The notes below the pieces were generated by a model. That model was not told where the DNA came from, searched no databases, and saw only the letters and a program-made list of their open reading frames with translations. From assembly GCA_030706635.1 (NCBI GenBank), contig JAUZOD010000004.1, forward strand, positions 1 to 64,000: a DNA stretch of 64,000 bases, given 5' to 3'. Shown here one piece after another: positions 1-64,000 of the stretch. Each line of letters opens with the position of its first letter. The first letter of the stretch is position 1. The DNA comes from Bacteroidota bacterium. GTDB lineage: Bacteria; Bacteroidota; Bacteroidia; Chitinophagales; Chitinophagaceae. Made by a program: the position numbers and the translations under genes.

Positions 1-35
1 AATGATTAAAATAAACTGAGGGAATCCTCCGCACT

Positions 36-45
36 CAATCGTTTG
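36..45. promoter_or_regulatory. Degenerate LacI-type operator upstream of GH97
   Basis: The sequence CAATCGTTTG matches the palindrome CAAACGTTTG, found perfectly at six other intergenic places in this window, at 9 of 10 positions. It is followed by CG, as at several of the other copies. It lies 74 bp before the preferred GH97 start. No good -7 element was found at the right spacing, so its role in that promoter is inferred only from the motif and position. Confidence 0.5.
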
Positions 46-119
46 CGTTTTAGCGGACGGTTTCCAATTGAATTTTTATGGAGATATTCGCGGCGAATAA
101 ATATCCGTCACGAATAAAA

Positions 120-2900
120 ATGAAAAAAAGATTCAATCTCTACCTATCCGGCAGTCTCGCTCTTTTAACGCTGATCACGGGATGTTCCCATCATGAAACA
201 ACATCAGTGATCAGCAGCCCTTCCGGCATTATTTCCGCATCCGTGTATGCCGACAGCAGCAACCGACTTTCTTATTCCGTACAATATCAGGGGAAGACCC
301 TGGTGGCCTCTTCGGCGTTGGGTATTACAGTAAACCAGAACGATCTGGGTCAGGGCGTGGACATCGGATCTCCGGATATCAGCACAGCAGATGAACAATA
401 CCCATGGACAGGCGTTCATGCAGTAGCGCATAACCATTTCCGTGAGGCGGTATTTCCCATCACGCACCGGTCCAGCGGCATTCATTATCAACTCGAGATA
501 AAAGCTTTTGATGATGGATTTGCTTTCCGGTACGTTGTTCCCGCCAAAGGAGTTTCCGTTGTGCACGGGGAAGCCAGTTCCTGGAAAATACCCGGAGGCT
601 CAACGGTATGGTACCAGGAAAATATTTTCTATTATGAAGGTTTGTATTACAGTGCTCCGGCAGGCCGGCTGGGTTCAAAAAGGATGGGACCGCCGCTCAC
701 TTACCAAACCGGCGACAGTCTTTACGCCAGCATCACCGAAGCCGCATTATATAACTATAGTGGCATGTCTCTTCAATCGGACAGTTCTGGCATCCTGCAT
801 GCCGCATTCGTCAATGATCCGCAGGGATGGAAGATCCGGGACACTATTGTGACTCCCTGGCGCGTGCTGATTGCTGGTTCAACCCTCAACGAACTCGTGA
901 ATTCCGATATCATTCCGGATTTGAATCCCGCGCCCGACAGCAGCCTGCAAAATGCAACATGGATAAAACCCGGAAGAGCCGTCTGGTCTTATTTCATGCA
1001 CGATAACGTAACCAGCCTGGGTCTGGAAAAAACCTATGTGGACAAAGCGGGATTGCTGGGATTTGAATATTCCGTGGTGGACGCCGGATGGCAACAGAGC
1101 TGGCCATCCAGCATGGATTCACTGAAGTCATTGGTGGACTATGCCCGTCCGAAAAAAGTAGGCATCTGGGTCTGGACATCCTATGCCGCCTTAAAAGAGG
1201 ATTCCATTCGCCGGCATTTCTTTAAAGCACTTCATGAAGCTGGGGTTGCGGGTGCAAAAATTGATTTTATTGATACGGAGAGTTTTGAGCGCATCCGGTT
1301 TTATGAAAATGCCCTGAAAGATGCTGCCGCCGAACGGTTGATGGTTGACTTTCACGGTGCTGATAAACCAACAGGGTATAACCGTCGTTACCCAAATGAA
1401 CTGACCCGGGAAGCGATCTATGGACAGGAATGGCGCACCTACAATCCGCAGGGACCCGCCAATAATGCCACCATTCCCTTTACCCGGTTTTTAGCCGGGC
1501 CGGGGGATTGCACGCCTGGTGTATTCAATAGCAAAAAAGCCTATGGCACATCCCGCGCGCAGCAACTGGCGCTACCCATCATCTACAATTCCCCGCTGGC
1601 CTGCTGGCCCGATGATCCGGATGTTTATTTAGCCAGTGCCGCGCTGCCCATCATCAAAGCCATTCCAACCACCTGGGATGAAACCCGGGTGCTGGAACCC
1701 AGCCGCATTGGCCATCTGGCTGTGTTTGCCAGGCGAAAAGGCAGCGATTGGTTTATTGCCGTCGCGAATGCGGGCGATGAAAAACGATTTTCAATTCCAC
1801 TGGGATTTTTAGGTAATGGAAAGTTTAAAGCCGATCTGGTGCGGGATGATCTGACCGACCCAGATTCATTCTTGTATTCACAGTCCGTATTTACCCGTTC
1901 CGATTCCCTGCTGGTCGTCGCCCGGCCCGCGGGAGGATTTGTCGCCATGCTCCGGGAAACCACTGATCAGGGTTCGCCGGCTCTATCCATCTATCCGGAG
2001 GGTGGTTATTTGTATGCGCCCATTCCCGTGACCATGAAAACGAATGCCGGATTCAGCATAAGATATACTACAGACGGCAGCAAGCCATCATTGCATTCAG
2101 TTTTATATACGCAACCGGTAACGGTGAAAGATCCGGTCATGATCAGGGCAGGTGTTTTTCACGAGAACCAGCCCCAGGAACTGGTTGGTGTCGCTCAATT
2201 CCTCGCTGCGCCTGCGCCGCGGCTCTCCGTCCCGGCTGGTATTTTCATAAATCAACAAACGGTCCGTTTGGATGCCGGCCAGCCAAAAGCGGATATTCAT
2301 TATACAACAGACGGCTCATCACCTGGTTTGTCTTCCCCGGTTTACAAGGACCCTCTGCTGCTGTCAAAAACAACCGTTCTCAAGGCCGCGACATTTTATG
2401 CATCGGGCATCCGGAGCGCAGTGAACACCGCAAACTTCCGTAAGGCGATACCTGCACCCGCCACGGCTGTTCAGCAAATAAATTCCGGACTCAGTGCCAT
2501 TTATTACGAGGGTCAATGGATAAAGATGCCCGATTTTAAAAAAATCTCCGGCATAAAAACCAGTGTGGCGGCTTTACCCGATCTGGACCTGCTGCAAACG
2601 CGCAAAAATTATTACGCTGTTCAGTTCACGGGGTATATTAAAATACCCGTGACCGGAGTATATAGTTTTTATATCAATTCAGATGACGGTTCACAGCTTT
2701 ACCTGGACGATCAGAAACTGATTGACAATGACGGCTGTCACGGCGATCTGGAAAAGTCAGGCGAGAAAGCCCTGGCTGCCGGCATGCACCGGTTCACGGT
2801 AAATTATTTTCAGAACGCATCGGGACAAACCTTACAGGTTTATATGAAAGCACCCGGATTTGAGAAGCAAGCCGTACCGGCGTCTATGTTTTTTCACTAA
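120..2900 (+). CDS. GH97 family glycoside hydrolase lipoprotein with chitobiase-type repeats and PA14 domain
   Basis: Probably a secreted alpha-glucosidase or alpha-galactosidase of family GH97, anchored in an outer or periplasmic membrane. The start at 120 is chosen because it opens a clean lipoprotein signal (MKKRFNLYLSG.. with lipobox LITGC); an in-frame ATG at 78 adds 14 residues without signal character. Order of parts: N-terminal beta-sandwich (about 30-280), catalytic barrel (about 285-560), a short C-terminal sheet, two chitobiase/HEX-type repeats each with YTTDGS (about 650-810), then a PA14 domain to the end. KIDFID places Asp382 where retaining GH97 enzymes carry the nucleophile, and the GQEW motif has Glu437, so a retaining alpha-galactosidase-like mechanism is plausible. 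Length 926 aa is longer than plain GH97 (about 650-700) because of the tail domains. A degenerate LacI-type operator lies upstream. Confidence 0.9.
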   Translation: MKKRFNLYLSGSLALLTLITGCSHHETTSVISSPSGIISASVYADSSNRLSYSVQYQGKTLVASSALGITVNQNDLGQGVDIGSPDISTADEQYPWTGVHAVAHNHFREAVFPITHRSSGIHYQLEIKAFDDGFAFRYVVPAKGVSVVHGEASSWKIPGGSTVWYQENIFYYEGLYYSAPAGRLGSKRMGPPLTYQTGDSLYASITEAALYNYSGMSLQSDSSGILHAAFVNDPQGWKIRDTIVTPWRVLIAGSTLNELVNSDIIPDLNPAPDSSLQNATWIKPGRAVWSYFMHDNVTSLGLEKTYVDKAGLLGFEYSVVDAGWQQSWPSSMDSLKSLVDYARPKKVGIWVWTSYAALKEDSIRRHFFKALHEAGVAGAKIDFIDTESFERIRFYENALKDAAAERLMVDFHGADKPTGYNRRYPNELTREAIYGQEWRTYNPQGPANNATIPFTRFLAGPGDCTPGVFNSKKAYGTSRAQQLALPIIYNSPLACWPDDPDVYLASAALPIIKAIPTTWDETRVLEPSRIGHLAVFARRKGSDWFIAVANAGDEKRFSIPLGFLGNGKFKADLVRDDLTDPDSFLYSQSVFTRSDSLLVVARPAGGFVAMLRETTDQGSPALSIYPEGGYLYAPIPVTMKTNAGFSIRYTTDGSKPSLHSVLYTQPVTVKDPVMIRAGVFHENQPQELVGVAQFLAAPAPRLSVPAGIFINQQTVRLDAGQPKADIHYTTDGSSPGLSSPVYKDPLLLSKTTVLKAATFYASGIRSAVNTANFRKAIPAPATAVQQINSGLSAIYYEGQWIKMPDFKKISGIKTSVAALPDLDLLQTRKNYYAVQFTGYIKIPVTGVYSFYINSDDGSQLYLDDQKLIDNDGCHGDLEKSGEKALAAGMHRFTVNYFQNASGQTLQVYMKAPGFEKQAVPASMFFH

Positions 2901-2915
2901 GACAGTGGGCAATTG

Positions 2916-4328
2916 TCAATCCTTTTTCGGGGCCATCTTCACGACCACCGTATCCGACGCGAGGAAAGAAACTTTATATCCGCCCGTATCCAGGTGCGTT
3001 TTCGGGAAACTGCCGGCCAGTGTGGCCCAGTCTTTTCCTTTAACACCCGTTTGGTAGAGGTATAAATTTTTCAGATGTTTCAATGGCTTTAGAACCAGGA
3101 TTCCGGATGCCGTAACAGAATCTCCCACCAGGTTCAGGGATTGGAGTCTGGTCAGGGATTGAAGTGCCGGCAAGCCTTTGTCGCTGACGCGTGTTCCGTT
3201 TAATTGAAGGAGGGTGATTGACTGACACTGACCGATGTAGGACATCGAAGAATCGCCGATTTTTGTATTTCCCAGTTTCAGCCAGATCAGTTGTTTCTTA
3301 AGCGGCACCAGCAGCGCCAGATCCTGATCCCGGATATTGACGGCATTGATAAAATCAACCATCAGATAGTTGCTGTTTTGAGCAACCGGTATTACGACCA
3401 CACCTTTTTCCTTTAATGCGTCCATGCTTTTGATATCGGCTGCTTCCACCGGCACTGCTGGCACCAGGGAATCCTGATCATGCGAACCGCTGTTTTGCAG
3501 AGCCAGGAGGTAAGTCTTGATTTTCCCGGGCTGTTCAAAATCTTTTACTTTTCTGTCAAAGCCGGCTCCCTGTTCGATCCACCATTTGATCAGGGCAATC
3601 TGTGATTCCTTAAGAGCAGGTTTTTCCTTGGGCATATGGTGCTCGTCCGTCGTTGGCAGCATAATGCGTTTTACCAGTTCACTCGCGTCGGGTTTGGTTG
3701 GAATGAGCAAGGGTCCGCCCTTCCCGCCTTTCATGATCCATACAGAATCATCCATGCGCAGTTTTCCTTTTTGTCGTCCCCGGCCATGACAGCTGTAGCA
3801 CTCCTTCTGAAATATCGGTTGAATAACATCCGCGTATAATTGAGCTTCCTGGATATTGCTGATGGGCTTATGCACGGGCAGCGGTGCATCATCCACTTCA
3901 CTTAATGCGGCAGTCAGATAATCAGATCCATGGGTTAAAGATCCGCCGAGATGACCAGTGATCATGATCAGCAGCAGCAACATGATGGAAAGCCCTTTAT
4001 ATAAGATATCGGTTTCCTGGCGAACGATCTTCCAGTAAATCAGTGAAGCAGTAACAGCCACGGCGATGCCCATCCACATATGCCAGTCCACCAGGCCCTC
4101 TTCATAATCGCCGCTGGTAGAAAGCACATAACCGGTCAGGCAGGATATCCAGGCGCAAAGCATGCCCGTGACAAAAACGATTTTGATCACCTGGATAGAG
4201 ACCGCATGGCTTTCTCTGTTGTGCAGCCATTGTAATAATATGCCGATCAGTAAAATGCCAATAGGCAGGTGAACCAGCACAGGATGAAGCCGGCCAAAAA
4301 CTGTTGTAACAGATAGAAGCACGTTCAA
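2916..4328 (-). CDS. Membrane c-type cytochrome with DUF2231-like helices and leucine-rich repeats
   Basis: A 470-residue protein in three parts. Residues 1-140 hold about four membrane helices of DUF2231 type. Residues 160-260 are a planctomycete-type cytochrome c domain with heme motif CYSCH (Cys177-His181) and a likely axial Met232 in HHMPKE. Residues 330-445 form several leucine-rich repeats (LIWLKLGNTKIG, LLQLNGTRVSD and so on). It is the last gene of the leftward operon, 17 bp after the TIM-barrel gene, and it meets the GH97 gene tail to tail 15 bp away. The heme suggests electron transfer at the cytoplasmic membrane, facing the periplasm; the repeats suggest protein binding. Substrate and partner are not known from the sequence. 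Confidence 0.85.
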   Translation of the reverse strand: MNVLLSVTTVFGRLHPVLVHLPIGILLIGILLQWLHNRESHAVSIQVIKIVFVTGMLCAWISCLTGYVLSTSGDYEEGLVDWHMWMGIAVAVTASLIYWKIVRQETDILYKGLSIMLLLLIMITGHLGGSLTHGSDYLTAALSEVDDAPLPVHKPISNIQEAQLYADVIQPIFQKECYSCHGRGRQKGKLRMDDSVWIMKGGKGGPLLIPTKPDASELVKRIMLPTTDEHHMPKEKPALKESQIALIKWWIEQGAGFDRKVKDFEQPGKIKTYLLALQNSGSHDQDSLVPAVPVEAADIKSMDALKEKGVVVIPVAQNSNYLMVDFINAVNIRDQDLALLVPLKKQLIWLKLGNTKIGDSSMSYIGQCQSITLLQLNGTRVSDKGLPALQSLTRLQSLNLVGDSVTASGILVLKPLKHLKNLYLYQTGVKGKDWATLAGSFPKTHLDTGGYKVSFLASDTVVVKMAPKKD

Positions 4329-4345
4329 AGTTTGATAAGTAATAA

Positions 4346-5284
4346 TCAGGAAAGATACCGCTTACGCAGGGTTTGCATAATGTAAACGTTGATTGCCCAT
4401 TGATCCGCCAGCGGCTGGCGCGTATAGGGAAGGGCGGGCATATAATCCGGAGGGCCGAATTCGGTCAGAATGGTTAGCCTTCCCCCATTTTTCTTTTTCA
4501 TGGCCACCACGCTATCCCACCAGGCAAAATGCGCTTTCACGCAGTCATCCCATTCGGGTGCCCTCGGGTCATTCACCTGGGGACCATCCGGATGGCCAAT
4601 CCGTGCATGGATATGGTCCACCCTGGGCAGGGCGATGTTTACAGATTCCACCTGGTCATCCAGCAAACTATTGTGTACAGTGCACCAATGGGAGATATCC
4701 AGCGTCAACCGGAGATCCGGATTTTTCTCAATGAATTGCCGGGTGGCGGGGGCGGCAAACAACATTCTGGACCGGTGGGTTTCGTGATGAATCGGGATGC
4801 CTGTTTTTTTTGACAGGGCATTGGTGTAATCAATGAAAGCCTGATTCTCTTCCCGGGTAAAGAAATCCCTGCCTGAATGACAATTAATATAAATTGGTTT
4901 CTGGTAAGTGTTGTAAGCCGAAGCGTCGATGTTTTTTTTAAATTCAGACAAATGTTCTGCCCACTTGCCGGAATCGCCGGAAATCAGGAGTCCGACCTGC
5001 AGCTGGTATTTTTTTAGAGCCGCGAAAAGATCATCCTGTTTTGCCTTTTGCTGGGGCCACCAGATTTCAATGCCGTCAAAACCATCACTTTTTAATTTGG
5101 CACAACAGCTGTCAATAGTTCCTTTGTAGCCCCAGTCGGTGCCGAGGATGATCAGCTCGAAATTGTTGTTCATGAACGCATGCGGTTGTTTAGGTGATTC
5201 GGCAAAGGCATCCAGTGATGCCAGCAAAAGGGCTGTGGTTGCAGAGGAGCTTGTCTTTATAAAATGCCGTCGGTTAAAATTCAT
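4346..5284 (-). CDS. Tat-exported TIM-barrel protein, sugar phosphate isomerase/epimerase family
   Basis: 312 residues. The N-terminus reads NRRHFIKTSSS followed by a hydrophobic stretch ending near AFAES, a twin-arginine signal, so the protein is folded before export to the periplasm. The rest is a xylose-isomerase-like TIM barrel (DGIEIWWPQQ, THHxTHRSR-like HHETHRSR, LTLDISHWC, VDHIHARIGH, LTEFGPP), with His, Glu and Asp residues fit to bind a divalent metal. Exported members of this family occur with DUF1080 and Gfo/Idh/MocA proteins in 3-keto-sugar metabolism; that link is inference here, resting on the divergent DUF1080 gene. It sits 3 bp after the DUF1501 gene in the same operon. Confidence 0.85.
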   Translation of the reverse strand: MNFNRRHFIKTSSSATTALLLASLDAFAESPKQPHAFMNNNFELIILGTDWGYKGTIDSCCAKLKSDGFDGIEIWWPQQKAKQDDLFAALKKYQLQVGLLISGDSGKWAEHLSEFKKNIDASAYNTYQKPIYINCHSGRDFFTREENQAFIDYTNALSKKTGIPIHHETHRSRMLFAAPATRQFIEKNPDLRLTLDISHWCTVHNSLLDDQVESVNIALPRVDHIHARIGHPDGPQVNDPRAPEWDDCVKAHFAWWDSVVAMKKKNGGRLTILTEFGPPDYMPALPYTRQPLADQWAINVYIMQTLRKRYLS

Positions 5285-5287
5285 GGG

Positions 5288-6808
5288 TTAAGCGATGATG
5301 TCGTCAATTACCGTTCCGCTGACATCGGTCAAACGGCAGGGTCTGCCCTGGAATTCGTACGTGAATTTGGTATGATCAAATCCCAGCTGATTCAGTATCG
5401 TGGCCTGGATATCAAATGCATTTACTTTTCCGCTGACTCCGCTATAACCGATCTCATCGGTCTCCCCGTAAGAATATCCCTTTTTTATTCCGCCTCCGGC
5501 CATCCAGATCGTAAATGCATCTACATGATGGTCTCTTCCCTTGAATGGATTTTGTTTACCATCGCGGTTTTCCATCATAGGTGTTCTTCCAAATTCACCG
5601 CCCCATACCACCAGGGTCTCTTCCAGCAAGCCTCTCTGTTTAAGATCGAGCAATAAAGCGGTGACGGGTTTATCTATGGTTCTGCATTTGTTCACCAGGC
5701 CGATATCGACTGCCGTATCGGGATCCGTACCATGATCATCCCATCCCCAGTCGAACAGCTGTACAAAACGAACTCCTTTTTCCACCAGCTTGCGGGCGAG
5801 CAATACGTTATTGGCGAAGCAGGCCTCATTTGGTTTTGTGCCATACATATCGTGGATGTACTGGGGCTCGTCATTGATGTTCATCACTTCCGGAACGGAT
5901 ATCTGCATGCGGTAGGCCAGCTCATATTGAGAGATCCGCGAAATGATTTCCGGATCATTGTACTCTTTGTATTCCTGACGATTTACGTTGTTGATGGCGT
6001 CGATGGATGCTTTGCGGAGGTCTCTGTTCATTCCATCCGGATTCTTGATGAAAAGCACGGGGTCCCCTTCGCTGCGGCACTGTACGCCCTGGTAAACGGA
6101 AGGCAGGAATCCGCTTCCCCAGATGCTTTTGCCCGCATCCGGAAAATGCCCGCCGGATGTCAGCACAACATATCCCGGCAGATTTTGATTTTCAGTACCG
6201 AGTCCGTACGTAGTCCAGGCTCCGATACTCGGCCTGCCGAGGCGCGGCGTGCCGGTATGTACGAGCAACTGGGCCGGCGCGTGGTTAAACTGATCCGTGC
6301 TCACCGCTTTTAAAAAGCAGATCTCATCGGCCACAGTGGCCAGATGCGGAAGATTATCGCTGATCCAGGCTCCGCTGGACCCGCGTTGTTCAAATCGGGC
6401 TTGGGGGCCCAGCATTTTTGGAACACCACGGATAAACGCGAACCTTTTTCCTTTTAAAAGAGATTGCGGGCAGTCCTGCCCGTTTAATTTCATCAGATCC
6501 GGCTTATAATCGAATAATTCCAACTGCGACGGGGCGCCTGCCATGTGGAGGTATATGACTCTTTTTGCTTTTCCCGGAAACATCGGCAGTTTGGGCGCCA
6601 GCGGATGAGCCAGTGCGAAATCAACATCGGCAGCACCTGCCGCTGCTGCAGATGCTCCGCTTCCGCAGGAGGTCAGAAAAGAACCCAGGGCCAGCGCACC
6701 CATACCCATAGCGCTTTCTTTCAGAAAATGCCGGCGCGTGAAATGCCGCAGGATGCGATCGTTGGCCTCTTTGATCAGCTGCGGATTATGCAATTCTTTT
6801 TGTGTCAT
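5288..6808 (-). CDS. DUF1501 domain protein with Tat signal
   Basis: 506 residues with the N-terminal motif TRRHFLKES and a hydrophobic segment ending in FLTSCGSG, which could be a Tat signal or Tat-lipoprotein signal. The body is a DUF1501 domain, an alkaline-phosphatase-superfamily fold: HMAGAPSQLELFDYKP near the start, then VDIGLVNKCRTIDKP and WGGEFGRTPMMENRDGK, followed by GRDHHVDAFTIW. DUF1501 genes are nearly always next to DUF1549/DUF1553 cytochrome genes, as here (28 bp downstream of one). The biochemical role of the pair is not established; sulfatase-like or extracellular polymer handling has been proposed from fold alone. Full length, no sign of damage. Confidence 0.9.
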   Translation of the reverse strand: MTQKELHNPQLIKEANDRILRHFTRRHFLKESAMGMGALALGSFLTSCGSGASAAAAGAADVDFALAHPLAPKLPMFPGKAKRVIYLHMAGAPSQLELFDYKPDLMKLNGQDCPQSLLKGKRFAFIRGVPKMLGPQARFEQRGSSGAWISDNLPHLATVADEICFLKAVSTDQFNHAPAQLLVHTGTPRLGRPSIGAWTTYGLGTENQNLPGYVVLTSGGHFPDAGKSIWGSGFLPSVYQGVQCRSEGDPVLFIKNPDGMNRDLRKASIDAINNVNRQEYKEYNDPEIISRISQYELAYRMQISVPEVMNINDEPQYIHDMYGTKPNEACFANNVLLARKLVEKGVRFVQLFDWGWDDHGTDPDTAVDIGLVNKCRTIDKPVTALLLDLKQRGLLEETLVVWGGEFGRTPMMENRDGKQNPFKGRDHHVDAFTIWMAGGGIKKGYSYGETDEIGYSGVSGKVNAFDIQATILNQLGFDHTKFTYEFQGRPCRLTDVSGTVIDDIIA

Positions 6809-6836
6809 TTTTTCAAAATTGAATGTCCATTTCTGT

Positions 6837-9608
6837 CTAATTCTTTGTGATCACCTCATCCAGATTTAACAGGGCGCCGGCAACAACCACCCATGCCGCC
6901 GTTTCCGGATTGTCATGCATTTTTTCAAGACCGGCGATATCGCGGGTCTTGTCGGGATCATTTTTATATTGCTGGTAAGCCGTATCGTACAAATGTTTCA
7001 AAACTTCCATTTTGCTCTTGCTGATCGGCTTCAGCATGGCAATCTCATATCCTTTATTGATTACGTCTACCGGATTTTCTTTATCTGCGGATTCCTGCAG
7101 CATGCGGTAAGCCAGAAACCGGGATGCTTCCTGGTAAACAGAATCGTCCATGGTCACCAGCGCCTGCAGCGGGGTGTTGGAGAGTATTCTTCTCGACGTG
7201 CATACTTCCCGGGACACGCCGTCGAATGTGATCATGGAAGGATAGGGGGCAGTCCTTTTCAGGAAAGTATAAACCGCACGCCGGTACTGATCTTCACCTT
7301 TGCTTTTATCCCAGGTATCGCTGTTGTATGGAGAATGCCAGATACCTGCCGGTTGCCAGGGCATAACCGAAGGGCCAAACATTTTATTACTGATCAGGCC
7401 GCTGAGGCTAAGTGCCTGGTCCCGGATTTCCTCGGCAGACAAGCGAACCCGCGATCCTCTTTCCAGCCATTTATTGTAGGGGTCCTTTACCAGCATTTCC
7501 CTGCTCACCTTTGAATCCTGGCGGTATGTGGCAGACATGACCATTTCCTTCAGCAATTTCTTAACACTCCATCCATCATCGTACATAAACTGGTAGGCCA
7601 GATGATCCAGCAGGTCTTTGTGTGTGGGGACTGCCCCCTGTGTACCCATATCTTCCAGGGTTTCAACCAGCCCGGTTCCAAAAAGCTGTTCCCACAAACG
7701 GTTGACCATGGTTCTCGCAGTCAACGGATTTTTTTTATCGGTAATCCACATCGCCAGTCCCAGCCGGTTACGGGGCGCATTTTTTGGAAAAGGATTCAGA
7801 GAATGGGGTACATCGGCCTGCACCTTTTCACCTTTCACCAGCCAGTTTCCCCTTTCAAACACATAGGTATTGCGATGCATGGAAGGCGGATTATCCATCA
7901 TCACCGGTGGGCCCGTAACATCCGCATTGACCAGCTCCCAATACATTTTTTCTATTTCCTTATTTTCCTTCGTGCCTGTTTCCGGAAAACGTTGCGTGAA
8001 ATGAAACCATTCAAACTGCACGCCATCACTTAACTTTCCTTTTAACCGGGGATTGCTGTAGGTCATGTACAGATCATGCGTTCCCTGAACAGGTGGAAAA
8101 TCAGTGTACACAATCGCCCAGTCTGATTTCTTTTTTATTGGTTTAATAGGGATAGTTTGCAATACGGCTCCATGGAGGCTGTCCAGGTGGATTGTCCAGA
8201 CACCATCCGGAATCCTGGCATTATATCGGTACACCAGCCTGTTTTTCTGATCGAGGTTTACCTGCTGAAATCTGGCGGAAGCATTTTCACGGAACGTGAG
8301 GAACTTGGTATCTGCCAGGGCACTGTTGACCATCTGGTCTGCCCTTGTTGAATTGATGGACATCTGCCAGGTTTTCAAAAATCTCCTTTCATCAGCTGCC
8401 TGCTGCTCGGGTTCATTCTTTTTCAACCAGTCACATACCTTCAGGAGCTTGAGGCTATCCTCGGTGGAAAACTGCCGGAGTATCGGATAATCACCATAGG
8501 TATCCTCATCACGGCTATCGTTAAAAAAAGCCATGAATTTATAATACTCATCGTGTTTAAAAGGATCATAAGGATGACTATGGCATTGTACACAGGCAAA
8601 AGTAGTCCCCATGATTCCCTGCCAGGTGGTGTTTACGCGATCCAGTACGGCGGCCGTGCGGAATTCTTCATTGTCGGTTCCCCCTTCATCGTTGGTCATC
8701 GTATTGCGATGAAAGCCAGTGGCAATCATTTGGGCATCCGTATGATGCGGAATAAGATCACCGGCAATCTGCTCGGTTATGAAATCATTATAGGGCTTGT
8801 CCTGGTTGAAAGCGCGTATCACCCAGTCGCGGTACTTCCAGATATACCACCGGTCGCCGTCTTTTTCATATCCCCTGGTATCAGCGTAACGCGCAAGATC
8901 GAGCCACATGGAGGTCCAGCGCTCACCAAAATGCGGCGAAGCCAGCAAACTGTCCACCAGCTTTTCATAATGCTGGTCATCCGGGTTATCGAGATATTGT
9001 TTTGCCAGAGAAGGATCGGGGGGCAGGCCCGTTAGATCGAAACTGACTCTTCTTAAGAGAATGGCCTTGTCCGCTTCCGGCGAAGGCTGCAATTTCTCCT
9101 CTTTCAACTTGGCGTAAACAAAATAATCGATATCATTTTTAGCCCAGCTTAGCGGACTGGCGGGAATCAATCCGAAAAAATGCGGTTTGGGTTTTGGCAC
9201 TTCAACGGGTTCGACGGCAACATAAGCCCAGTGGTCGCCCCATTTTGCGCCCTGTTTGATCCACCTGCGCAGTATATCAATATCTGAAGTACTGAGTGGA
9301 TCGTGTTTGTAGGGCATACGTTCTTCCGGATCCTTCAGCGTAAGCCGCCGGATCATCTCGCTGTGGTCAGGGTCTCCGGGAATAATGGCCGGTTTGCCGG
9401 ATTTATTTTTTGCCAGAGCTTCGGACCGGAACAAAAGACTGAAATTGGACAATCGTTTTACGCCCCCGTGACAGGTGATGCAATTCTTGTTGAGGATCGG
9501 CTTAACCTGCGTAATATAATCCACCGGATGGTTTATGGTACTATAAATCACCAGCACGGCAATTAATACAAGCGAAATCGTCAGTAATAAAACTTTCTTT
9601 TTTCCCAT
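6837..9608 (-). CDS. DUF1549/DUF1553 planctomycete-type cytochrome c protein
   Basis: First gene of the leftward operon. The start at 9608 (MGKKKVLLLTISLVLIAV) is chosen because it opens with one membrane anchor; an in-frame ATG at 9707 would add 33 residues and would put the start codon inside the operator at 9705-9714. From this start the protein has 923 residues: a membrane helix (6-24), a PSCyt1 heme domain (CITCH, Cys43-His47), DUF1549 (about 140-350) including a second CxxCH (CVQCH, followed by SHPYDPF), a linker with a sandwich-like region, and DUF1553 (about 650-900; TARTMVNRLWEQLFGTGLV). Two CxxCH motifs imply a periplasmic diheme protein. The family is typical of Planctomycetota and is also found in Bacteroidota carbohydrate loci. 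Confidence 0.9.
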   Translation of the reverse strand: MGKKKVLLLTISLVLIAVLVIYSTINHPVDYITQVKPILNKNCITCHGGVKRLSNFSLLFRSEALAKNKSGKPAIIPGDPDHSEMIRRLTLKDPEERMPYKHDPLSTSDIDILRRWIKQGAKWGDHWAYVAVEPVEVPKPKPHFFGLIPASPLSWAKNDIDYFVYAKLKEEKLQPSPEADKAILLRRVSFDLTGLPPDPSLAKQYLDNPDDQHYEKLVDSLLASPHFGERWTSMWLDLARYADTRGYEKDGDRWYIWKYRDWVIRAFNQDKPYNDFITEQIAGDLIPHHTDAQMIATGFHRNTMTNDEGGTDNEEFRTAAVLDRVNTTWQGIMGTTFACVQCHSHPYDPFKHDEYYKFMAFFNDSRDEDTYGDYPILRQFSTEDSLKLLKVCDWLKKNEPEQQAADERRFLKTWQMSINSTRADQMVNSALADTKFLTFRENASARFQQVNLDQKNRLVYRYNARIPDGVWTIHLDSLHGAVLQTIPIKPIKKKSDWAIVYTDFPPVQGTHDLYMTYSNPRLKGKLSDGVQFEWFHFTQRFPETGTKENKEIEKMYWELVNADVTGPPVMMDNPPSMHRNTYVFERGNWLVKGEKVQADVPHSLNPFPKNAPRNRLGLAMWITDKKNPLTARTMVNRLWEQLFGTGLVETLEDMGTQGAVPTHKDLLDHLAYQFMYDDGWSVKKLLKEMVMSATYRQDSKVSREMLVKDPYNKWLERGSRVRLSAEEIRDQALSLSGLISNKMFGPSVMPWQPAGIWHSPYNSDTWDKSKGEDQYRRAVYTFLKRTAPYPSMITFDGVSREVCTSRRILSNTPLQALVTMDDSVYQEASRFLAYRMLQESADKENPVDVINKGYEIAMLKPISKSKMEVLKHLYDTAYQQYKNDPDKTRDIAGLEKMHDNPETAAWVVVAGALLNLDEVITKN

Positions 9609-9704
9609 TCGAGGATCATTAGGGCTAATTGATTGGGCCAATTGACTGCAAAAGTTATCGAATTTATCGCGCTTTCCCAAATAACAGCACAGTTGATCCG
9701 GATG

Positions 9705-9714
9705 CAAACGTTTG
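9705..9714. promoter_or_regulatory. LacI-type operator, left member of twin pair
   Basis: Perfect palindrome CAAACGTTTG. Its centre is 22 bp (about two helical turns) from the next copy, so two repressor dimers could sit on the same face of the DNA. Read on the minus strand, its TTTG can serve as the -33 element of a leftward promoter; a partial -7 match ending in TTTG (GTTATTTG) lies 19 bp further on. Confidence 0.75.
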
Positions 9715-9726
9715 ATTATTCCAATT

Positions 9727-9736
9727 CAAACGTTTG
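9727..9736. promoter_or_regulatory. LacI-type operator, right member of twin pair
   Basis: Perfect palindrome CAAACGTTTG followed by CG. The last four bases, TTTG at 9733-9736, are also the -33 element of the rightward promoter, so a bound repressor would directly block RNA polymerase. Confidence 0.78.
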
Positions 9737-9765
9737 CGTTAAAAACACTGTTAATTTTAACTTTG
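9733..9765 (+). promoter_or_regulatory. Bacteroidota-type promoter for the DUF1080-ebo operon
   Basis: TTTG (9733-9736), a 21-bp spacer and TAACTTTG (9758-9765) fit the Bacteroidota primary-sigma consensus TTTG-N19-21-TAnnTTTG at every specified base. Transcription would begin near 9772, giving a leader of about 245 nt before the first gene. The -33 element lies inside an operator. Confidence 0.72.
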
Positions 9766-10016
9766 CATGCGATTTGTTGCTACCTTAATCGCCCGTATTT
9801 GAAACCCCTGTTTAATCATAGATAAAAAAAACAGCATCCATTCCGCTTTGCAAAAAAAACCGGTTTTATCCACCTTATCGTGCAGTTCTCTATTTTCCTG
9901 CAGCGGAAAGAAAAAATTTTCACCGGATTATCTAAGAATCCGTATTGATCAAAAGCTGAGGCCGCCAGGGTCAGGGATCAGTCCGCATTTCATAAATTCT
10001 TCAAACAGTATCAAGC

Positions 10017-11435
10017 ATGAACTTTTTTAAAAAAGCCGTTTTCTGCCTTCCCGTTATCTTAGGCTGCTCGTTGGCCGGCCGGTCGCAACAAACTGGTCAG
10101 CTTCAGCCAATCCCTTTACAGAACCTGGATGCGTTCCGTGACCCCGGGAAAAACTGGAACCTGGCTTCCAACGCCTCTGCCGATCCGGAGAAAGAGGGAA
10201 ATATGAAAGCCATTCCCGGGGAAGGCGCTGTTGTGGATATTATGAATCCGAAGGATAATACCCACCTCATCACAAAGGAAGAATATGGCGACCTTCAGCT
10301 GGAGCTTGATTTCATGATGGCCAAAAATTCCAATTCCGGTGTATTCCTGGAAGGCCGCTATGAGGTCCAGTTGCTGGACAGCTGGACGAAAACGCATCCG
10401 CAGTTCTCCGACTGCGGAGGTATTTATCAGCGATGGGATGATGCCCGCGGGCAGGGCCGGGAAGGCTATGAAGGCGTGCCACCGCTTATGGGGGTTGCCC
10501 GGGCACCGGGGTTGTGGCAACACTTGAAAATTATATTCACAGCGCCAAAATTCAATGATAAAGGGGAAAAGATTGCCAATGCCCGCTTTGAAAAAGTTTT
10601 CCTGAACGGCGTTCTGATTCAGGTAGGTGTTGATGTTACCGGTCCCACCCGGTCGTCTTATTTCCAGGATGAAAAACCTACCGGGCCACTGATGTTACAG
10701 GGAGACCACGGGAACGTAGCTTTCCGGAACATCCGCTATGGCAAACAGGATAATGCAAAAGCAGAAGAAAGCACGGACAACCCGATCCTGCTGAATCCGC
10801 AGGGAAGGCCTTATCTGCTCAGAAGTTTTTTGAATTATGGCGACCGGAAACTGACGCATGTTATTTCCGACGGAAATCCCGATCAGTTAAATTTCTCTTA
10901 TAACCTCAAGCAGGGCGCCTTGTTTCAGATCTGGCGGGGAGATTTTCTGGATGTGACCGAAATGTGGCATGACCGTGGAGAACCCCAGCTGGCCAAACCC
11001 AGGGGAAGTCTGCTGATCCTTTCCGATGCGCCCGCACTGGCCGTACTGGCCACGGCCGAAGACGCGTGGCCGGATTCCATTGCCTTCGATGATTTTCACA
11101 ATGAGGGATATACCCTGGATGCGGGCAGGATCCCGACATTTCAATATGCATTCAAAGGCATGGAGGTAGCGGATAAGATATCGGGGCAGGCACCACAATT
11201 TATCAGACGAGAGATAGCCGTTACGAATGCAGCAACCGGATTGTATTGCAGGATTGCGGCAGCAAAAAGTATCGAGATGATTGATAAGAATCTCTATGCC
11301 GTTGACGACCGGACTTATTATATCCGGCTTGATGAACGGTTTAAGCCGGTGATCCGGTCCACTGCTGCGGGAAAAGAACTGATCGTACCCATAAGCCAGC
11401 ACGCAGATCCATTAATCTATTCCATCACATTCTAA
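10017..11435 (+). CDS. DUF1080 (3-keto-disaccharide hydrolase-like) secreted protein
   Basis: 472 residues with a signal peptide (MNFFKKAVFCLPVILGCSLAG; the Cys may be a weak lipobox). Residues 30-240 are a DUF1080 jelly-roll of the concanavalin/laminin type: LELDFMMAKNSNSGVFLEGRYEVQLLDS, ARFEKVFLNGVLIQ, GPLMLQGDHGNVAFRNIRY. Members of this family have been shown to hydrolyse or eliminate 3-keto-glycosides; others only bind sugars. Residues 250-472 (LNYGDRKLTHVISDG.. to the end) form a second region that I do not recognise as a named domain; it contains QIWRGDFLDVTEMWHDRGEP. First gene of the nine-gene rightward run, 9 bp before the next gene, behind the twin-operator promoter. Confidence 0.85.
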   Translation: MNFFKKAVFCLPVILGCSLAGRSQQTGQLQPIPLQNLDAFRDPGKNWNLASNASADPEKEGNMKAIPGEGAVVDIMNPKDNTHLITKEEYGDLQLELDFMMAKNSNSGVFLEGRYEVQLLDSWTKTHPQFSDCGGIYQRWDDARGQGREGYEGVPPLMGVARAPGLWQHLKIIFTAPKFNDKGEKIANARFEKVFLNGVLIQVGVDVTGPTRSSYFQDEKPTGPLMLQGDHGNVAFRNIRYGKQDNAKAEESTDNPILLNPQGRPYLLRSFLNYGDRKLTHVISDGNPDQLNFSYNLKQGALFQIWRGDFLDVTEMWHDRGEPQLAKPRGSLLILSDAPALAVLATAEDAWPDSIAFDDFHNEGYTLDAGRIPTFQYAFKGMEVADKISGQAPQFIRREIAVTNAATGLYCRIAAAKSIEMIDKNLYAVDDRTYYIRLDERFKPVIRSTAAGKELIVPISQHADPLIYSITF

Positions 11436-11444
11436 CTTCTGAAC

Positions 11445-13508
11445 ATGCCGCTATTCTATCATTACAGACCGTTGAATTATATAAAAAAAGGATTTGTTTT
11501 TTTGTTGTGCATTCTCTTTTCCACGGGCGGTTTTTCCCAGGAAAAGCAGGATACCACGGGACATACAGAGAAAGAAGAAGATTTTTACAAGATCGTTACA
11601 TTGCCCATACCGGAAAATGTTATCCTGGAAGTTGGCGGTATGACTTTTTTACCTGACGATGCTTTAGCTGTTTCAACCAGGCACGGGGAAGTATGGATCA
11701 TCCATAACCCATATATGAAGAATGGTGAACTTCCCCGCTATCATTTGTTCGCGCAGGGCTTGCATGAAGCGTTGGGGCTAAATTATATTTTCGGCGATCT
11801 CTATGTTACCCAAAGATCTGAGCTCACCCGCCTGCGCGATCTCGATGGAGACGGAGAAGCCGATGAATACAAAACCATTTATTCTTGGCCGCTGGCAGGT
11901 AACTACCATGAGTATGCGTACGGGCCGGTTTTGGATAAGGACAGCAACATGATCGAAACCCTCAATCTGGGCTGGATTGGTTACGGGGAAAGCTTATCCA
12001 AATGGCATGGCTGGATGCTGAAGATCACCCGCGATGGAAAAATGAAACCATTTGCTACCGGTCTGCGCTCACCGGCGGGCTTTGCGCTGAATGATAAGGG
12101 AGATATATTTTATGCCGAAAATCAGGGCGACTGGGTAGGGTCTGGCAGCATTACCCATGTGGAAGAAGGTGATTTCCTGGGCAATCCGGCAGGCTTGATA
12201 TGGTCGGGAGAACCCGGCTCACCGGTAAAACTGAAGAAAAGCGATATCCCGGATACAGGGGAACCAAAATACGAAGTGGCCAAAAGAGTACCTGGTTTAA
12301 AAACACCCTCTGTATGGTTTCCGCATACGATCCTTGGCATCTCCACTTCCGGCATTCTCAGTTATGAATCGAAAGGAAAAATGGGTCCATTCGAAGGGCA
12401 GTTATTTGTAGGAGACCAGGGGCAGAGCAAGATCATGCGTGTATATCTTGAAAAAATAAAAGGTGTATATCAGGGCGTTGTGTTCCCTTTTCGCGAAGGA
12501 TTTTCTTCCGGCATACTGCGGCTGAATTGGGGATCTGACGGTAGTATGTTTGTTGGTATGACGGCCAGGGGCTGGGACGCAACCGGTGGCGGATTGTACG
12601 GATTACAGCGCCTGGTGTGGAATGGGAAAATGCCTTTCGAAATGAAAACGGTTCAGGCAAGACCCGATGGATTTGAAATTGAATTCACGCAGCCGGTGGA
12701 TGAAAAAACTGCCCGGGATGTTTTTTCATGGAAAATATCCAGCTTCACGTATATGTATCATCATGAATACGGTAGTCCGATCATTAACCAGGGAACCTGC
12801 CCCATCAAAGCCATCGCCGTTTCGCCGGATCATTTAAAAGTGCGTCTGGTAGTAGACAGCATGAAACTGGGATATATCCACGAGATCAGGGCTGAAGGCG
12901 TCAGATCCTCGGATCAGTTCACTCTCCTGCATAATTTCGGGTATTACACGCTGAACCGGATTCCCGACGGAGAAAAGCTCGCCATCACCAGCGAAAATAA
13001 GGTGGATCCTAAGTTGATGGAACATCATATGATGATGATGGAAGCATCCGCTCACCGCCCTTCACCGGCTGCTTCAAAAAAATTCTCCGGGAATAAGCAC
13101 CTGACCAGGCAACCCATCGAATGGAAAACAGGACCGGACCGCACGATTGTGATCGGAACCAAACCCGGTTTGAAATTCGACCTGGAGACGATCACGGTGA
13201 AAGCGGGATCCCGGGTAAAACTCACCTTCCGGAATAATGACGATATGTTGCATAATTTTGTGATCACCAGGCCGGGAACTGCGAACAAAGTGGGAGAGGC
13301 TTCCGTTAAGATGGGATTGAACGGTGAAAAGATGAATTTTGTTCCGGTTATGCCGGAAGTGATGTTCTATACGAACCTGCTGCATCCAAAAGAGTCCAAT
13401 ACCATTTATTTTACGGCTCCGGAAAAAGCGGGTGAGTATGTATATATATGCACTTATCCGGGTCATTACATGGTAATGAGAGGAGTGCTGAAGGTGATAC
13501 CACGTTAA
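11445..13508 (+). CDS. Sorbosone/glucose-dehydrogenase-like propeller fused to azurin-type cupredoxin
   Basis: 687 residues. After a signal peptide (cut near GGFSQEK), residues about 50-400 form a six-bladed propeller of the PQQ-type sugar dehydrogenase family (GMTFLPDDALAVSTRHGEVWII, GLRSPAGFALNDKGDIFYAENQGDW, WGSDGSMFVGMTARGW). Residues about 590-687 are a type I copper domain with the complete azurin-like ligand set: His603 in LHNFVI, then Cys669, His674 and Met678 in CTYPGHYMVM. The fusion suggests that electrons taken from a sugar by the propeller are passed to copper on the same chain; this is inference, and the cofactor of the propeller is not proven. It is 12 bp from the following TMEM220-like gene. 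Confidence 0.88.
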   Translation: MPLFYHYRPLNYIKKGFVFLLCILFSTGGFSQEKQDTTGHTEKEEDFYKIVTLPIPENVILEVGGMTFLPDDALAVSTRHGEVWIIHNPYMKNGELPRYHLFAQGLHEALGLNYIFGDLYVTQRSELTRLRDLDGDGEADEYKTIYSWPLAGNYHEYAYGPVLDKDSNMIETLNLGWIGYGESLSKWHGWMLKITRDGKMKPFATGLRSPAGFALNDKGDIFYAENQGDWVGSGSITHVEEGDFLGNPAGLIWSGEPGSPVKLKKSDIPDTGEPKYEVAKRVPGLKTPSVWFPHTILGISTSGILSYESKGKMGPFEGQLFVGDQGQSKIMRVYLEKIKGVYQGVVFPFREGFSSGILRLNWGSDGSMFVGMTARGWDATGGGLYGLQRLVWNGKMPFEMKTVQARPDGFEIEFTQPVDEKTARDVFSWKISSFTYMYHHEYGSPIINQGTCPIKAIAVSPDHLKVRLVVDSMKLGYIHEIRAEGVRSSDQFTLLHNFGYYTLNRIPDGEKLAITSENKVDPKLMEHHMMMMEASAHRPSPAASKKFSGNKHLTRQPIEWKTGPDRTIVIGTKPGLKFDLETITVKAGSRVKLTFRNNDDMLHNFVITRPGTANKVGEASVKMGLNGEKMNFVPVMPEVMFYTNLLHPKESNTIYFTAPEKAGEYVYICTYPGHYMVMRGVLKVIPR

Positions 13509-13520
13509 TTTATGTAAACT

Positions 13521-13889
13521 ATGTTACTGATTATCCTGAATTGTATTTTCACTATAGCTTTTATTTTATTTGCCTACGTGAACCTCAATGATCCGGATGC
13601 CTGGTTATGGGTGTCTATTTATATGGTTGCGGCCATAGCCTGCGGACTTGCCATATTTCATAGATTTTATCCGGTCGTTTATTTAGTCGTCATTGGCTTA
13701 TACCTTATTTATGCAGTACAACTGTATTTCAGTAAGGATGGAGTCAGAGACTGGATATTCAAGTACAAAAAGCCCAGTATTGTGGAAACGATGCAGGCCG
13801 AAAAACCCTATATCGAAAAAACAAGGGAGTTTTTCGGGTTGCTGATCGCCGGTGCCGCGCTGGCCGTTAATTACTTTGCTGCGTCCTGA
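13521..13889 (+). CDS. TMEM220-like small membrane protein
   Basis: 122 residues with four probable membrane helices (about 3-20, 29-45, 49-66 and 104-120). The short loop YVNLNDPDAWLW after helix 1 and the spacing of the helices resemble the TMEM220 family (transmembrane 220). No catalytic residues are recognisable and the function is unknown. It lies 13 bp before eboA, inside the tight rightward run, so it is likely made together with the Ebo proteins and may act as a membrane partner. Confidence 0.75.
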   Translation: MLLIILNCIFTIAFILFAYVNLNDPDAWLWVSIYMVAAIACGLAIFHRFYPVVYLVVIGLYLIYAVQLYFSKDGVRDWIFKYKKPSIVETMQAEKPYIEKTREFFGLLIAGAALAVNYFAAS

Positions 13890-13902
13890 ATAAAACAAGG
13901 GA

Positions 13903-14754
13903 ATGATGAAGGGGACAAATTATGTGGAATCCGTTATCAGGGAGAATGTGGATGGGGAAACCTGGAACTGGCTCAGAGAAAAAGGAGAGTTGGTGTATAG
14001 CGAAAAAAATGCTTCCACACTGGTGGAAACATTCAATCTGATCCCCAGGAAAACAGGTAATAAAAAAATAGCATTGTCTGATCCGGAGGCAGGGTCTTCT
14101 GATCGTGAACTTTACATCAGGGGATGGAGTATTGACCGGCTGTGCCGGGTATGGCTGATCATGCAGGTGGATGCGTCCGACAAAACAGCCTACCTTGCGA
14201 AAACAGGGAGTCTTTTTTCAGGGGCATCCATGAATGAACTGGTCTCTTTATACAGCGCCCTGCCGGTACTTGCTTACGCGCCTGAGTGGAAACTGCGCTG
14301 CGCAGAAGGAATACGCAGTAATATCGGCACCGTGCTGGAAGCAATCATGTATGAGAACAGCTATCCATTGAATTACCTGGACGAGCCCGCTTTCAACCAG
14401 ATGGTGCTGAAAGCATTTTTTACAGAAAAAAATGTGGACCGCATTACGGGGATAGATCAAAGAGCCAATAAAGAACTTGCCCTCATTCTTTTTGACTATG
14501 CCCATGAACGCTGGGCTGCAGGCCGTTCAGTTGATCCCCAGTTATGGCGCTTTGCCGGCAGATATCTGGATGACGAAAATTTTCCCGATATCCGGAAATT
14601 ATGGGATGGCGGGAATGAGACGGAAAAGAAGGCTGCGCTGCTTGTTTGTTCGCAAAGTGAATATCCGTCCGCCCGACGGCTCTGGGAAAATGGGGGAAGC
14701 CTGAAGAAAGAGATCGAAGAGAAAAAATTAACCTGGCATAACCTGAACGGTTAG
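13903..14754 (+). CDS. eboA: EboA family protein
   Basis: 283 residues, mostly helical, without signal peptide or membrane segment. It is assigned to EboA from its content (RGWSIDRLCRVWLIMQ, AEGIRSNIGTVLEAIMYENSYP, YLDEPAFNQMVLKAFF, YAHERWAAGR) and because it is followed in order by eboB, C, D, E and F. No enzyme activity is known for EboA. In cyanobacteria the ebo genes are needed to move the scytonemin monomer to the periplasm, and related clusters occur in Pseudomonas (edb) and Bacteroidota. It is translated 30 bp before eboB. Confidence 0.9.
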   Translation: MMKGTNYVESVIRENVDGETWNWLREKGELVYSEKNASTLVETFNLIPRKTGNKKIALSDPEAGSSDRELYIRGWSIDRLCRVWLIMQVDASDKTAYLAKTGSLFSGASMNELVSLYSALPVLAYAPEWKLRCAEGIRSNIGTVLEAIMYENSYPLNYLDEPAFNQMVLKAFFTEKNVDRITGIDQRANKELALILFDYAHERWAAGRSVDPQLWRFAGRYLDDENFPDIRKLWDGGNETEKKAALLVCSQSEYPSARRLWENGGSLKKEIEEKKLTWHNLNG

Positions 14755-14784
14755 CCGGTTTATCAATAACAAAAAACTTACGTT

Positions 14785-15771
14785 ATGTGTTGCAGTGATG
14801 GCCATGGAGAAAGAGACGAAGTGAAAGGAAAACAAATACCGGTAAACCTGGAAGCGATCAGGGGCATGAACTTTTTTGATCCGCATGTTCACATGACTTC
14901 GCGCACCACCGACGATTATCAGGCCATGGCGGATGCCGGCATCGTAGCATTAATTGAACCGGCGTTCTGGCTCGGGCAGCCCAGAACGGGTCTGGACAGT
15001 TTCAGAGATTATTATTCAAGCCTGATTGGCTGGGAGCGGTTTCGCTCGTCCCAGTTTGGCATCAGTCATTATTGCACCATCGGTCTGAATTCGCGGGAAG
15101 CCAACAATGAAGCCCTTGCCGAACAGGTGATGGATATCCTGCCTCTTTTTATTTATAAGGAAGGCGTGGTGGGCATCGGAGAAATCGGATTTGATGATCA
15201 GAGCGCGGCAGAAGAAAAATACTACCGGCTGCAGCTGGAACTGGCCAGGAAGGCAGATCTGCCTGTGCAGATCCATACCCCACACCGGGACAAGAAAAAA
15301 GGAACACAACGCAGCATGGACATAGCCCTCGAACAGGGGCTTGATCCGGCCCTGGTGATTGTGGATCATAATAATGAAGAAACCGTGAAGGAAGTGCTGG
15401 ACCGGGGATTCTGGGCAGCGTTTACCATCTACCCGTTTACAAAAATGGGCAATGAGCGGATGGTGGAAATCGTAAAGCAGTACGGCACCGAACGGATTAT
15501 GGTCAACTCGGCGGCAGACTGGGGGATCAGTGATCCACTGGCTGTTCCCAAAACGGCAGCCCTGATGAAATCGCGTGGTATTCCCGATGAAGATATCCGG
15601 GCAGTCACTTATGCGAATGCGATCCAGGCATTTGGTCAAAGTAAACAGATCAGGGAATCCGATTTTATAACCCAACAGGGAATAGATCAAAGTCAGAAGT
15701 TCGAAGGCAATACGATTCTCCGGGGAGGACAGCAACCCCGCATAGATAAATCTTCTGTTATAATCCGTTAA
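14785..15771 (+). CDS. eboB: EboB, TatD-like metal-dependent hydrolase
   Basis: 328 residues, TIM-barrel amidohydrolase of the TatD type. Metal ligands are all present: DPHVH (His34 and His36), GEIGFDD (Glu), QIHTPH (His), VIVDHNNEE (His) and NSAADWG (Asp). The start at 14785 adds about 28 residues before the barrel, including MCCSDGHGE, whose two cysteines and histidine are odd for this family; an internal ATG just before NFFDPH would give a shorter protein with almost no lead. Cytoplasmic. In Ebo clusters its substrate is unknown. It overlaps nothing and is 9 bp from eboC. Confidence 0.9.
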   Translation: MCCSDGHGERDEVKGKQIPVNLEAIRGMNFFDPHVHMTSRTTDDYQAMADAGIVALIEPAFWLGQPRTGLDSFRDYYSSLIGWERFRSSQFGISHYCTIGLNSREANNEALAEQVMDILPLFIYKEGVVGIGEIGFDDQSAAEEKYYRLQLELARKADLPVQIHTPHRDKKKGTQRSMDIALEQGLDPALVIVDHNNEETVKEVLDRGFWAAFTIYPFTKMGNERMVEIVKQYGTERIMVNSAADWGISDPLAVPKTAALMKSRGIPDEDIRAVTYANAIQAFGQSKQIRESDFITQQGIDQSQKFEGNTILRGGQQPRIDKSSVIIR

Positions 15772-15780
15772 ATTGCCGAC

Positions 15781-16671
15781 TTGAAAAAATTAACGGCCTA
15801 TCTCAGGTTAATGAGACCTGCCAATATGGTCACTTCCGTAGCCGATGTACTCGCGGGGATAACCATTTCAGGATTTTTAACCCCTTTTGTCTGCAATGCC
15901 AATCACATGCTGTCTGTGATTGGCTTATGTGCAGGCACCGCCGGACTATACGGAGGCGGAATTGTGTTTAACGATGTATTCGATGCATCCCTCGATGCTG
16001 TGGAAAGGCCGGAACGTCCGATCCCGTCCGGATTGGTCAGCCTGAGACAGGCCATTCTCCTCGGAATTTTTTTACTGCTTGCCGGCATCATGGCATCGCT
16101 GCTGGTAAACCCGGTATCGGGATTAATTGCCTTTAGTATTGCTTTAGCCGCATTGGTATACGACAAATGGGGTAAACATCAGTCGTTCCTCGGGCCCTTG
16201 AATATGGGCCTGTGCAGAGGGCTAAACCTTCTGCTGGGCGTTAGTATCCAAACGACGGCCTTAAGTTCCTGCTGGTTCCTGGCCTTTATACCGGTTATCT
16301 ATATCGCTTCCATCACCATGGTCAGCAGGGGAGAAGTGCATGGCGGCGGCCGGCCCTTATTGTACACTGCATCCATTTTCTACCTGCTGGTAATGGGAAG
16401 CATTTTATATTTCGCATGGACAAAACAAACCCTGCTGTTTACGTTTATTTTTTTGTTATTGTTTGGGTGGATGATCTTCAGGCCGCTTTTTTCAGCCATC
16501 CGGCAACCATCCGGGAAGAATATAGGTAAAGCGGTAAAGGCCGGGGTCATTGCCTTAATCGTCATGGATGCATCCTGGGCCGCGGCTTTCGGATCCACCG
16601 TTCTGGCACTGCTCATTGTATTGCTGCTGCCAGTATCCCTCTGGTTATCCGGATTATTTGCTGTAACCTGA
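15781..16671 (+). CDS. eboC: EboC, UbiA-family prenyltransferase
   Basis: 296 residues, starting at TTG directly after eboB; no better start is seen. An integral membrane protein with about eight to nine helices. The first Asp-rich motif is NDVFDASLD (Asn64, Asp65, Asp68, Asp72), and the second region has VYDKWGKH, both placed as in UbiA enzymes that bind prenyl diphosphate through magnesium. It would attach a prenyl chain to an acceptor in the cytoplasmic membrane. The acceptor in Ebo systems is not established; it could come from the EboD sugar-phosphate cyclase product. Confidence 0.92.
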   Translation: MKKLTAYLRLMRPANMVTSVADVLAGITISGFLTPFVCNANHMLSVIGLCAGTAGLYGGGIVFNDVFDASLDAVERPERPIPSGLVSLRQAILLGIFLLLAGIMASLLVNPVSGLIAFSIALAALVYDKWGKHQSFLGPLNMGLCRGLNLLLGVSIQTTALSSCWFLAFIPVIYIASITMVSRGEVHGGGRPLLYTASIFYLLVMGSILYFAWTKQTLLFTFIFLLLFGWMIFRPLFSAIRQPSGKNIGKAVKAGVIALIVMDASWAAAFGSTVLALLIVLLLPVSLWLSGLFAVT

Positions 16672-16703
16672 TGATGTTGATTAATTTTATCATTTTATAA
16701 CCT

Positions 16704-17888
16704 GTGTCTGATTATATGGATTACCTGGCTCAGTCATTTAGTGTGCGTTTTGAATACAGGGTGTATTTTACCACCGGCATTTTTGAAGCAGATAATGAAT
16801 CACTCAGTTCTTTTCTGAAAGAAAGGTCGGTTCCGGAAGCAGTGCAGAAAATCCTTTTTGTGATTGACCAGGGTGTTTCGGATAAGCATCCCCGTTTACA
16901 ACAGGGTATAAGCCAGTATTTCAAACGCCATCCGGGTGTTGAGGTCGTAAAGGAACTATTGATCATACCGGGTGGGGAAGAGGCGAAAAACAATCCTGCC
17001 TATTTTGATCAAATAACAAAAGCCGTTCATTTACATGGCATTGACCGGCATTCCTATATAATTGCTGTGGGTGGCGGCTCGGTGCTGGACCTGGCCGGAT
17101 ATGCCGCGTCCGTGTCTCACCGGGGAATCAATCTGATCCGGATCCCCACCACCGTTCTATCCCAAAACGATTCGGGGATCGGTGTTAAAAACGGCATCAA
17201 TCAGTTTGGAAAGAAGAATTTCCTGGGCACGTTTTCTCCTCCTGTGGCGGTGTTTAATGACGACCGTTTTTTAAGCAGCCTGGATCAGAGAAACTGGCGC
17301 TCGGGTATAGCCGAGGCGGTTAAAGTAGCCCTGATCAAAGATGCCGCTTTCTTTGCCTGGATAGAAAAACATACAGAAGATCTGGTTAACCGGGATCAGG
17401 AAACAATGAATTACCTGATACGGCATTGCGCCGACCTGCACCTGAAGCATATCGGCGGCGCCGATCCATTTGAGAAGGGTTCCTCCCGTCCGCTGGACTT
17501 CGGTCACTGGAGCGCCCATAAGCTGGAACAACTCACCCATTTCGAAGTATTGCATGGAGAGGCCGTTGCCATGGGCATCGCCCTGGATACCCTGTATTCA
17601 TCCCTGGCTGGTTATTTATCTCCGGAAAAAGCAGACCGGGTATTGCGCGTTCTGATAAACCTGGGTTTTGAAATCACCCATCCGCTCATGCAGATCAAAG
17701 ATCAGCATAGCCCCGTGCTGTCGGGGTTGCAGGAATTCAGGGAACATCTGGGCGGAAGACTCACCATCATGCTGATGACAGAGATCGGTGTTGGCAAAGA
17801 GGTTTTCGAAATCGATACTGCATTATTAATCCGTGCCGGAAAAGAATTGAGCAGTTACAGTACCCGGCAGACGATGCATCATCTATAA
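16704..17888 (+). CDS. eboD: EboD, 3-dehydroquinate synthase-like cyclase
   Basis: 394 residues from a GTG start at 16704, with an ATG four codons later at 16716 as alternative. Belongs to the sugar phosphate cyclase (3-dehydroquinate synthase-like) superfamily: NAD-binding GGGSVLDLAGYAAS, RIPTTVLSQNDSG, and the metal site made by Glu in RSGIAEAVK and two His in GHWSAHKLE and FEVLHGEAVAMG. The key metal ligands look intact, so an active enzyme is likely. In Ebo clusters it is not the shikimate enzyme; its product is unknown, and a cyclitol-like acceptor for EboC is a reasonable guess. Confidence 0.92.
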   Translation: MSDYMDYLAQSFSVRFEYRVYFTTGIFEADNESLSSFLKERSVPEAVQKILFVIDQGVSDKHPRLQQGISQYFKRHPGVEVVKELLIIPGGEEAKNNPAYFDQITKAVHLHGIDRHSYIIAVGGGSVLDLAGYAASVSHRGINLIRIPTTVLSQNDSGIGVKNGINQFGKKNFLGTFSPPVAVFNDDRFLSSLDQRNWRSGIAEAVKVALIKDAAFFAWIEKHTEDLVNRDQETMNYLIRHCADLHLKHIGGADPFEKGSSRPLDFGHWSAHKLEQLTHFEVLHGEAVAMGIALDTLYSSLAGYLSPEKADRVLRVLINLGFEITHPLMQIKDQHSPVLSGLQEFREHLGGRLTIMLMTEIGVGKEVFEIDTALLIRAGKELSSYSTRQTMHHL

Positions 17889-17902
17889 ATTCGTTCATAT
17901 AC

Positions 17903-19126
17903 ATGCTTACCCCCGCTGGCCATTTAACCTATTGTACGAATATACATGCCGGCGAGAGCTGGCCCGATCATTTTGAAGCATTAAAGAAATATTTTCCGGG
18001 CATCAAAAAAAAGTTTTCACCTGATAAGCCGATGGGCATTGGATTGAGATTGTCCAATGAAGCCAGTCTGGATTTGATTCATGACGACCAGCTTACTATT
18101 TTCAAAGACTGGCTGGGCGCAAACGACGCGTATGTGTTCACCATGAATGGTTTCCCCTATGGCGGATTTCATCATGTGCGGGTGAAAGATCAGGTGCACA
18201 GTCCCGACTGGACCACCGAAGCGCGCGTTGACTATAGCCTCAGACTATTCCGGATACTTGACCAACTGCTTCCGGAAGGGATGGATGGCGGAGTATCCAC
18301 ATCTCCGATGAGTTATCGTCATTGGTTCAGATCGCCCGAGGAGTTAAAAAATGCCAGGCAAAAAGCGACCGATAATATATTACGGGTAGTTGCAGAACTG
18401 GCCCGCATGCATAAAATTTCCGGTAAAAGTTTACACCTTGATATTGAGCCCGAACCGGATGGTTTAATGGAGACCGGCGCAGAATTCATCGAATGGTATG
18501 AAAATGAACTCATCCCGGCAGGCCATGCCCAGCTTCCGGAGAAAATATCCGTTTCCGGCCATGAGGTGACCAAACTCCTTAAAGCGCATATACAACTCTG
18601 TTATGATGTTTGTCATTTTGCGATCGGTTTTGAACCCCATGCACAGGTGATCCGCCAGATAAAAGAAAAAGGAATCCGCGTAGGCAAAATACAGATCAGT
18701 GCGGCCCTGAGCGCCTCCCTGCCAGGCGAAGCGGCTGAAAGAAAGGCCATCAAAGACGCTTTCGCCGTTTATAATGAACCGGTATATCTGCATCAGGTGG
18801 TGGCCAGGAAGGAAAATGGAAGCCTGCTGCGTTATCCTGACCTGACGGAAGCGCTGGAAGACGAGGATCGTACAGAAGTGAAGGAATGGCGGGCTCATTT
18901 TCACGTGCCTGTTTTTGCAGAAGATTTCGGGATATTGCAGTCCACCCAACAGCATATCAGGGAAGTGTTGTACTTACAGAAAGCAGATCCGTTTACCCAA
19001 CACCTGGAAATTGAGACCTATACCTGGGAAGTACTCCCGGCTTCTCTGAAGCTTCCGCTGGACGAATCCATCATCCGGGAACTTCGCTGGGTAAATAGCA
19101 TGCTGCAAAAGAATAATGCCAAGTGA
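17903..19126 (+). CDS. eboE: EboE, metabolite traffic protein with TIM-barrel fold
   Basis: 407 residues, no signal peptide. The opening PAGHLTYCTNIHAGESW is the EboE hallmark, and the body is a xylose-isomerase-like TIM barrel (LHLDIEPEPDG, QLCYDVCHFAIGFE, HFHVPVFAEDFG). His and Glu residues in these motifs could bind metal. In cyanobacteria Ebo proteins are linked to export of a secondary metabolite to the periplasm, hence the family name; the reaction is unknown. The stop codon TGA shares its last base with the ATG of eboF, so the two are translationally coupled. Confidence 0.92.
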   Translation: MLTPAGHLTYCTNIHAGESWPDHFEALKKYFPGIKKKFSPDKPMGIGLRLSNEASLDLIHDDQLTIFKDWLGANDAYVFTMNGFPYGGFHHVRVKDQVHSPDWTTEARVDYSLRLFRILDQLLPEGMDGGVSTSPMSYRHWFRSPEELKNARQKATDNILRVVAELARMHKISGKSLHLDIEPEPDGLMETGAEFIEWYENELIPAGHAQLPEKISVSGHEVTKLLKAHIQLCYDVCHFAIGFEPHAQVIRQIKEKGIRVGKIQISAALSASLPGEAAERKAIKDAFAVYNEPVYLHQVVARKENGSLLRYPDLTEALEDEDRTEVKEWRAHFHVPVFAEDFGILQSTQQHIREVLYLQKADPFTQHLEIETYTWEVLPASLKLPLDESIIRELRWVNSMLQKNNAK

Positions 19127-20493
19127 TGAAAATGCAAAAAACGGTTGTTATTGATGTAGTGGCACTTTCCACTTCCCTGATAGGGGAACATACCCCCTTT
19201 CTTAAAGATTATGTTACCCGTAAAAGAAAAGTGTCCATAAAACCCATGCTGCCCGCGGTAACCACGGCAGTACAGTCCACCTACCTTACCGGAAAATGGC
19301 CTTCCGAGCATGGCATTGTGGGAAACGGCTGGTACGACCGTGAAGATGCCGAGGTAAAATTCTGGAAGCAATCCAACAAACTGGTAGCCGGCGAAAAAAT
19401 CTGGGATAAAGCAAGAACAGCCGATCCTGATTTCACCTGTTCTAAAATGTTCTGGTGGTACAATATGTACTCTACCGCAGATTTTGCCGTAACGCCGAGG
19501 CCCGACTACCTGGCTGACGGACGAAAGATACCGGATTGCTATGCTCATCCTGCAGAGCTGCGGGATTATTTGCAGAAAACATTGGGGCAGTTCCCCCTGT
19601 TTCAGTTCTGGGGACCCGGCGCCAATATCAAATCCACGCGCTGGATTGCGGATGCATCCATGCTGACCGACGAACGCCATGATCCTACACTCACCCTGAT
19701 CTACCTGCCCCACCTTGACTATTGTTTACAAAAATTCGGTCCCGATATCTCATTGATCTCAAAAGAATTACAGGATATAGATCAAGTAGTGAAGGAGCTT
19801 GTGGCTTTTTATGAAAGGAAGCAGGCCCGGGTTATCATCCTGTCTGAATACGGTATTGGTCCCGTAAATAATCCGATTCATCTGAACCGTTTGTTCCGGG
19901 AGCATGGATTATTACAGATCCGGATAGAAAGGGGATTGGAACTATTGGATGCCGGGGCCTCCAAAGCTTTTGCGGTTGCAGATCATCAGATCGCCCATAT
20001 TTATCTGAACGATGTTTCCCTAAGGGAAAAGGTAAAGGATCTCCTCGCAAAAGTTCCGGGCGTTCATTGGGTACTCGATAAAAAAGAACAGGCAGAGCGG
20101 CATATTGACCATGAAAGATCGGGCGACCTGCTGGTGATGGCGGATGAACACAGCTGGTTTACTTATTATTTCTGGCTGGATGATGCCAAGGCGCCAGACT
20201 ACGCGCGGGTAGTAGATATCCATAAAAAACCTGGCTATGATCCTGTGGAAATGTTTATGACCTCAAAACTTCGGGCAGCCTATAAATTGCTTCGTAAAAA
20301 GGCCGGCTTCCGGTATGTGATGGATGTGATCCCGCTGGATGCAACACTCGTCAAAGGATCTCACGGCAGCCTGGCGACAGCACCCGATTATTACCCGGTG
20401 CTCATTTCCGACCAGGCTATGGATACCGATGGTATCGAGGCCACGGACGTTTATGATATCATCTGGAATTCCCTTACACAGGGCGGGTATTGA
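19126..20493 (+). CDS. eboF: EboF, alkaline phosphatase/nucleotide pyrophosphatase-like protein
   Basis: 455 residues from the ATG at 19126 (in TGATG); a GTG at 19123 is the other option. Nucleotide pyrophosphatase/phosphodiesterase fold of the alkaline phosphatase superfamily. Asp10 in VVIDVVALS is a likely metal ligand, Thr46 or Thr47 in PAVTTAVQSTYLTG the nucleophile, and LPHLDYCLQKFG and KGSHGS supply further metal-binding Asp and His. No signal peptide, so it appears cytoplasmic unless exported otherwise. It is the last gene of the rightward run and overlaps the 3' end of the opposing kinase gene by 20 bp. Confidence 0.9.
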   Translation: MKMQKTVVIDVVALSTSLIGEHTPFLKDYVTRKRKVSIKPMLPAVTTAVQSTYLTGKWPSEHGIVGNGWYDREDAEVKFWKQSNKLVAGEKIWDKARTADPDFTCSKMFWWYNMYSTADFAVTPRPDYLADGRKIPDCYAHPAELRDYLQKTLGQFPLFQFWGPGANIKSTRWIADASMLTDERHDPTLTLIYLPHLDYCLQKFGPDISLISKELQDIDQVVKELVAFYERKQARVIILSEYGIGPVNNPIHLNRLFREHGLLQIRIERGLELLDAGASKAFAVADHQIAHIYLNDVSLREKVKDLLAKVPGVHWVLDKKEQAERHIDHERSGDLLVMADEHSWFTYYFWLDDAKAPDYARVVDIHKKPGYDPVEMFMTSKLRAAYKLLRKKAGFRYVMDVIPLDATLVKGSHGSLATAPDYYPVLISDQAMDTDGIEATDVYDIIWNSLTQGGY

Positions 20494-21565
20494 GATAAGG
20501 CTTTAATTTCTCCAGCAGTTTGTCTTCCTTTTCCATCAGGCGTTTTAAGAGAACAATCTGGTTATTCGCACGGACAAAATTGTGTCCTTCATATTTCGAA
20601 CCGTAATAGAGATCATTATTTAAATAATCCGTCAAAAACCGGATGGCCTGCATATAAATAATGAACTTGCCTGCATACACGAAATGTTCTTTCTCATCTT
20701 CACTTAGCTCGTATTGCATTTCACCGAGATAACCCCGGGCTATGGCCGTAAAATAATCTTCCCGTATTTCAATTTTACTATAGTCTTTTTCTTCTTCGCT
20801 TACGGGTGACAGGTAGGTTCTAAGCATATCCCCCACATCACTGATAAAATAGCCGGGCATCACGGTGTCCAGATCGATAACGCATAAACCCAGGTCTTTT
20901 TCCCTGCTGAACAAAACGTTACTGATTTTCGTATCGTGGTGGGTGACGCGCAGTATAAAATTGGGATTTGTTTTAATCTTTTCAAATATTTCCGTAATTC
21001 CCTTATGCTGCTGGAGGAACTCAATACTTTTCTCCGATTCCATAATGCGTTCGGGATTGCCCTCCCGGATCGCGGATTCGAACTGCTCATGCCTTAGCGT
21101 GAGATTGTGAAAATCCGGAAGTGTAATCCGCAAATGGGATGGTCTAAAACCGGAAAGCATTTTGGTGAATCTGCCGAATTGTTTTGCTGCTTCAAAAGCC
21201 AGGGAAGATTTGGCAACGGTATCGCAGGTATAGGATCCCTTCACAAAAGGGAACAACCGGAAATATCCTTTTTCCGGATCAAAGACAAAGTCCTGTTTTT
21301 TCAAGGTTAACCGGGGCGCTACAAAAAAATAATCGGGATGAACCTTTTCGAAATAAGCGGATAGTTTTCTGATATTTTCGATGAGGTCCAGCGGGTTTTT
21401 GAAAACATTCTGATTGATACGCTGTAAAATAAATTCATCGTCGCCGCAAATTATTTTCCAGGTATTGTTTATCAATCCATTCCCGTAATGACTGACGATA
21501 CATTGATCTTTATCCAATCCATAAAAACGAAGCAGCGTACTTGGCATACCGGACAAACTTAACAT
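20474..21565 (-). CDS. NahK-like sugar kinase (APH-fold phosphotransferase)
   Basis: 363 residues with a protein-kinase-like aminoglycoside phosphotransferase fold. VTHHDTKISNVLF is the catalytic loop (Asp and Asn) and VIDLDTVMPG holds the metal-binding Asp; these are closest to N-acetylhexosamine 1-kinase (NahK) and related anomeric kinases, which phosphorylate free GlcNAc, GalNAc or related sugars at C1 in the cytoplasm. Start at 21565 is preferred; a second Met at residue 7 (21547) is possible. A perfect operator lies only 22 bp before the start. Sugar specificity cannot be read from the sequence, but a GH109-type alpha-GalNAc gene lies in the same regulon. Confidence 0.8.
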   Translation of the reverse strand: MLSLSGMPSTLLRFYGLDKDQCIVSHYGNGLINNTWKIICGDDEFILQRINQNVFKNPLDLIENIRKLSAYFEKVHPDYFFVAPRLTLKKQDFVFDPEKGYFRLFPFVKGSYTCDTVAKSSLAFEAAKQFGRFTKMLSGFRPSHLRITLPDFHNLTLRHEQFESAIREGNPERIMESEKSIEFLQQHKGITEIFEKIKTNPNFILRVTHHDTKISNVLFSREKDLGLCVIDLDTVMPGYFISDVGDMLRTYLSPVSEEEKDYSKIEIREDYFTAIARGYLGEMQYELSEDEKEHFVYAGKFIIYMQAIRFLTDYLNNDLYYGSKYEGHNFVRANNQIVLLKRLMEKEDKLLEKLKPYLNTRPV

Positions 21566-21587
21566 AGCATTATAATATCTTACGGCA

Positions 21588-21597
21588 CAAACGTTTG
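21588..21597. promoter_or_regulatory. LacI-type operator before the NahK-like kinase gene
   Basis: Perfect CAAACGTTTG, followed by CGC on the plus strand. It lies 22 bp before the kinase start codon on the minus strand and after the end of lacI, so it can control the kinase separately from lacI. Confidence 0.75.
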
Positions 21598-21657
21598 CGC
21601 TTCTTTTATAAAAATCAGAGCGAAAGGGTAATTAAATGAATTCGCTTATAAGGGTAT

Positions 21658-22683
21658 TCATTTATTTTCATGGATGATCAACTGGGAATCAAGTATGATC
21701 TTGAAATAGGTTGCTACTTCCGAATCATCCTTTTTACTGTCAATAAGCTCCAGCAAGGTTTCCATAGCTTTCTGACCCTGTTGATAGGGGAATTGTTCAA
21801 CGGATGCAAGCGGCGGAAAGGCCGTATAGTTGGTGATGGGCAGATTGGCATAACTCACAAAACAGATATCCTTGTTGATCTTACGTTTTTCCTTTCTGGC
21901 GTATTGAACGGCGTCCAGGGCAACATAATCATTGAAAGCCACGATGGCTGTCGGTTTGCGTTTGGAGTTCAAAAGCTGACGGGTGGCTTCATACACCATT
22001 TCGGTACTTAAATCGGTCGAGATGAGCAGGAAGGGATCGAACTTCAGACGGTTCCTGGCCATGGCTTTCATATAACCGTCCTGCCGTTCCTGGCAGGCCA
22101 GCAGTTTTTCCGGGCCGTTGATCATACCAATCACCCGGTGGCCTTTGTCGATCAGGAAATTGATGGCCTGGATGGTGCCGGACTGCATATTGCAGGCCAC
22201 ATAGTGAATATTGGACATCCGGGGTATGCAGTCAAAAAAAACGATGGGAATATTGTATTTCCTCAACGCTTCAAAATGCTCATAACTGCTTGTGTTTTTC
22301 GAAATGGAAACCAGCAGCCCGTCCACCCGGTGGTTTTTCATAGTCTCCACGATTTTCTTTTCCCGTTCTTCATTATCGTGGGACTGGCCCATCAACACCG
22401 TATAGTTGTGTTTATTTGCACAATCTTCTATGCCACTGATGGCTGAGGAAAAAAATGCTTCCGAGAGTCGGGGTAAGATAACGCCAACGGTAAACGTTTT
22501 GCGTTGCTGGAAGAAAATAGCCGTTTGGTTCGGCTCATAGTTCAATTCCTTGGCCAGTTGCTGTACCCGCGTCTTGGTCCTGATGCCGATGCTGCGGTGA
22601 TCATGCAAAGCCCTGGAAACCGTTGAAATCGAAACATTCAAACGCTTTGCAATTTCTTTCAGCGTGGCGAGTTTTTTATCCAT
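21658..22683 (-). CDS. LacI/GalR-family transcriptional regulator
   Basis: 341 residues. The N-terminal 60 form the LacI DNA-binding domain: TLKEIAKRLNVSISTVSRAL followed by the hinge region near LNYEPNQTA. The remainder is a periplasmic-binding-protein-like effector domain (VGVILPRLSEAFFSSAISGIE, RVDGLLVSIS, IVFFDCIPR, KPTAIVAFNDYVALD). The most likely protein to bind the repeated CAAACGTTTG palindromes, because a copy lies 104 bp in front of its own start and all other copies sit in front of neighbouring genes. The effector is expected to be a sugar or sugar phosphate released by the regulated enzymes. Confidence 0.93.
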   Translation of the reverse strand: MDKKLATLKEIAKRLNVSISTVSRALHDHRSIGIRTKTRVQQLAKELNYEPNQTAIFFQQRKTFTVGVILPRLSEAFFSSAISGIEDCANKHNYTVLMGQSHDNEEREKKIVETMKNHRVDGLLVSISKNTSSYEHFEALRKYNIPIVFFDCIPRMSNIHYVACNMQSGTIQAINFLIDKGHRVIGMINGPEKLLACQERQDGYMKAMARNRLKFDPFLLISTDLSTEMVYEATRQLLNSKRKPTAIVAFNDYVALDAVQYARKEKRKINKDICFVSYANLPITNYTAFPPLASVEQFPYQQGQKAMETLLELIDSKKDDSEVATYFKIILDSQLIIHENK

Positions 22684-22786
22684 ACCCTTTATCTGAAAAT
22701 AATGATTTACAGTAGTGAACCCCCATTCAATAATACGGCAAATTTCTATTGTTTGCGTGATATTGCGTAAATCTTATTAAATATAA

Positions 22787-22796
22787 CAAACGTTTG
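22787..22796. promoter_or_regulatory. LacI-type operator between lacI and the GH109-type gene
   Basis: Perfect CAAACGTTTG followed by CGCC. It lies in the 184-bp divergent gap, 104 bp from the lacI start and 71 bp from the GH109-type start, so it could serve both autoregulation and control of the enzyme. A TATATTCG -7-like element follows at 22823-22830, but the spacing from the operator TTTG is 26 bp, too long for the consensus. Confidence 0.75.
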
Positions 22797-22867
22797 CGCC
22801 CGCGTGATGGTTGATATTGATATATATTCGAAATTGATTTAAAAAGCCCCGTTTTTAAAATACCAAT

Positions 22868-24316
22868 ATGAAAGGCAACCGCAGACGTTTCTTACGCAAT
22901 TTATCCCTCGGAACCGCAGGACTCACTGCAGGAATTCCTTTATTGGCCAACCCATTGCGGCTGCCGCGCGTCGAATCACAAGATCAGCCTGCACCGGACT
23001 CTTCGTCAGGCGTTTCCAGCTTCAATATGTGTGGCTATGCAGCGCCTAAAATTGACAAAGTGCGGATCGGTTTTATCGGCCTTGGCCATCGGGGCCCGGG
23101 CGCGGTAGAACGGATATCACATATTGAAGGCGCAGAAATTAAGGCCTTGTGTGATAAGCTTCCGGAACGGGTTGAAGCTGCTCAAAAAATATTGGAAACA
23201 GCCGGTTTGCCCAGAGCGAAATCATATTCCGGCGTGGATGGATGGAAGGCCCTGGTAGAAAGCAATGATGTTGACTTCATCTATACCTGCACCCCCTGGC
23301 GTTTGCATACACCCATCGCGGTTTATGCCATGAATAATGGCAAACATGTGGCGACGGAGGTTCCTTCGGCCATAACGCTGGATGAGTGCTGGCAATTGGT
23401 TGAAACATCTGAAAAGACCAGAAAGCATTGTGTGATGCTGGAGAATTGCTGTTATGATTTCTTCGAGTTGCTTACTTTAAACATGGTTCGCAACGGCTTT
23501 TTCGGTGAACTGGTTCACGCCGAAGGCGGCTATTTGCATAACCTGCTCGATGAAAATTTCAGGAAGATCAGCGAGGGTGGTTATATGGATATGTGGCGGC
23601 TTCGTGAAAATGCCATGCGCAACGGGAATCTTTACCCAACCCACGGACTGGGGCCCCTGGCGCAATGCATGAATATTAACCGCGGAGATCAGATGGACCA
23701 TCTGGTGTCCATGTCGTCTGATGATTACCTGATGGGTGTCACCGCGCGGGAACTGGCGGCAAAGGACAACTACTATCAGGAATTCGCCGACAAGCATTAC
23801 CGCGGCAATATGAACACCACCGTGATCAGGACCGTGAAAGGTAAAACCATCATGATCCAGCACGATGTCACGAGCCCTCGTCCTTATTCCCGGATCCATC
23901 AGCTGAATGGCACCAAAGGAATGGCCCGTAAATATCCGGAACCGGCTTGCATTTCTTCTTTAAAGAATCCGGATGAATGGATAACCGCCGCAGAGATGAA
24001 GGATCTGGAAGAAAAATATACCTTACCCATCGTGAAACACGTAGGGGAAATCGCCAAAAAGATAGGCGGTCACGGGGGAATGGATTTTGTACAGGACTGG
24101 CGGCTGATCGATAATCTGCGTAACGGATTGCCACTCGATCTGGATGTTTATGATGCCGCCTTGTGGAGCGCCATTTCGCCACTCGGCGAAAAATCCGTTG
24201 CTTCAAAATCCAGAACCGTGGACATTCCAGATTTCACCCGGGGGAACTGGAAGACCAATAAACCATCGGCACTCACACTGGAAGGCGGAGGAACGACGAC
24301 GATAAGAAACGCCTAG
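22868..24316 (+). CDS. GH109-type NAD-dependent glycosidase (Gfo/Idh/MocA family)
   Basis: 482 residues. The N-terminus NRRRFLRNLSLG with a hydrophobic stretch is a twin-arginine signal, fitting a protein exported folded with bound NAD. Residues 64-190 are a Rossmann domain (VRIGFIGLGHRGPGAVER; GLGHRG at 71-76), and the second half is the Gfo/Idh/MocA C-terminal domain. YPTHGLGP with His259 and the sequence around it match GH109 alpha-N-acetylgalactosaminidases, which cleave by transient oxidation at C3. It is divergent from lacI across an operator, and ends 12 bp from the opposing GH92 gene. A general 3-keto-forming oxidoreductase is the main alternative. Confidence 0.88.
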   Translation: MKGNRRRFLRNLSLGTAGLTAGIPLLANPLRLPRVESQDQPAPDSSSGVSSFNMCGYAAPKIDKVRIGFIGLGHRGPGAVERISHIEGAEIKALCDKLPERVEAAQKILETAGLPRAKSYSGVDGWKALVESNDVDFIYTCTPWRLHTPIAVYAMNNGKHVATEVPSAITLDECWQLVETSEKTRKHCVMLENCCYDFFELLTLNMVRNGFFGELVHAEGGYLHNLLDENFRKISEGGYMDMWRLRENAMRNGNLYPTHGLGPLAQCMNINRGDQMDHLVSMSSDDYLMGVTARELAAKDNYYQEFADKHYRGNMNTTVIRTVKGKTIMIQHDVTSPRPYSRIHQLNGTKGMARKYPEPACISSLKNPDEWITAAEMKDLEEKYTLPIVKHVGEIAKKIGGHGGMDFVQDWRLIDNLRNGLPLDLDVYDAALWSAISPLGEKSVASKSRTVDIPDFTRGNWKTNKPSALTLEGGGTTTIRNA

Positions 24317-24328
24317 GGCAACCGATTT

Positions 24329-26623
24329 TCACTTCCAGTTGTAGTTCGGCTTGGGTCCCATTTCAAAAACTAAATCTTTACCGTTGATGAGATCAGCATG
24401 ACTGATGAATGGATGTTCGATGGGCTTTCCATCGAGACTCACTTTTTGAATATATTTATTTTCCGCGGATAAATTCCTGGCCACGATGTTCAGCTGGCGA
24501 TCCTGGTTTCCCACTTTATAATGCAGGGTGAGCCGGGGGAATTGCGGCGCGCCGATGGCATAGATCCCAGAACCCGGGGCAACCGGATAAAAACCCATTA
24601 CGCCAAATATGTACCAGGCCGACATCTGGCCGCAATCGTCATTTCCATTGATTCCCAGCGGTTCGTCGCGATAGTTAAAACGGGTATGGGTTCTCACCAG
24701 CTCCTGTGTTTTCCAGGGCTGACCGCAATAATCGAACAGATAAATATAATGATGTCCCGGCTCATTGTCGTGATGATAATGACCCTGGGTGAAATTGGAA
24801 TCCAGTTTAGCAGCAAATTTTTCATTTCCACCCATAAGCGCGATCATGCCGGCAGGGTCATGCATGGCGCCAAAAGCGTAAGTCCATTTATCCCCTTCCG
24901 TAAAGCCAACAGTATCCGGAACATTAAAAGTTCCATCGAATTTACGCGGTCCGAAAAATCCCGTTTCCGGAATAAAAAGATTCTTGTAGTTCTTACTCCA
25001 TTGGGTGAGGAGATTGTAATCATCCGTTTTCCCCAGATCCTTTGCGACTACCGAAACACAATAATCATCATAAGAATATTCAATGGTTCTGGAAACGGAT
25101 TCCGATGTTTTATCCACGGGCACGTATCCAACCGCATGTTCGTAACTCATGCCCGCCCTGGCTTCGCTGGCCGTCCACGGATCCCGGTCGGCCCAAAGAT
25201 GTTTTGTATCGCAATCCGGAGGAACCATGGCATCGTGCCGGATGGCTTCGTAAGCCAGGTTTACATCATATCCGCGAAATCCCTTTATATAGGCATCCGC
25301 AATCACGGCATCGGCATGGGTGCCGATCATGATATTCGTTTCAGCCGGATTGGGCCACATGGGAAGCCAACCACCTTCCTTATACATCTGTAAAAGAGAA
25401 TTGACCATGCCATTGACCAGTTCCGGCTGGGTGAAGATCAGCAGCGGATGAAGCGCACGGTAGGTATCCCATAAAGAATAATCCGTATAAGAAATGCCAT
25501 TGTGCACCCGGTCGTCAAAGGCGCTGTAATATTTACCATATTCTGAAAATTCTCTTGGAAACAACATCGTATGAAACATCGCGGTGTAAAAAATAGTCTT
25601 CTGCGCATCGGGCACATCAGCTACTTCGATACGGCTCAGATTCTCCTGCCAGATATTGCGCGTACGAATGGCCAGTTTATCAAAGTACCAATCGGAAATC
25701 TCCTCTTTCAGATTTTTCCTTGCCTGCTCCAGACTTATAAAAGAAGTGGCCATGCGAACCAATACCTGTTCCTTATCCTCCGTTTTAAAACTGATGTAAG
25801 CGCCCATGCGCGTACCATATTGTTCTGTTGTTAAAGGAAAAGTTTCCGAGCCGCTCCAGGTACCAAAAGAATCAAAAGCCTTGCTGAACTGAATGATGAA
25901 ATATCCTTTGAAATTGGGAAGGTCCGGGCCCAGCTGAGCGGATTGCCTGTCAGGATTATATCCCGTGATCTCTTTGTTTTCTTTATCCACTTTTACAAAT
26001 CCTTTCAGTTTCTTTATCCTCGATTCCACGTCGTTGGCCTGGTCGGCCAGCGCCGGATTCAGGTTGATACCCTGGATTACGATATGGGCCTGATCTGATT
26101 TGGGAAATGTAAACCGGAAAAAACCGCAACGGCTGGCCGCAGTGATTTCACCCCTGATCTGTTTTTTATTTCCGGCCTTTAACAAAACGGAATAATAATA
26201 AGGCTTGGCGATCTCGTCCTTATGACTGAACGGGAGAGCCCTGTTTTCCGGCAGTGTTTTTAATTCCCCGATTTCAGGCATTACCGAAAAATATCCATAA
26301 TCACCCATCCAGACGGTGGGCTGATGGGATCCCATAAAGCCCATGACGGTGCTGTCTTCATAGATATAAGGCATCCGGCTCATCTTGTTCTGACTGGTCT
26401 GCACCACAAAATTGGTCATGGCATGCGGATCACCCACCGTTGGGAAAGTGCCGCCCCCCTGCAGGTCTTTTTCAAAACCGGCAAACGGAGTTCCGATGAT
26501 CGGATTTACATAATCCACTTCCTGCTTTTTTTGCTGACTTTTCTTTTGCGCGTTTGCAGCAGGGATCAGGGCGCAAAACAGGATTGCCAGCGGGATGGCT
26601 TTGAGAATATCTATTTTATACAT
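24329..26623 (-). CDS. GH92 family glycosidase (alpha-mannosidase type)
   Basis: 764 residues with a signal peptide ending near AANAQ. The GH92 pattern is complete: VDYVNPIIGT at the mature N-terminus, TFPTVGDPHAMTNF, HDNEPGHHY with Glu621 as the likely acid, and GNDDCGQMSAW (660-670) with the Asp pair that supplies the base. GH92 enzymes are calcium-dependent inverting exo-alpha-mannosidases. Spaced 41 bp after the GH29 gene on the same strand, so both are probably one transcript started at the operator at 28196. Confidence 0.93.
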   Translation of the reverse strand: MYKIDILKAIPLAILFCALIPAANAQKKSQQKKQEVDYVNPIIGTPFAGFEKDLQGGGTFPTVGDPHAMTNFVVQTSQNKMSRMPYIYEDSTVMGFMGSHQPTVWMGDYGYFSVMPEIGELKTLPENRALPFSHKDEIAKPYYYSVLLKAGNKKQIRGEITAASRCGFFRFTFPKSDQAHIVIQGINLNPALADQANDVESRIKKLKGFVKVDKENKEITGYNPDRQSAQLGPDLPNFKGYFIIQFSKAFDSFGTWSGSETFPLTTEQYGTRMGAYISFKTEDKEQVLVRMATSFISLEQARKNLKEEISDWYFDKLAIRTRNIWQENLSRIEVADVPDAQKTIFYTAMFHTMLFPREFSEYGKYYSAFDDRVHNGISYTDYSLWDTYRALHPLLIFTQPELVNGMVNSLLQMYKEGGWLPMWPNPAETNIMIGTHADAVIADAYIKGFRGYDVNLAYEAIRHDAMVPPDCDTKHLWADRDPWTASEARAGMSYEHAVGYVPVDKTSESVSRTIEYSYDDYCVSVVAKDLGKTDDYNLLTQWSKNYKNLFIPETGFFGPRKFDGTFNVPDTVGFTEGDKWTYAFGAMHDPAGMIALMGGNEKFAAKLDSNFTQGHYHHDNEPGHHYIYLFDYCGQPWKTQELVRTHTRFNYRDEPLGINGNDDCGQMSAWYIFGVMGFYPVAPGSGIYAIGAPQFPRLTLHYKVGNQDRQLNIVARNLSAENKYIQKVSLDGKPIEHPFISHADLINGKDLVFEMGPKPNYNWK

Positions 26624-26664
26624 ATGGCTGATTGACCGGAAGAAATTGTTGTTGTTGTGCTTAA

Positions 26665-28119
26665 TTATTTTTTGAAAATGACTTTATAAACCACGGCAAA
26701 ATCGGAAGGATAATGAGCCGAAGGCTTTATGCTCAACTCGGCATCATGCTGCGTCCAGCTGATTTTATCCGTGCTGCCCATCATGCTGATGTTTGCAATC
26801 AGGCCATGATTTGTTTTTGATCCCAGGGATTTGACGATTGTTTTTTCCGCAGGCAGTCCGAGGGTGATTACAAATAATGTATCTCCCCTGGTAGTGAAGC
26901 GGATATCTTTTGCATTGAAAGGAATCGTCTGGTCGGCAAAAGCGCCACTGGCGGATCGGGTGGGGCCTTCGCCATACAATTTCCATGGGCGGGTTCCGTA
27001 AATAGCATCTCCGTTGACATCCAGCCATTTCCCGGTGCCGAGTAACACCTGCGTTTCTTCGTCGGTGATGCTGCCGTCGGAACGGGGGCCGATATTCAGC
27101 AACAGGTTGCCATTCTTACTTACGATATCAATCAGGTTGGTCACCACGTACCGGGCTGTTTTAAACGTATTATTTTTTATATATCCCCAGGAGATATTAC
27201 CGATGGCATCATCCGTTTGCCAGGGCAGCTGACGAACAGAATCCAGTTTTCCCCTTTCGAGATCCAGAACGGCCACGCCGTCGGGAAAGGAGCGGTCATA
27301 TTTATAATTGATCACTACGCCCTTATTCCACTGCAATCCTTTATTATAATAATAAGCTGCAAAAGATTTCCGGTAAGGTTCCAGTGCAGGCTGCTGAATC
27401 CACCAGTCGAACCAGAACAATTGCGGCTGGTAATTATTCACCAGTTCTGTGCAACGCAACAGCCAGTCGTTCATAAATTCCGGCGTCATGGTCTCATTTT
27501 CCTGACGTGCGGGACCGTAAAAATCGGCGTATTGCGGATCGAGTACATCGGATTTAAATTCCCGTCCATGGTTCAGGAAAAACCAATGTTCTATGCGGTG
27601 GGACGACAAGCCAAAGATCAGGCCCTGCCTGCGGATCTCTTTAGACAGTTCTCCGATGATGTCCCGCTTTGGCCCCATATTAAATGCATTCCACCGGGAA
27701 AGAGCCGTGTTGTACATAGCGAAGCCATCATGATGTTCCGCAACCGGAACAATGTATTTGGCGCCTGCTTTTTTGAACAGGGTTACCCACTGCACAGGAT
27801 CAAATTTTTCAGCTTTAAACATCGGGATGAAATCCTTGTAACCGAATTTATCCTGCGTGCCATAAGTCGCCACATGATGTTTAAATTCATCGGAAGCCGT
27901 ATCGTACATATTACGCGGATACCATTCACTTCCGTAAGCAGGCACAGAGTAAACGCCCCAATGAATGAAAATGCCGAATTTGGCATCCCGGAACCATTCC
28001 GGCGTTTGATATTTTGAAAGCGATTCCCAGTTAGCCTGGTATCTTTCCTGGGACTGTGCATGAAAACTGAAATTGGTCAGAAAGCAAATCAAAAAAAATA
28101 CGTAGCGCGCTTTTTTCAT
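26665..28119 (-). CDS. GH29 alpha-L-fucosidase
   Basis: 484 residues with a type I signal peptide (MKKARYVFFLICFLTNF, cut near AQSQ). GH29 barrel signatures: KFGIFIHWGVYSVPAY, AEHHDGFAMYN (His129-His130-Asp131) and QLFWFDWW, where Asp238 is the expected nucleophile. A C-terminal beta-sandwich follows from about 370. A retaining exo-alpha-L-fucosidase in the periplasm is expected. First gene of a two-gene leftward unit with GH92; a perfect operator lies 76 bp upstream and overlaps the proposed -33 element. Confidence 0.93.
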   Translation of the reverse strand: MKKARYVFFLICFLTNFSFHAQSQERYQANWESLSKYQTPEWFRDAKFGIFIHWGVYSVPAYGSEWYPRNMYDTASDEFKHHVATYGTQDKFGYKDFIPMFKAEKFDPVQWVTLFKKAGAKYIVPVAEHHDGFAMYNTALSRWNAFNMGPKRDIIGELSKEIRRQGLIFGLSSHRIEHWFFLNHGREFKSDVLDPQYADFYGPARQENETMTPEFMNDWLLRCTELVNNYQPQLFWFDWWIQQPALEPYRKSFAAYYYNKGLQWNKGVVINYKYDRSFPDGVAVLDLERGKLDSVRQLPWQTDDAIGNISWGYIKNNTFKTARYVVTNLIDIVSKNGNLLLNIGPRSDGSITDEETQVLLGTGKWLDVNGDAIYGTRPWKLYGEGPTRSASGAFADQTIPFNAKDIRFTTRGDTLFVITLGLPAEKTIVKSLGSKTNHGLIANISMMGSTDKISWTQHDAELSIKPSAHYPSDFAVVYKVIFKK

Positions 28120-28167
28120 TCGTTAAATTTTGTTTATCCGGATTAACGATGAAGATATGGATAATTT

Positions 28168-28199
28168 GGAATGTAGTCGGCATGGCCATGACGTGCAAA
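28168..28199 (-). promoter_or_regulatory. Probable promoter of the GH29-GH92 unit
   Basis: On the minus strand, TTTG (28199-28196), inside the operator, is followed after exactly 20 bp by TACATTCC (28175-28168), a 4-of-6 match to the fixed bases of TAnnTTTG. Same arrangement as in the rightward promoter near 9750, but with a weaker -7 element. Confidence 0.5.
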
Positions 28200-28205
28200 C
28201 GTTTG
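28196..28205. promoter_or_regulatory. LacI-type operator before GH29
   Basis: Perfect CAAACGTTTG. It lies 76 bp before the GH29 start on the left and 97 bp before the broken isomerase gene on the right. Confidence 0.75.
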
Positions 28206-28302
28206 AATTCAATGTTTACTTTTTTTTGTGGTTCATAAAATACTACATTCAGGAGTCCTTTTCAGCAAGGGAGGAAATATTTAATTAGTTAAATCTGATC
28301 AG

Positions 28303-28723
28303 ATGCAACGCAGGAATTTTATGCAGAAATCGTTATTGACAGGAGCCGGTTTAATCGCCGGCGCTTCACTAAAGGCCAATACAGCCGGAGAAAAAGAGAG
28401 ACTCAACGACAGCAAACCTTTTAATCTGCAATACGCTATTCACGATGGTATGTTCCGGGAGTCGGCAGCGGAATGAAGGAGACATCATACAACATATTGA
28501 CTGGAGCTGGGATCAGATCGGTTATTTACAGATAGGGGATAACCCCGGACGGAACGAACCCACATCGGGCGAGATGAATTACAAAAATATTTTCAGGCAT
28601 CTCTACTATAAAGGATACAAAGGCATTCTGGGCATGGAGCATGGAACGGCAAATCCCGGCAAGGAAGGCGAACAACAACTGATAAAAGCCTACCGGTGGA
28701 GCGATGACTTTATTAAAGCGTGA
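28303..28723 (+). pseudogene. Broken hydroxypyruvate isomerase-like gene, internal deletion
   Basis: An ATG at 28303 opens a 57-residue frame with a Tat-like signal (QRRNFMQKSLLTGAG) and the start of a mature TIM barrel (FNLQYAIHDGMF), then runs into a stop at 28474-28476. The next frame, readable from about 28470 to 28723, encodes the C-terminal end of the same family: GDIIQHIDWSWDQIGYLQIG, DNPGRNEPTSGEMNYKNIF, GYKGILGMEHG. Intact exported members have about 290-300 residues, so roughly half of the barrel, including most metal ligands, is missing and the frame is shifted. A remnant of a once regulated gene, not a working enzyme. Confidence 0.82.
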
Positions 28724-28744
28724 TGCGTAAGAAAACTGAAGAAG

Positions 28745-28780
28745 AGGCCGTGTCAAAAACAAATGGGGCGGCCTTTTTTA
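28745..28780 (+). terminator. Hairpin terminator after the broken isomerase gene
   Basis: AGGCCG (28745-28750) pairs with CGGCCT (28769-28774) across an 18-nt loop and is followed by a run of T. It ends transcription from the left before SusC. The stem is only six perfect pairs, so strength is moderate. Confidence 0.6.
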
Positions 28781-28862
28781 TTGAGTTCTTTTTGCCGCGG
28801 GAAAAAAGAGGGCAGAACAATCGGTTGCGTTGAAAAATAAGCTTGTTTACAAAGAATTAACT

Positions 28863-28872
28863 CAAACGTTTG
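28863..28872. promoter_or_regulatory. LacI-type operator before SusC
   Basis: Perfect CAAACGTTTG followed by CGGG, 162 bp before the SusC start. It is the rightmost copy of the motif in intergenic DNA of this window. Confidence 0.75.
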
Positions 28873-29034
28873 CGGGCCTGGACGTGTTTTAACATACAAT
28901 TATAATATGCTGGATATCTGAGAGTTATGGGCGCCCAAATGATCATATCCAAACAGCCCGTTAACAGCTTGATTTTGCATAAGTTATTGTGCCGGACGCT
29001 AATCCTAACTTTATCATACTAAAACAAATTGCTT

Positions 29035-32000
29035 ATGCCTCTACATTATTTAAAAAAGATAGTGGTGCTCAGCCTGTTATTTTGCGCCATCATCAGTCAG
29101 TCTTTCGCACAGACCAGGAGGATAACCGGAAAAGTTACCAATGAAAAAGGGGAACCGGTAGCGGGAGCCACAGTGCTGGCGAACGGGACCAGAACAGGAA
29201 CTTCTACAGATGAAAAAGGGGAATTCTCTCTCACGGTTCGCTCCAACGCAAGGACACTGCAAATTTCAAATGTTGGCTACGCTACCGCGACTGTCGCCAT
29301 CGGAACATCCGATGAAGTATCCGTTAGTCTTATACCGGAAAACTCAACACTGAATGACGTAGTGGTTGTGGGTTATGGTACAGCCCGGAGAAAAGACATT
29401 ACAGGTGCTGTGTCAAGCATTTCAGCCAAAGACTTTAATCAGGGTGTTGTTACAACGCCTATGGATGCGATCCAGGGCAAGGTGCCGGGTTTGGTTGTAA
29501 CCAAACCAGATGGTGATCCGAACTCTAATCCGATCATCCGTTTACGCGGACAGACTTCGCTGATAGGTCAGCAGGCGCCGTTGATCGTTGTTGATGGAAT
29601 TATCCTGGACAATTACGAAATGCTTTCGTCTATTCCTCCGGCAGATATCGTAACATTCGATTTCCTTAAAGATGCGTCTGCAGCTTCTATTTATGGATCG
29701 CGCGGCGCCAATGGGGTAATCCTTATTACGACAAGGAAAGGAAAAGCTGGAAGCATCCGGCTTACGTATGATGGATATGGCACCCTCTCCAAAGATGCCA
29801 AATACTTCGACCTGCTAAACAGGGATGAATATCTCAAACTTGCCCCGGCAAACTCTGACCAGGGAGGAAACAGTGACTGGCAGAAGGCCATCACGCAAAC
29901 GGGATATACGCAGAGTCATTCACTGGGCCTTTCAGGAGGAACAGGAGGATTCACTTATAATGGTTCCGTATACTACCAGGACCAGAAAGGCATTGTGATC
30001 AATACAGGCAGAAAACAATTGGGTGTTCGCCTGAGTTTGGATCAGAAGGCCTTTAATGATAAACTGGATGTTCAGGTTAATGTATTGAATACCCAGACCA
30101 TCCATGATAATGTGGATGCCAATATTTTTTACTGGGCTTATAATATCCTGCCCGTCACTCCTGAAAAAGTGGATGGCGTGGATAATCCGATCTACAACTA
30201 CAATTACCTGAATCCGATCTGGGTTCAGAATAATGAGTATAAAAAAGCTACGGACAATCTGAATCAGCAAAGCATCACGGTCAACTACGAACTGCTGAAA
30301 GGTTTGAAGATCGGAGCGTTCGGCAACGTCAGCAAGTTCAACACGCAATACGATTATTATTTGCCCACCATCCCAGGGGCCGGAACTGCCATTAATAACA
30401 ATGCATTCAGGTCAACGTCCAATAACAATTCGCAGAAAGGCGATTTGCATATTAATTATTCGGGAAGCTTTGGAAAAAGCAATGTAACTGCAACCGGTGT
30501 GTATGAATATAATTATTATGAGGACGATAATTATAGCGCATCAGGAGCTGGTTTCCTGGTAGACGGGAATCAGTACAATGCTTTACAGTCCGGTATTAAC
30601 GCCCTCCAAAACATTGCTTCCTATAAGGAGGAATATAAGCTGATCTCTTTCCTGGCGAGGGCAACCTACAATTACGATAACAAGTATTATCTGACAGCCA
30701 GTATCCGCCGGGATGGTTCCTCCAAATTTGGACCGAACTATCAAAACGGATACTTCCCCGCCGTGTCTGCTGCCTGGCGGATCAGCCAGGAAAAATTCCT
30801 GAAAGATGTGAGTTGGTTAGATGAATTAAAAATCAATGCAGGATACGGTGTAACGGGAAATTCAGATGCCATCGGCGCTTACAATACGCTGTTGCTGCTG
30901 GGCGGTTCCGTTCATACCTACGATCCGACCAACCTGGGTAACCTATGGCCGGTTGGATATACGCCCATTCAAAACCCGAACACGGATCTCCGGTGGGAAG
31001 AACGTGTGGGACAAAACCTGGGTGTTGAATTTTCATTCCTGAAAAGCCGGATAACGGGTAGTCTTTCCGTGTTCAACGACAAGACAAAGAACATGCTGTA
31101 CAACTACGGTGTGCAAACTCCTCCCAATTTCATCGGCTCGGTGCTTGCCAACGTGGGTAGCATGACCAACAAAGGTGTCGAACTCGGGCTGAATGTGTTC
31201 ATCATTCGTCAGAAAGATATTGACTGGTCTGTCGGCGGACAGATCACCACGGTGCATACGCGGGTAACCAGCCTCTCCGGTAGCTGGCAGGGAAATCCGG
31301 TAGCAACTGACCACATTAACACGGGGGCTGCCGGCGGTCAAGGCTTAAGCTTCAATCCGCTAACCTATCTCCAGGTCGGATACACGCCTAATGTATTTTA
31401 CCTGCCTCATTTTGTGGGCATAGATCAGACTGGAACACAGCTAATGGATTCTGCAGGCGTTGCCAAAGTGGGCTTCAATGGAAACCCGACGTATTATTAT
31501 GTAGATCCGGCGCCCAAATTTACCTATGGAATTAACACCGGCTTCCGTTTTAAATCCTGGAACCTGACTGCTGCTTTCAATGGCAATTACGGTCAGAAGA
31601 TTTACGACAATGCCAGGCTGAATCTCGCCAATTATGCTTCCCGCTTTCCGGGTTTGAACGTTTTGAAAGAAACTTTTACCAATGGTTTAAAAGACGGACC
31701 GACGACATCTGATTACTGGCTGGAAAAAGCATCTTTCCTCAGGTTACAGAGCTTAACGATTGGCTACACTTTCCCTCACGTTGCGGGATTGGAAAACCTT
31801 CACGTATATGCGTCGGGCAATAACCTGTTCGTCATTACACCTTACAAAGGACTTGATCCGGAAATTTCTCCAGTCGGCGGAGCCGGAGGAACTCGTTCCA
31901 ATACGGGCAATCTGGCCACTTCCCTCAGGAGCGCATATGGTGGTCTCGGGGGCGCAGGATCCGGCCAGGCCTATATCGATAACAACTATTCGGGTGCCGG

Positions 32001-32055
32001 ATTTTATCCAAGAGCCCGGTCATTTACCATCGGTGTATCGGTCACAGTAAAATAG
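29035..32055 (+). CDS. SusC/RagA TonB-dependent outer membrane transporter
   Basis: The ATG at 29035 (MPLHYLKK) is chosen over a TTG at 29029. About 1006 residues. Signal peptide ending at SFAQ; a carboxypeptidase-regulatory-like domain (ITGKVTNEKGEPVAGATV, about 30-105); a TonB box region (DVVVVGYGT); a plug domain (about 120-230; DAIQGKVPGLVV, IVVDGI, ASIYGSRGANGVILITT); and a long barrel ending in an aromatic-rich strand. It imports an oligosaccharide through the outer membrane with its SusD partner, powered by TonB. Substrate is not readable, but the neighbouring enzymes suggest fucose- and mannose-containing glycans. It is 54 bp before SusD. Confidence 0.96.
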   Translation: MPLHYLKKIVVLSLLFCAIISQSFAQTRRITGKVTNEKGEPVAGATVLANGTRTGTSTDEKGEFSLTVRSNARTLQISNVGYATATVAIGTSDEVSVSLIPENSTLNDVVVVGYGTARRKDITGAVSSISAKDFNQGVVTTPMDAIQGKVPGLVVTKPDGDPNSNPIIRLRGQTSLIGQQAPLIVVDGIILDNYEMLSSIPPADIVTFDFLKDASAASIYGSRGANGVILITTRKGKAGSIRLTYDGYGTLSKDAKYFDLLNRDEYLKLAPANSDQGGNSDWQKAITQTGYTQSHSLGLSGGTGGFTYNGSVYYQDQKGIVINTGRKQLGVRLSLDQKAFNDKLDVQVNVLNTQTIHDNVDANIFYWAYNILPVTPEKVDGVDNPIYNYNYLNPIWVQNNEYKKATDNLNQQSITVNYELLKGLKIGAFGNVSKFNTQYDYYLPTIPGAGTAINNNAFRSTSNNNSQKGDLHINYSGSFGKSNVTATGVYEYNYYEDDNYSASGAGFLVDGNQYNALQSGINALQNIASYKEEYKLISFLARATYNYDNKYYLTASIRRDGSSKFGPNYQNGYFPAVSAAWRISQEKFLKDVSWLDELKINAGYGVTGNSDAIGAYNTLLLLGGSVHTYDPTNLGNLWPVGYTPIQNPNTDLRWEERVGQNLGVEFSFLKSRITGSLSVFNDKTKNMLYNYGVQTPPNFIGSVLANVGSMTNKGVELGLNVFIIRQKDIDWSVGGQITTVHTRVTSLSGSWQGNPVATDHINTGAAGGQGLSFNPLTYLQVGYTPNVFYLPHFVGIDQTGTQLMDSAGVAKVGFNGNPTYYYVDPAPKFTYGINTGFRFKSWNLTAAFNGNYGQKIYDNARLNLANYASRFPGLNVLKETFTNGLKDGPTTSDYWLEKASFLRLQSLTIGYTFPHVAGLENLHVYASGNNLFVITPYKGLDPEISPVGGAGGTRSNTGNLATSLRSAYGGLGGAGSGQAYIDNNYSGAGFYPRARSFTIGVSVTVK

Positions 32056-32109
32056 CCATCCTGTGCGTTTGAAAATTAACCATTGTACTAACTAAGAAAT
32101 ATTTTTAAT

Positions 32110-33897
32110 ATGAATCGATTATCAGATATAAGAAAATGGGCGCCGGTGATACTGATGTTGTCCATCATCGGAGTGTCCTGCACCAAGCTGGATGTAAAAA
32201 CATACAGCTCGATACCGAGTTCAACATTTTGGAGAAATGCTGCCGAAATTTCAGCGGGTAAAGCGCCGTCCTATGCCAATCTTCCCAATGTGGTCGGACA
32301 CAGCAGCCCCGGCTATACTACTGAAATTGCCTCAGACGACATGGTGTATCCGGTGCGCGGTTCCGACTGGGGTGACGGAGGGTACTGGACGGAGATGTAT
32401 TTCCACCAGGAAGATAAGAATGATGTTCATGGCAACATGAACGGATGCTGGAGTCCGATTTTCTCCGGTGCGGGTAATTGTAATTTTGTCATCTACACCC
32501 TGCAGAATTTACCGGCAGGCACGGACGCCACTATGGATGCCGATATAGCGGAGATGACCGCTCTGCGGTCCTGGTATTATTTACAGGGCATGGACATGTT
32601 CGGAAATATTCCCTATGTTACCAATTTTAAGGTAGATCCCAACACAGTAACCAATATTCCCAGAGCGGATGTTTTTGATTCACTCGAAAGGGATCTGAAA
32701 GCCGCAATCCCCAATTTGTCTCCCGCCGTAGACGCGACTACCTACGGTAAAGTGAACAAGTGGACGGCTTTCGCCACGCTGGCAAGAATGTATCTTAATT
32801 CGTCTGTCTATTTGTCCGGACCGACCCTCCCGTATCAGCCGGGTCCGCGGAAAGATGCAGAATGTATAGCCATGTGTGATTCTATAATTCAAAGTAATAT
32901 ATTCCATCTCGAACCAGACTATTACGACTGCTTCCACGGAGTAAATAATACCAGTTCGGAAAATATATTCGTCGTGCCCTTTTTCGACAACAGCCCCACC
33001 ATACAGGGTAATGGGTTGATTCAGGCATCCATAGAGTTTAATTCGGCGCTCACTTTCGGTATCCCGTGTTGCAACTTTGGAAACAACGGGGCATCCACGA
33101 CCACGGAATTCTACAAGTACTTTGATACCAGTTCTGTTTATTCCACAAATAGTGTGGTTATAAACGGACGTACCGTTCATCAACGGTTACGCACATTCAA
33201 TGATCAGCGTGCGGGACAATATCTGATCGGCCAGCAATTTCAGGGCGACGGGATAAGCAATTACCCGCCTTACAGGAACTGGGTGGTAGATAACGATGAC
33301 GTATGCTGTACATATGGCGATGCAAATCAGGTGGCATCAGAAAAGGCAACCACTAAAATCGGCGATTTCTATAACAATATCTACACGCCGACCATTATTT
33401 ACGCGGACATGACCGAGTTCAATAATCCCGCCGCAACATTCCGGCATGCTGGCCTTAAAAATATCAAGTACTGGCCGCAACAGGGACCCAACACGAATGG
33501 CGGTATGGGAAATGCCTTTGTCATTTTTCGGTTGGCAGATATCTATTTGATGAGAGGAGAAGCCGAGTATTACAGTGGAGATCTGGCAGGTGCACTGAAC
33601 GATTTCAATATCGTTCGTATGCGCGCCTATTCGAACAATCCCGCATTCAACTGGACACTTGCCGATCTGACGCCTGCTAACATACTCGCTGAGAGAGGAA
33701 GGGAACTGGCCTGGGAAGGCGTAAGAAGAAGCGACCTGATCCGCTTTGAAATGAACACAGGAGTCAGATATTACACCGGTGCCCGCACCTATCCGCCCAA
33801 ACCTGCGGATGCAGCGGATGGTCATAACATGCTTTACCCTATCCCCCTGGCTCAGATTAATACCAATAAAAATCTGAAGCAGAATCCCGGATATTAA
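32110..33897 (+). CDS. SusD/RagB glycan-binding outer membrane lipoprotein
   Basis: 595 residues with a lipoprotein signal (IIGVSC lipobox). SusD helical repeats are clear: ALRSWYYLQGMDMFGNIPYVT, KWTAFATLARMYLN, VIFRLADIYLMRGEAEYYSG, and the C-terminal ILAERGRELAWEGVRRSDLIRF. It caps the SusC barrel on the cell surface and hands it the glycan. Only one SusC/D pair is present in the window to serve many glycosidases. It is followed by a strong terminator. Confidence 0.96.
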   Translation: MNRLSDIRKWAPVILMLSIIGVSCTKLDVKTYSSIPSSTFWRNAAEISAGKAPSYANLPNVVGHSSPGYTTEIASDDMVYPVRGSDWGDGGYWTEMYFHQEDKNDVHGNMNGCWSPIFSGAGNCNFVIYTLQNLPAGTDATMDADIAEMTALRSWYYLQGMDMFGNIPYVTNFKVDPNTVTNIPRADVFDSLERDLKAAIPNLSPAVDATTYGKVNKWTAFATLARMYLNSSVYLSGPTLPYQPGPRKDAECIAMCDSIIQSNIFHLEPDYYDCFHGVNNTSSENIFVVPFFDNSPTIQGNGLIQASIEFNSALTFGIPCCNFGNNGASTTTEFYKYFDTSSVYSTNSVVINGRTVHQRLRTFNDQRAGQYLIGQQFQGDGISNYPPYRNWVVDNDDVCCTYGDANQVASEKATTKIGDFYNNIYTPTIIYADMTEFNNPAATFRHAGLKNIKYWPQQGPNTNGGMGNAFVIFRLADIYLMRGEAEYYSGDLAGALNDFNIVRMRAYSNNPAFNWTLADLTPANILAERGRELAWEGVRRSDLIRFEMNTGVRYYTGARTYPPKPADAADGHNMLYPIPLAQINTNKNLKQNPGY

Positions 33898-33942
33898 AAT
33901 ATATGAAAACCAAATAGAAGCGGTATTTTCGGCAGCCGTCAT

Positions 33943-33974
33943 GCAGGAGTAGCCTAACAGCTACTCCTGCTTTT
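33943..33974 (+). terminator. Strong rho-independent terminator after SusD
   Basis: An 11-bp perfect stem, GCAGGAGTAGC (33943-33953) with GCTACTCCTGC (33960-33970), a six-base loop CTAACA, then TTTT. It separates the susCD transcript from the VCBS gene, so that gene needs its own promoter or depends on read-through. Confidence 0.92.
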
Positions 33975-34011
33975 GTTAAAAGGATCATATCGCTGTAAGT
34001 AATTTCTTATC

Positions 34012-37000
34012 TTGAGCAGCGTGAACAAACATCTTTACTTTTTTATCTTTTGCATTGCATTATTAAGTGGATGTTCCCATCGGCCACCGGCATTGTTCAA
34101 TATCCTGCCAGCATCGGAAACAAACATTCATTTTGTTAACAGCAATGAGGATCGCGACACACTCAGCATCCTGGATTACATGTATTTCTACAACGGAGCC
34201 GGCGTTGCCATCGGCGATATCAATAACGATGGTTTACCCGATATCTATTTTGCTTCCAATACGGGGGGCAATAAGCTATACCTGAACAAAGGCAATTTCA
34301 AATTCGAGGATATTACAGAAAGTGCAGGCGTGGGTGGCCATGCAGACTGGACCACCGGCGTTACGATGGCAGACGTGAATGGAGATGGTCTTCTGGATAT
34401 TTATGTATGCACCGTTGGCAATTTCTACCAAAGGGATTCTATCGGAGCAAAGCATTTATATTTTCAGCATTCCCGCAACCAGCTTTTCGTAAACAACGGC
34501 AATAATACGTTTACAGAAAGCGCCGCAAAATGGGGATTGGATATCGTCGGATATAATACCCAGGCTGTTTTTTTCGATTACGATAAAGACGGAGACCTGG
34601 ATATGTTTCTGCTGCAGCATTCAACACACCAGACCGATTCCTACGGACCCATTTCCCTCCGGGATAAATACAGCCCGGAAAGCGGTGGCAAACTATATCG
34701 TAACGACGGCGGTCATTTTACCGATGTCACCAAAGGATCCGGGATATACAGCAGCGCCCTGGGATATGGACTTGGGGTGGCCGTAGCGGATCTGAACCAC
34801 GATGGATATGATGACATCTATGTCAGCAATGATTTTCACGAAAACGATTACTATTATATCAATCAGGGCAATGGCACGTTCAAAGAAATGAACAATCAGG
34901 CCTTTGGGCATGAGTCCAAATTTTCCATGGGGAACGATATCGCAGACATTAACAACGATGGCTGGCCGGATATCATGACCGTGGATATGCTTCCCGAGGA
35001 CGAAAAAGTTTTGAAGTCCTCTTTGGGGGACGATCCGCTGAACCTCTATATGTATCAGCGGAGTTTTGGATATAACTATCAATACGCACGCAATTGCCTT
35101 CAGTTAAATACGGGTAAGGGAAAGAAATTTTCAGACATCGCATTGTATAGTGGTGTTTCCGCCACGGACTGGAGTTGGGGGCCGCTCATAGCAGACTACA
35201 ATCTTGACGGGCAAAATGATATTTTCGTTTCCAACGGCATCAAGAGCCGCCCCAATGATCTGGACTATTATAAATTCATTTCCAGCCTGCCCCAGCGTCA
35301 TACCAGTGTGGGCAAGCGGGAACACGATAAGCGGATATTGGAACACCTGCCTCCCGGAGCCTGGCACAATTATATTTATGAGGGAGACTCCAGCATGAAA
35401 TTTCAGGACCGGTCGGCTGACTGGGGATTTGAAAAAGCAACATTATCCCAGGGAGCATCGTACGCCGACCTCGACGGGGACGGCGCACTGGACCTGGTAA
35501 CGAACAATATGAATGAACCCGCGGGCATCTACAGAAATAATGTGCGCGCGCAAAATCCCTTATCCCATTATCTTACCATTCAACTGAAGGGTAAGTCACC
35601 AAACAGCTTCGGCATAGGAACCAAAGTCTTTTTGTTTGCCGGTGCAAAACTATTCTATCAGGAGCTGCAACCAGAGCGGGGATTTATGAGCAGCAGTGAA
35701 CCTTTACTGCATTTCGGTCTTGGACAGCATAACCTGCTGGATAGCATCGTGGTGATCTGGCCGGATAATACCGTTCAAAGAATCTACAAGCAGGAAACGA
35801 ATCGTAAACTGGTGCTGACTTACCAGCGGGAGAAAAACGATACCATCAGGGACCACTACGCCTTTGTCAATTCCCTCCTGCATACGGAGGACTCCTCGGA
35901 ACTAAAGGACATCACGGTACAATCCGGCATTCGCTACGTTCACAAGGAAGACCATTCATTTATAGATTTCAACGAGCACATATTTCTCCCGCATGAATTG
36001 TCCACCTCCGGCCCCAAAGTGGCGGTAGCCGATGTGAACGGGGACGGGCTTGAAGATTTCTTTGTGTGCGGAGCCAAAGGTCAGGGCGGCAATCTTTTTT
36101 TACAAAAAAAGGACGCCGGCTTTACGGCATCGCCGGATTCTGCCGTTTTTCTGGCCGACCGTAATTGCGAAGATGTGGATGCCCGGTTTATTGATGTTAA
36201 TGGAGACGGATTTCCGGATTTGTATGTGGCCAGCGGCGGAAATGAATACTCCGGTAATGCTCCTGAACTCCTGGACCGCCTGTACCTTAACGATGGTAAA
36301 GGACATTTTACAAAATCAACGACGCTTCCGCCACTTTATGAAAATAAATCCGTTGTGCGCGCAGCTGATTTCGATAAGGATGGGGACCAGGACATTTTTG
36401 TCGGCGGGCGGGCCAACGCCGGAATATATGGAATGCCACCCACCAGCTATCTGTTGCGTAATGATGGAAAAGGAAACTTCAGCATCGTTACCGACGAGGT
36501 GATTCCGGGTCTGTCTCATATCGGCATGGTCACGGATGCAGTCTGGATGGATGTTGACAGGGATGGATGGCCAGACCTGATCGTCACCGGCGAGTGGATG
36601 CCGCCGATTCTCTTTAAAAATAATCACGGCCATTTTACAAGGGAAACACTGACCAGTGACGATGTGGATTTATCCGGATGGTGGAGCACAATAAAAATAG
36701 CCGATATCAATGGAGATGGTTTTGATGATCTGTTGCTTGGAAATTACGGGCTGAACAGCAAACTCACGGCAAGCACTGAATATCCGCTAAAGATGTATGT
36801 GGGTGATATCATGGGCAATGGCCGCATGGTACAGATCATGGCGATTGCCAAAAAAGGAAAATATTATCCCTTTCTGAATAAAGAAAATCTGGAAAAAGGA
36901 CTTCCTTATCTGAAGAAAAGATATCTGACTTACGGAGAGATGGCCGGAAAAACGGTGGAGGAGATATTTGGCAAAAAGCTGGACAGTACCGCATTGTTTA

Positions 37001-37380
37001 AGGCTTACACACTGGCTTCCACGGTATTGATCAATGACGGAAAGGGACATTTTTCAGCTTCCGCACTTCCCTATACGTTGCAGTGGACACCTATTTTCGC
37101 TTTTGCTGCCCATGATTTTAACGGGGATGGCAAAATGGATTTGCTGACGGGTGGCGATTTCTTCGGAACCGAACCATTCGAAGGACGTTATGATGCGATG
37201 CCCCTTGAAGTATATCATGGAAACGGCAAAGGCGGATTCAAGGCTGCCCTGCCCCTTTCGCCTCCGCTGGATACGCTTTCCGGACAGGTAAGAAGCATTG
37301 AGCCCATCCGGATGGCCAATGGAAAAAAAGCCATGATCGTTGGATTTAATAATAGCGCCCTCCGTTTACTGAGTTATTGA
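34012..37380 (+). CDS. VCBS/FG-GAP repeat lipoprotein with ASPIC/UnbV domain
   Basis: 1122 residues from a TTG start (34012); a GTG three codons later is possible. Lipobox ALLSGC follows a short signal. Many calcium-binding FG-GAP/VCBS repeats of the form DINNDGLPDIYF and DVNGDGLLDIYV form one or two beta-propellers. An ASPIC/UnbV domain lies near residues 520-600 (GIGTKVFLFAG, SSEPLLHFGLG). Such proteins often follow susCD in Bacteroidota and are thought to bind glycan or protein at the cell surface; the exact role is unknown. Its last 15 bp overlap the end of the opposing gene. Confidence 0.92.
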   Translation: MSSVNKHLYFFIFCIALLSGCSHRPPALFNILPASETNIHFVNSNEDRDTLSILDYMYFYNGAGVAIGDINNDGLPDIYFASNTGGNKLYLNKGNFKFEDITESAGVGGHADWTTGVTMADVNGDGLLDIYVCTVGNFYQRDSIGAKHLYFQHSRNQLFVNNGNNTFTESAAKWGLDIVGYNTQAVFFDYDKDGDLDMFLLQHSTHQTDSYGPISLRDKYSPESGGKLYRNDGGHFTDVTKGSGIYSSALGYGLGVAVADLNHDGYDDIYVSNDFHENDYYYINQGNGTFKEMNNQAFGHESKFSMGNDIADINNDGWPDIMTVDMLPEDEKVLKSSLGDDPLNLYMYQRSFGYNYQYARNCLQLNTGKGKKFSDIALYSGVSATDWSWGPLIADYNLDGQNDIFVSNGIKSRPNDLDYYKFISSLPQRHTSVGKREHDKRILEHLPPGAWHNYIYEGDSSMKFQDRSADWGFEKATLSQGASYADLDGDGALDLVTNNMNEPAGIYRNNVRAQNPLSHYLTIQLKGKSPNSFGIGTKVFLFAGAKLFYQELQPERGFMSSSEPLLHFGLGQHNLLDSIVVIWPDNTVQRIYKQETNRKLVLTYQREKNDTIRDHYAFVNSLLHTEDSSELKDITVQSGIRYVHKEDHSFIDFNEHIFLPHELSTSGPKVAVADVNGDGLEDFFVCGAKGQGGNLFLQKKDAGFTASPDSAVFLADRNCEDVDARFIDVNGDGFPDLYVASGGNEYSGNAPELLDRLYLNDGKGHFTKSTTLPPLYENKSVVRAADFDKDGDQDIFVGGRANAGIYGMPPTSYLLRNDGKGNFSIVTDEVIPGLSHIGMVTDAVWMDVDRDGWPDLIVTGEWMPPILFKNNHGHFTRETLTSDDVDLSGWWSTIKIADINGDGFDDLLLGNYGLNSKLTASTEYPLKMYVGDIMGNGRMVQIMAIAKKGKYYPFLNKENLEKGLPYLKKRYLTYGEMAGKTVEEIFGKKLDSTALFKAYTLASTVLINDGKGHFSASALPYTLQWTPIFAFAAHDFNGDGKMDLLTGGDFFGTEPFEGRYDAMPLEVYHGNGKGGFKAALPLSPPLDTLSGQVRSIEPIRMANGKKAMIVGFNNSALRLLSY

Positions 37381-38355
37381 AGAGCGGAGCGGATAAATTA
37401 ATTCAATCTTGATGATTGAGGTATCGGAAACCGGCAGAGGAGACAAATATTTTTCAAAATCAGCCGAAGCGCTTAACAGCTGATGATCATACAAATATTT
37501 TTCCATGGCCCGGTAAGCAGTGAACCGGTCGCGGAAAGCACCTTCATAGGTACCAGACACAAGCACCTGATTGCCCGGCAACTGCTGACATTTGACCAGA
37601 TAGTCCCCTTCGATGACCTGTTTGATGTGAATACCCGCCACAATCTTTGTGGTATCACCCGGCAGGAATTCGAAGGAGACGTTTTTTAAACCGGTTGGCT
37701 TTTCGTGATGGGCAACCGCAAAGCTATCCAGTTCTTTAAACAGGTAAGGCAGCGTTTTAAAAATATCCTGTTTACCGGTAACCGTCGCCTGTTGCGTCAG
37801 AAAGATGGTATCAGCGGGATTTTTAAATTGAATGGGAAGACCATAAAACCTGGCCGGATCATCCAGGTAGGATTTTAATCCCGAGATGGTTTTATCGGCA
37901 AAAGATTCGGATTTAAGAAATGGCAGAATCTTGTAGAGTAATCTGGAATCCTGATCATAATTGATCCGGACATTATGAAATGAGGTCGGCTGGCCATTAC
38001 CAATATAGGGAACTATCGAATAAATGAACATGGCATGCTGCGAGCCCTTTGTTTCTTCCAGTTGATATAAAAGATAATTGATCTGGGTGACCGTGATTTT
38101 TTTTCCCGGGATATTCAGCTCGAGACTATGATGAACAGTATCAGCGTGAAAATTGCAGGATGTTGAATCTTTTTGCCAGGCATCGCGAACCGAAGAGTCC
38201 CATTTGATCCAACTGGCCGGTTTCATGGTGGAAGCGGCGATATTATCCAGGGTATTACTGATAAAAACCTGGTTTTTCTGAACAGAAGGAATGAAAAAAG
38301 CAATGACTAAGGCCAGCAGGACAAGACCGGATAAGGCAAAAAGGATTTTCTTCAT
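37366..38355 (-). CDS. GyrI-like effector-binding-domain protein with N-terminal membrane anchor
   Basis: 329 residues starting at MKKILFALSG, preferred over an ATG at 38391 because it puts the hydrophobic helix (about 5-25) at the N-terminus. Residues 30-165 resemble an SRPBCC-like region (PASWIKWDSSVRDAW). Residues about 185-329 look like a GyrI/BmrR-type effector-binding domain (LVSGTYEGAFRDRFTAYRAM, IKIELIYPL) that usually binds small molecules. There is no DNA-binding domain. It is divergent from the GH101-like gene with 65 bp between them. The function is unknown; sensing or binding of a small hydrophobic ligand at the membrane is a guess. Confidence 0.6.
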   Translation of the reverse strand: MKKILFALSGLVLLALVIAFFIPSVQKNQVFISNTLDNIAASTMKPASWIKWDSSVRDAWQKDSTSCNFHADTVHHSLELNIPGKKITVTQINYLLYQLEETKGSQHAMFIYSIVPYIGNGQPTSFHNVRINYDQDSRLLYKILPFLKSESFADKTISGLKSYLDDPARFYGLPIQFKNPADTIFLTQQATVTGKQDIFKTLPYLFKELDSFAVAHHEKPTGLKNVSFEFLPGDTTKIVAGIHIKQVIEGDYLVKCQQLPGNQVLVSGTYEGAFRDRFTAYRAMEKYLYDHQLLSASADFEKYLSPLPVSDTSIIKIELIYPLRSSITQ

Positions 38356-38420
38356 AATGGAGACGCTTTGGTTGGATCGGAAAGAACGCAATGATGAATT
38401 TTAAAATTAAATGAATTTTC

Positions 38421-40562
38421 ATGGATAGACGGAAAGCTTTATTTTTTAACGCATCCTTTATGTTTCTCCTGGCATTTTCCCCCGGCTGCCATCAGCAACA
38501 GAAAATAAAAATGCTGGAAAATGAAAAGCTGAAACTGGAATTGTCCGGCGATCTTCCGCTGATCCGGTCCTATACGATGAAGCAGTCCGGGCTTTCCCTG
38601 CAGGGAGATTCCGGATCAACGGGCTGGTGGGTGAACGGTCATCTGTATCCCTGGAAGGAATGGACCATCCATACAGAAAAGGCCGTTTCGGAAAACAACA
38701 AAACATCCGGTCTCATATATCATATGTATCTGCCGGCCCTTTTTGTAAGTTTCGACTATACCATCACGCTGACGCCCGATGCTATTCTCGTTTCGGCTGA
38801 TCATATCCGTGATACAGCCCAAAAGCTCCTCCGTCTGGATTGGGGAGAAAAAACGCTACTGCATTCGGACGACAGCAGCATGCATTGGTGGACCCGCCAG
38901 TCTTCCCTCTATAAACCTTTTGAAAGAAGAAAGCTCGCCATCAGGGGACTCTGGACCTGGGACGAATTCAGCGGCCGGGTCGGGGACAGCATTTCCCGTG
39001 AATCGGGAATTGACGCCTGTTTGTGGAAGCCGGATTACAAAAATGCGAAAGGGCAGCGAAAGCAGGGCCTGGTAGCGGGTTTGGTCAGCAATACCGATCT
39101 TTTCCCCATACGCGTGGAAGGCGGCCCCGGCAAGGGATTTTCTCTTGGACTGAATACTTATTATCACCGGCTGATGGGTGAACCCATGCCGGATCTGCAG
39201 GCGAAATTATTTCTGGCGGACGATATGAACGGCGACAGCCTGACGGATGACCATGATTATTTTTTTTGGCGGAACCGCCAGTTGCCCGATGTCCCGGAAT
39301 TTATCCGGAGATCCATCGCGTATAAGGTGTTTATGGACAGGCCCGACCAATCCCAGCCTTCAACCACACTGGATCAGTTGGATAAGATTGTTACCGCCAT
39401 CCATAACATCACAGACGGTATTCCGCAGATTGCGTACCTCGTAGGCTGGCAATACAAGGGGCATGATACCGGATATCCCGCGCTGGACAAATGGAACGAC
39501 CGGCTCGGACAGCATTCAGAGGTATACAAAAAATCGGCCTGGTACCGGGACCACCTCAATACCATTTTGTCTTACCACCTGAATATTGACGATGCCTTTA
39601 GATTCAACAAAGACTGGGATAGTTCGCTGATGGCCACAGATTACGACAAGGGCCCGATGTTCTGGCAAATGTCTTATTTGAAAACCGATAGCAACTTTCA
39701 TATTTCCCATTATAAAGATGTAAAATCGGGCGCCATATTCAACAGACTGGGAGAATTTCTGAAAACGGTACCGGTTGAAAAAATTGTACACCTGGACGCT
39801 ATGCGAACCATCAACTGCAACCCGGCCTGGGAAAAGGACAGCATTGGCGTCAGGGAAGAGCTCGACCTGGGATTAAAGCCCATTATACGATGGCTAGAAG
39901 AGAAAGGGATCGAAGTAACCACCGAAGGTCAGAACGGAAATCCCCAGGAACTGACGGGGTGGATAGCAGGTGTTTATCATATGGACGACCCAAGCGACGC
40001 CGACCTGATGATCCATCACCGCAAACTCCTGGGTGGCGGGCTGGGGGAGGGGCGCGGACGGTACGAATGCGGACTGGGCACTTCATTGCATGAGGATCTG
40101 GCTTACCGGAAAATCGGTCAGAACCTGAGTTTCGTCAAAGACTGGAATACCATTAAAGAACGCATCTATCTCGGCTCATTACTCTACCTCTATTATCAGC
40201 AAAGACAGATACGGAATGTAAAAAGAGAACCAGACCTGATCAGGGTTTACTATGATGACGGCACCATCGCCAATATCGATACAAAAAACAATCACCTGCT
40301 GGTCAGTCGCGGCAACCTGGTGATCGCGCGGGACGATGACCGTTTTATTCCTTTGGACAGCGGCATTTATGCCTTTAGCAGAAACGGATCTTCAGCGGAC
40401 TGGGTTCTTCCTCCAGAATACAGCGGTAAAGAACTGGAGGTTTTTTCGCTGACCGAGAAAGGCAGAGGGGCAGCCCCGGAGTGGCGCGTAACCGGGAACA
40501 GAATCCGGCTTTCTTTAAAGGCCGGGGAACCGGTTGAAATAAAAACAAAAAGCAAAAAGTAA
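38421..40562 (+). CDS. GH101/GH129-like glycosidase lipoprotein
   Basis: 713 residues, signal with lipobox SPGC. An N-terminal beta-sandwich (about 30-290) is followed by a catalytic barrel (about 295-610). GWQYKGHDTGYP (342-353), the motif VHLDA with Asp459, and TEGQNG with Glu502 line up with the core, nucleophile and acid/base of GH101 endo-alpha-N-acetylgalactosaminidases and the related GH129 enzymes. The assignment rests on motif order and not on overall similarity that I could measure. It would act on alpha-GalNAc linkages such as O-glycan cores. First gene of an eleven-gene run; the next starts 13 bp downstream. Confidence 0.65.
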   Translation: MDRRKALFFNASFMFLLAFSPGCHQQQKIKMLENEKLKLELSGDLPLIRSYTMKQSGLSLQGDSGSTGWWVNGHLYPWKEWTIHTEKAVSENNKTSGLIYHMYLPALFVSFDYTITLTPDAILVSADHIRDTAQKLLRLDWGEKTLLHSDDSSMHWWTRQSSLYKPFERRKLAIRGLWTWDEFSGRVGDSISRESGIDACLWKPDYKNAKGQRKQGLVAGLVSNTDLFPIRVEGGPGKGFSLGLNTYYHRLMGEPMPDLQAKLFLADDMNGDSLTDDHDYFFWRNRQLPDVPEFIRRSIAYKVFMDRPDQSQPSTTLDQLDKIVTAIHNITDGIPQIAYLVGWQYKGHDTGYPALDKWNDRLGQHSEVYKKSAWYRDHLNTILSYHLNIDDAFRFNKDWDSSLMATDYDKGPMFWQMSYLKTDSNFHISHYKDVKSGAIFNRLGEFLKTVPVEKIVHLDAMRTINCNPAWEKDSIGVREELDLGLKPIIRWLEEKGIEVTTEGQNGNPQELTGWIAGVYHMDDPSDADLMIHHRKLLGGGLGEGRGRYECGLGTSLHEDLAYRKIGQNLSFVKDWNTIKERIYLGSLLYLYYQQRQIRNVKREPDLIRVYYDDGTIANIDTKNNHLLVSRGNLVIARDDDRFIPLDSGIYAFSRNGSSADWVLPPEYSGKELEVFSLTEKGRGAAPEWRVTGNRIRLSLKAGEPVEIKTKSKK

Positions 40563-40575
40563 AACCAGCCATTGC

Positions 40576-41544
40576 ATGTCAAAATATTTTATTTATTATT
40601 CTCTATTTGTTTCACTGGCAACCGGGCTATCATCCTGCAAATTGCAATCTCACTACCAACAGGAAACAGCCGGCGGCTGGATAAAATACGACAGTAATCC
40701 CGTTCTCGGCGGAGACCTGGGAACCATATTCGATATCAGCGTGCTGCATGATCAGCCCGGGAAATTCCAAATGTATTGCTCCTGGCGGCCGCAGCGGAGC
40801 ATTGCCTTATCTGCCAGCACCGACGGATTGCACTGGACCAAACCGGAGATCTGCCTGCAATACAATGACAGCAGTGGTTGGGAACGGGATGTAAACAGGC
40901 CGGTCGTGATTTATAAGGACGGCAAATATCATATGTGGTATACCGGCGAAAACGACAGCGCGTCGGCCATCGGCTATGCCGTGAGCGACGATGGCAAACA
41001 ATTCATCCGCACGGGCATCGCGCCTGTAATGAAGGCGGAGCAGCCCTGGGAGAAGAAAGCACTGATGTGTCCTCATGTGATCTGGGATGAGACCCAAAAA
41101 ATATTCAGGATGTGGTATTCAGGCGGTGAACAATATGAACCGGATGCCATTGGTTATGCGACGAGCCCGGATGGAATTCACTGGAGCAAATATGCCGGAA
41201 ATCCCATCTTCCGTAATAATAAAAATAATCTTTGGGAGCAGGATAAAGTGACCGCCTGTCAGGTGATCAGAAGAAAGGATGACTACCTGATGTTTTATAT
41301 CGGGTTTAAAAACATTGATTACGCGCAGATCGGAATGGCCCGTTCCAGGGACGGAATAAACAACTGGGAAAGATATCCGGATAATCCGATCATAAAGCCA
41401 GGAAAGGAATGGGATTCCAGCGCCGTATATAAACCCTATGCCGTTCAGGATGGAAACCGCTGGCTTCTGTACTACAACGGCCGCCGCAACAATAAAGAGC
41501 AGATCGGCATTGCCATACATCAGGGATTAAACCTGGGATTTTAA
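40576..41544 (+). CDS. Five-bladed propeller glycosidase-like lipoprotein (GH32/43/130-type)
   Basis: 322 residues with a lipoprotein signal (ATGLSSC). Repeating blades with the pattern DGxHW and YHMWYTGEN are typical of the GH32/GH43/GH130 propeller superfamily: ALSASTDGLHWTKP, FRMWYSGGEQYEPDAIGYATSPDG, IGMARSRDGINNWERYP. Candidate acidic residues include Asp in VNRPVVIYKDG and Glu in LWEQDKVTA. The exact family and activity cannot be decided by eye. It is 12 bp before the next gene. Confidence 0.7.
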   Translation: MSKYFIYYSLFVSLATGLSSCKLQSHYQQETAGGWIKYDSNPVLGGDLGTIFDISVLHDQPGKFQMYCSWRPQRSIALSASTDGLHWTKPEICLQYNDSSGWERDVNRPVVIYKDGKYHMWYTGENDSASAIGYAVSDDGKQFIRTGIAPVMKAEQPWEKKALMCPHVIWDETQKIFRMWYSGGEQYEPDAIGYATSPDGIHWSKYAGNPIFRNNKNNLWEQDKVTACQVIRRKDDYLMFYIGFKNIDYAQIGMARSRDGINNWERYPDNPIIKPGKEWDSSAVYKPYAVQDGNRWLLYYNGRRNNKEQIGIAIHQGLNLGF

Positions 41545-41556
41545 AAAAAAACACGG

Positions 41557-43167
41557 ATGCGCAGCAGGTTAAAATATATCGTTTTTGGGCTGATCTGCTG
41601 CCTTTGGGCTTCGCAGGAAATTTATCCGCAAACGATTGTATTGAATTCTGAATCGTTTAAGCACTATATTGATTCGTTTAACGTGAACGATCAGGAACTA
41701 TATCCGCAATACATTCCAAATAGCGAGAGCTGGAAGTTTTTATCCGATAATATTCCGCTTTTGGATTGCCCGGACAAGATGATGGAACAAACTTATTATT
41801 TCAGGTGGTGGACGTACAGAAAACACATCCGGAAAACGCCGGAGGGATTTGTGATTCTGGAATTTCTGCCGGATGTATCCTGGGCCGGAAAATACAATAC
41901 GATTAATTGTGCTGCGGCGTTACATGTGTACGAAGGCCGATGGCTCCACGATCAGGCTTATATGAAGGATTATATCCGCTTCTGGTACAAGGGGGGCGGG
42001 GATATGCGCGCTTACAGCTGCTGGATGGCGGATGCCCTGCTGAACCAGAGTTTTGTGACCGGTGACATTTCGCAGGCGGAACATCTGCTGCCCGACCTGG
42101 TGAACAATTATACCCTCTGGGAAAAAGAAAACAGCGACAGCACCGGGCTCTATTTTCAGATCGACGGAAAAGATGGTATGGAGGTATCCGTTTGCGGAGA
42201 GAATTCAGAAAAACCGGCTTACCGGCCAACCATCAATGCTTATCAGTACGGAGATGCCCGGGCGATTTCCAAAATCGCCGCTTTGTCAGGTAAAGAAAAT
42301 ATAGCAGCCACTTTCGATCAGAAGGCAGACCGGCTGAAAGAAAAACTGCAGGAAAAACTATGGGATGACGATGCCGGATTTTTTAAAGTGCTTCCCCGCG
42401 GAGCCGGCGCTCCATTCTGTACCGCACGGGAACTATTGGGCTATACCCCCTGGTTTTTTAATATGACCCGATCTTCAGATGAGCGCGCCTGGAAATTCCT
42501 AATGGATAAATCTTATTTTTTTGCACCCTTCGGGCTCACCACGGTTGAACAGAACCATCCCGGATTTGCCATCTCCTACAAAGGACATGAATGCCAGTGG
42601 GATGGGCCCAGCTGGCCATTTGCCAGTTCGGTTACCTTAACCGGTCTTGCCAATACCCTGAACAACGATCAGCAGAAATATATCGGAAAGAAGGATTATT
42701 TTACTTTACTCAGACAGTACGCGAATGCGCAGCAGTTAACCCGGGAGGATGGAAAGCGGGTGCCCTGGATAGATGAAAACCTGAATCCCTATACCGGTGA
42801 CTGGATCGCCAGAACCCGGTTAAAAACATGGGAGAACGGAACCTGGTCAGCAGAAAAAGGAGGCGTGGAAAGAGGAAAGGATTATAATCATTCCACCTAT
42901 TGCGATCTGATCATTTCCGGTTTGATCGGCATCAGACCCCAACTGGGGAATCAACTGGTTATTAATCCGCTGCTGCCTGATAATACATGGGACTATTTTT
43001 GTCTGGACCGGATTTTATATCACGGACATATGCTTACTGTGCTGTATGATAAAACAGGTAGGCGATATAAAAAAGGCAAAGGCTTTTTTATTTTTATTGA
43101 CGGAAAGAAAGTGTCGGACCACCCTAAATTGCAGAAAGTCTGTCTTACCCTAAACAGTAATCACTAA
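41557..43167 (+). CDS. (alpha/alpha)6-barrel glycosidase, MGH1/GH63-like
   Basis: 536 residues with a signal peptide (cut near EIYPQT). The body is an alpha/alpha toroid: QTYYFRWWTYRKHIR, GGGDMRAYSCWMADAL, DGMEVSVCGENSE, RPTINAYQYGDARAI, and GHECQWDGPSWPFASSVTL. The pair Asp (DGMEVS) and Glu late in the chain fits inverting glycosidases of the GH63/MGH1-like group. Which glycan is cut is not clear; alpha-glucosyl or alpha-mannosyl substrates are known for relatives. Its stop TAA overlaps the ATG of the next gene by one base (TAATG), so translation is coupled. Confidence 0.65.
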   Translation: MRSRLKYIVFGLICCLWASQEIYPQTIVLNSESFKHYIDSFNVNDQELYPQYIPNSESWKFLSDNIPLLDCPDKMMEQTYYFRWWTYRKHIRKTPEGFVILEFLPDVSWAGKYNTINCAAALHVYEGRWLHDQAYMKDYIRFWYKGGGDMRAYSCWMADALLNQSFVTGDISQAEHLLPDLVNNYTLWEKENSDSTGLYFQIDGKDGMEVSVCGENSEKPAYRPTINAYQYGDARAISKIAALSGKENIAATFDQKADRLKEKLQEKLWDDDAGFFKVLPRGAGAPFCTARELLGYTPWFFNMTRSSDERAWKFLMDKSYFFAPFGLTTVEQNHPGFAISYKGHECQWDGPSWPFASSVTLTGLANTLNNDQQKYIGKKDYFTLLRQYANAQQLTREDGKRVPWIDENLNPYTGDWIARTRLKTWENGTWSAEKGGVERGKDYNHSTYCDLIISGLIGIRPQLGNQLVINPLLPDNTWDYFCLDRILYHGHMLTVLYDKTGRRYKKGKGFFIFIDGKKVSDHPKLQKVCLTLNSNH

Positions 43168-45467
43168 TGGCTATAATACAGAAATCAATCCGGCTTCTCA
43201 TTCTCCTCATGCTATGCAAAGGGATTATCTGCGCACAAACGCCATCGCCGCACGATCTTTCTTTTGACTCCCTGGCAACACGCTGGGATGAGGCCATTCC
43301 GCTCGGAAACGGCATGCTGGGCTCGCTGGTCTGGCAAAAAGGAGAACGCCTCCGTTTCTCTCTGGATCGGGCCGACCTTTGGGACATGCGGCCCATGCAG
43401 GGCTTACACCGGAAGGAATTCAGCTATCAGTGGGTTTACGGCCAGGTGATAAAAAAAGATTATGCTATCGTCCAGCGATATTTCGATGACCCCTATCTGA
43501 ATGATCCGGCGCCTTCCAAAATTCCCGGCGCCGCACTGGAATTTGATACCCGGGAATGGGGAGCGGTTCAGGATGTGCACCTGTTTATTCAAAATGCATT
43601 GTGTACGGTGAAATGGACAAACGGGGTTGTTTTAAAAACCTTTGTTCACGCTACAAAACCCGCTGGCTGGTTCCGGTTTGAAAACCTGCCACAGGATATC
43701 GTGCCCATGCTGGAGGCTCCTAAATACCAGGGAGCCATTGATTCCAATGCGCGGGGAACCGTGGAAGGAGACGATCTCAGCCTGCTGGGATATCAGCAGG
43801 GGAGTATTAAAAAGACCGGCAACCACATCACTTATCTTCAGAAAGGCTGGGGCGGATTCAGCTACGAGGTTGAGGTGTATTGGAAAAAAATAAACGCGCA
43901 CACGCTGGAAGGCGTATGGAGTATTTCCTCGCATTTCCCTGACAAAAAAATCAACCGCACAGGAATTGATCTGGCCGGCGAAATGAAAAAGGGATATGAC
44001 GAAGATTACCGGTCACACAAAAGCTGGTGGGCGGGATTCTGGAGCAAATCAGCTGTACACGTACCGGAAGCTGTGCTGGAAAAACAATGGTATCTGGAAC
44101 AATACAAATTCGGCTCAGCAGCCCGCAGGGGGGCGCCGCCCATATCCCTGCAGGCGGTATGGACTGCAGATAACGGACGCCTTCCGCCATGGAAAGGAGA
44201 TTTTCATCATGACCTGAATACCGAACTGAGTTACTGGCCCTGCTACAGTGGAAATCATCTGGAGGAAGGTTTGTCTTATCTCGATCACCTGGATGCCAAC
44301 AAAGCCAATTATAAAAGATTTACCAAAAGATATTTCAATAAGGAAGGGCTGGCGGTGCCGGGGGTAACCACCCTGGACGGAACTGAAATGGGCGGCTGGA
44401 TTCAATATTCTTTATCGCCGACCACCGCGGCCTGGCTGGCGCATCATTATTACCTGCATTGGAGATACAGCATGGACAGAACTTTTTTAAGAACCCGGGC
44501 TTATCCCTGGATCAGAGAAGTTGCTGTGTTTTTAGAGGACATGACTTCCCCTGATGAAAACGGAAAACGAAAGCTGCCCATGAGTTCCAGTCCGGAGATC
44601 AATGACAACAGTCTTAGCGCCTGGTTTATGGAAAATACCAACTACGATCTGGCTTTGATGAAATTCACATTTGCTGCCGCAAAAGAGCTGGCCTCGGAAC
44701 TCGGTCTGAAAAAAGAGGCTGCACATTGGAATACCATCGGATCACAGTTCGGCGACTATGCATTAACGGACAAAAACGAACTGAAGTTTGCGCCATCCAA
44801 ACCCTATGATGAATCACATCGTCATTTTTCCAACCTGCTGGCGATTTATCCCCTCGGCCTGCTGCAGTGGGAGCACGGCGACAGGGAGAGATCCATCATT
44901 AAAAATTCCCTGGCCCTGATTGATAAAGTAGGACCGGCGAATTGGTGCGGATATTCCTTTGCCTGGCTCGCGAGTCTGAAGGCCCGCGCAAAAGACGGCG
45001 AGGGTGCTGCCACCGCGCTGGAAATATTTGCCAAAGCATTCTGCTCTATAAACAGTTTTCATCTCAATGGCGACCAGACCGGATCCGGCTATTCCTCATT
45101 TACCTACCGGCCCTTTACCCTGGAAGGCAATTTTGCCTTTGCCTCGGGCCTGCAGGAAATGCTCTTGCAGAGTTATGCCGGATTCATCGAAATTATGCCG
45201 GCTGTCCCGGATTCATGGAAGAACATATCCTTTGAGAAATTACGGGCAGAAGGCGCGTTCCTGGTTAGCGCGCAGAAAAGCGGAGGGCAGATAGCCGGGG
45301 TACAAATCAGCGCAGAAAAGGGCGGAACAACCCGGTTGAAACTACCTTTTGCCGCGTGGAAAATCAGTTTTCAAAAAGGCGTTAAGGCCAAAGATAACGG
45401 AGACGGATACCTGACGCTGGTCTGCCAGCCCGGTGGAACGATCGCAATCAATAATCTGAAAAAATAA
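43167..45467 (+). CDS. GH95-like glycosidase with altered catalytic base
   Basis: 766 residues. Signal peptide ends near GIICAQ. N-terminal beta-sandwich (WDEAIPLGNGMLGSLVW) and alpha/alpha barrel of GH95. The acid is expected at Glu477 in SSSPEIND. Where GH95 enzymes carry the base Asp (DGNF), this protein has PFTLEGNF with Glu653, and the Asn-rich base-helper motif usually INIQMNYWP reads DLNTELSYWP. The changes suggest another substrate or mechanism within the family, although a subfamily of GH95-like proteins may share them. Its start and stop are both coupled (TAATG) to the flanking genes. Confidence 0.82.
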   Translation: MAIIQKSIRLLILLMLCKGIICAQTPSPHDLSFDSLATRWDEAIPLGNGMLGSLVWQKGERLRFSLDRADLWDMRPMQGLHRKEFSYQWVYGQVIKKDYAIVQRYFDDPYLNDPAPSKIPGAALEFDTREWGAVQDVHLFIQNALCTVKWTNGVVLKTFVHATKPAGWFRFENLPQDIVPMLEAPKYQGAIDSNARGTVEGDDLSLLGYQQGSIKKTGNHITYLQKGWGGFSYEVEVYWKKINAHTLEGVWSISSHFPDKKINRTGIDLAGEMKKGYDEDYRSHKSWWAGFWSKSAVHVPEAVLEKQWYLEQYKFGSAARRGAPPISLQAVWTADNGRLPPWKGDFHHDLNTELSYWPCYSGNHLEEGLSYLDHLDANKANYKRFTKRYFNKEGLAVPGVTTLDGTEMGGWIQYSLSPTTAAWLAHHYYLHWRYSMDRTFLRTRAYPWIREVAVFLEDMTSPDENGKRKLPMSSSPEINDNSLSAWFMENTNYDLALMKFTFAAAKELASELGLKKEAAHWNTIGSQFGDYALTDKNELKFAPSKPYDESHRHFSNLLAIYPLGLLQWEHGDRERSIIKNSLALIDKVGPANWCGYSFAWLASLKARAKDGEGAATALEIFAKAFCSINSFHLNGDQTGSGYSSFTYRPFTLEGNFAFASGLQEMLLQSYAGFIEIMPAVPDSWKNISFEKLRAEGAFLVSAQKSGGQIAGVQISAEKGGTTRLKLPFAAWKISFQKGVKAKDNGDGYLTLVCQPGGTIAINNLKK

Positions 45468-47635
45468 TGATCATGAATCGAAAAAGAAGTTTGCCTGGTC
45501 AATGGAGTTTGTTGCTGATATTATTTTTTATGACCGGGGGCGTGCATGCACAGACCTATCAGGCCACCTGGGAATCCCTCGACAAAAGACCGGTTCCACA
45601 ATGGTATAAGGATGCCAAATTTGGCATTTTCATTCACTGGGGTGTTTATTCGGTGCCCGCATTTGCGCCCAAAGGAAGCTACGCGGAATGGTACCAGAAC
45701 AGATTGAAGAGCGGGGATTCGGCCACGGTGGCCTATAACAAAAAAGTATTTGGAGACCTAACTTATTATCAGCTGGCCGACCGCTTTAAAGCAGAGCTTT
45801 TCAATCCGGATGAATGGGCTAGACTGATTGAGAAATCTGGCGCTAAATACGTCGTACTTACTTCAAAACATCATGACGGGTTCGCGCTGTGGCCGAGCAA
45901 AGAAGCCTCCGATTCCTGGGGATTTCCGTGGAACGCAGCGGTAGCCGGCCCTCACCGCGATTTGCTTGGCGATCTGTTTAAGGCGCTTCGCAAAACAACG
46001 GTGCACGCAGGGCTTTATTATTCTTTATATGAATGGTACAATCCGATGTGGCTGAGCGACCGGAAAAAATATGTGACTGATCATGAATGGCCGCAGATGA
46101 AGGATGTGATCAACACCTATAAGCCGGATGTGTTCTGGACAGACGGTGAATGGGATGAGAGCGCCGATTTCTGGAAATCAAAAGAATTCCTGCAATGGAT
46201 GTATAATGAGAGTCCGGTCAAGGATAAAGTGGTCACCTACGACCGCTGGGGCAACGGCGTAAGATTTGAGCACGGCGGTGTGTTTACTCCTGAATATCAA
46301 CCCAACGTAAATTTTTCAGACCATTACTGGGAAGAAAGCCGAGGTATGGGATTCTCCTATGGCTATAACCGCGAAGAAGATGCCTGGGATTATAATTCCG
46401 CCAAAGCGCTTGTGCTTCAGTTGGTGGATAAAGTGAGCGGTGGCGGCAATTTTCTTTTAGACATTGGACCCGATGCTCACGGAAAAATCCCGCCCATCAT
46501 GCAGGAAAGATTACTGGAGATCGGAAACTGGATGAAATATAATCACGAAGCCATCTACAATACGGTCAGATGGAGAACAAAAGCACAATGGAGTGAAGGA
46601 AACAGAAACTACAATCCCGCTACGACCAGCGGAGATGTATTGCTGAAACTGACCGTTGATCCGGATCCGGGATACGCCGTCATGCAATGCTTTTTTACGT
46701 ATAATCCCACGGAGAATAACTTATATGCTATCCTGCCGGTATGGCCTGCCAACAACAAATTTGTGCTGCGGGATCTGTCCATAACGCCGGGCACAAAAAT
46801 GGAATTTCTGCAAACGGGGGAAACACTGGCCTGGGAACAGCAGGGAAATGATGTGCTGGTCAGTTTACCACCGTTCGACCCGGCCAGGATAAAAGACGAG
46901 TCCGCTTACGTAATCAAAATAAATGCATTCGGAAAATTCGCCACCAATCCAAAGGTTGATATCAGCTATCCGTCCAAATCGCTGAAGCCCCTGATCACCG
47001 TCTCCGGTCCGCCTGATGCCGAATATCATTATACTTTGGATGGCCAGGTGCCGGACAAATCTTCAACCAGATATACAGCGCCATTCCTCGCGGCTCATTC
47101 AGGGGAACTTTCCGTAAGATCCTTTAAAGAAGGTGCATTGCCGGGTGATACCATAACAGCACAGGTAACCGTTTTATCCTACTTGCCTGCGGTAAAACCC
47201 AATGCCACACTGCAGAAGGGATTGAAGGTCTCAGTGTATGAATTATCACCAAAATCCGTGGACGATCTGGAAACTGCAAAACCGGTAAAGGAAAACCTGG
47301 TGAAGGAAATTTCCCTGGACCAGTTACCGCGGGAAGAATACGCGGGTCTGATGTACAATGGATATATCCAGATTCCCGAAGAAGGGATCTATACCTTTTT
47401 CGTATCCGCCGACGATGGAGCGAAGTTGTGGATAGACCAGGAACTGGTGGTGGATAACGATGGCACGCACTCAAATGTTGAAAAATCAGGAAGGATTGCC
47501 CTGAGAAAAGGCCTCCATGCTTTCAAACTGAGTTATATTCAGGACAAGAGCACGAAATTCCTGGAGCTGAAATACAGGTTTGATCTGCAGGAGAAAAAAT
47601 TAGTACCGTCCTCTTTTTACCGGACAGAAAAATAA
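45467..47635 (+). CDS. GH29 alpha-L-fucosidase with chitobiase-type and PA14 domains
   Basis: 722 residues from an ATG overlapping the previous stop codon (TAATG). Signal peptide ends near VHAQ. GH29 barrel with KFGIFIHWGVYSVPAF, LTSKHHDGFALW and DVFWTDGEWD, Asp226 being the expected nucleophile. After the barrel and a beta-sandwich come a chitobiase/HEX-type repeat (YHYTLDGQVPDKSS, about 525-570) and a PA14 domain (about 590-715), closely like the tail of the GH97 protein at the left end of the window. The tails probably bind glycan. The next gene starts 24 bp downstream. Confidence 0.92.
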   Translation: MIMNRKRSLPGQWSLLLILFFMTGGVHAQTYQATWESLDKRPVPQWYKDAKFGIFIHWGVYSVPAFAPKGSYAEWYQNRLKSGDSATVAYNKKVFGDLTYYQLADRFKAELFNPDEWARLIEKSGAKYVVLTSKHHDGFALWPSKEASDSWGFPWNAAVAGPHRDLLGDLFKALRKTTVHAGLYYSLYEWYNPMWLSDRKKYVTDHEWPQMKDVINTYKPDVFWTDGEWDESADFWKSKEFLQWMYNESPVKDKVVTYDRWGNGVRFEHGGVFTPEYQPNVNFSDHYWEESRGMGFSYGYNREEDAWDYNSAKALVLQLVDKVSGGGNFLLDIGPDAHGKIPPIMQERLLEIGNWMKYNHEAIYNTVRWRTKAQWSEGNRNYNPATTSGDVLLKLTVDPDPGYAVMQCFFTYNPTENNLYAILPVWPANNKFVLRDLSITPGTKMEFLQTGETLAWEQQGNDVLVSLPPFDPARIKDESAYVIKINAFGKFATNPKVDISYPSKSLKPLITVSGPPDAEYHYTLDGQVPDKSSTRYTAPFLAAHSGELSVRSFKEGALPGDTITAQVTVLSYLPAVKPNATLQKGLKVSVYELSPKSVDDLETAKPVKENLVKEISLDQLPREEYAGLMYNGYIQIPEEGIYTFFVSADDGAKLWIDQELVVDNDGTHSNVEKSGRIALRKGLHAFKLSYIQDKSTKFLELKYRFDLQEKKLVPSSFYRTEK

Positions 47636-47659
47636 AATGAACGCTTGGAACCCGTGAAA

Positions 47660-50600
47660 ATGAATATGAAGCGATTGAGCCTGGCCAACCGTGCGATAAA
47701 GAAACTATTATCGCTTACCGTGCTTTTATGGATTGGCTGGCCATCCGAAACAATGGCTCAGGTTAGGCAACCTGTGGACTACGTAAACCCTTTTATCGGA
47801 ACGGAAAAATCCAGTCATTTTACCGTGTGGGAAGCCAGGGGTGCAACGTTTCCGGGCGTGTTGCTTCCTTTTGGCATGGTTCAAATCGGCCCCGACGGAT
47901 ATATGTACTCGGATAGAAGAATAAATAGTTTCAGTTTTCTGAATCATCACAGCGGCTGGTCATCCAGGGGCAGCTTCAGGCTGATGGCATTCACCGGCGA
48001 AATACCGGCTCATGGATCTGCTTTCAGTCATCAACAGGAAAAAGCTACTCCCTATTATTACCAGGTAAAACTGGAAGATTACGGAATCAATGCGGAGTTC
48101 ACAACCAGCGGTCACGCTGGGCTCTGTCGTTTTACCTTTCCCCAATCAGGTTCCGCTCATCTGGTATTGTCGGATGTTTCGGATGTTACCAGGATTGACA
48201 GCAGCCAGATCAGGGGACGAAGCGGAAAATATTATTTTATCGCGCTATTCAGCAAACCCTTTCAGTCTTCTGGTGAGTATGCGCAGGAATCAAAAAACCG
48301 GTCATCTGCTTTTTCAGCGGCGGACTCCCGGGGATATTTCATCAACTTCTCAACAGTTTCGGATGAGCAGATACTGGTCAGGATAGGCTTCTCGCTGAAC
48401 TCCTATGCCGGTGCGGAAACCAATATCGGCAAAGAAATGCCGGGACCTGATTTTGAAGAAGCCAGTATGAAGGCAAAAAGAATCTGGAACAGGGAATTGG
48501 GCCGCATAGAAATTAAGACGAGCAATGAGGAACAGAAAGAAATATTCTATACGGCTCTTTATCACTCCCTGTTCATGCCGGCTGTTTTATCTGATGCGGA
48601 TTCTCCGAAGAATAAATACAGCAGCCTGTATCCCTGGGACACTTACAGAAGTGAACATCCCCTGATCAGCATCCTCGAACCGGAAAGGGAAGGCGACATG
48701 ATCGCATCGGAACTGGCGGTGTATGACAGAACTGGTTGGCTACCCACCGGCAATATGATGGGTAATCACAATACCCAGCTTATCCTGGATGCCTATGTAA
48801 AAGGAGTGAGGAATTTTGATATCTCAAAAGCCTGCGAAGCCATGCGCAAAAGCATGCTGGATTCGCCCTATGCGCGCCGGGAGATGGCGGATTTTGTCAG
48901 GTACGGATATGTACCGGCTAATGTTACCAGCAGCGTTACCCATACGCTGGAATTTGCTTACGACGATTGGGCTGCAGCCAGCTTCCTGGAAAAAACAGGA
49001 AATAAGGAAAAATATCTGAAGGACTGGCAGACGCTCCTTAGCCGGGCCCGCAATTACAGGAACAGTTATGATCCCGCAGACGGTTTTATGAAAGCCAAAA
49101 CAAAAGAAGGTGAATGGGCAACGGGTGGTTATAGCGAAGGTACGCCCTGGACCTATACATGGTATGTGCCGCATGATGTACAGGGATTAATCAATCTTAT
49201 GGGCGGAAAGAAAATCTTTTCGGAGCGGTTGAATCAATGTTTTCAGGAAGGTCACTACGTACATGATAATGAGCCGCCGCTGCACTACGCTTATCTTTTT
49301 AATTTCTCCGGGCAACCCTGGAAAACCCAGCAGTGGGCCAGAAGCATTACGGAAGGAAGTTATTCCGCTGATGCCGGCGGCATTCCGGGAAATGATGATC
49401 TGGGCGCCTTGTCGAGTTGGTTTGTATTCAGCGCCATGGGTTTTTATCCGGTCACTCCCGGAACGGCGCAGTATCAGATCGGAAGTCCTCTTTTTGAAAA
49501 AACAACTATTCATCTTTCCAACGGAAAGCAGTTTAATATAATTGCAAACCATGTTTCGAGGGAAAATAGATATATTCAGTCAGCCACGCTCAATGGCTCG
49601 CCTTTCAGCAAATCATGGATCACGCATACGGACATACTGAGTGGTAAGACCCTGGTTTTCGAAATGGGTCCAAAGCCAAACAAATCATGGGGGCAGCATG
49701 GACCTGCGGCCTATTCCATGACTTCCGGCATACCTGATTTCAAATTCGGCAAATTAAGTATTGCCAAACATGTTCTGAAAGCCGATGAAGCCGTTGATCT
49801 CTCCGTGTGGGTAAAAAACAAAAGCCAGGTGGAAGGATCCATTCGGGTTCCGGTCTGGTTAGACGGCAAACCATTGCAAACGGTTTCTGAAGTACTGGGC
49901 GCCGGAGAATATAAACAGGTTCATATATCCATTACTTTATATAGCCAGGGAAAACATGCTCTGTCCATCCCGGGATTGCCGCCCCTGAAACTGCAGGTTC
50001 AGAAAACAGCACCGGAATTTATTTACCGGTACCCGGAAATTCCGATGCCACGATTGGTTAAGACAGGCGACAGCATGGACATTCGCGCCAGCGTAAAAAA
50101 TATTGGCAGCATCCCGGGAGCAACAAAGGCCCAACTGCTTATTGATGGCAAAGAGATGCAATCAAAAGAAATTTCATTAAGAGCAGGCGAAGAAAAGGAA
50201 ATTCAGTTTATATATATACCCCGCATGGATGCCTTATGCCATATCGGTATCGGGAAACTGACGCCGGTATTGGTGCGTGTTCAGGCTCCCGGCGAAAAAA
50301 CCATTTACAAAGATTCTCTGTTTTCGTCCCTGGATGCCCGGCTGGTGCTTGATTTTGATGAGGGGGAGACAAACAGCATCCGGGACTTTTCCGGAAATGG
50401 AAACAATGGCATAGTTAAAGGGAAATTAAACTGGGTGGAGGGCATTTATGGAAAAGCGATACAGACCAATGCCTCACAGGGAGATTATATTGAATTCCAG
50501 GATAGTTTTCCGCACGATACCTCCGGACAAAGCGGGGAACTCACTATAATGGCCTGGGTGTATCCGGAAGAAGAAAAGAATTTTGCGGATATAATTTCCA

Positions 50601-50977
50601 AAGGCGATTGGAATGGTCTTCAATTGAAAGGAAGCAACCAGATCATCAATTTCTACGCTAACGGCTGGGAAGGTCATGAAGCCATGGCAGCGGTTCCCGA
50701 AAACTGGAACCGGCACTGGCATCATCTGGCCGGAGTAAGCGACGGAACGGATTATAAGTTATACGTAGACGGCAGGCTCGTGGAAACAAAAAAAGGCGAA
50801 AAGCGGAATCCGTGTGGTGAAACCGGAATGGCAAATTATTCCGGCCTTCCCTGGAATATCGGGCGGAATGCGGGATCTCCAGACCGGGTTTTCAATGGAT
50901 ATATTGATGACGTGATGATCTTCAGGAAAGCACTGAACCAGCAACAAATTGAGAACCTGATGCTGCATATTTATTAG
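47660..50977 (+). CDS. GH92 glycosidase with CARDB-like and LamG domains
   Basis: About 1105 residues from the ATG at 47660; an in-frame TTG at 47645 is less likely. After the signal peptide (cut near TMAQ) comes VDYVNPFIGT, GH92 motifs HDNEPPLHYAYLFN (acid Glu) and GNDDLGALSSW (Asp pair). GLSSW replaces GQMSAW, a mild change. Residues about 690-880 are beta-sandwich, CARDB-like, and residues about 890-1105 are a LamG/concanavalin-type domain (VLDFDEGETNSIRDFSGNGN, LTIMAWVYPEE, WHHLAGVSDGTDYKLYVDG), which often binds sugars. Longer than usual GH92 (about 750) because of these tails. Confidence 0.9.
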   Translation: MNMKRLSLANRAIKKLLSLTVLLWIGWPSETMAQVRQPVDYVNPFIGTEKSSHFTVWEARGATFPGVLLPFGMVQIGPDGYMYSDRRINSFSFLNHHSGWSSRGSFRLMAFTGEIPAHGSAFSHQQEKATPYYYQVKLEDYGINAEFTTSGHAGLCRFTFPQSGSAHLVLSDVSDVTRIDSSQIRGRSGKYYFIALFSKPFQSSGEYAQESKNRSSAFSAADSRGYFINFSTVSDEQILVRIGFSLNSYAGAETNIGKEMPGPDFEEASMKAKRIWNRELGRIEIKTSNEEQKEIFYTALYHSLFMPAVLSDADSPKNKYSSLYPWDTYRSEHPLISILEPEREGDMIASELAVYDRTGWLPTGNMMGNHNTQLILDAYVKGVRNFDISKACEAMRKSMLDSPYARREMADFVRYGYVPANVTSSVTHTLEFAYDDWAAASFLEKTGNKEKYLKDWQTLLSRARNYRNSYDPADGFMKAKTKEGEWATGGYSEGTPWTYTWYVPHDVQGLINLMGGKKIFSERLNQCFQEGHYVHDNEPPLHYAYLFNFSGQPWKTQQWARSITEGSYSADAGGIPGNDDLGALSSWFVFSAMGFYPVTPGTAQYQIGSPLFEKTTIHLSNGKQFNIIANHVSRENRYIQSATLNGSPFSKSWITHTDILSGKTLVFEMGPKPNKSWGQHGPAAYSMTSGIPDFKFGKLSIAKHVLKADEAVDLSVWVKNKSQVEGSIRVPVWLDGKPLQTVSEVLGAGEYKQVHISITLYSQGKHALSIPGLPPLKLQVQKTAPEFIYRYPEIPMPRLVKTGDSMDIRASVKNIGSIPGATKAQLLIDGKEMQSKEISLRAGEEKEIQFIYIPRMDALCHIGIGKLTPVLVRVQAPGEKTIYKDSLFSSLDARLVLDFDEGETNSIRDFSGNGNNGIVKGKLNWVEGIYGKAIQTNASQGDYIEFQDSFPHDTSGQSGELTIMAWVYPEEEKNFADIISKGDWNGLQLKGSNQIINFYANGWEGHEAMAAVPENWNRHWHHLAGVSDGTDYKLYVDGRLVETKKGEKRNPCGETGMANYSGLPWNIGRNAGSPDRVFNGYIDDVMIFRKALNQQQIENLMLHIY

Positions 50978-51025
50978 ATCAATAATAAAACAGACCCAGG
51001 ATAACCGGCTGAACAAAATGAATGC

Positions 51026-53377
51026 ATGCACATGAAACAGCTAAGTCAATTTTTATTTGCTCTGATCTTATCAACCATAACCGGCGCTGTTAATGGGCAG
51101 ACTCCGGTTCAGCCACACTCCGGAAAAAAAACACCGGCATCTTATGTAAATCCATTTATCGGCGCCAGCACCAGCTCTGCGGAAGCAGGGGTTTTTCACG
51201 GCCTGGGAAAAACATTTCCGGGCGCCGCCACGCCTTTTGGTCTGGTACAGTTAAGTCCGAATACGATCACCGGCGGCGACAACGGTTCCGGCTATAGTTA
51301 TGAACATAACAGTCTGGAAGGATTTGCTTTCACCCAGATGAGTGGCGTGGGCTGGTATGGTGACCTGGGCAATTTTCTGGTAACCCCAACCACCGGGCCA
51401 TTGAAGACCAGCGCCGGGAAACCCGAGCATCCTGAAACGGGTTATCGTTCGCGGTTTTCCAAACAAGATGAAAAAGCATCTGCAGGATATTATGCAGCGA
51501 CCCTGACGGATTATAAAATCAGGGCGGAAATAACTGCCGCGCCGCACAGCGGAATACTTCGTTTTACGTTTCCCGCCAATCAGCAATCCCGTATTCAGAT
51601 TGACCTCGCAAGAAGGGTAGGAGGGACCTCCACTTCCCAATATGTGCAGGTAGTGGACGAATATACCATCCGTGGCTGGATGAAATGTACGCCGGACGGC
51701 GGCGGATGGGGCGACGGCGACGGGCATGCTGACTACACGGTGTACTTCTATGCCCGGTTCAGCAAGCCCCTGAAACATTTCGGTGTGTGGAGCGCAAACA
51801 TACCCGCCGGCTGGACACGGAAAAGAGAAGACGTGGAAAGCGATCGCTACCAGCAAAGGATTGCAGAAGCACAACGGCTGGACGGCGTTAAGGAGCAATC
51901 GGGCAGGCACCTGGGGTTTTATACTGAATTCGCCACCCACGACCAGGAGCAGGTGCTGATGAAAGCCGGTATTTCCTTCGTGAGCATGGAAGGCGCGGCG
52001 AGGAATCTCCATGCCGAAATAAAAGACTGGGATTTCAACAAAGTGCGTGAACAGGCGGTTGACCTCTGGAACAGGGCCCTGGGCAAGCTTTCGATTGCAG
52101 GCGGCGGCGAGGAGGAAAAAACAGTTTTTTACACCGCATTATATCACACCCTGATTGATCCCAGGAATTTTTCGGATGTGGATGGACGTTATCCCGGCGG
52201 TGACGGCGAGGTTCACCGGTCAACCGGTTTTACCAAACGCACCATCTTCAGCGGATGGGATGTATTCAGAAGCCAGTTTCCGCTGCAAACGATCATCAAT
52301 CCCACCGTAGTAAACGATATGATCAACTCACTGGTTGAACTGGCAGACCAGAGCGGCAAACACTACCTGGAAAGATGGGAATTGCTGAATGCCTATAGTG
52401 GCTGTATGCTCGGAAATCCGGCTGTGTCAGTAATCGCAGATGCTTATGCCAAGGGCATACGGAATTTTAACGTGGCCAAAGCATATCAATATGCGCAGCA
52501 TACCTGTGAACTCTTCGGCAATGGAGAAAAAGGATATACCAGCGGTGAAAACGGGCTTTCCAAAACCCTGGAATATGCTTACGCCGACTGGTGCCTGTCC
52601 AGCTTTGCCGGCGGGCTGGGAAAAAAAGAAGACCAGGAAAAATACAGCAGCCGGTCCATGGACTACAAAAATGTATTTGATGATTCCGTCGCCTGGTTCC
52701 GGCCCAGAAAAGAAGACGGGTCCTGGGAACCCTGGCCGGCAGAAGGGCGGCTGAAACAGGACTACGGAACGGTGGAAAGCAATCCCTATCAGCAGGGATG
52801 GTTCGTTCCGCAGGATGTTCCCGGGATGGTGAAACTGATGGGCGGTAATGCAAAGGTGATGGAAGACCTGCAATCTTTTTTTCAGAAAACGCCGGAAAAT
52901 ATGATGTGGAACGATTATTATAATCATGCCAATGAACCGGTACACCATGTTGCATTTTTGTTCAACCGGATCGGTTATCCGTGGCTTACCCAGCAATGGA
53001 GCCGGGCGATCTGCAGGAGGGCGTATCACAATTCCGTTGAAGGCCTGGTGGGCAATGAAGACGTCGGGCAGATGTCTGCCTGGTATGTTCTTGCGGCGAT
53101 GGGTTTGCATCCTGTATGCCCCGGCAGTACCCGGTATGAGATAACGAGTCCTGTCTTCAACAGGATCCTGATTTCTCTGGATTCGAAATATGCCAAAGGA
53201 AAAACATTTACCATCCTTGCGCGGAATAATGCGCCCGAAAATATCTACATTCAGCAGGCCAGGCTGAATGGCAAACCCTACGGTCACTGCTGGCTGGACC
53301 ATGCGACGCTCATGGCGGGCGGTGTTCTGGAGCTAACCATGGGTGACAAGCCCAATAAAAATTGGGGAGTCCATTAA
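51026..53377 (+). CDS. GH92 family glycosidase (third copy)
   Basis: 783 residues from ATG 51026, with a second ATG two codons later; signal peptide ends near VNGQ. GH92 motifs: ASYVNPFIGA, KTFPGAATPFGLVQLSP, YNHANEPVHHVAFLFN (acid Glu) and GNEDVGQMSAW. In the last motif the first Asp of the usual GNDD pair is Glu; the second Asp is kept. This GNED form is known in a part of GH92. An alpha-mannosidase of another linkage preference than the other two GH92 proteins here is likely. 48 bp from the previous gene and 24 bp from the next. Confidence 0.92.
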   Translation: MHMKQLSQFLFALILSTITGAVNGQTPVQPHSGKKTPASYVNPFIGASTSSAEAGVFHGLGKTFPGAATPFGLVQLSPNTITGGDNGSGYSYEHNSLEGFAFTQMSGVGWYGDLGNFLVTPTTGPLKTSAGKPEHPETGYRSRFSKQDEKASAGYYAATLTDYKIRAEITAAPHSGILRFTFPANQQSRIQIDLARRVGGTSTSQYVQVVDEYTIRGWMKCTPDGGGWGDGDGHADYTVYFYARFSKPLKHFGVWSANIPAGWTRKREDVESDRYQQRIAEAQRLDGVKEQSGRHLGFYTEFATHDQEQVLMKAGISFVSMEGAARNLHAEIKDWDFNKVREQAVDLWNRALGKLSIAGGGEEEKTVFYTALYHTLIDPRNFSDVDGRYPGGDGEVHRSTGFTKRTIFSGWDVFRSQFPLQTIINPTVVNDMINSLVELADQSGKHYLERWELLNAYSGCMLGNPAVSVIADAYAKGIRNFNVAKAYQYAQHTCELFGNGEKGYTSGENGLSKTLEYAYADWCLSSFAGGLGKKEDQEKYSSRSMDYKNVFDDSVAWFRPRKEDGSWEPWPAEGRLKQDYGTVESNPYQQGWFVPQDVPGMVKLMGGNAKVMEDLQSFFQKTPENMMWNDYYNHANEPVHHVAFLFNRIGYPWLTQQWSRAICRRAYHNSVEGLVGNEDVGQMSAWYVLAAMGLHPVCPGSTRYEITSPVFNRILISLDSKYAKGKTFTILARNNAPENIYIQQARLNGKPYGHCWLDHATLMAGGVLELTMGDKPNKNWGVH

Positions 53378-53401
53378 AAAATATAACGAACTGTATCTGC
53401 T

Positions 53402-55831
53402 ATGAGAAAGAAAAATAAAGATCTGTTAGCCCTGATGCTGGGTTGTATGCTGTTCTCCTTCACCCGCGGCCAGCAAGCTTTGCGCCTTTGGTACAGACAA
53501 CCGGCTGCCATTTGGGAAGCCTGTGTTCCGCTCGGCAACGGACGTCTCGGCGCCATGCCGGACGGTGGAATAAATAATGAAACCACGGTACTTAACGATA
53601 TTACGCTTTGGTCCGGCGGTGCCCAGGACGCCGATGATCCCGGCGCCGGTAAATACCTGGCTCCGATCAGGCAATTGCTTCAGGAAGGGAAAAACGATGA
53701 GGCGCAGGAACTCATGTATAAAACATTTATTTGCAAAGGCGCCGGTTCAGGAGAGGGAAACGGGGCCAACAAACCCTATGGCAGTTACCAGGTGCTGGGC
53801 AACCTGCATCTTCAATTTGACTATGGACAGGATTCCAGCCTGGTTAAGGCTGAAAATTATATCCGCGACCTTTCTCTTCCTGAAGCGGTTGCCCATTGCC
53901 GTTATACAGTGAATGGGGTAACTTTTGACAGAGAGTATTTTACCAGCTTTACGGATGATGTGATCATCATCCGGCTGACGGCCAGCCGGAAGGGAATGAT
54001 TTCCCTGAAAGCCGGTCTTGACCGTCCTGAACGATACAGGACCCGGGTTGATGGAAAAGAATTGCAAATGGAAGGCCGGCTCAACAACGGAACGGATGGC
54101 AAAGGCATGCGTTACCTGACGCGCATCCGCATGAAACTGGATGGTGGCAGCCTCAGTTCCGGCGATTCCGTTTTGCGGGTGGAACATGCCAACGCTGTAA
54201 CGATCTATATTTCTTCGGGCACAGATTTCAGGGACTCTTCGTATAAAGAAAAAACAGCTGAACTGATCCGTTCCGCCATGCAAAAGCCCTATGCTGCTCA
54301 AAAAGCAGCCCATATCAAAAAATTTCAGTCGCTGTTCAACCGTGCCGGTCTGGAGCTGCGGAATAGCAATGTGAATTCCGGTCTTCCTACGGACGAACGT
54401 CTGGACGCCTTCAAAAACGATCCGTCAGACATTGGATTAGCCGCCCTCTATTTTCAGTACGGGCGATATCTGGCGATCAGCAGTACGCGGGCGGGACTCC
54501 TTCCGCCCAATTTACAAGGCTTATGGGCGAATACGGTCCAGTCTCCGTGGAATGGGGATTATCACCTCGACATCAATATCCAGATGAATCACTGGCCCAT
54601 TGAAGAGGCAAACCTGCCCATGCTCAACCAGCCATATTACGCGCTGGTAAAACAACTGGTGGCCCCGGGCGAAAAAACAGCAGCTACTTATTATCATGCA
54701 AAGGGATGGGTAGCGCATGCCATCACCAATGTTTGGGGATATACTTCTCCCGGAGAATATCCGAGCTGGGGTGCAACCAATATCGGCTCAGGCTGGATCT
54801 GCAATGATCTCTGGGAGCACTATGCTTTTACAAACAACAAAACCTATCTTGAAAAAACATATCCCATCCTCAGGGCTTCAGCGGCTTTTTATCTGAGTTC
54901 CATGATCAGGGAAAATAAACATGGCTGGCTGGTAACCGCTCCGTCGAACTCCCCGGAAAATTCTTTTTTACTTCCCAACGGAAAAGAGGCCGCCATCTGT
55001 ATGGGACCCACTATTGACAATCAGATCATCCGCGAATTGTTCGCGCATGTTGCGGATGCCGCTGTATTGCTGAAAAAAGATGCAGCTTTCGCTGCATCCC
55101 TGAAGAAAGCATCTGACCAACTGCCACCCAACCAAATTGCCCCGGATGGCAGATTGATGGAATGGCTCGAAAACTATAAAGAAACCGAGCCGCATCACCG
55201 CCATGTTTCTCATCTTTGGGGATTATACCCGGGTAATGAAATAACGCCTGCCCAAACACCCGAACTGGCAAAAGCCGTAAAAGCCTCCCTGGAAGGCAGA
55301 GGCGATCAGGGAACCGGATGGTCTCTCGCGTGGAAGACCAATCTCTGGGCAAGACTGCAGGATGGCAACCATGCCTACCAGGTTTTACGCGATTTGCTGA
55401 AACCCACGGTTGACAAGGGCTTTAACATGGTGGATGGCGGAGGATCCTATCCCAACTTATTCTGTGGTCATCCGCCTTATCAGATCGACGGGAATTTCGG
55501 AGGCTGTGCGGGAATCGTGGAAATGCTTATACAGAGCAACAGCCGCGCTATTTCGCTTCTGCCAGCGCTGCCCGATCAGTGGGCGGAGGGCAGTTTTCAC
55601 GGGCTCTGCGCAAGAGGGGGCGTCGAAATAAGCGCGAACTGGGAAAACAACAAAATTAATTCATGCACCTTAAAGGCAACCAGTACAAATCATTTTCTGA
55701 TCCGCATACCGAGGGGCGTCCTGGACATCCGGTCAGAAAAAAATAATTCCGCTTCCTGGGAAAAGGACGCTGAAAATATCCGCTGCTCACTGGCGAAAGG
55801 AGAAGCAATAAAATTTATATTTATCTATTGA
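53402..55831 (+). CDS. GH95 family alpha-L-fucosidase/galactosidase
   Basis: 809 residues with a signal peptide (cut near FTRGQQ). Canonical GH95: ALRLWYRQPAAIWEACVPLG, NNETTVLNDITLWSGG, then DINIQMNHWPIEE with the base-positioning Asn residues, acid Glu519 in APSNSPENSF and base Asp696 in QIDGNFGG. All key residues are present, unlike the other GH95-like protein at 43167. GH95 enzymes are inverting and cleave alpha-1,2-L-fucose or related alpha-L-galactose. Spaced 21 bp before the acyltransferase-like gene. Confidence 0.94.
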   Translation: MRKKNKDLLALMLGCMLFSFTRGQQALRLWYRQPAAIWEACVPLGNGRLGAMPDGGINNETTVLNDITLWSGGAQDADDPGAGKYLAPIRQLLQEGKNDEAQELMYKTFICKGAGSGEGNGANKPYGSYQVLGNLHLQFDYGQDSSLVKAENYIRDLSLPEAVAHCRYTVNGVTFDREYFTSFTDDVIIIRLTASRKGMISLKAGLDRPERYRTRVDGKELQMEGRLNNGTDGKGMRYLTRIRMKLDGGSLSSGDSVLRVEHANAVTIYISSGTDFRDSSYKEKTAELIRSAMQKPYAAQKAAHIKKFQSLFNRAGLELRNSNVNSGLPTDERLDAFKNDPSDIGLAALYFQYGRYLAISSTRAGLLPPNLQGLWANTVQSPWNGDYHLDINIQMNHWPIEEANLPMLNQPYYALVKQLVAPGEKTAATYYHAKGWVAHAITNVWGYTSPGEYPSWGATNIGSGWICNDLWEHYAFTNNKTYLEKTYPILRASAAFYLSSMIRENKHGWLVTAPSNSPENSFLLPNGKEAAICMGPTIDNQIIRELFAHVADAAVLLKKDAAFAASLKKASDQLPPNQIAPDGRLMEWLENYKETEPHHRHVSHLWGLYPGNEITPAQTPELAKAVKASLEGRGDQGTGWSLAWKTNLWARLQDGNHAYQVLRDLLKPTVDKGFNMVDGGGSYPNLFCGHPPYQIDGNFGGCAGIVEMLIQSNSRAISLLPALPDQWAEGSFHGLCARGGVEISANWENNKINSCTLKATSTNHFLIRIPRGVLDIRSEKNNSASWEKDAENIRCSLAKGEAIKFIFIY

Positions 55832-55852
55832 ACCCAACCAAACCGTGTATTT

Positions 55853-56962
55853 ATGACTCAACTACAAACACAGCCGAATAACCGTCTGTTATCCCTTGAC
55901 TTTCTCCGCGGGCTGACCATGGTATTGCTGACCCTGGAAAGCACCCTGATCATCGAACACCTGCATGCGGCCGTTGATGGATCATGGACCGCGCATATCC
56001 TTGGTCAATTTGAACATCATCCCTGGCATGGCTTGCATTTTTGGGATCTGGTTCAGCCTGTATTCATGTTTGTAGCGGGAACTGCGCTGGCTTTTTCCAT
56101 GAAAAAACGGAGACAGCAGATGACCTGGATGCAGTCCTTTGTCAAAATACTGAAAAGATGTTTCTGGCTATTCTTCTGGGGAGTGCTTGATTATGCGGTG
56201 AGAAAGGAAGGATTGTCTTTCGAACTCTGGGACGTTCTGACCCAGCTGTCTTTTACTACGCTGGTGGCTTTCCTGATCATGGATTTTCCCATCATCGTTC
56301 AGATCATCGTAAGCTTTTTATGTTTGCTGATACCGGAGCTCCTTTACCGTTACAGTCATATACCTGGTTTTGACCAGCCTTTTACAGATCAGCATAATTT
56401 CGGAAATTATGTGGATTTGCTGCTGATGCATAAAGTAAACAACGGCGGATGGGTGGCCATCAATTGCATCTCCACGAGTGCCCATACCATCTGGGGCGTT
56501 CTGGCAGGCAAAATATTGCTGAGCAGTAAAACTTCTTCAGAGAAAATGAAGTATCTGCTGGTCAGCAGCGGTATTTTATTGTTGCTGGGGTTCGGGCTGG
56601 ACTGGACCGGCATTACCCCGATCATCAAGCGAATAGCCACCAGCGCTTTTGTACTTGCGTCCGGAGGTTATTGCATATTGTTCCTGGCAATCTGCTACTG
56701 GTGGATTGATATTAAAAAACATCAGCGCCATCTTTTATTCTTTACGATATTCGGAATGAATTCCATCTTCATTTACCTGTTTTTCGAAATCGTGGGCGAT
56801 CATTGGTTTACCGGATATATTCTTTTCATCAACCGCGGTTTGTTTGGCTTTGTGAACTTTCCGCATGTACCTACAGAAATTATCGGGTCGCTCGTTGTAT
56901 TTGCACTGGAAGCGGGCATTATGTATTTTCTATACCGGAAAAAAATATTTTTCAAGATATAA
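55853..56962 (+). CDS. DUF5009/heparan-alpha-glucosaminide N-acetyltransferase-like membrane protein
   Basis: 369 residues with about nine to ten membrane helices and no signal peptide. The N-terminal LLSLDFLRGLTMVLLTLEST and the motif WHGLHFWDLVQPVFMFVAGTAL are those of the DUF5009/HGSNAT group, which moves acyl groups across the membrane to sugars. The likely active His lies in HHPWHGLHFWD. In Bacteroidota such genes are common inside glycan-use loci, where a role in acylating a released sugar is supposed but not shown. The next gene follows after 130 bp, the longest gap in this run. Confidence 0.85.
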   Translation: MTQLQTQPNNRLLSLDFLRGLTMVLLTLESTLIIEHLHAAVDGSWTAHILGQFEHHPWHGLHFWDLVQPVFMFVAGTALAFSMKKRRQQMTWMQSFVKILKRCFWLFFWGVLDYAVRKEGLSFELWDVLTQLSFTTLVAFLIMDFPIIVQIIVSFLCLLIPELLYRYSHIPGFDQPFTDQHNFGNYVDLLLMHKVNNGGWVAINCISTSAHTIWGVLAGKILLSSKTSSEKMKYLLVSSGILLLLGFGLDWTGITPIIKRIATSAFVLASGGYCILFLAICYWWIDIKKHQRHLLFFTIFGMNSIFIYLFFEIVGDHWFTGYILFINRGLFGFVNFPHVPTEIIGSLVVFALEAGIMYFLYRKKIFFKI

Positions 56963-57092
56963 ATCCGGCCGGGATCACCAATTCGCCATTTGGATTTAAT
57001 AACCTCTTTGAAATTTATCGGTTATAATCTCTACATTGAATAACTTTTTTAACAAGCCGGGATACCGGAATGGTCTTCTTAAAAACTGAACC

Positions 57093-60000
57093 ATGTTCCT
57101 CAAAAGTACTGTAGTCCGCAAACTCGCTATTTTCTTCCTGCTGGCAACATTCGCCTCCTGTACTTCTTCCGTGGATAAAACGACGGAACAGATTCCTTTA
57201 TCCGACTCTTCAAGACACGAACCGGAAAATGCCGTAAAAGGGCTCACGGTGGCTGACGGACTTGATCTCGACTTATTCGCGCACGAGCCCATGCTCACGA
57301 ACCCCACCAATATGGACATTGACGAGAAGGGGAGGGTGTGGGTATGCGAAGGTTACAACTACCGCAATCAGGTAAATCCACAGGATCCATATAAAAAAGA
57401 AGGTGACCGCATTGTGATCCTGGAAGATACCACCGGAGACGGGATAGCCGATAAGGAAACCGTATTCTACCAGGGAACCGACGTAGATGCAGCCCTGGGT
57501 ATCGCCGTGCTGGGCAATAAGGTGATCGTGTCCTGCAGTCCTAACGTATTTGTTTTTACCGATGAGAACGGAGACGGAAAAGCCGACAGGAAAGACACCC
57601 TGTTCACCGCCATTGGCGGTCATCAGCACGATCATGCCATTCACTCCTTTAATTTCGGGCCCGATGGAAAACTGTATTTCAATTTCGGCAATGAAGGTCA
57701 TACCATCCGGGACAAGCACGGCAATGAGATCCGGGATATGGCTGGCAACCTGGTGAATAATACGGGTCATCCTTACCGGCAGGGAATGGTCTTCCGTTGC
57801 AACCCCGATGGCACCGGGTTTGAAGTGCTGGGAAATAATTTCAGGAATAATTATGAAGTGGCCGAAGATGCTTTTGGCACCATGTGGCAATCTGATAACG
57901 ATGATGATGGCAACCGGGGCGTAAGGATCAACTATGTAATGCCCTATGGTAATTTTGGATATACCGATGAGTTCACCGGCGCATCCTGGCAGGAATACCG
58001 CATCAATATGGAAGATTCCATTCCATACCGGCACTGGCATCTCAATGACCCGGGTGTTGTGCCTAACCTGCTTCAAACGGGCGCCGGATCGCCTACCGGA
58101 ATTCTTATATATGAAGGAGACCTTCTTCCCGAAAGATTCCGCAATCAGATCATTCATTCCGATGCAGGCCCCAACGTAGTCCGTTCCTATGCGGTAACTC
58201 CGGATGGTGCAGGCTACAAGGCTACTATAAATAATATCGTACAGGGAACAAACGACAATTGGTTTCGCCCATCAGACGTATGTGTCGCACCCGACGGCTC
58301 TTTGTTCATTGCCGACTGGTATGATCCGGGTGTAGGCGGCCATCAGGTCAGAGATCTTGATCGCGGAAGAGTTTTCAGGGTGACCACCGACGAGCACAAA
58401 AATTATGTGATTCCACCCCTTGATCTCAGCACACCGGAAGGTGCTGCCAAAGCATTGCAAAGCCCCAACCTGTCTACCCGTTATCTGGCCTGGCAAAAAT
58501 TACACGATCTGAACGAACGGGCCATCCCGGTTCTTGAAAATATGTATCAGTCAGCCAATCCGCGTTTCCGTGCAAGAGCGCTCTGGCTGCTCAGCAAGAT
58601 TCCGGGTAAAGGCCTTTCCTATGCACAGCAGGCGCTAAAAGATCCCGATGAGAATATCCGCATCACGGGCCTTCGCGCTGCCATCGAACTGCATGCCGAT
58701 ACGATAGCCCTGGTAAAGGCTTTGGTGAATGATCCGTCCATAGCCGTAAAAAGAGAAGCGGCTATCTTCCTGCGGCATAACCAATCACCGGCAGCACCGG
58801 CATTGTGGGCCAGCCTGGCCGCGCAATACGATGGCAAGGATCGCTGGTACCTGGAAGCATTGGGTATCGGAGCCGATGGTCAATGGGACAGCTATTTTGC
58901 GGCATGGCTCAGATTGGTGAATAATCAATGGAACACATTTCAGGGAAGGGACATCGTATGGCGCTCCCGCACAGCCGCTTCCCTGCCGATGCTTGCCGCG
59001 ATCATTGAGGACCCTGCCAGTAATCCCGAAGAGCACCTTAAATATTTCCGCGCCTTTGATTTCCATACAGAACCGGCCAAACAAAAAGTATTATTGTCCA
59101 TGCTGGACAGCAATCGTGCCCATCAGCCTGTGATTGACGAATATGTATTGCTGCTGCTGGATGCCGGCAAAACACCGATGACAGCCCAGTTAAAAAAAGC
59201 CATTGAAAGCGGCCTCACCCAGGCCAAAGGAACCCATGCCTATATTGACATCGTTCGCCGGTTTCACATCCGGGACAAAGGGCCGGAACTATTGGACCTG
59301 GCTTTACATACTTCCGATGCAGACATGCAGGCGGATGCGCTGAAACTCTTATTGTCTAACGGGGATGAACATCTCGTTTACCCGGTTTTACAACAGAAAG
59401 ATGAATCATCCCGTAACCTGATCACGGCGCTCGGCGATATTGAAGATAAAAAAACAAAAAGCATCCTGCAGTCCGTGGTGCTGAATAAGCAATATAGCCT
59501 GGACTGGAGAGAGGATGCGCTTAAGGCCCTGGGTAAGGACTGGACTGGCGAGGATATGCTGCTTGCCCTGCAAAAAAATAAAAAGCTGCCTGCAGATTTG
59601 CAGGATTCAGCCGGCGCTATTTTAATAAACTCCAACAGGGAAACCATGCGTCAATCTGCCGCAACGTATTTTAAAACAGTCGCCGCAGCAAAAGTCAACA
59701 GTATTGCGCCGATCGAAACGCTGGTCAAATTAAAAGGAGATGCCGCGTCCGGCAAAGCTATATTCAGCAGCTATTGCGCCAGCTGCCACCAGGTAAATAG
59801 TACCGGGGTCAATTTCGGTCCTAATCTTTCTGAAATCGGGTCCAAGCTTTCCAAAGATGCATTATATGCGGCAGTCCTTCAGCCGAGTGCAGGCATTAGT
59901 TTCGGTTTTGACGGATACATTTTCAAGCTGAAGAATGGTGTTCAGCTACTGGGATATGTCGCCAGTCAAACGAACGATGAGATATCCATTAAACTGATGG

Positions 60001-60152
60001 GCGGCATTACCGAAAAACACAAGAAAACAGATATCGCAGAAAAAAAACCTTATCGTCGCTCTTTGATGACCGAAGGTCTGCCTCAGGCTATGGGGCAACA
60101 GAAATTCGTAGATCTTGTGGAGTATCTGACAACATTAAAAAAGAAAAATTAG
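57093..60152 (+). CDS. PVC-type heme-binding lipoprotein (propeller, HEAT repeats, cytochrome c)
   Basis: 1019 residues with a lipoprotein signal (TFASC lipobox). Residues 45-420 form a sugar-dehydrogenase-like propeller (TIGR02604 type; DLDLFAHEPMLTNPTNMDID, DVCVAPDGSLFIADWYDPG). Residues 440-850 are HEAT-like helical repeats (FRARALWLLSKIP, NIRITGLRAAIEL). The C-terminal domain is a cytochrome c with CASCH (Cys895-His899) of the Pirellula/Verrucomicrobium heme type. It likely oxidises a carbohydrate or alcohol at the outer or inner membrane. Such proteins usually stand with DUF1553/DUF1501 proteins, as found at the left of this window. Substrate unknown. Confidence 0.88.
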   Translation: MFLKSTVVRKLAIFFLLATFASCTSSVDKTTEQIPLSDSSRHEPENAVKGLTVADGLDLDLFAHEPMLTNPTNMDIDEKGRVWVCEGYNYRNQVNPQDPYKKEGDRIVILEDTTGDGIADKETVFYQGTDVDAALGIAVLGNKVIVSCSPNVFVFTDENGDGKADRKDTLFTAIGGHQHDHAIHSFNFGPDGKLYFNFGNEGHTIRDKHGNEIRDMAGNLVNNTGHPYRQGMVFRCNPDGTGFEVLGNNFRNNYEVAEDAFGTMWQSDNDDDGNRGVRINYVMPYGNFGYTDEFTGASWQEYRINMEDSIPYRHWHLNDPGVVPNLLQTGAGSPTGILIYEGDLLPERFRNQIIHSDAGPNVVRSYAVTPDGAGYKATINNIVQGTNDNWFRPSDVCVAPDGSLFIADWYDPGVGGHQVRDLDRGRVFRVTTDEHKNYVIPPLDLSTPEGAAKALQSPNLSTRYLAWQKLHDLNERAIPVLENMYQSANPRFRARALWLLSKIPGKGLSYAQQALKDPDENIRITGLRAAIELHADTIALVKALVNDPSIAVKREAAIFLRHNQSPAAPALWASLAAQYDGKDRWYLEALGIGADGQWDSYFAAWLRLVNNQWNTFQGRDIVWRSRTAASLPMLAAIIEDPASNPEEHLKYFRAFDFHTEPAKQKVLLSMLDSNRAHQPVIDEYVLLLLDAGKTPMTAQLKKAIESGLTQAKGTHAYIDIVRRFHIRDKGPELLDLALHTSDADMQADALKLLLSNGDEHLVYPVLQQKDESSRNLITALGDIEDKKTKSILQSVVLNKQYSLDWREDALKALGKDWTGEDMLLALQKNKKLPADLQDSAGAILINSNRETMRQSAATYFKTVAAAKVNSIAPIETLVKLKGDAASGKAIFSSYCASCHQVNSTGVNFGPNLSEIGSKLSKDALYAAVLQPSAGISFGFDGYIFKLKNGVQLLGYVASQTNDEISIKLMGGITEKHKKTDIAEKKPYRRSLMTEGLPQAMGQQKFVDLVEYLTTLKKKN

Positions 60153-60189
60153 ACTAGTTTCAGGAGCCCGGATTAATAATTGAAACAAC

Positions 60190-62973
60190 ATGATTAAAAA
60201 GGCATCGCTTTATACATTGCTTTTGCTTATTGCCTTTTTTATTCACGTGGTTTCGTATGCAGATATCGGCATTACCGGCTCAAGTTGCGAAAACAAAATA
60301 AATCCGCTGGGTGTTGATCTGGTCAATCTTCACTTTAGCTGGCAGCTTTCTTCCAAAGAAAACGGGAATTGGCAGAAAGCCTACCAGATCGTCTGTGCCT
60401 CTTCTCCGGAAAACATGGAATCGGGAAAATACGATGTCTGGAATTCCGGAAGAGTGCCAAGCAGCCGGAGTCTGCTGCTGGCTTACCACGGGAAAAAATT
60501 AAACCCCGGTACCGTTTATTACTGGCAGGTTCGCGTGTGGGACCGGCATGATGCGGTTTCAGCATGGAGTGGTCAGAATCATTTTACAACCGGTCTATTT
60601 AGCCGGAGTGATTGGGATGGAGCGCAGTGGATCGCCTATGAGATCATGCCCGATTCCATGCGGGTGGTCCCGGGAGTTCATTACCCTTACGCAGATAAGA
60701 TGGGAGACAAGGGAATGCGAAGGCCCGTTGTTCCCCTATTCAGAAAGGCTTTCCGGATTGATCAAAAAATATCGCAGGCAACCATTTTTGTCTGCGGTCT
60801 CGGTCAGTATGAACTCAGTATTAACGGCGCCAGGGTAAGCAGTGATTTCTTAACGCCGGGCTGGACGGACTATGATAAACGTTGTCTTTACAACAGTTAT
60901 GATGTTACCCACCTGCTCAACCAGGATAACAACGTGTTAGGCGTCGTTGTCGGAAATGGCTTTTACAACATAAACCGGGAAAGGTATTTCAAACTCACGG
61001 ATGCCTTTGGATATCCCAAACTGATCTGTTGTCTGAAGATCATTTTTGAAGATGGTCATACTGAAAGTATCATAACTGATAACAGCTGGAAAACCGCGCC
61101 TTCCCCCATTACATTCACCAGCATTTATGGCGGTGAGGACTACGATGCAAGACTGGAACAACCGGGCTGGAATAAAGCTGGGTTCGATGATGCGCAGTGG
61201 AAGAAGGTTTTACTGACGGGTTCGCCTCTGAATAAACTTTGCCCCGAAATGGATTTTCCGGTCAGCATCTGTGATTCATTCGACGTGAAGAAGATCACAC
61301 AACTCAAACCGGGAACGCTGATGTACGATTTCGGTCAGAACGCTTCAGGCATTATTTCTTTAAAAATAAAGGGAGAAAGAGGGCAGACTGTCAAACTCAT
61401 TCCCTCGGAACTCATTACGGATAGCGGATTTTCCGATCAAAAGGCCGTGAGCGAAGGCATGAGCGGATCGTATTATCTCACCTACACACTAAAAAGCGAT
61501 CAGGAAGAAATCTGGAGACCCCGTTTTACCTATTATGGCTTCCGGTATGTACAGGTTGAAGGAGCAAATGCCGGAGACAGTGCGGACGGTTCCTTACCTC
61601 ATATTGTGGAGTTAAAATCTTTGCACAACCGCAGTGCTGCGCCTTCCAATGGAAGTTTTGAATGCTCCAACGATCTCTTCAATAAGATCTTTACGCTGAT
61701 CAACTGGGCCATCAAAAGCAATATGCAAAGCATTATAACGGATTGTCCCCACCGGGAAAAACTGGGCTGGCTGGAACAGGATTACCTGATGGGAACCTCC
61801 ATCAATTACAATTTCAACATCTATCATCTCTATAAAAAAATAATCCGGGATATAATGGATGCGCAGACCGATGATGGACTGGTACCTGATATAGCGCCGG
61901 AATACGTAAAGTTTGAAGGCGGATTCCGGGATTCACCGGAGTGGGGCAGTGCATCGGTTATCCTTCCCTGGCTCGTTTATCATTGGTATGGCGATGCAGA
62001 GATCATTCAGGAAGCATATCCCATGATGCAGCGCTATGTAGCGTATCTGAAAAAGAAATCGGTTCATTCGATATTGAATTACGGATTGGGTGACTGGTAC
62101 GACTATGGCCCGGGCGCACCGGGGGATGCCCAGCTTACGCCAAAAGCATTAACCGCTACAGCCATTTACTATTATGATGTTTCGCTGTTGGGAAAGATGG
62201 CAGCTATGCTTCAAAAGCCGAAAGATGCGGAGCACTATAAGAACCTGGCCGAACAAATAAAAACAGCGTTCAACATCAGGTTTTTTAACAGCAAAACCAA
62301 AGTGTATGCTACCGGAAGCCAGACCTCCATGGCCATGCCCTGGTGTGTAGGTCTTGTGCAGGAGAAGGACAGAAATGTCGTGTTGCAGAACCTGATCGAT
62401 TCCATTCAGCATACGGGAAACGCGTTAACGGCAGGCGATATCGGATTTCACTTCTTAGTGGAGGCATTGGATGAGGGTGGTGCTTCTCAAATGATCTATG
62501 AAATGAATAACCGGAATGATGTGCCCGGATACGGCCTGCAACTGAAAAAAGGTGCAACGGCATTAACTGAATCCTGGAATGCCCTGGAAGAATCCTCCAA
62601 TAATCATTTGATGCTCGGGCATATTATGGAATGGTTTTACAGCGGTCTTGCGGGAATCAGTCAGCAAGCCGGTTCCGTAGCATTCAAACAGCTTATCATT
62701 CGGCCTGAACCGGTAGGAGACATCGTATCAGCAAAGGGAAGTTTTAATACACCGTACGGCATGGTGATCAGTGACTGGAAAAAAACGGATGAGGGGTTTT
62801 TATTGCATCTGATCATTCCGGTAAATACATCGGCCAGTGTTTATCTTCCGGCAACAGTAACATCAACAATTTATCAGAATAAAGAAAGGCTGGGCAAAAA
62901 CCGGATTGCGTATTCAGGAAAAACGGCCATGGTTCAGGTTCAATCCGGGGAATATTATTTCGAAGTGAAATAA
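60190..62973 (+). CDS. GH78 alpha-L-rhamnosidase
   Basis: 927 residues with a signal peptide (cut near SYAD). Domain order is that of bacterial alpha-L-rhamnosidases: a fibronectin-like N-terminal part, a carbohydrate-binding sandwich (SINGARVSSDFLTPGWTDYDKR), another sandwich (TKITQLKPGTLMYDFGQNASG-like), then the alpha/alpha barrel with TDCPHREKLGWLEQD (catalytic Asp and Glu), EWGSASVILPWLVYHWYGD, and a C-terminal sheet. Retention of the Asp and Glu suggests activity. Last gene of the long rightward run, 37 bp after the heme protein. Confidence 0.93.
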   Translation: MIKKASLYTLLLLIAFFIHVVSYADIGITGSSCENKINPLGVDLVNLHFSWQLSSKENGNWQKAYQIVCASSPENMESGKYDVWNSGRVPSSRSLLLAYHGKKLNPGTVYYWQVRVWDRHDAVSAWSGQNHFTTGLFSRSDWDGAQWIAYEIMPDSMRVVPGVHYPYADKMGDKGMRRPVVPLFRKAFRIDQKISQATIFVCGLGQYELSINGARVSSDFLTPGWTDYDKRCLYNSYDVTHLLNQDNNVLGVVVGNGFYNINRERYFKLTDAFGYPKLICCLKIIFEDGHTESIITDNSWKTAPSPITFTSIYGGEDYDARLEQPGWNKAGFDDAQWKKVLLTGSPLNKLCPEMDFPVSICDSFDVKKITQLKPGTLMYDFGQNASGIISLKIKGERGQTVKLIPSELITDSGFSDQKAVSEGMSGSYYLTYTLKSDQEEIWRPRFTYYGFRYVQVEGANAGDSADGSLPHIVELKSLHNRSAAPSNGSFECSNDLFNKIFTLINWAIKSNMQSIITDCPHREKLGWLEQDYLMGTSINYNFNIYHLYKKIIRDIMDAQTDDGLVPDIAPEYVKFEGGFRDSPEWGSASVILPWLVYHWYGDAEIIQEAYPMMQRYVAYLKKKSVHSILNYGLGDWYDYGPGAPGDAQLTPKALTATAIYYYDVSLLGKMAAMLQKPKDAEHYKNLAEQIKTAFNIRFFNSKTKVYATGSQTSMAMPWCVGLVQEKDRNVVLQNLIDSIQHTGNALTAGDIGFHFLVEALDEGGASQMIYEMNNRNDVPGYGLQLKKGATALTESWNALEESSNNHLMLGHIMEWFYSGLAGISQQAGSVAFKQLIIRPEPVGDIVSAKGSFNTPYGMVISDWKKTDEGFLLHLIIPVNTSASVYLPATVTSTIYQNKERLGKNRIAYSGKTAMVQVQSGEYYFEVK

Positions 62974-63274
62974 TCTGTCAGATCAGGGTGCGTGCCGGGA
63001 ATGCTGAGCGCACGTAATTCTATTTCATCATATTGCCTATGCGTTTCCGGGATTGTTAAAATAGCCCAGCCTATTAAACCATAAAAGGTCATTTCACCCT
63101 ATACCGCAGTTCGGCGAACAATTCCCCATTTCACGGCGGCAGCCCATTATAAACCCGGAATCCAAAAGCTAAAGCAATGATTTTAACCATCTTATCGTTA
63201 AACAGGTTAACCGGTGGTTAATTAAAATTGTATTGCCTATTTTGCACCACGAAATTCATAAAATCCTATATCAG
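62974..63274. other. Intergenic region before the AsmA-like gene
   Basis: 301 bp without a supported gene. It has a short G+C-rich hairpin (62991-62995 with 63010-63014) without a T run, and a small inverted repeat TTAACC-GGT-GGTTAA at 63207-63221. A TATTTTG-like -7 element stands near 63238 but it is one base off the consensus. None of these is strong. Confidence 0.4.
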
Positions 63275-64000
63275 ATGCTGAAAAAAGTATTGAAAGTCTC
63301 CGGAATCCTATTAATCGTTTTAATCCTGCTCGCTTTCCTGATCCCGTATCTTTTCAAGGGTAAGATAATGACCATCGTGCGGGAACAGATCAATAATCAC
63401 GTGAATGCCCGCGTGGACTTTGACGATATTGATATCTCCCTCTTCAGACATTTCCCGAGACTGTCTGCCGGTTTGGAAAACCTGCAGGTGGTGGGTGTGG
63501 ATGCATTCAGCAAAGACACCCTGATCTCCGCCAAACAAATGGATATGGCCGTCGACCTTTTCAGTCTCTTCGGCGGATCCGGAATGAAAATCTACAGCAT
63601 TACCATTGACCAGCCCCGCATACACGCCATCGTGAATTCCGATGGAAGGGCCAACTGGGATATCAGCAAACCGGATACCACGACCGCTGCGACTCCGGGA
63701 AAAGCCGGTTCATTCCATATTAACCTGCAGTCTTATAAAATCAATGATGGTTATATCAGCTATCTGGATGTTCCGGGAGATATGAGCAGCGAGATCACCC
63801 ACTTAAATCATTCCGGGAGCGGCGATTTTACATCGGACCTGTTTACCCTGAAAACAAAAACCTCGGCGGAATCGGTTTCCTTCACCTATACAAAAATACC
63901 TTACCTGATCAACTCCAGGACCGAACTCGGAGCCGATATCGAGGTGGATAACAAAACAAACAAGTACAGCTTTAAGACCGATGATATCAGCCTGAACGAC
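63275..64000 (+). CDS. AsmA-family protein, cut by the window end
   Basis: 242 residues are visible, open at the right edge; family members have 800-1,000. The N-terminus is one membrane helix (KKVLKVSGILLIVLILLAFL), then the AsmA pattern: MTIVREQINNHVNARVDFDD, ISLFRHFPRLSAGLENLQVVG, and SDGRANWDI. AsmA-like proteins are anchored in the inner membrane, span the periplasm, and affect outer-membrane lipid content. No functional link to the glycan genes upstream is apparent, and it is separated from them by 301 bp. Confidence 0.85.
   Translation, partial: MLKKVLKVSGILLIVLILLAFLIPYLFKGKIMTIVREQINNHVNARVDFDDIDISLFRHFPRLSAGLENLQVVGVDAFSKDTLISAKQMDMAVDLFSLFGGSGMKIYSITIDQPRIHAIVNSDGRANWDISKPDTTTAATPGKAGSFHINLQSYKINDGYISYLDVPGDMSSEITHLNHSGSGDFTSDLFTLKTKTSAESVSFTYTKIPYLINSRTELGADIEVDNKTNKYSFKTDDISLND

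Follow-up and report, generated by a model that had tools for sequence, protein, structure and literature searches.

A single ten-base palindrome, CAAACGTTTG, recurs between genes on both sides of a LacI-family regulator gene in a 64,000-nucleotide stretch of a Chitinophagaceae genome (contig JAUZOD010000004.1, positions 1 to 64,000; hereafter, the window). This raises the question of whether the palindrome is the operator of that regulator, which genes it would place under its control, and how the bound protein would act on their promoters. The explanation that we favor as a whole, and hold to be quite likely, is that of a LacI operator heading an amino-sugar glycan regulon, with the regulator contacting a subset of promoters from fixed distances.

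The palindrome in the window and the genome

A word scan of the window located six exact copies of CAAACGTTTG (at 9705, 9727, 21588, 22787, 28196, and 28863) and a copy with one mismatch at position 36 (CAATCGTTTG), all of them where the initial annotation had placed them. That annotation had also considered the word too rare to recur by chance, and indeed 100 dinucleotide shuffles of the window gave an expectation of 0.17 exact copies (maximum of 2) versus the six present. None of the six exact copies is contained in a called ORF, and the distances from site centre to nearest gene start (101, 123, 27, 77, 81, and 168 bp, in order) bear out the proposed location between genes and near starts. 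Additional one-mismatch words that were absent from the initial list are found at 7695 and 41629, both intragenic. A naive ORF (6837–9707) has a TTG start that falls within the 9705 copy, its first ATG being at 9608. A weight matrix trained on the sites of relatives set seven non-coding sites apart from all else in the window: the six exact copies scored 19.9–23.1 (with the 21588 site as the best, at 23.1) and the copy at 36 scored 19.3, while the next-best scores were 16.1 (41629, coding) and 12.1 (28818, non-coding).

The regulator gene itself (lacI; 21658–22683, minus strand) encodes a protein with an HTH domain (Pfam LacI, 5.3e-14) and a periplasmic-binding-like sugar domain (Peripla_BP_1, 4.2e-29), both above the Pfam cut-off, and its closest named orthologues stem from Ferruginibacter and other Chitinophagaceae. 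As claimed earlier, it has a copy of the word in front of it, i.e., the putative operator at 22787–22796, which lies 104 bp before the lacI start, between lacI and a divergent gene for a GH109-type Gfo/Idh protein (22868–24316, plus strand; Pfam Glyco_hydro_109_C, 2.7e-44). The copy at 21588–21597 precedes a nahK-like N-acetylhexosamine kinase gene (20474–21565, minus strand), the product of which has an APH fold (Pfam/NCBIfam scan) and aligns over residues 22–349 with solved NahK structures (4ocu, 4wh1, and 4ocj, E about 1e-48; 1.2e-48 for 4ocu).

Further away, and assigned via Pfam or NCBIfam, the one-mismatch copy (36–45) precedes a GH97 gene (78–2900, plus strand), the copy at 28196–28205 precedes the GH29 gene of a GH92 and GH29 pair (24329–28119, minus strand), and the copy at 28863–28872 precedes SusC and SusD genes (29035–33897, plus strand). 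Past SusD, a further run of genes encodes mostly glycosidases. The two remaining copies, at 9705–9714 and, 22 bp from it, 9727–9736, separate a minus-strand operon (2916–9608) of PSD1/PSCyt, DUF1501, TIM-barrel, and PSCyt-DUF2231 genes from a plus-strand operon (10017–20493) of 3-keto-disaccharide hydrolase, DUF7133-cupredoxin, TMEM220, and eboA to eboF genes. The six ebo genes are present in the expected order, with EboC scoring 397.9 (cut-off 250), EboE 500.1 (cut-off 250), and the EboA domain 163.8 (cut-off 50); the EboA_family model reached 206.8, under its cut-off of 320. The TatD, DHQ-synthase-like, and phosphodiesterase genes that sit between and after eboA, eboC, and eboE we take to be eboB, eboD, and eboF. 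The earlier figure of at least six transcription units is a fair count of the units bearing the word.

Genome-wide (4.58 Mb in 162 contigs), CAAACGTTTG occurs 11 times, with 6 copies in 19 kb of the window, and the reversed-word control occurs three times; CAAACGTTTGCG occurs six times, with four copies in the window. Three of the five copies outside the window are covered by ORFs (C28, C80, and C130, the last being overlapped by short ORFs alone) and two are intergenic, i.e., 297 bp ahead of a sodium:solute symporter gene (C94) and 77 bp ahead of a DUF5107 gene (C109).

The predicted operator of the LacI group and its targets

To relate the word to the regulator, a profile from 12 LacI orthologues was used to assemble 80 named loci (the best 80 of 559 relatives), and all 1,024 ten-base palindromes were counted up to 350 bp from lacI in the 79 loci with at least 200 bp of upstream sequence. 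CAAACGTTTG was the top palindrome, present in 34/79 loci as compared to 3/79 for the runner-up, and in 48/79 loci when one mismatch was permitted; the exact word was thus missing upstream of lacI in 45/79 loci, and in 31/79 even at one mismatch, with none of the loci of a Chitinophaga clade (8 rows) carrying an exact copy. Over the full 80 loci (1.53 Mb) there were 122 copies, versus a mean of 1.4 for CG-centred palindromes of the same composition, and 118 of these 122 were located outside called ORFs (with a 20-bp tolerance at ORF ends), the non-coding share of the DNA (loci and window) being 10.8%. LacI-family operators are described as even palindromes with a central CG (PMC4052901), which is the form that CAAACGTTTG takes upstream of its putative targets. 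The link between word and regulator proposed in the initial annotation is well supported by these comparisons, and we predict with high confidence that CAAACGTTTG is the operator of the LacI protein encoded at 21658–22683, with an extended consensus of about TTACGCAAACGTTTGCGTAA.

The same loci indicate which genes belong to the regulon. Within 250 bp upstream, CAAACGTTTG was found for 23/46 NahK, 20/36 SusC, 33/85 LacI, and 12/32 GH109 homologues, versus 36/840 genes without a homologue in the window, and lacI and nahK were adjacent in 44/80 loci. From this comparative evidence, the predicted conserved core comprises lacI, the nahK-like kinase gene, GH109-type genes, and SusC, so that this part of the initially proposed regulon (i.e., lacI, the kinase, GH109, and SusCD) stands. 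For the other proteins encoded downstream of the word (30 of 40 scanned), the 25 of 48 families that were listed included aldose epimerase (five members), DUF3472/DUF5077 (four members), sulfatase (two members), and GH123, GH88, GH2, GH3, and GH31 (one member each), next to Beta-lactamase, Amino_oxidase, and Exo_endo_phos, which have no plain glycan role. The regulon probably serves amino-sugar catabolism. The assignment of GH29-GH92 and of GH97 rests on one site each; these neighbouring glycosidase units, like the PSD1/DUF1501 unit, are probably also controlled in this genome.

The initial annotation had furthermore included both operons flanking the 9705 and 9727 copies, referred to as redox operons, and these fared differently. 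Throughout, offsets are given from the first base of the word to the start of the Bacteroidota –7 box, TANNTTTG. For the left (PSD1/DUF1501) operon, a –7 box at +57 from the 9705 copy speaks for membership, while an exact site was found within 600 bp of 0/29 PSD1 homologues in relatives; a one-mismatch site was found for 4/29 (L170, L174, L175, and L179), with those of L175 and L179 directly adjoining lacI. For the right operon, none of 14 homologues of the 3-keto-hydrolase had an exact or one-mismatch site within 500 bp; on this basis a conserved link of ebo to the operator was rejected, and any regulation of the ebo genes looks local to this lineage. There is in fact an even chance that the core regulon is real while the 9705 and 9727 copies serve the PSD1 operon only, or nothing, and leave the ebo operon uncontrolled, as suggested by its homologues and by the +57 box pointing from 9705 to PSD1. 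Arguing against this, a perfect –7 box (TAACTTTG; 9758–9765, plus strand) points to the ebo operon 21 nt past the 9727 copy (at +31 and +53, and thus off the distances described below), and the 22-bp spacing of both copies agrees with a peak in the reported distances between LacI sites (PMC4052901).

Operator-to-promoter distance and the sign of regulation

After near-duplicates were dropped, 17 nahK promoters, 70 other promoters (neither nahK nor lacI), and 29 lacI promoters were available for examining the distance between operator and promoter. At least five of the six TANNTTTG positions were matched at +36 in 14/17 nahK upstream regions, and at +57 in 10/70 other promoters (next offsets: four; range 20–117), and in each of both sets 0/5,000 per-sequence random shifts were as good (offsets 20–117). 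Of the ten strong boxes at +57, seven precede unlabelled genes, two precede GH109 genes, and one precedes a SusC gene. A TA at +57 was present in 32/70 of the other promoters, followed by +47 (16) and by +36 and +62 (12 each); SusC promoters carried this TA in 12/18 cases, with just 1/18 reaching five of six positions at +57.

Among 195 genomes of the family, 11 of the 30 nahK regions examined had an exact or one-mismatch site, and 6 of these 11 had the box at +36, with no other offset occurring more than once. The window accounts for one of these six; over 100 bp, none of the remaining five exceeds 46% identity to the 17 nahK regions used above. A class-wide search for the word, a gap, and TANNTTTG returned mostly scattered matches, with a 26-base gap as the commonest (12 of ~105 listed, by hand count); it was not relied on, and many genomes there may be without the regulator. 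Part of the +36 and +57 peaks may stem from shared descent, which could largely explain the nahK pattern. Shared descent accounts less easily for the +57 peak, because this peak comes from promoters of different genes.

In the window, three promoters follow these distances: that of nahK, with a predicted –7 box TAAGTTTG (six of six positions; 21554–21561, minus strand) at +36 from the 21588 operator; that of the GH109-type gene, with TATATTCG (five of six; 22823–22830, plus strand) at +36 from the 22787 operator; and that of PSD1, with TAACTTTT (five of six; 9650–9657, minus strand) at +57 from the 9705 operator. Trying each of the six exact sites in both directions and at both offsets amounts to 24 tests, of which these are three, with a chance of about 0.003, or 0.03 when nahK is left out. 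Since the nahK –7 box falls just inside the called ORF, translation of nahK probably starts at Met7 (21547) and not at the called 21565. Spacing to the core promoter that is fixed and in phase with the DNA helix, as for a contact regulator with CRP-like class I/II geometry, was found in relatives, though more weakly at targets other than nahK, and at these three promoters, and not at the SusC, GH29, GH97, lacI, and 3-keto-hydrolase promoters of the window.

The two offsets are 21 bp apart. In the numbering of the Flavobacterium johnsoniae study (PMC6847099), which has T at –12, they put the operator centres at about –43.5 and –64.5. An argument that these promoters need activation for want of a –33 box was dropped, as the –33 motif is far less evident than the –7 box in F. 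johnsoniae itself (PMC6847099).

In the mode of action that we propose, a LacI dimer would bind CAAACGTTTG and control its own gene, the nahK-like kinase gene, the GH109-type gene, and the SusCD pair, in response to GalNAc, GlcNAc, or the phosphate of such an N-acetylhexosamine, set free from glycans. Where the distance is fixed, the dimer would contact the polymerase from near –43.5 or –64.5, and lacI would be autoregulated without a clear fixed geometry. The fixed, helically phased spacing suggests contact with RNA polymerase, and perhaps activation. Whether these promoters are activated rather than repressed we consider close to a toss-up; activation seems slightly likelier, because a dimer centred at –64.5 leaves the promoter uncovered. 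The bolder proposal that this widespread Bacteroidota LacI group (of Chitinophagaceae, Sphingobacteriaceae, and Hymenobacteraceae) is a true activator of glycan-use promoters that works from about –43.5 and –64.5, a separation of two helical turns, via contact with the diverged RNA polymerase, like CRP at its class II and class I sites, is tentative. CRP, with its sites at –41.5 and –61.5, and GalR, acting from –60.5, are precedents, as are the activators CcpA and Cra. Cra activates gluconeogenesis genes (PMC4052901).

Somewhat short of an even chance, in our estimate, goes to classical LacI repression, in which a dimer on or near the promoter blocks polymerase and leaves with the sugar, the spacing being a feature of inherited promoters. 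Orthology of the nahK promoters would allow their spacing to be inherited, and most known LacI-family members are repressors. As a family, LacI proteins respond mainly to sugars and regulate carbohydrate genes (PMC4052901). Some promoters would also suit blocking: a box at +13, beside the word and outside the tested range, is present in 8/70 other promoters and would place the operator inside the promoter, and, relative to the 3-keto-hydrolase box, the 9727 copy sits at about –38.5. On the other hand, a second distance, exactly 21 bp from the first, recurs at promoters of different genes, a site at –64.5 would be too far upstream for simple blocking, and the 29 promoters of lacI itself showed no count peak (0.50; with a mean-score signal at +50, 0.025).

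Specificity of the word and relation to known regulators

In three genomes that lack a close orthologue of the LacI protein, 10 of the 15 copies of CAAACGTTTG examined (of 20) were called intergenic, and four of those copies lie inside TTAAAC/GTTTAA boxes, which seem to be sites of another regulator. One of these genomes carries distant LacI paralogues (1e-54). The word is therefore not exclusive to this group, and alone is no proof of membership. Across the 195 family genomes, moreover, the exact word was often no commoner than its reversed control (judged by eye, not totalled), so that placement and clustering alone are used as evidence. It is very improbable that another factor, i.e., one of the three other LacI proteins of the genome or an unrelated regulator, mainly binds the word and that its linkage to lacI is incidental: while the other three lacI genes are preceded by related palindromes and the word does occur inside TTAAAC/GTTTAA boxes where the close orthologue is absent, the window copies are without TTAAAC flanks, and the enrichment just upstream of the lacI orthologue group and the neighbouring nahK is strong.

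The proposed operator is nearly the same as that of Escherichia coli PurR (RegPrecise consensus ACGCAAACGTTTGCGT; PMC4576408). The LacI protein shares the domain order of PurR and matches solved PurR structures (E 1e-38 to 1e-39), whereas the targets of its group are glycan genes. At the hinge the group has Phe in 69/81 and Leu in 12/81 proteins, and the same position is presumably Leu in PurR. NCBIfam scores ruled out that the protein is PurR (183.7; cut-off 501) or CcpA (158.2; cut-off 442.35), and GalR is a different equivalog as well (117.5; cut-off 557). CcpA, Cra, and GalR are LacI-family members able to activate or to act by contact, and thus resemble the present group in belonging to a family with regulators that activate, or touch RNA polymerase, from an upstream operator; unlike them, this group has two fixed positions, 21 bp apart, before the Bacteroidota –7 box.

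Within the same phylum, KdgR, UxaR, UxuR, and UxmR of Bacteroides likewise head LacI-family sugar regulons but control hexuronate pathways, and the Bacteroides table lists N-acetylhexosamines under the ROK protein NanR and no LacI regulator (PMC3878776, PMC4052901). A single Bacteroides group appears in the 2014 LacI survey, in the portion available (PMC4052901). UxuR2 of Algoriphagus marincola, another LacI-family member, likewise has a GH109 gene among those it regulates; the available excerpt of its description ties it to galacturonate and glucuronate genes, however, and does not mention nahK (PMC5507952). CG-centred palindromes are familiar from LacI regulons, and the predicted amino-sugar regulon described here is a new regulog whose operator resembles the PurR operator; no description of it was among the literature matches listed, which comprised titles and the starts of abstracts, with few subscription journals covered.

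These data connect a regulator with its likely operator and with a set of target genes for the use of N-acetylhexosamines and glycans across many Bacteroidota, so that this LacI orthologue group now has a candidate binding site. Of the 195 family genomes, 131 have a LacI match with an E of 1e-40 or better (orthologues and paralogues together). The exact promoter geometry is a testable prediction. To our knowledge, the activation of Bacteroidota promoters, with their TANNTTTG –7 box and weak –33 element, has been little studied; if true, a LacI protein acting from two positions in helical phase would lend itself well as a model for it.

Weak and variant operator-like sites

A weak operator-like site, CAATCGGTTG, was located at position 28818 of the window, 45 bp ahead of the operator copy at 28863, and scored 12.1 with the weight matrix built from the sites of relatives. 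The CAATCGGTTG variant was also present upstream of nahK at two loci (L238 and L259), where the –7 box was situated at +36 from the first base of the operator. A perfect 14-bp version of the operator, TGCAAACGTTTGCA, was identified in the organism's own genome before a DUF5107 gene (contig C109; L010, 1499–1512); words resembling the –7 box follow it at offsets of +37 and +56. In genomes lacking a close orthologue of the LacI protein, the operator word CAAACGTTTG was encountered within repeated TTAAAC/GTTTAA-type boxes (L215, L217, L219, and L222), where it is probably the site of another regulator.

The hinge residue of the LacI protein

The hinge position of the LacI protein (residue 58; window 22510–22512) was Phe in 69 of the 81 group members and Leu in the other 12; in PurR and LacI, this residue is Leu.

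Neighboring genes

Between the operators at 28196 and 28863, the remnant of a broken gene interrupted by frame changes was observed (28307–28740), which gave the impression of being sugar-isomerase-like and exported. Elsewhere, the window contained a complete ebo cluster (eboA to eboF; 13903–20493), preceded by genes for a 3-keto-disaccharide hydrolase, a DUF7133-cupredoxin protein, and a TMEM220 protein. One ebo cluster has reportedly been connected with the export of a scytonemin precursor (PMC6282210).
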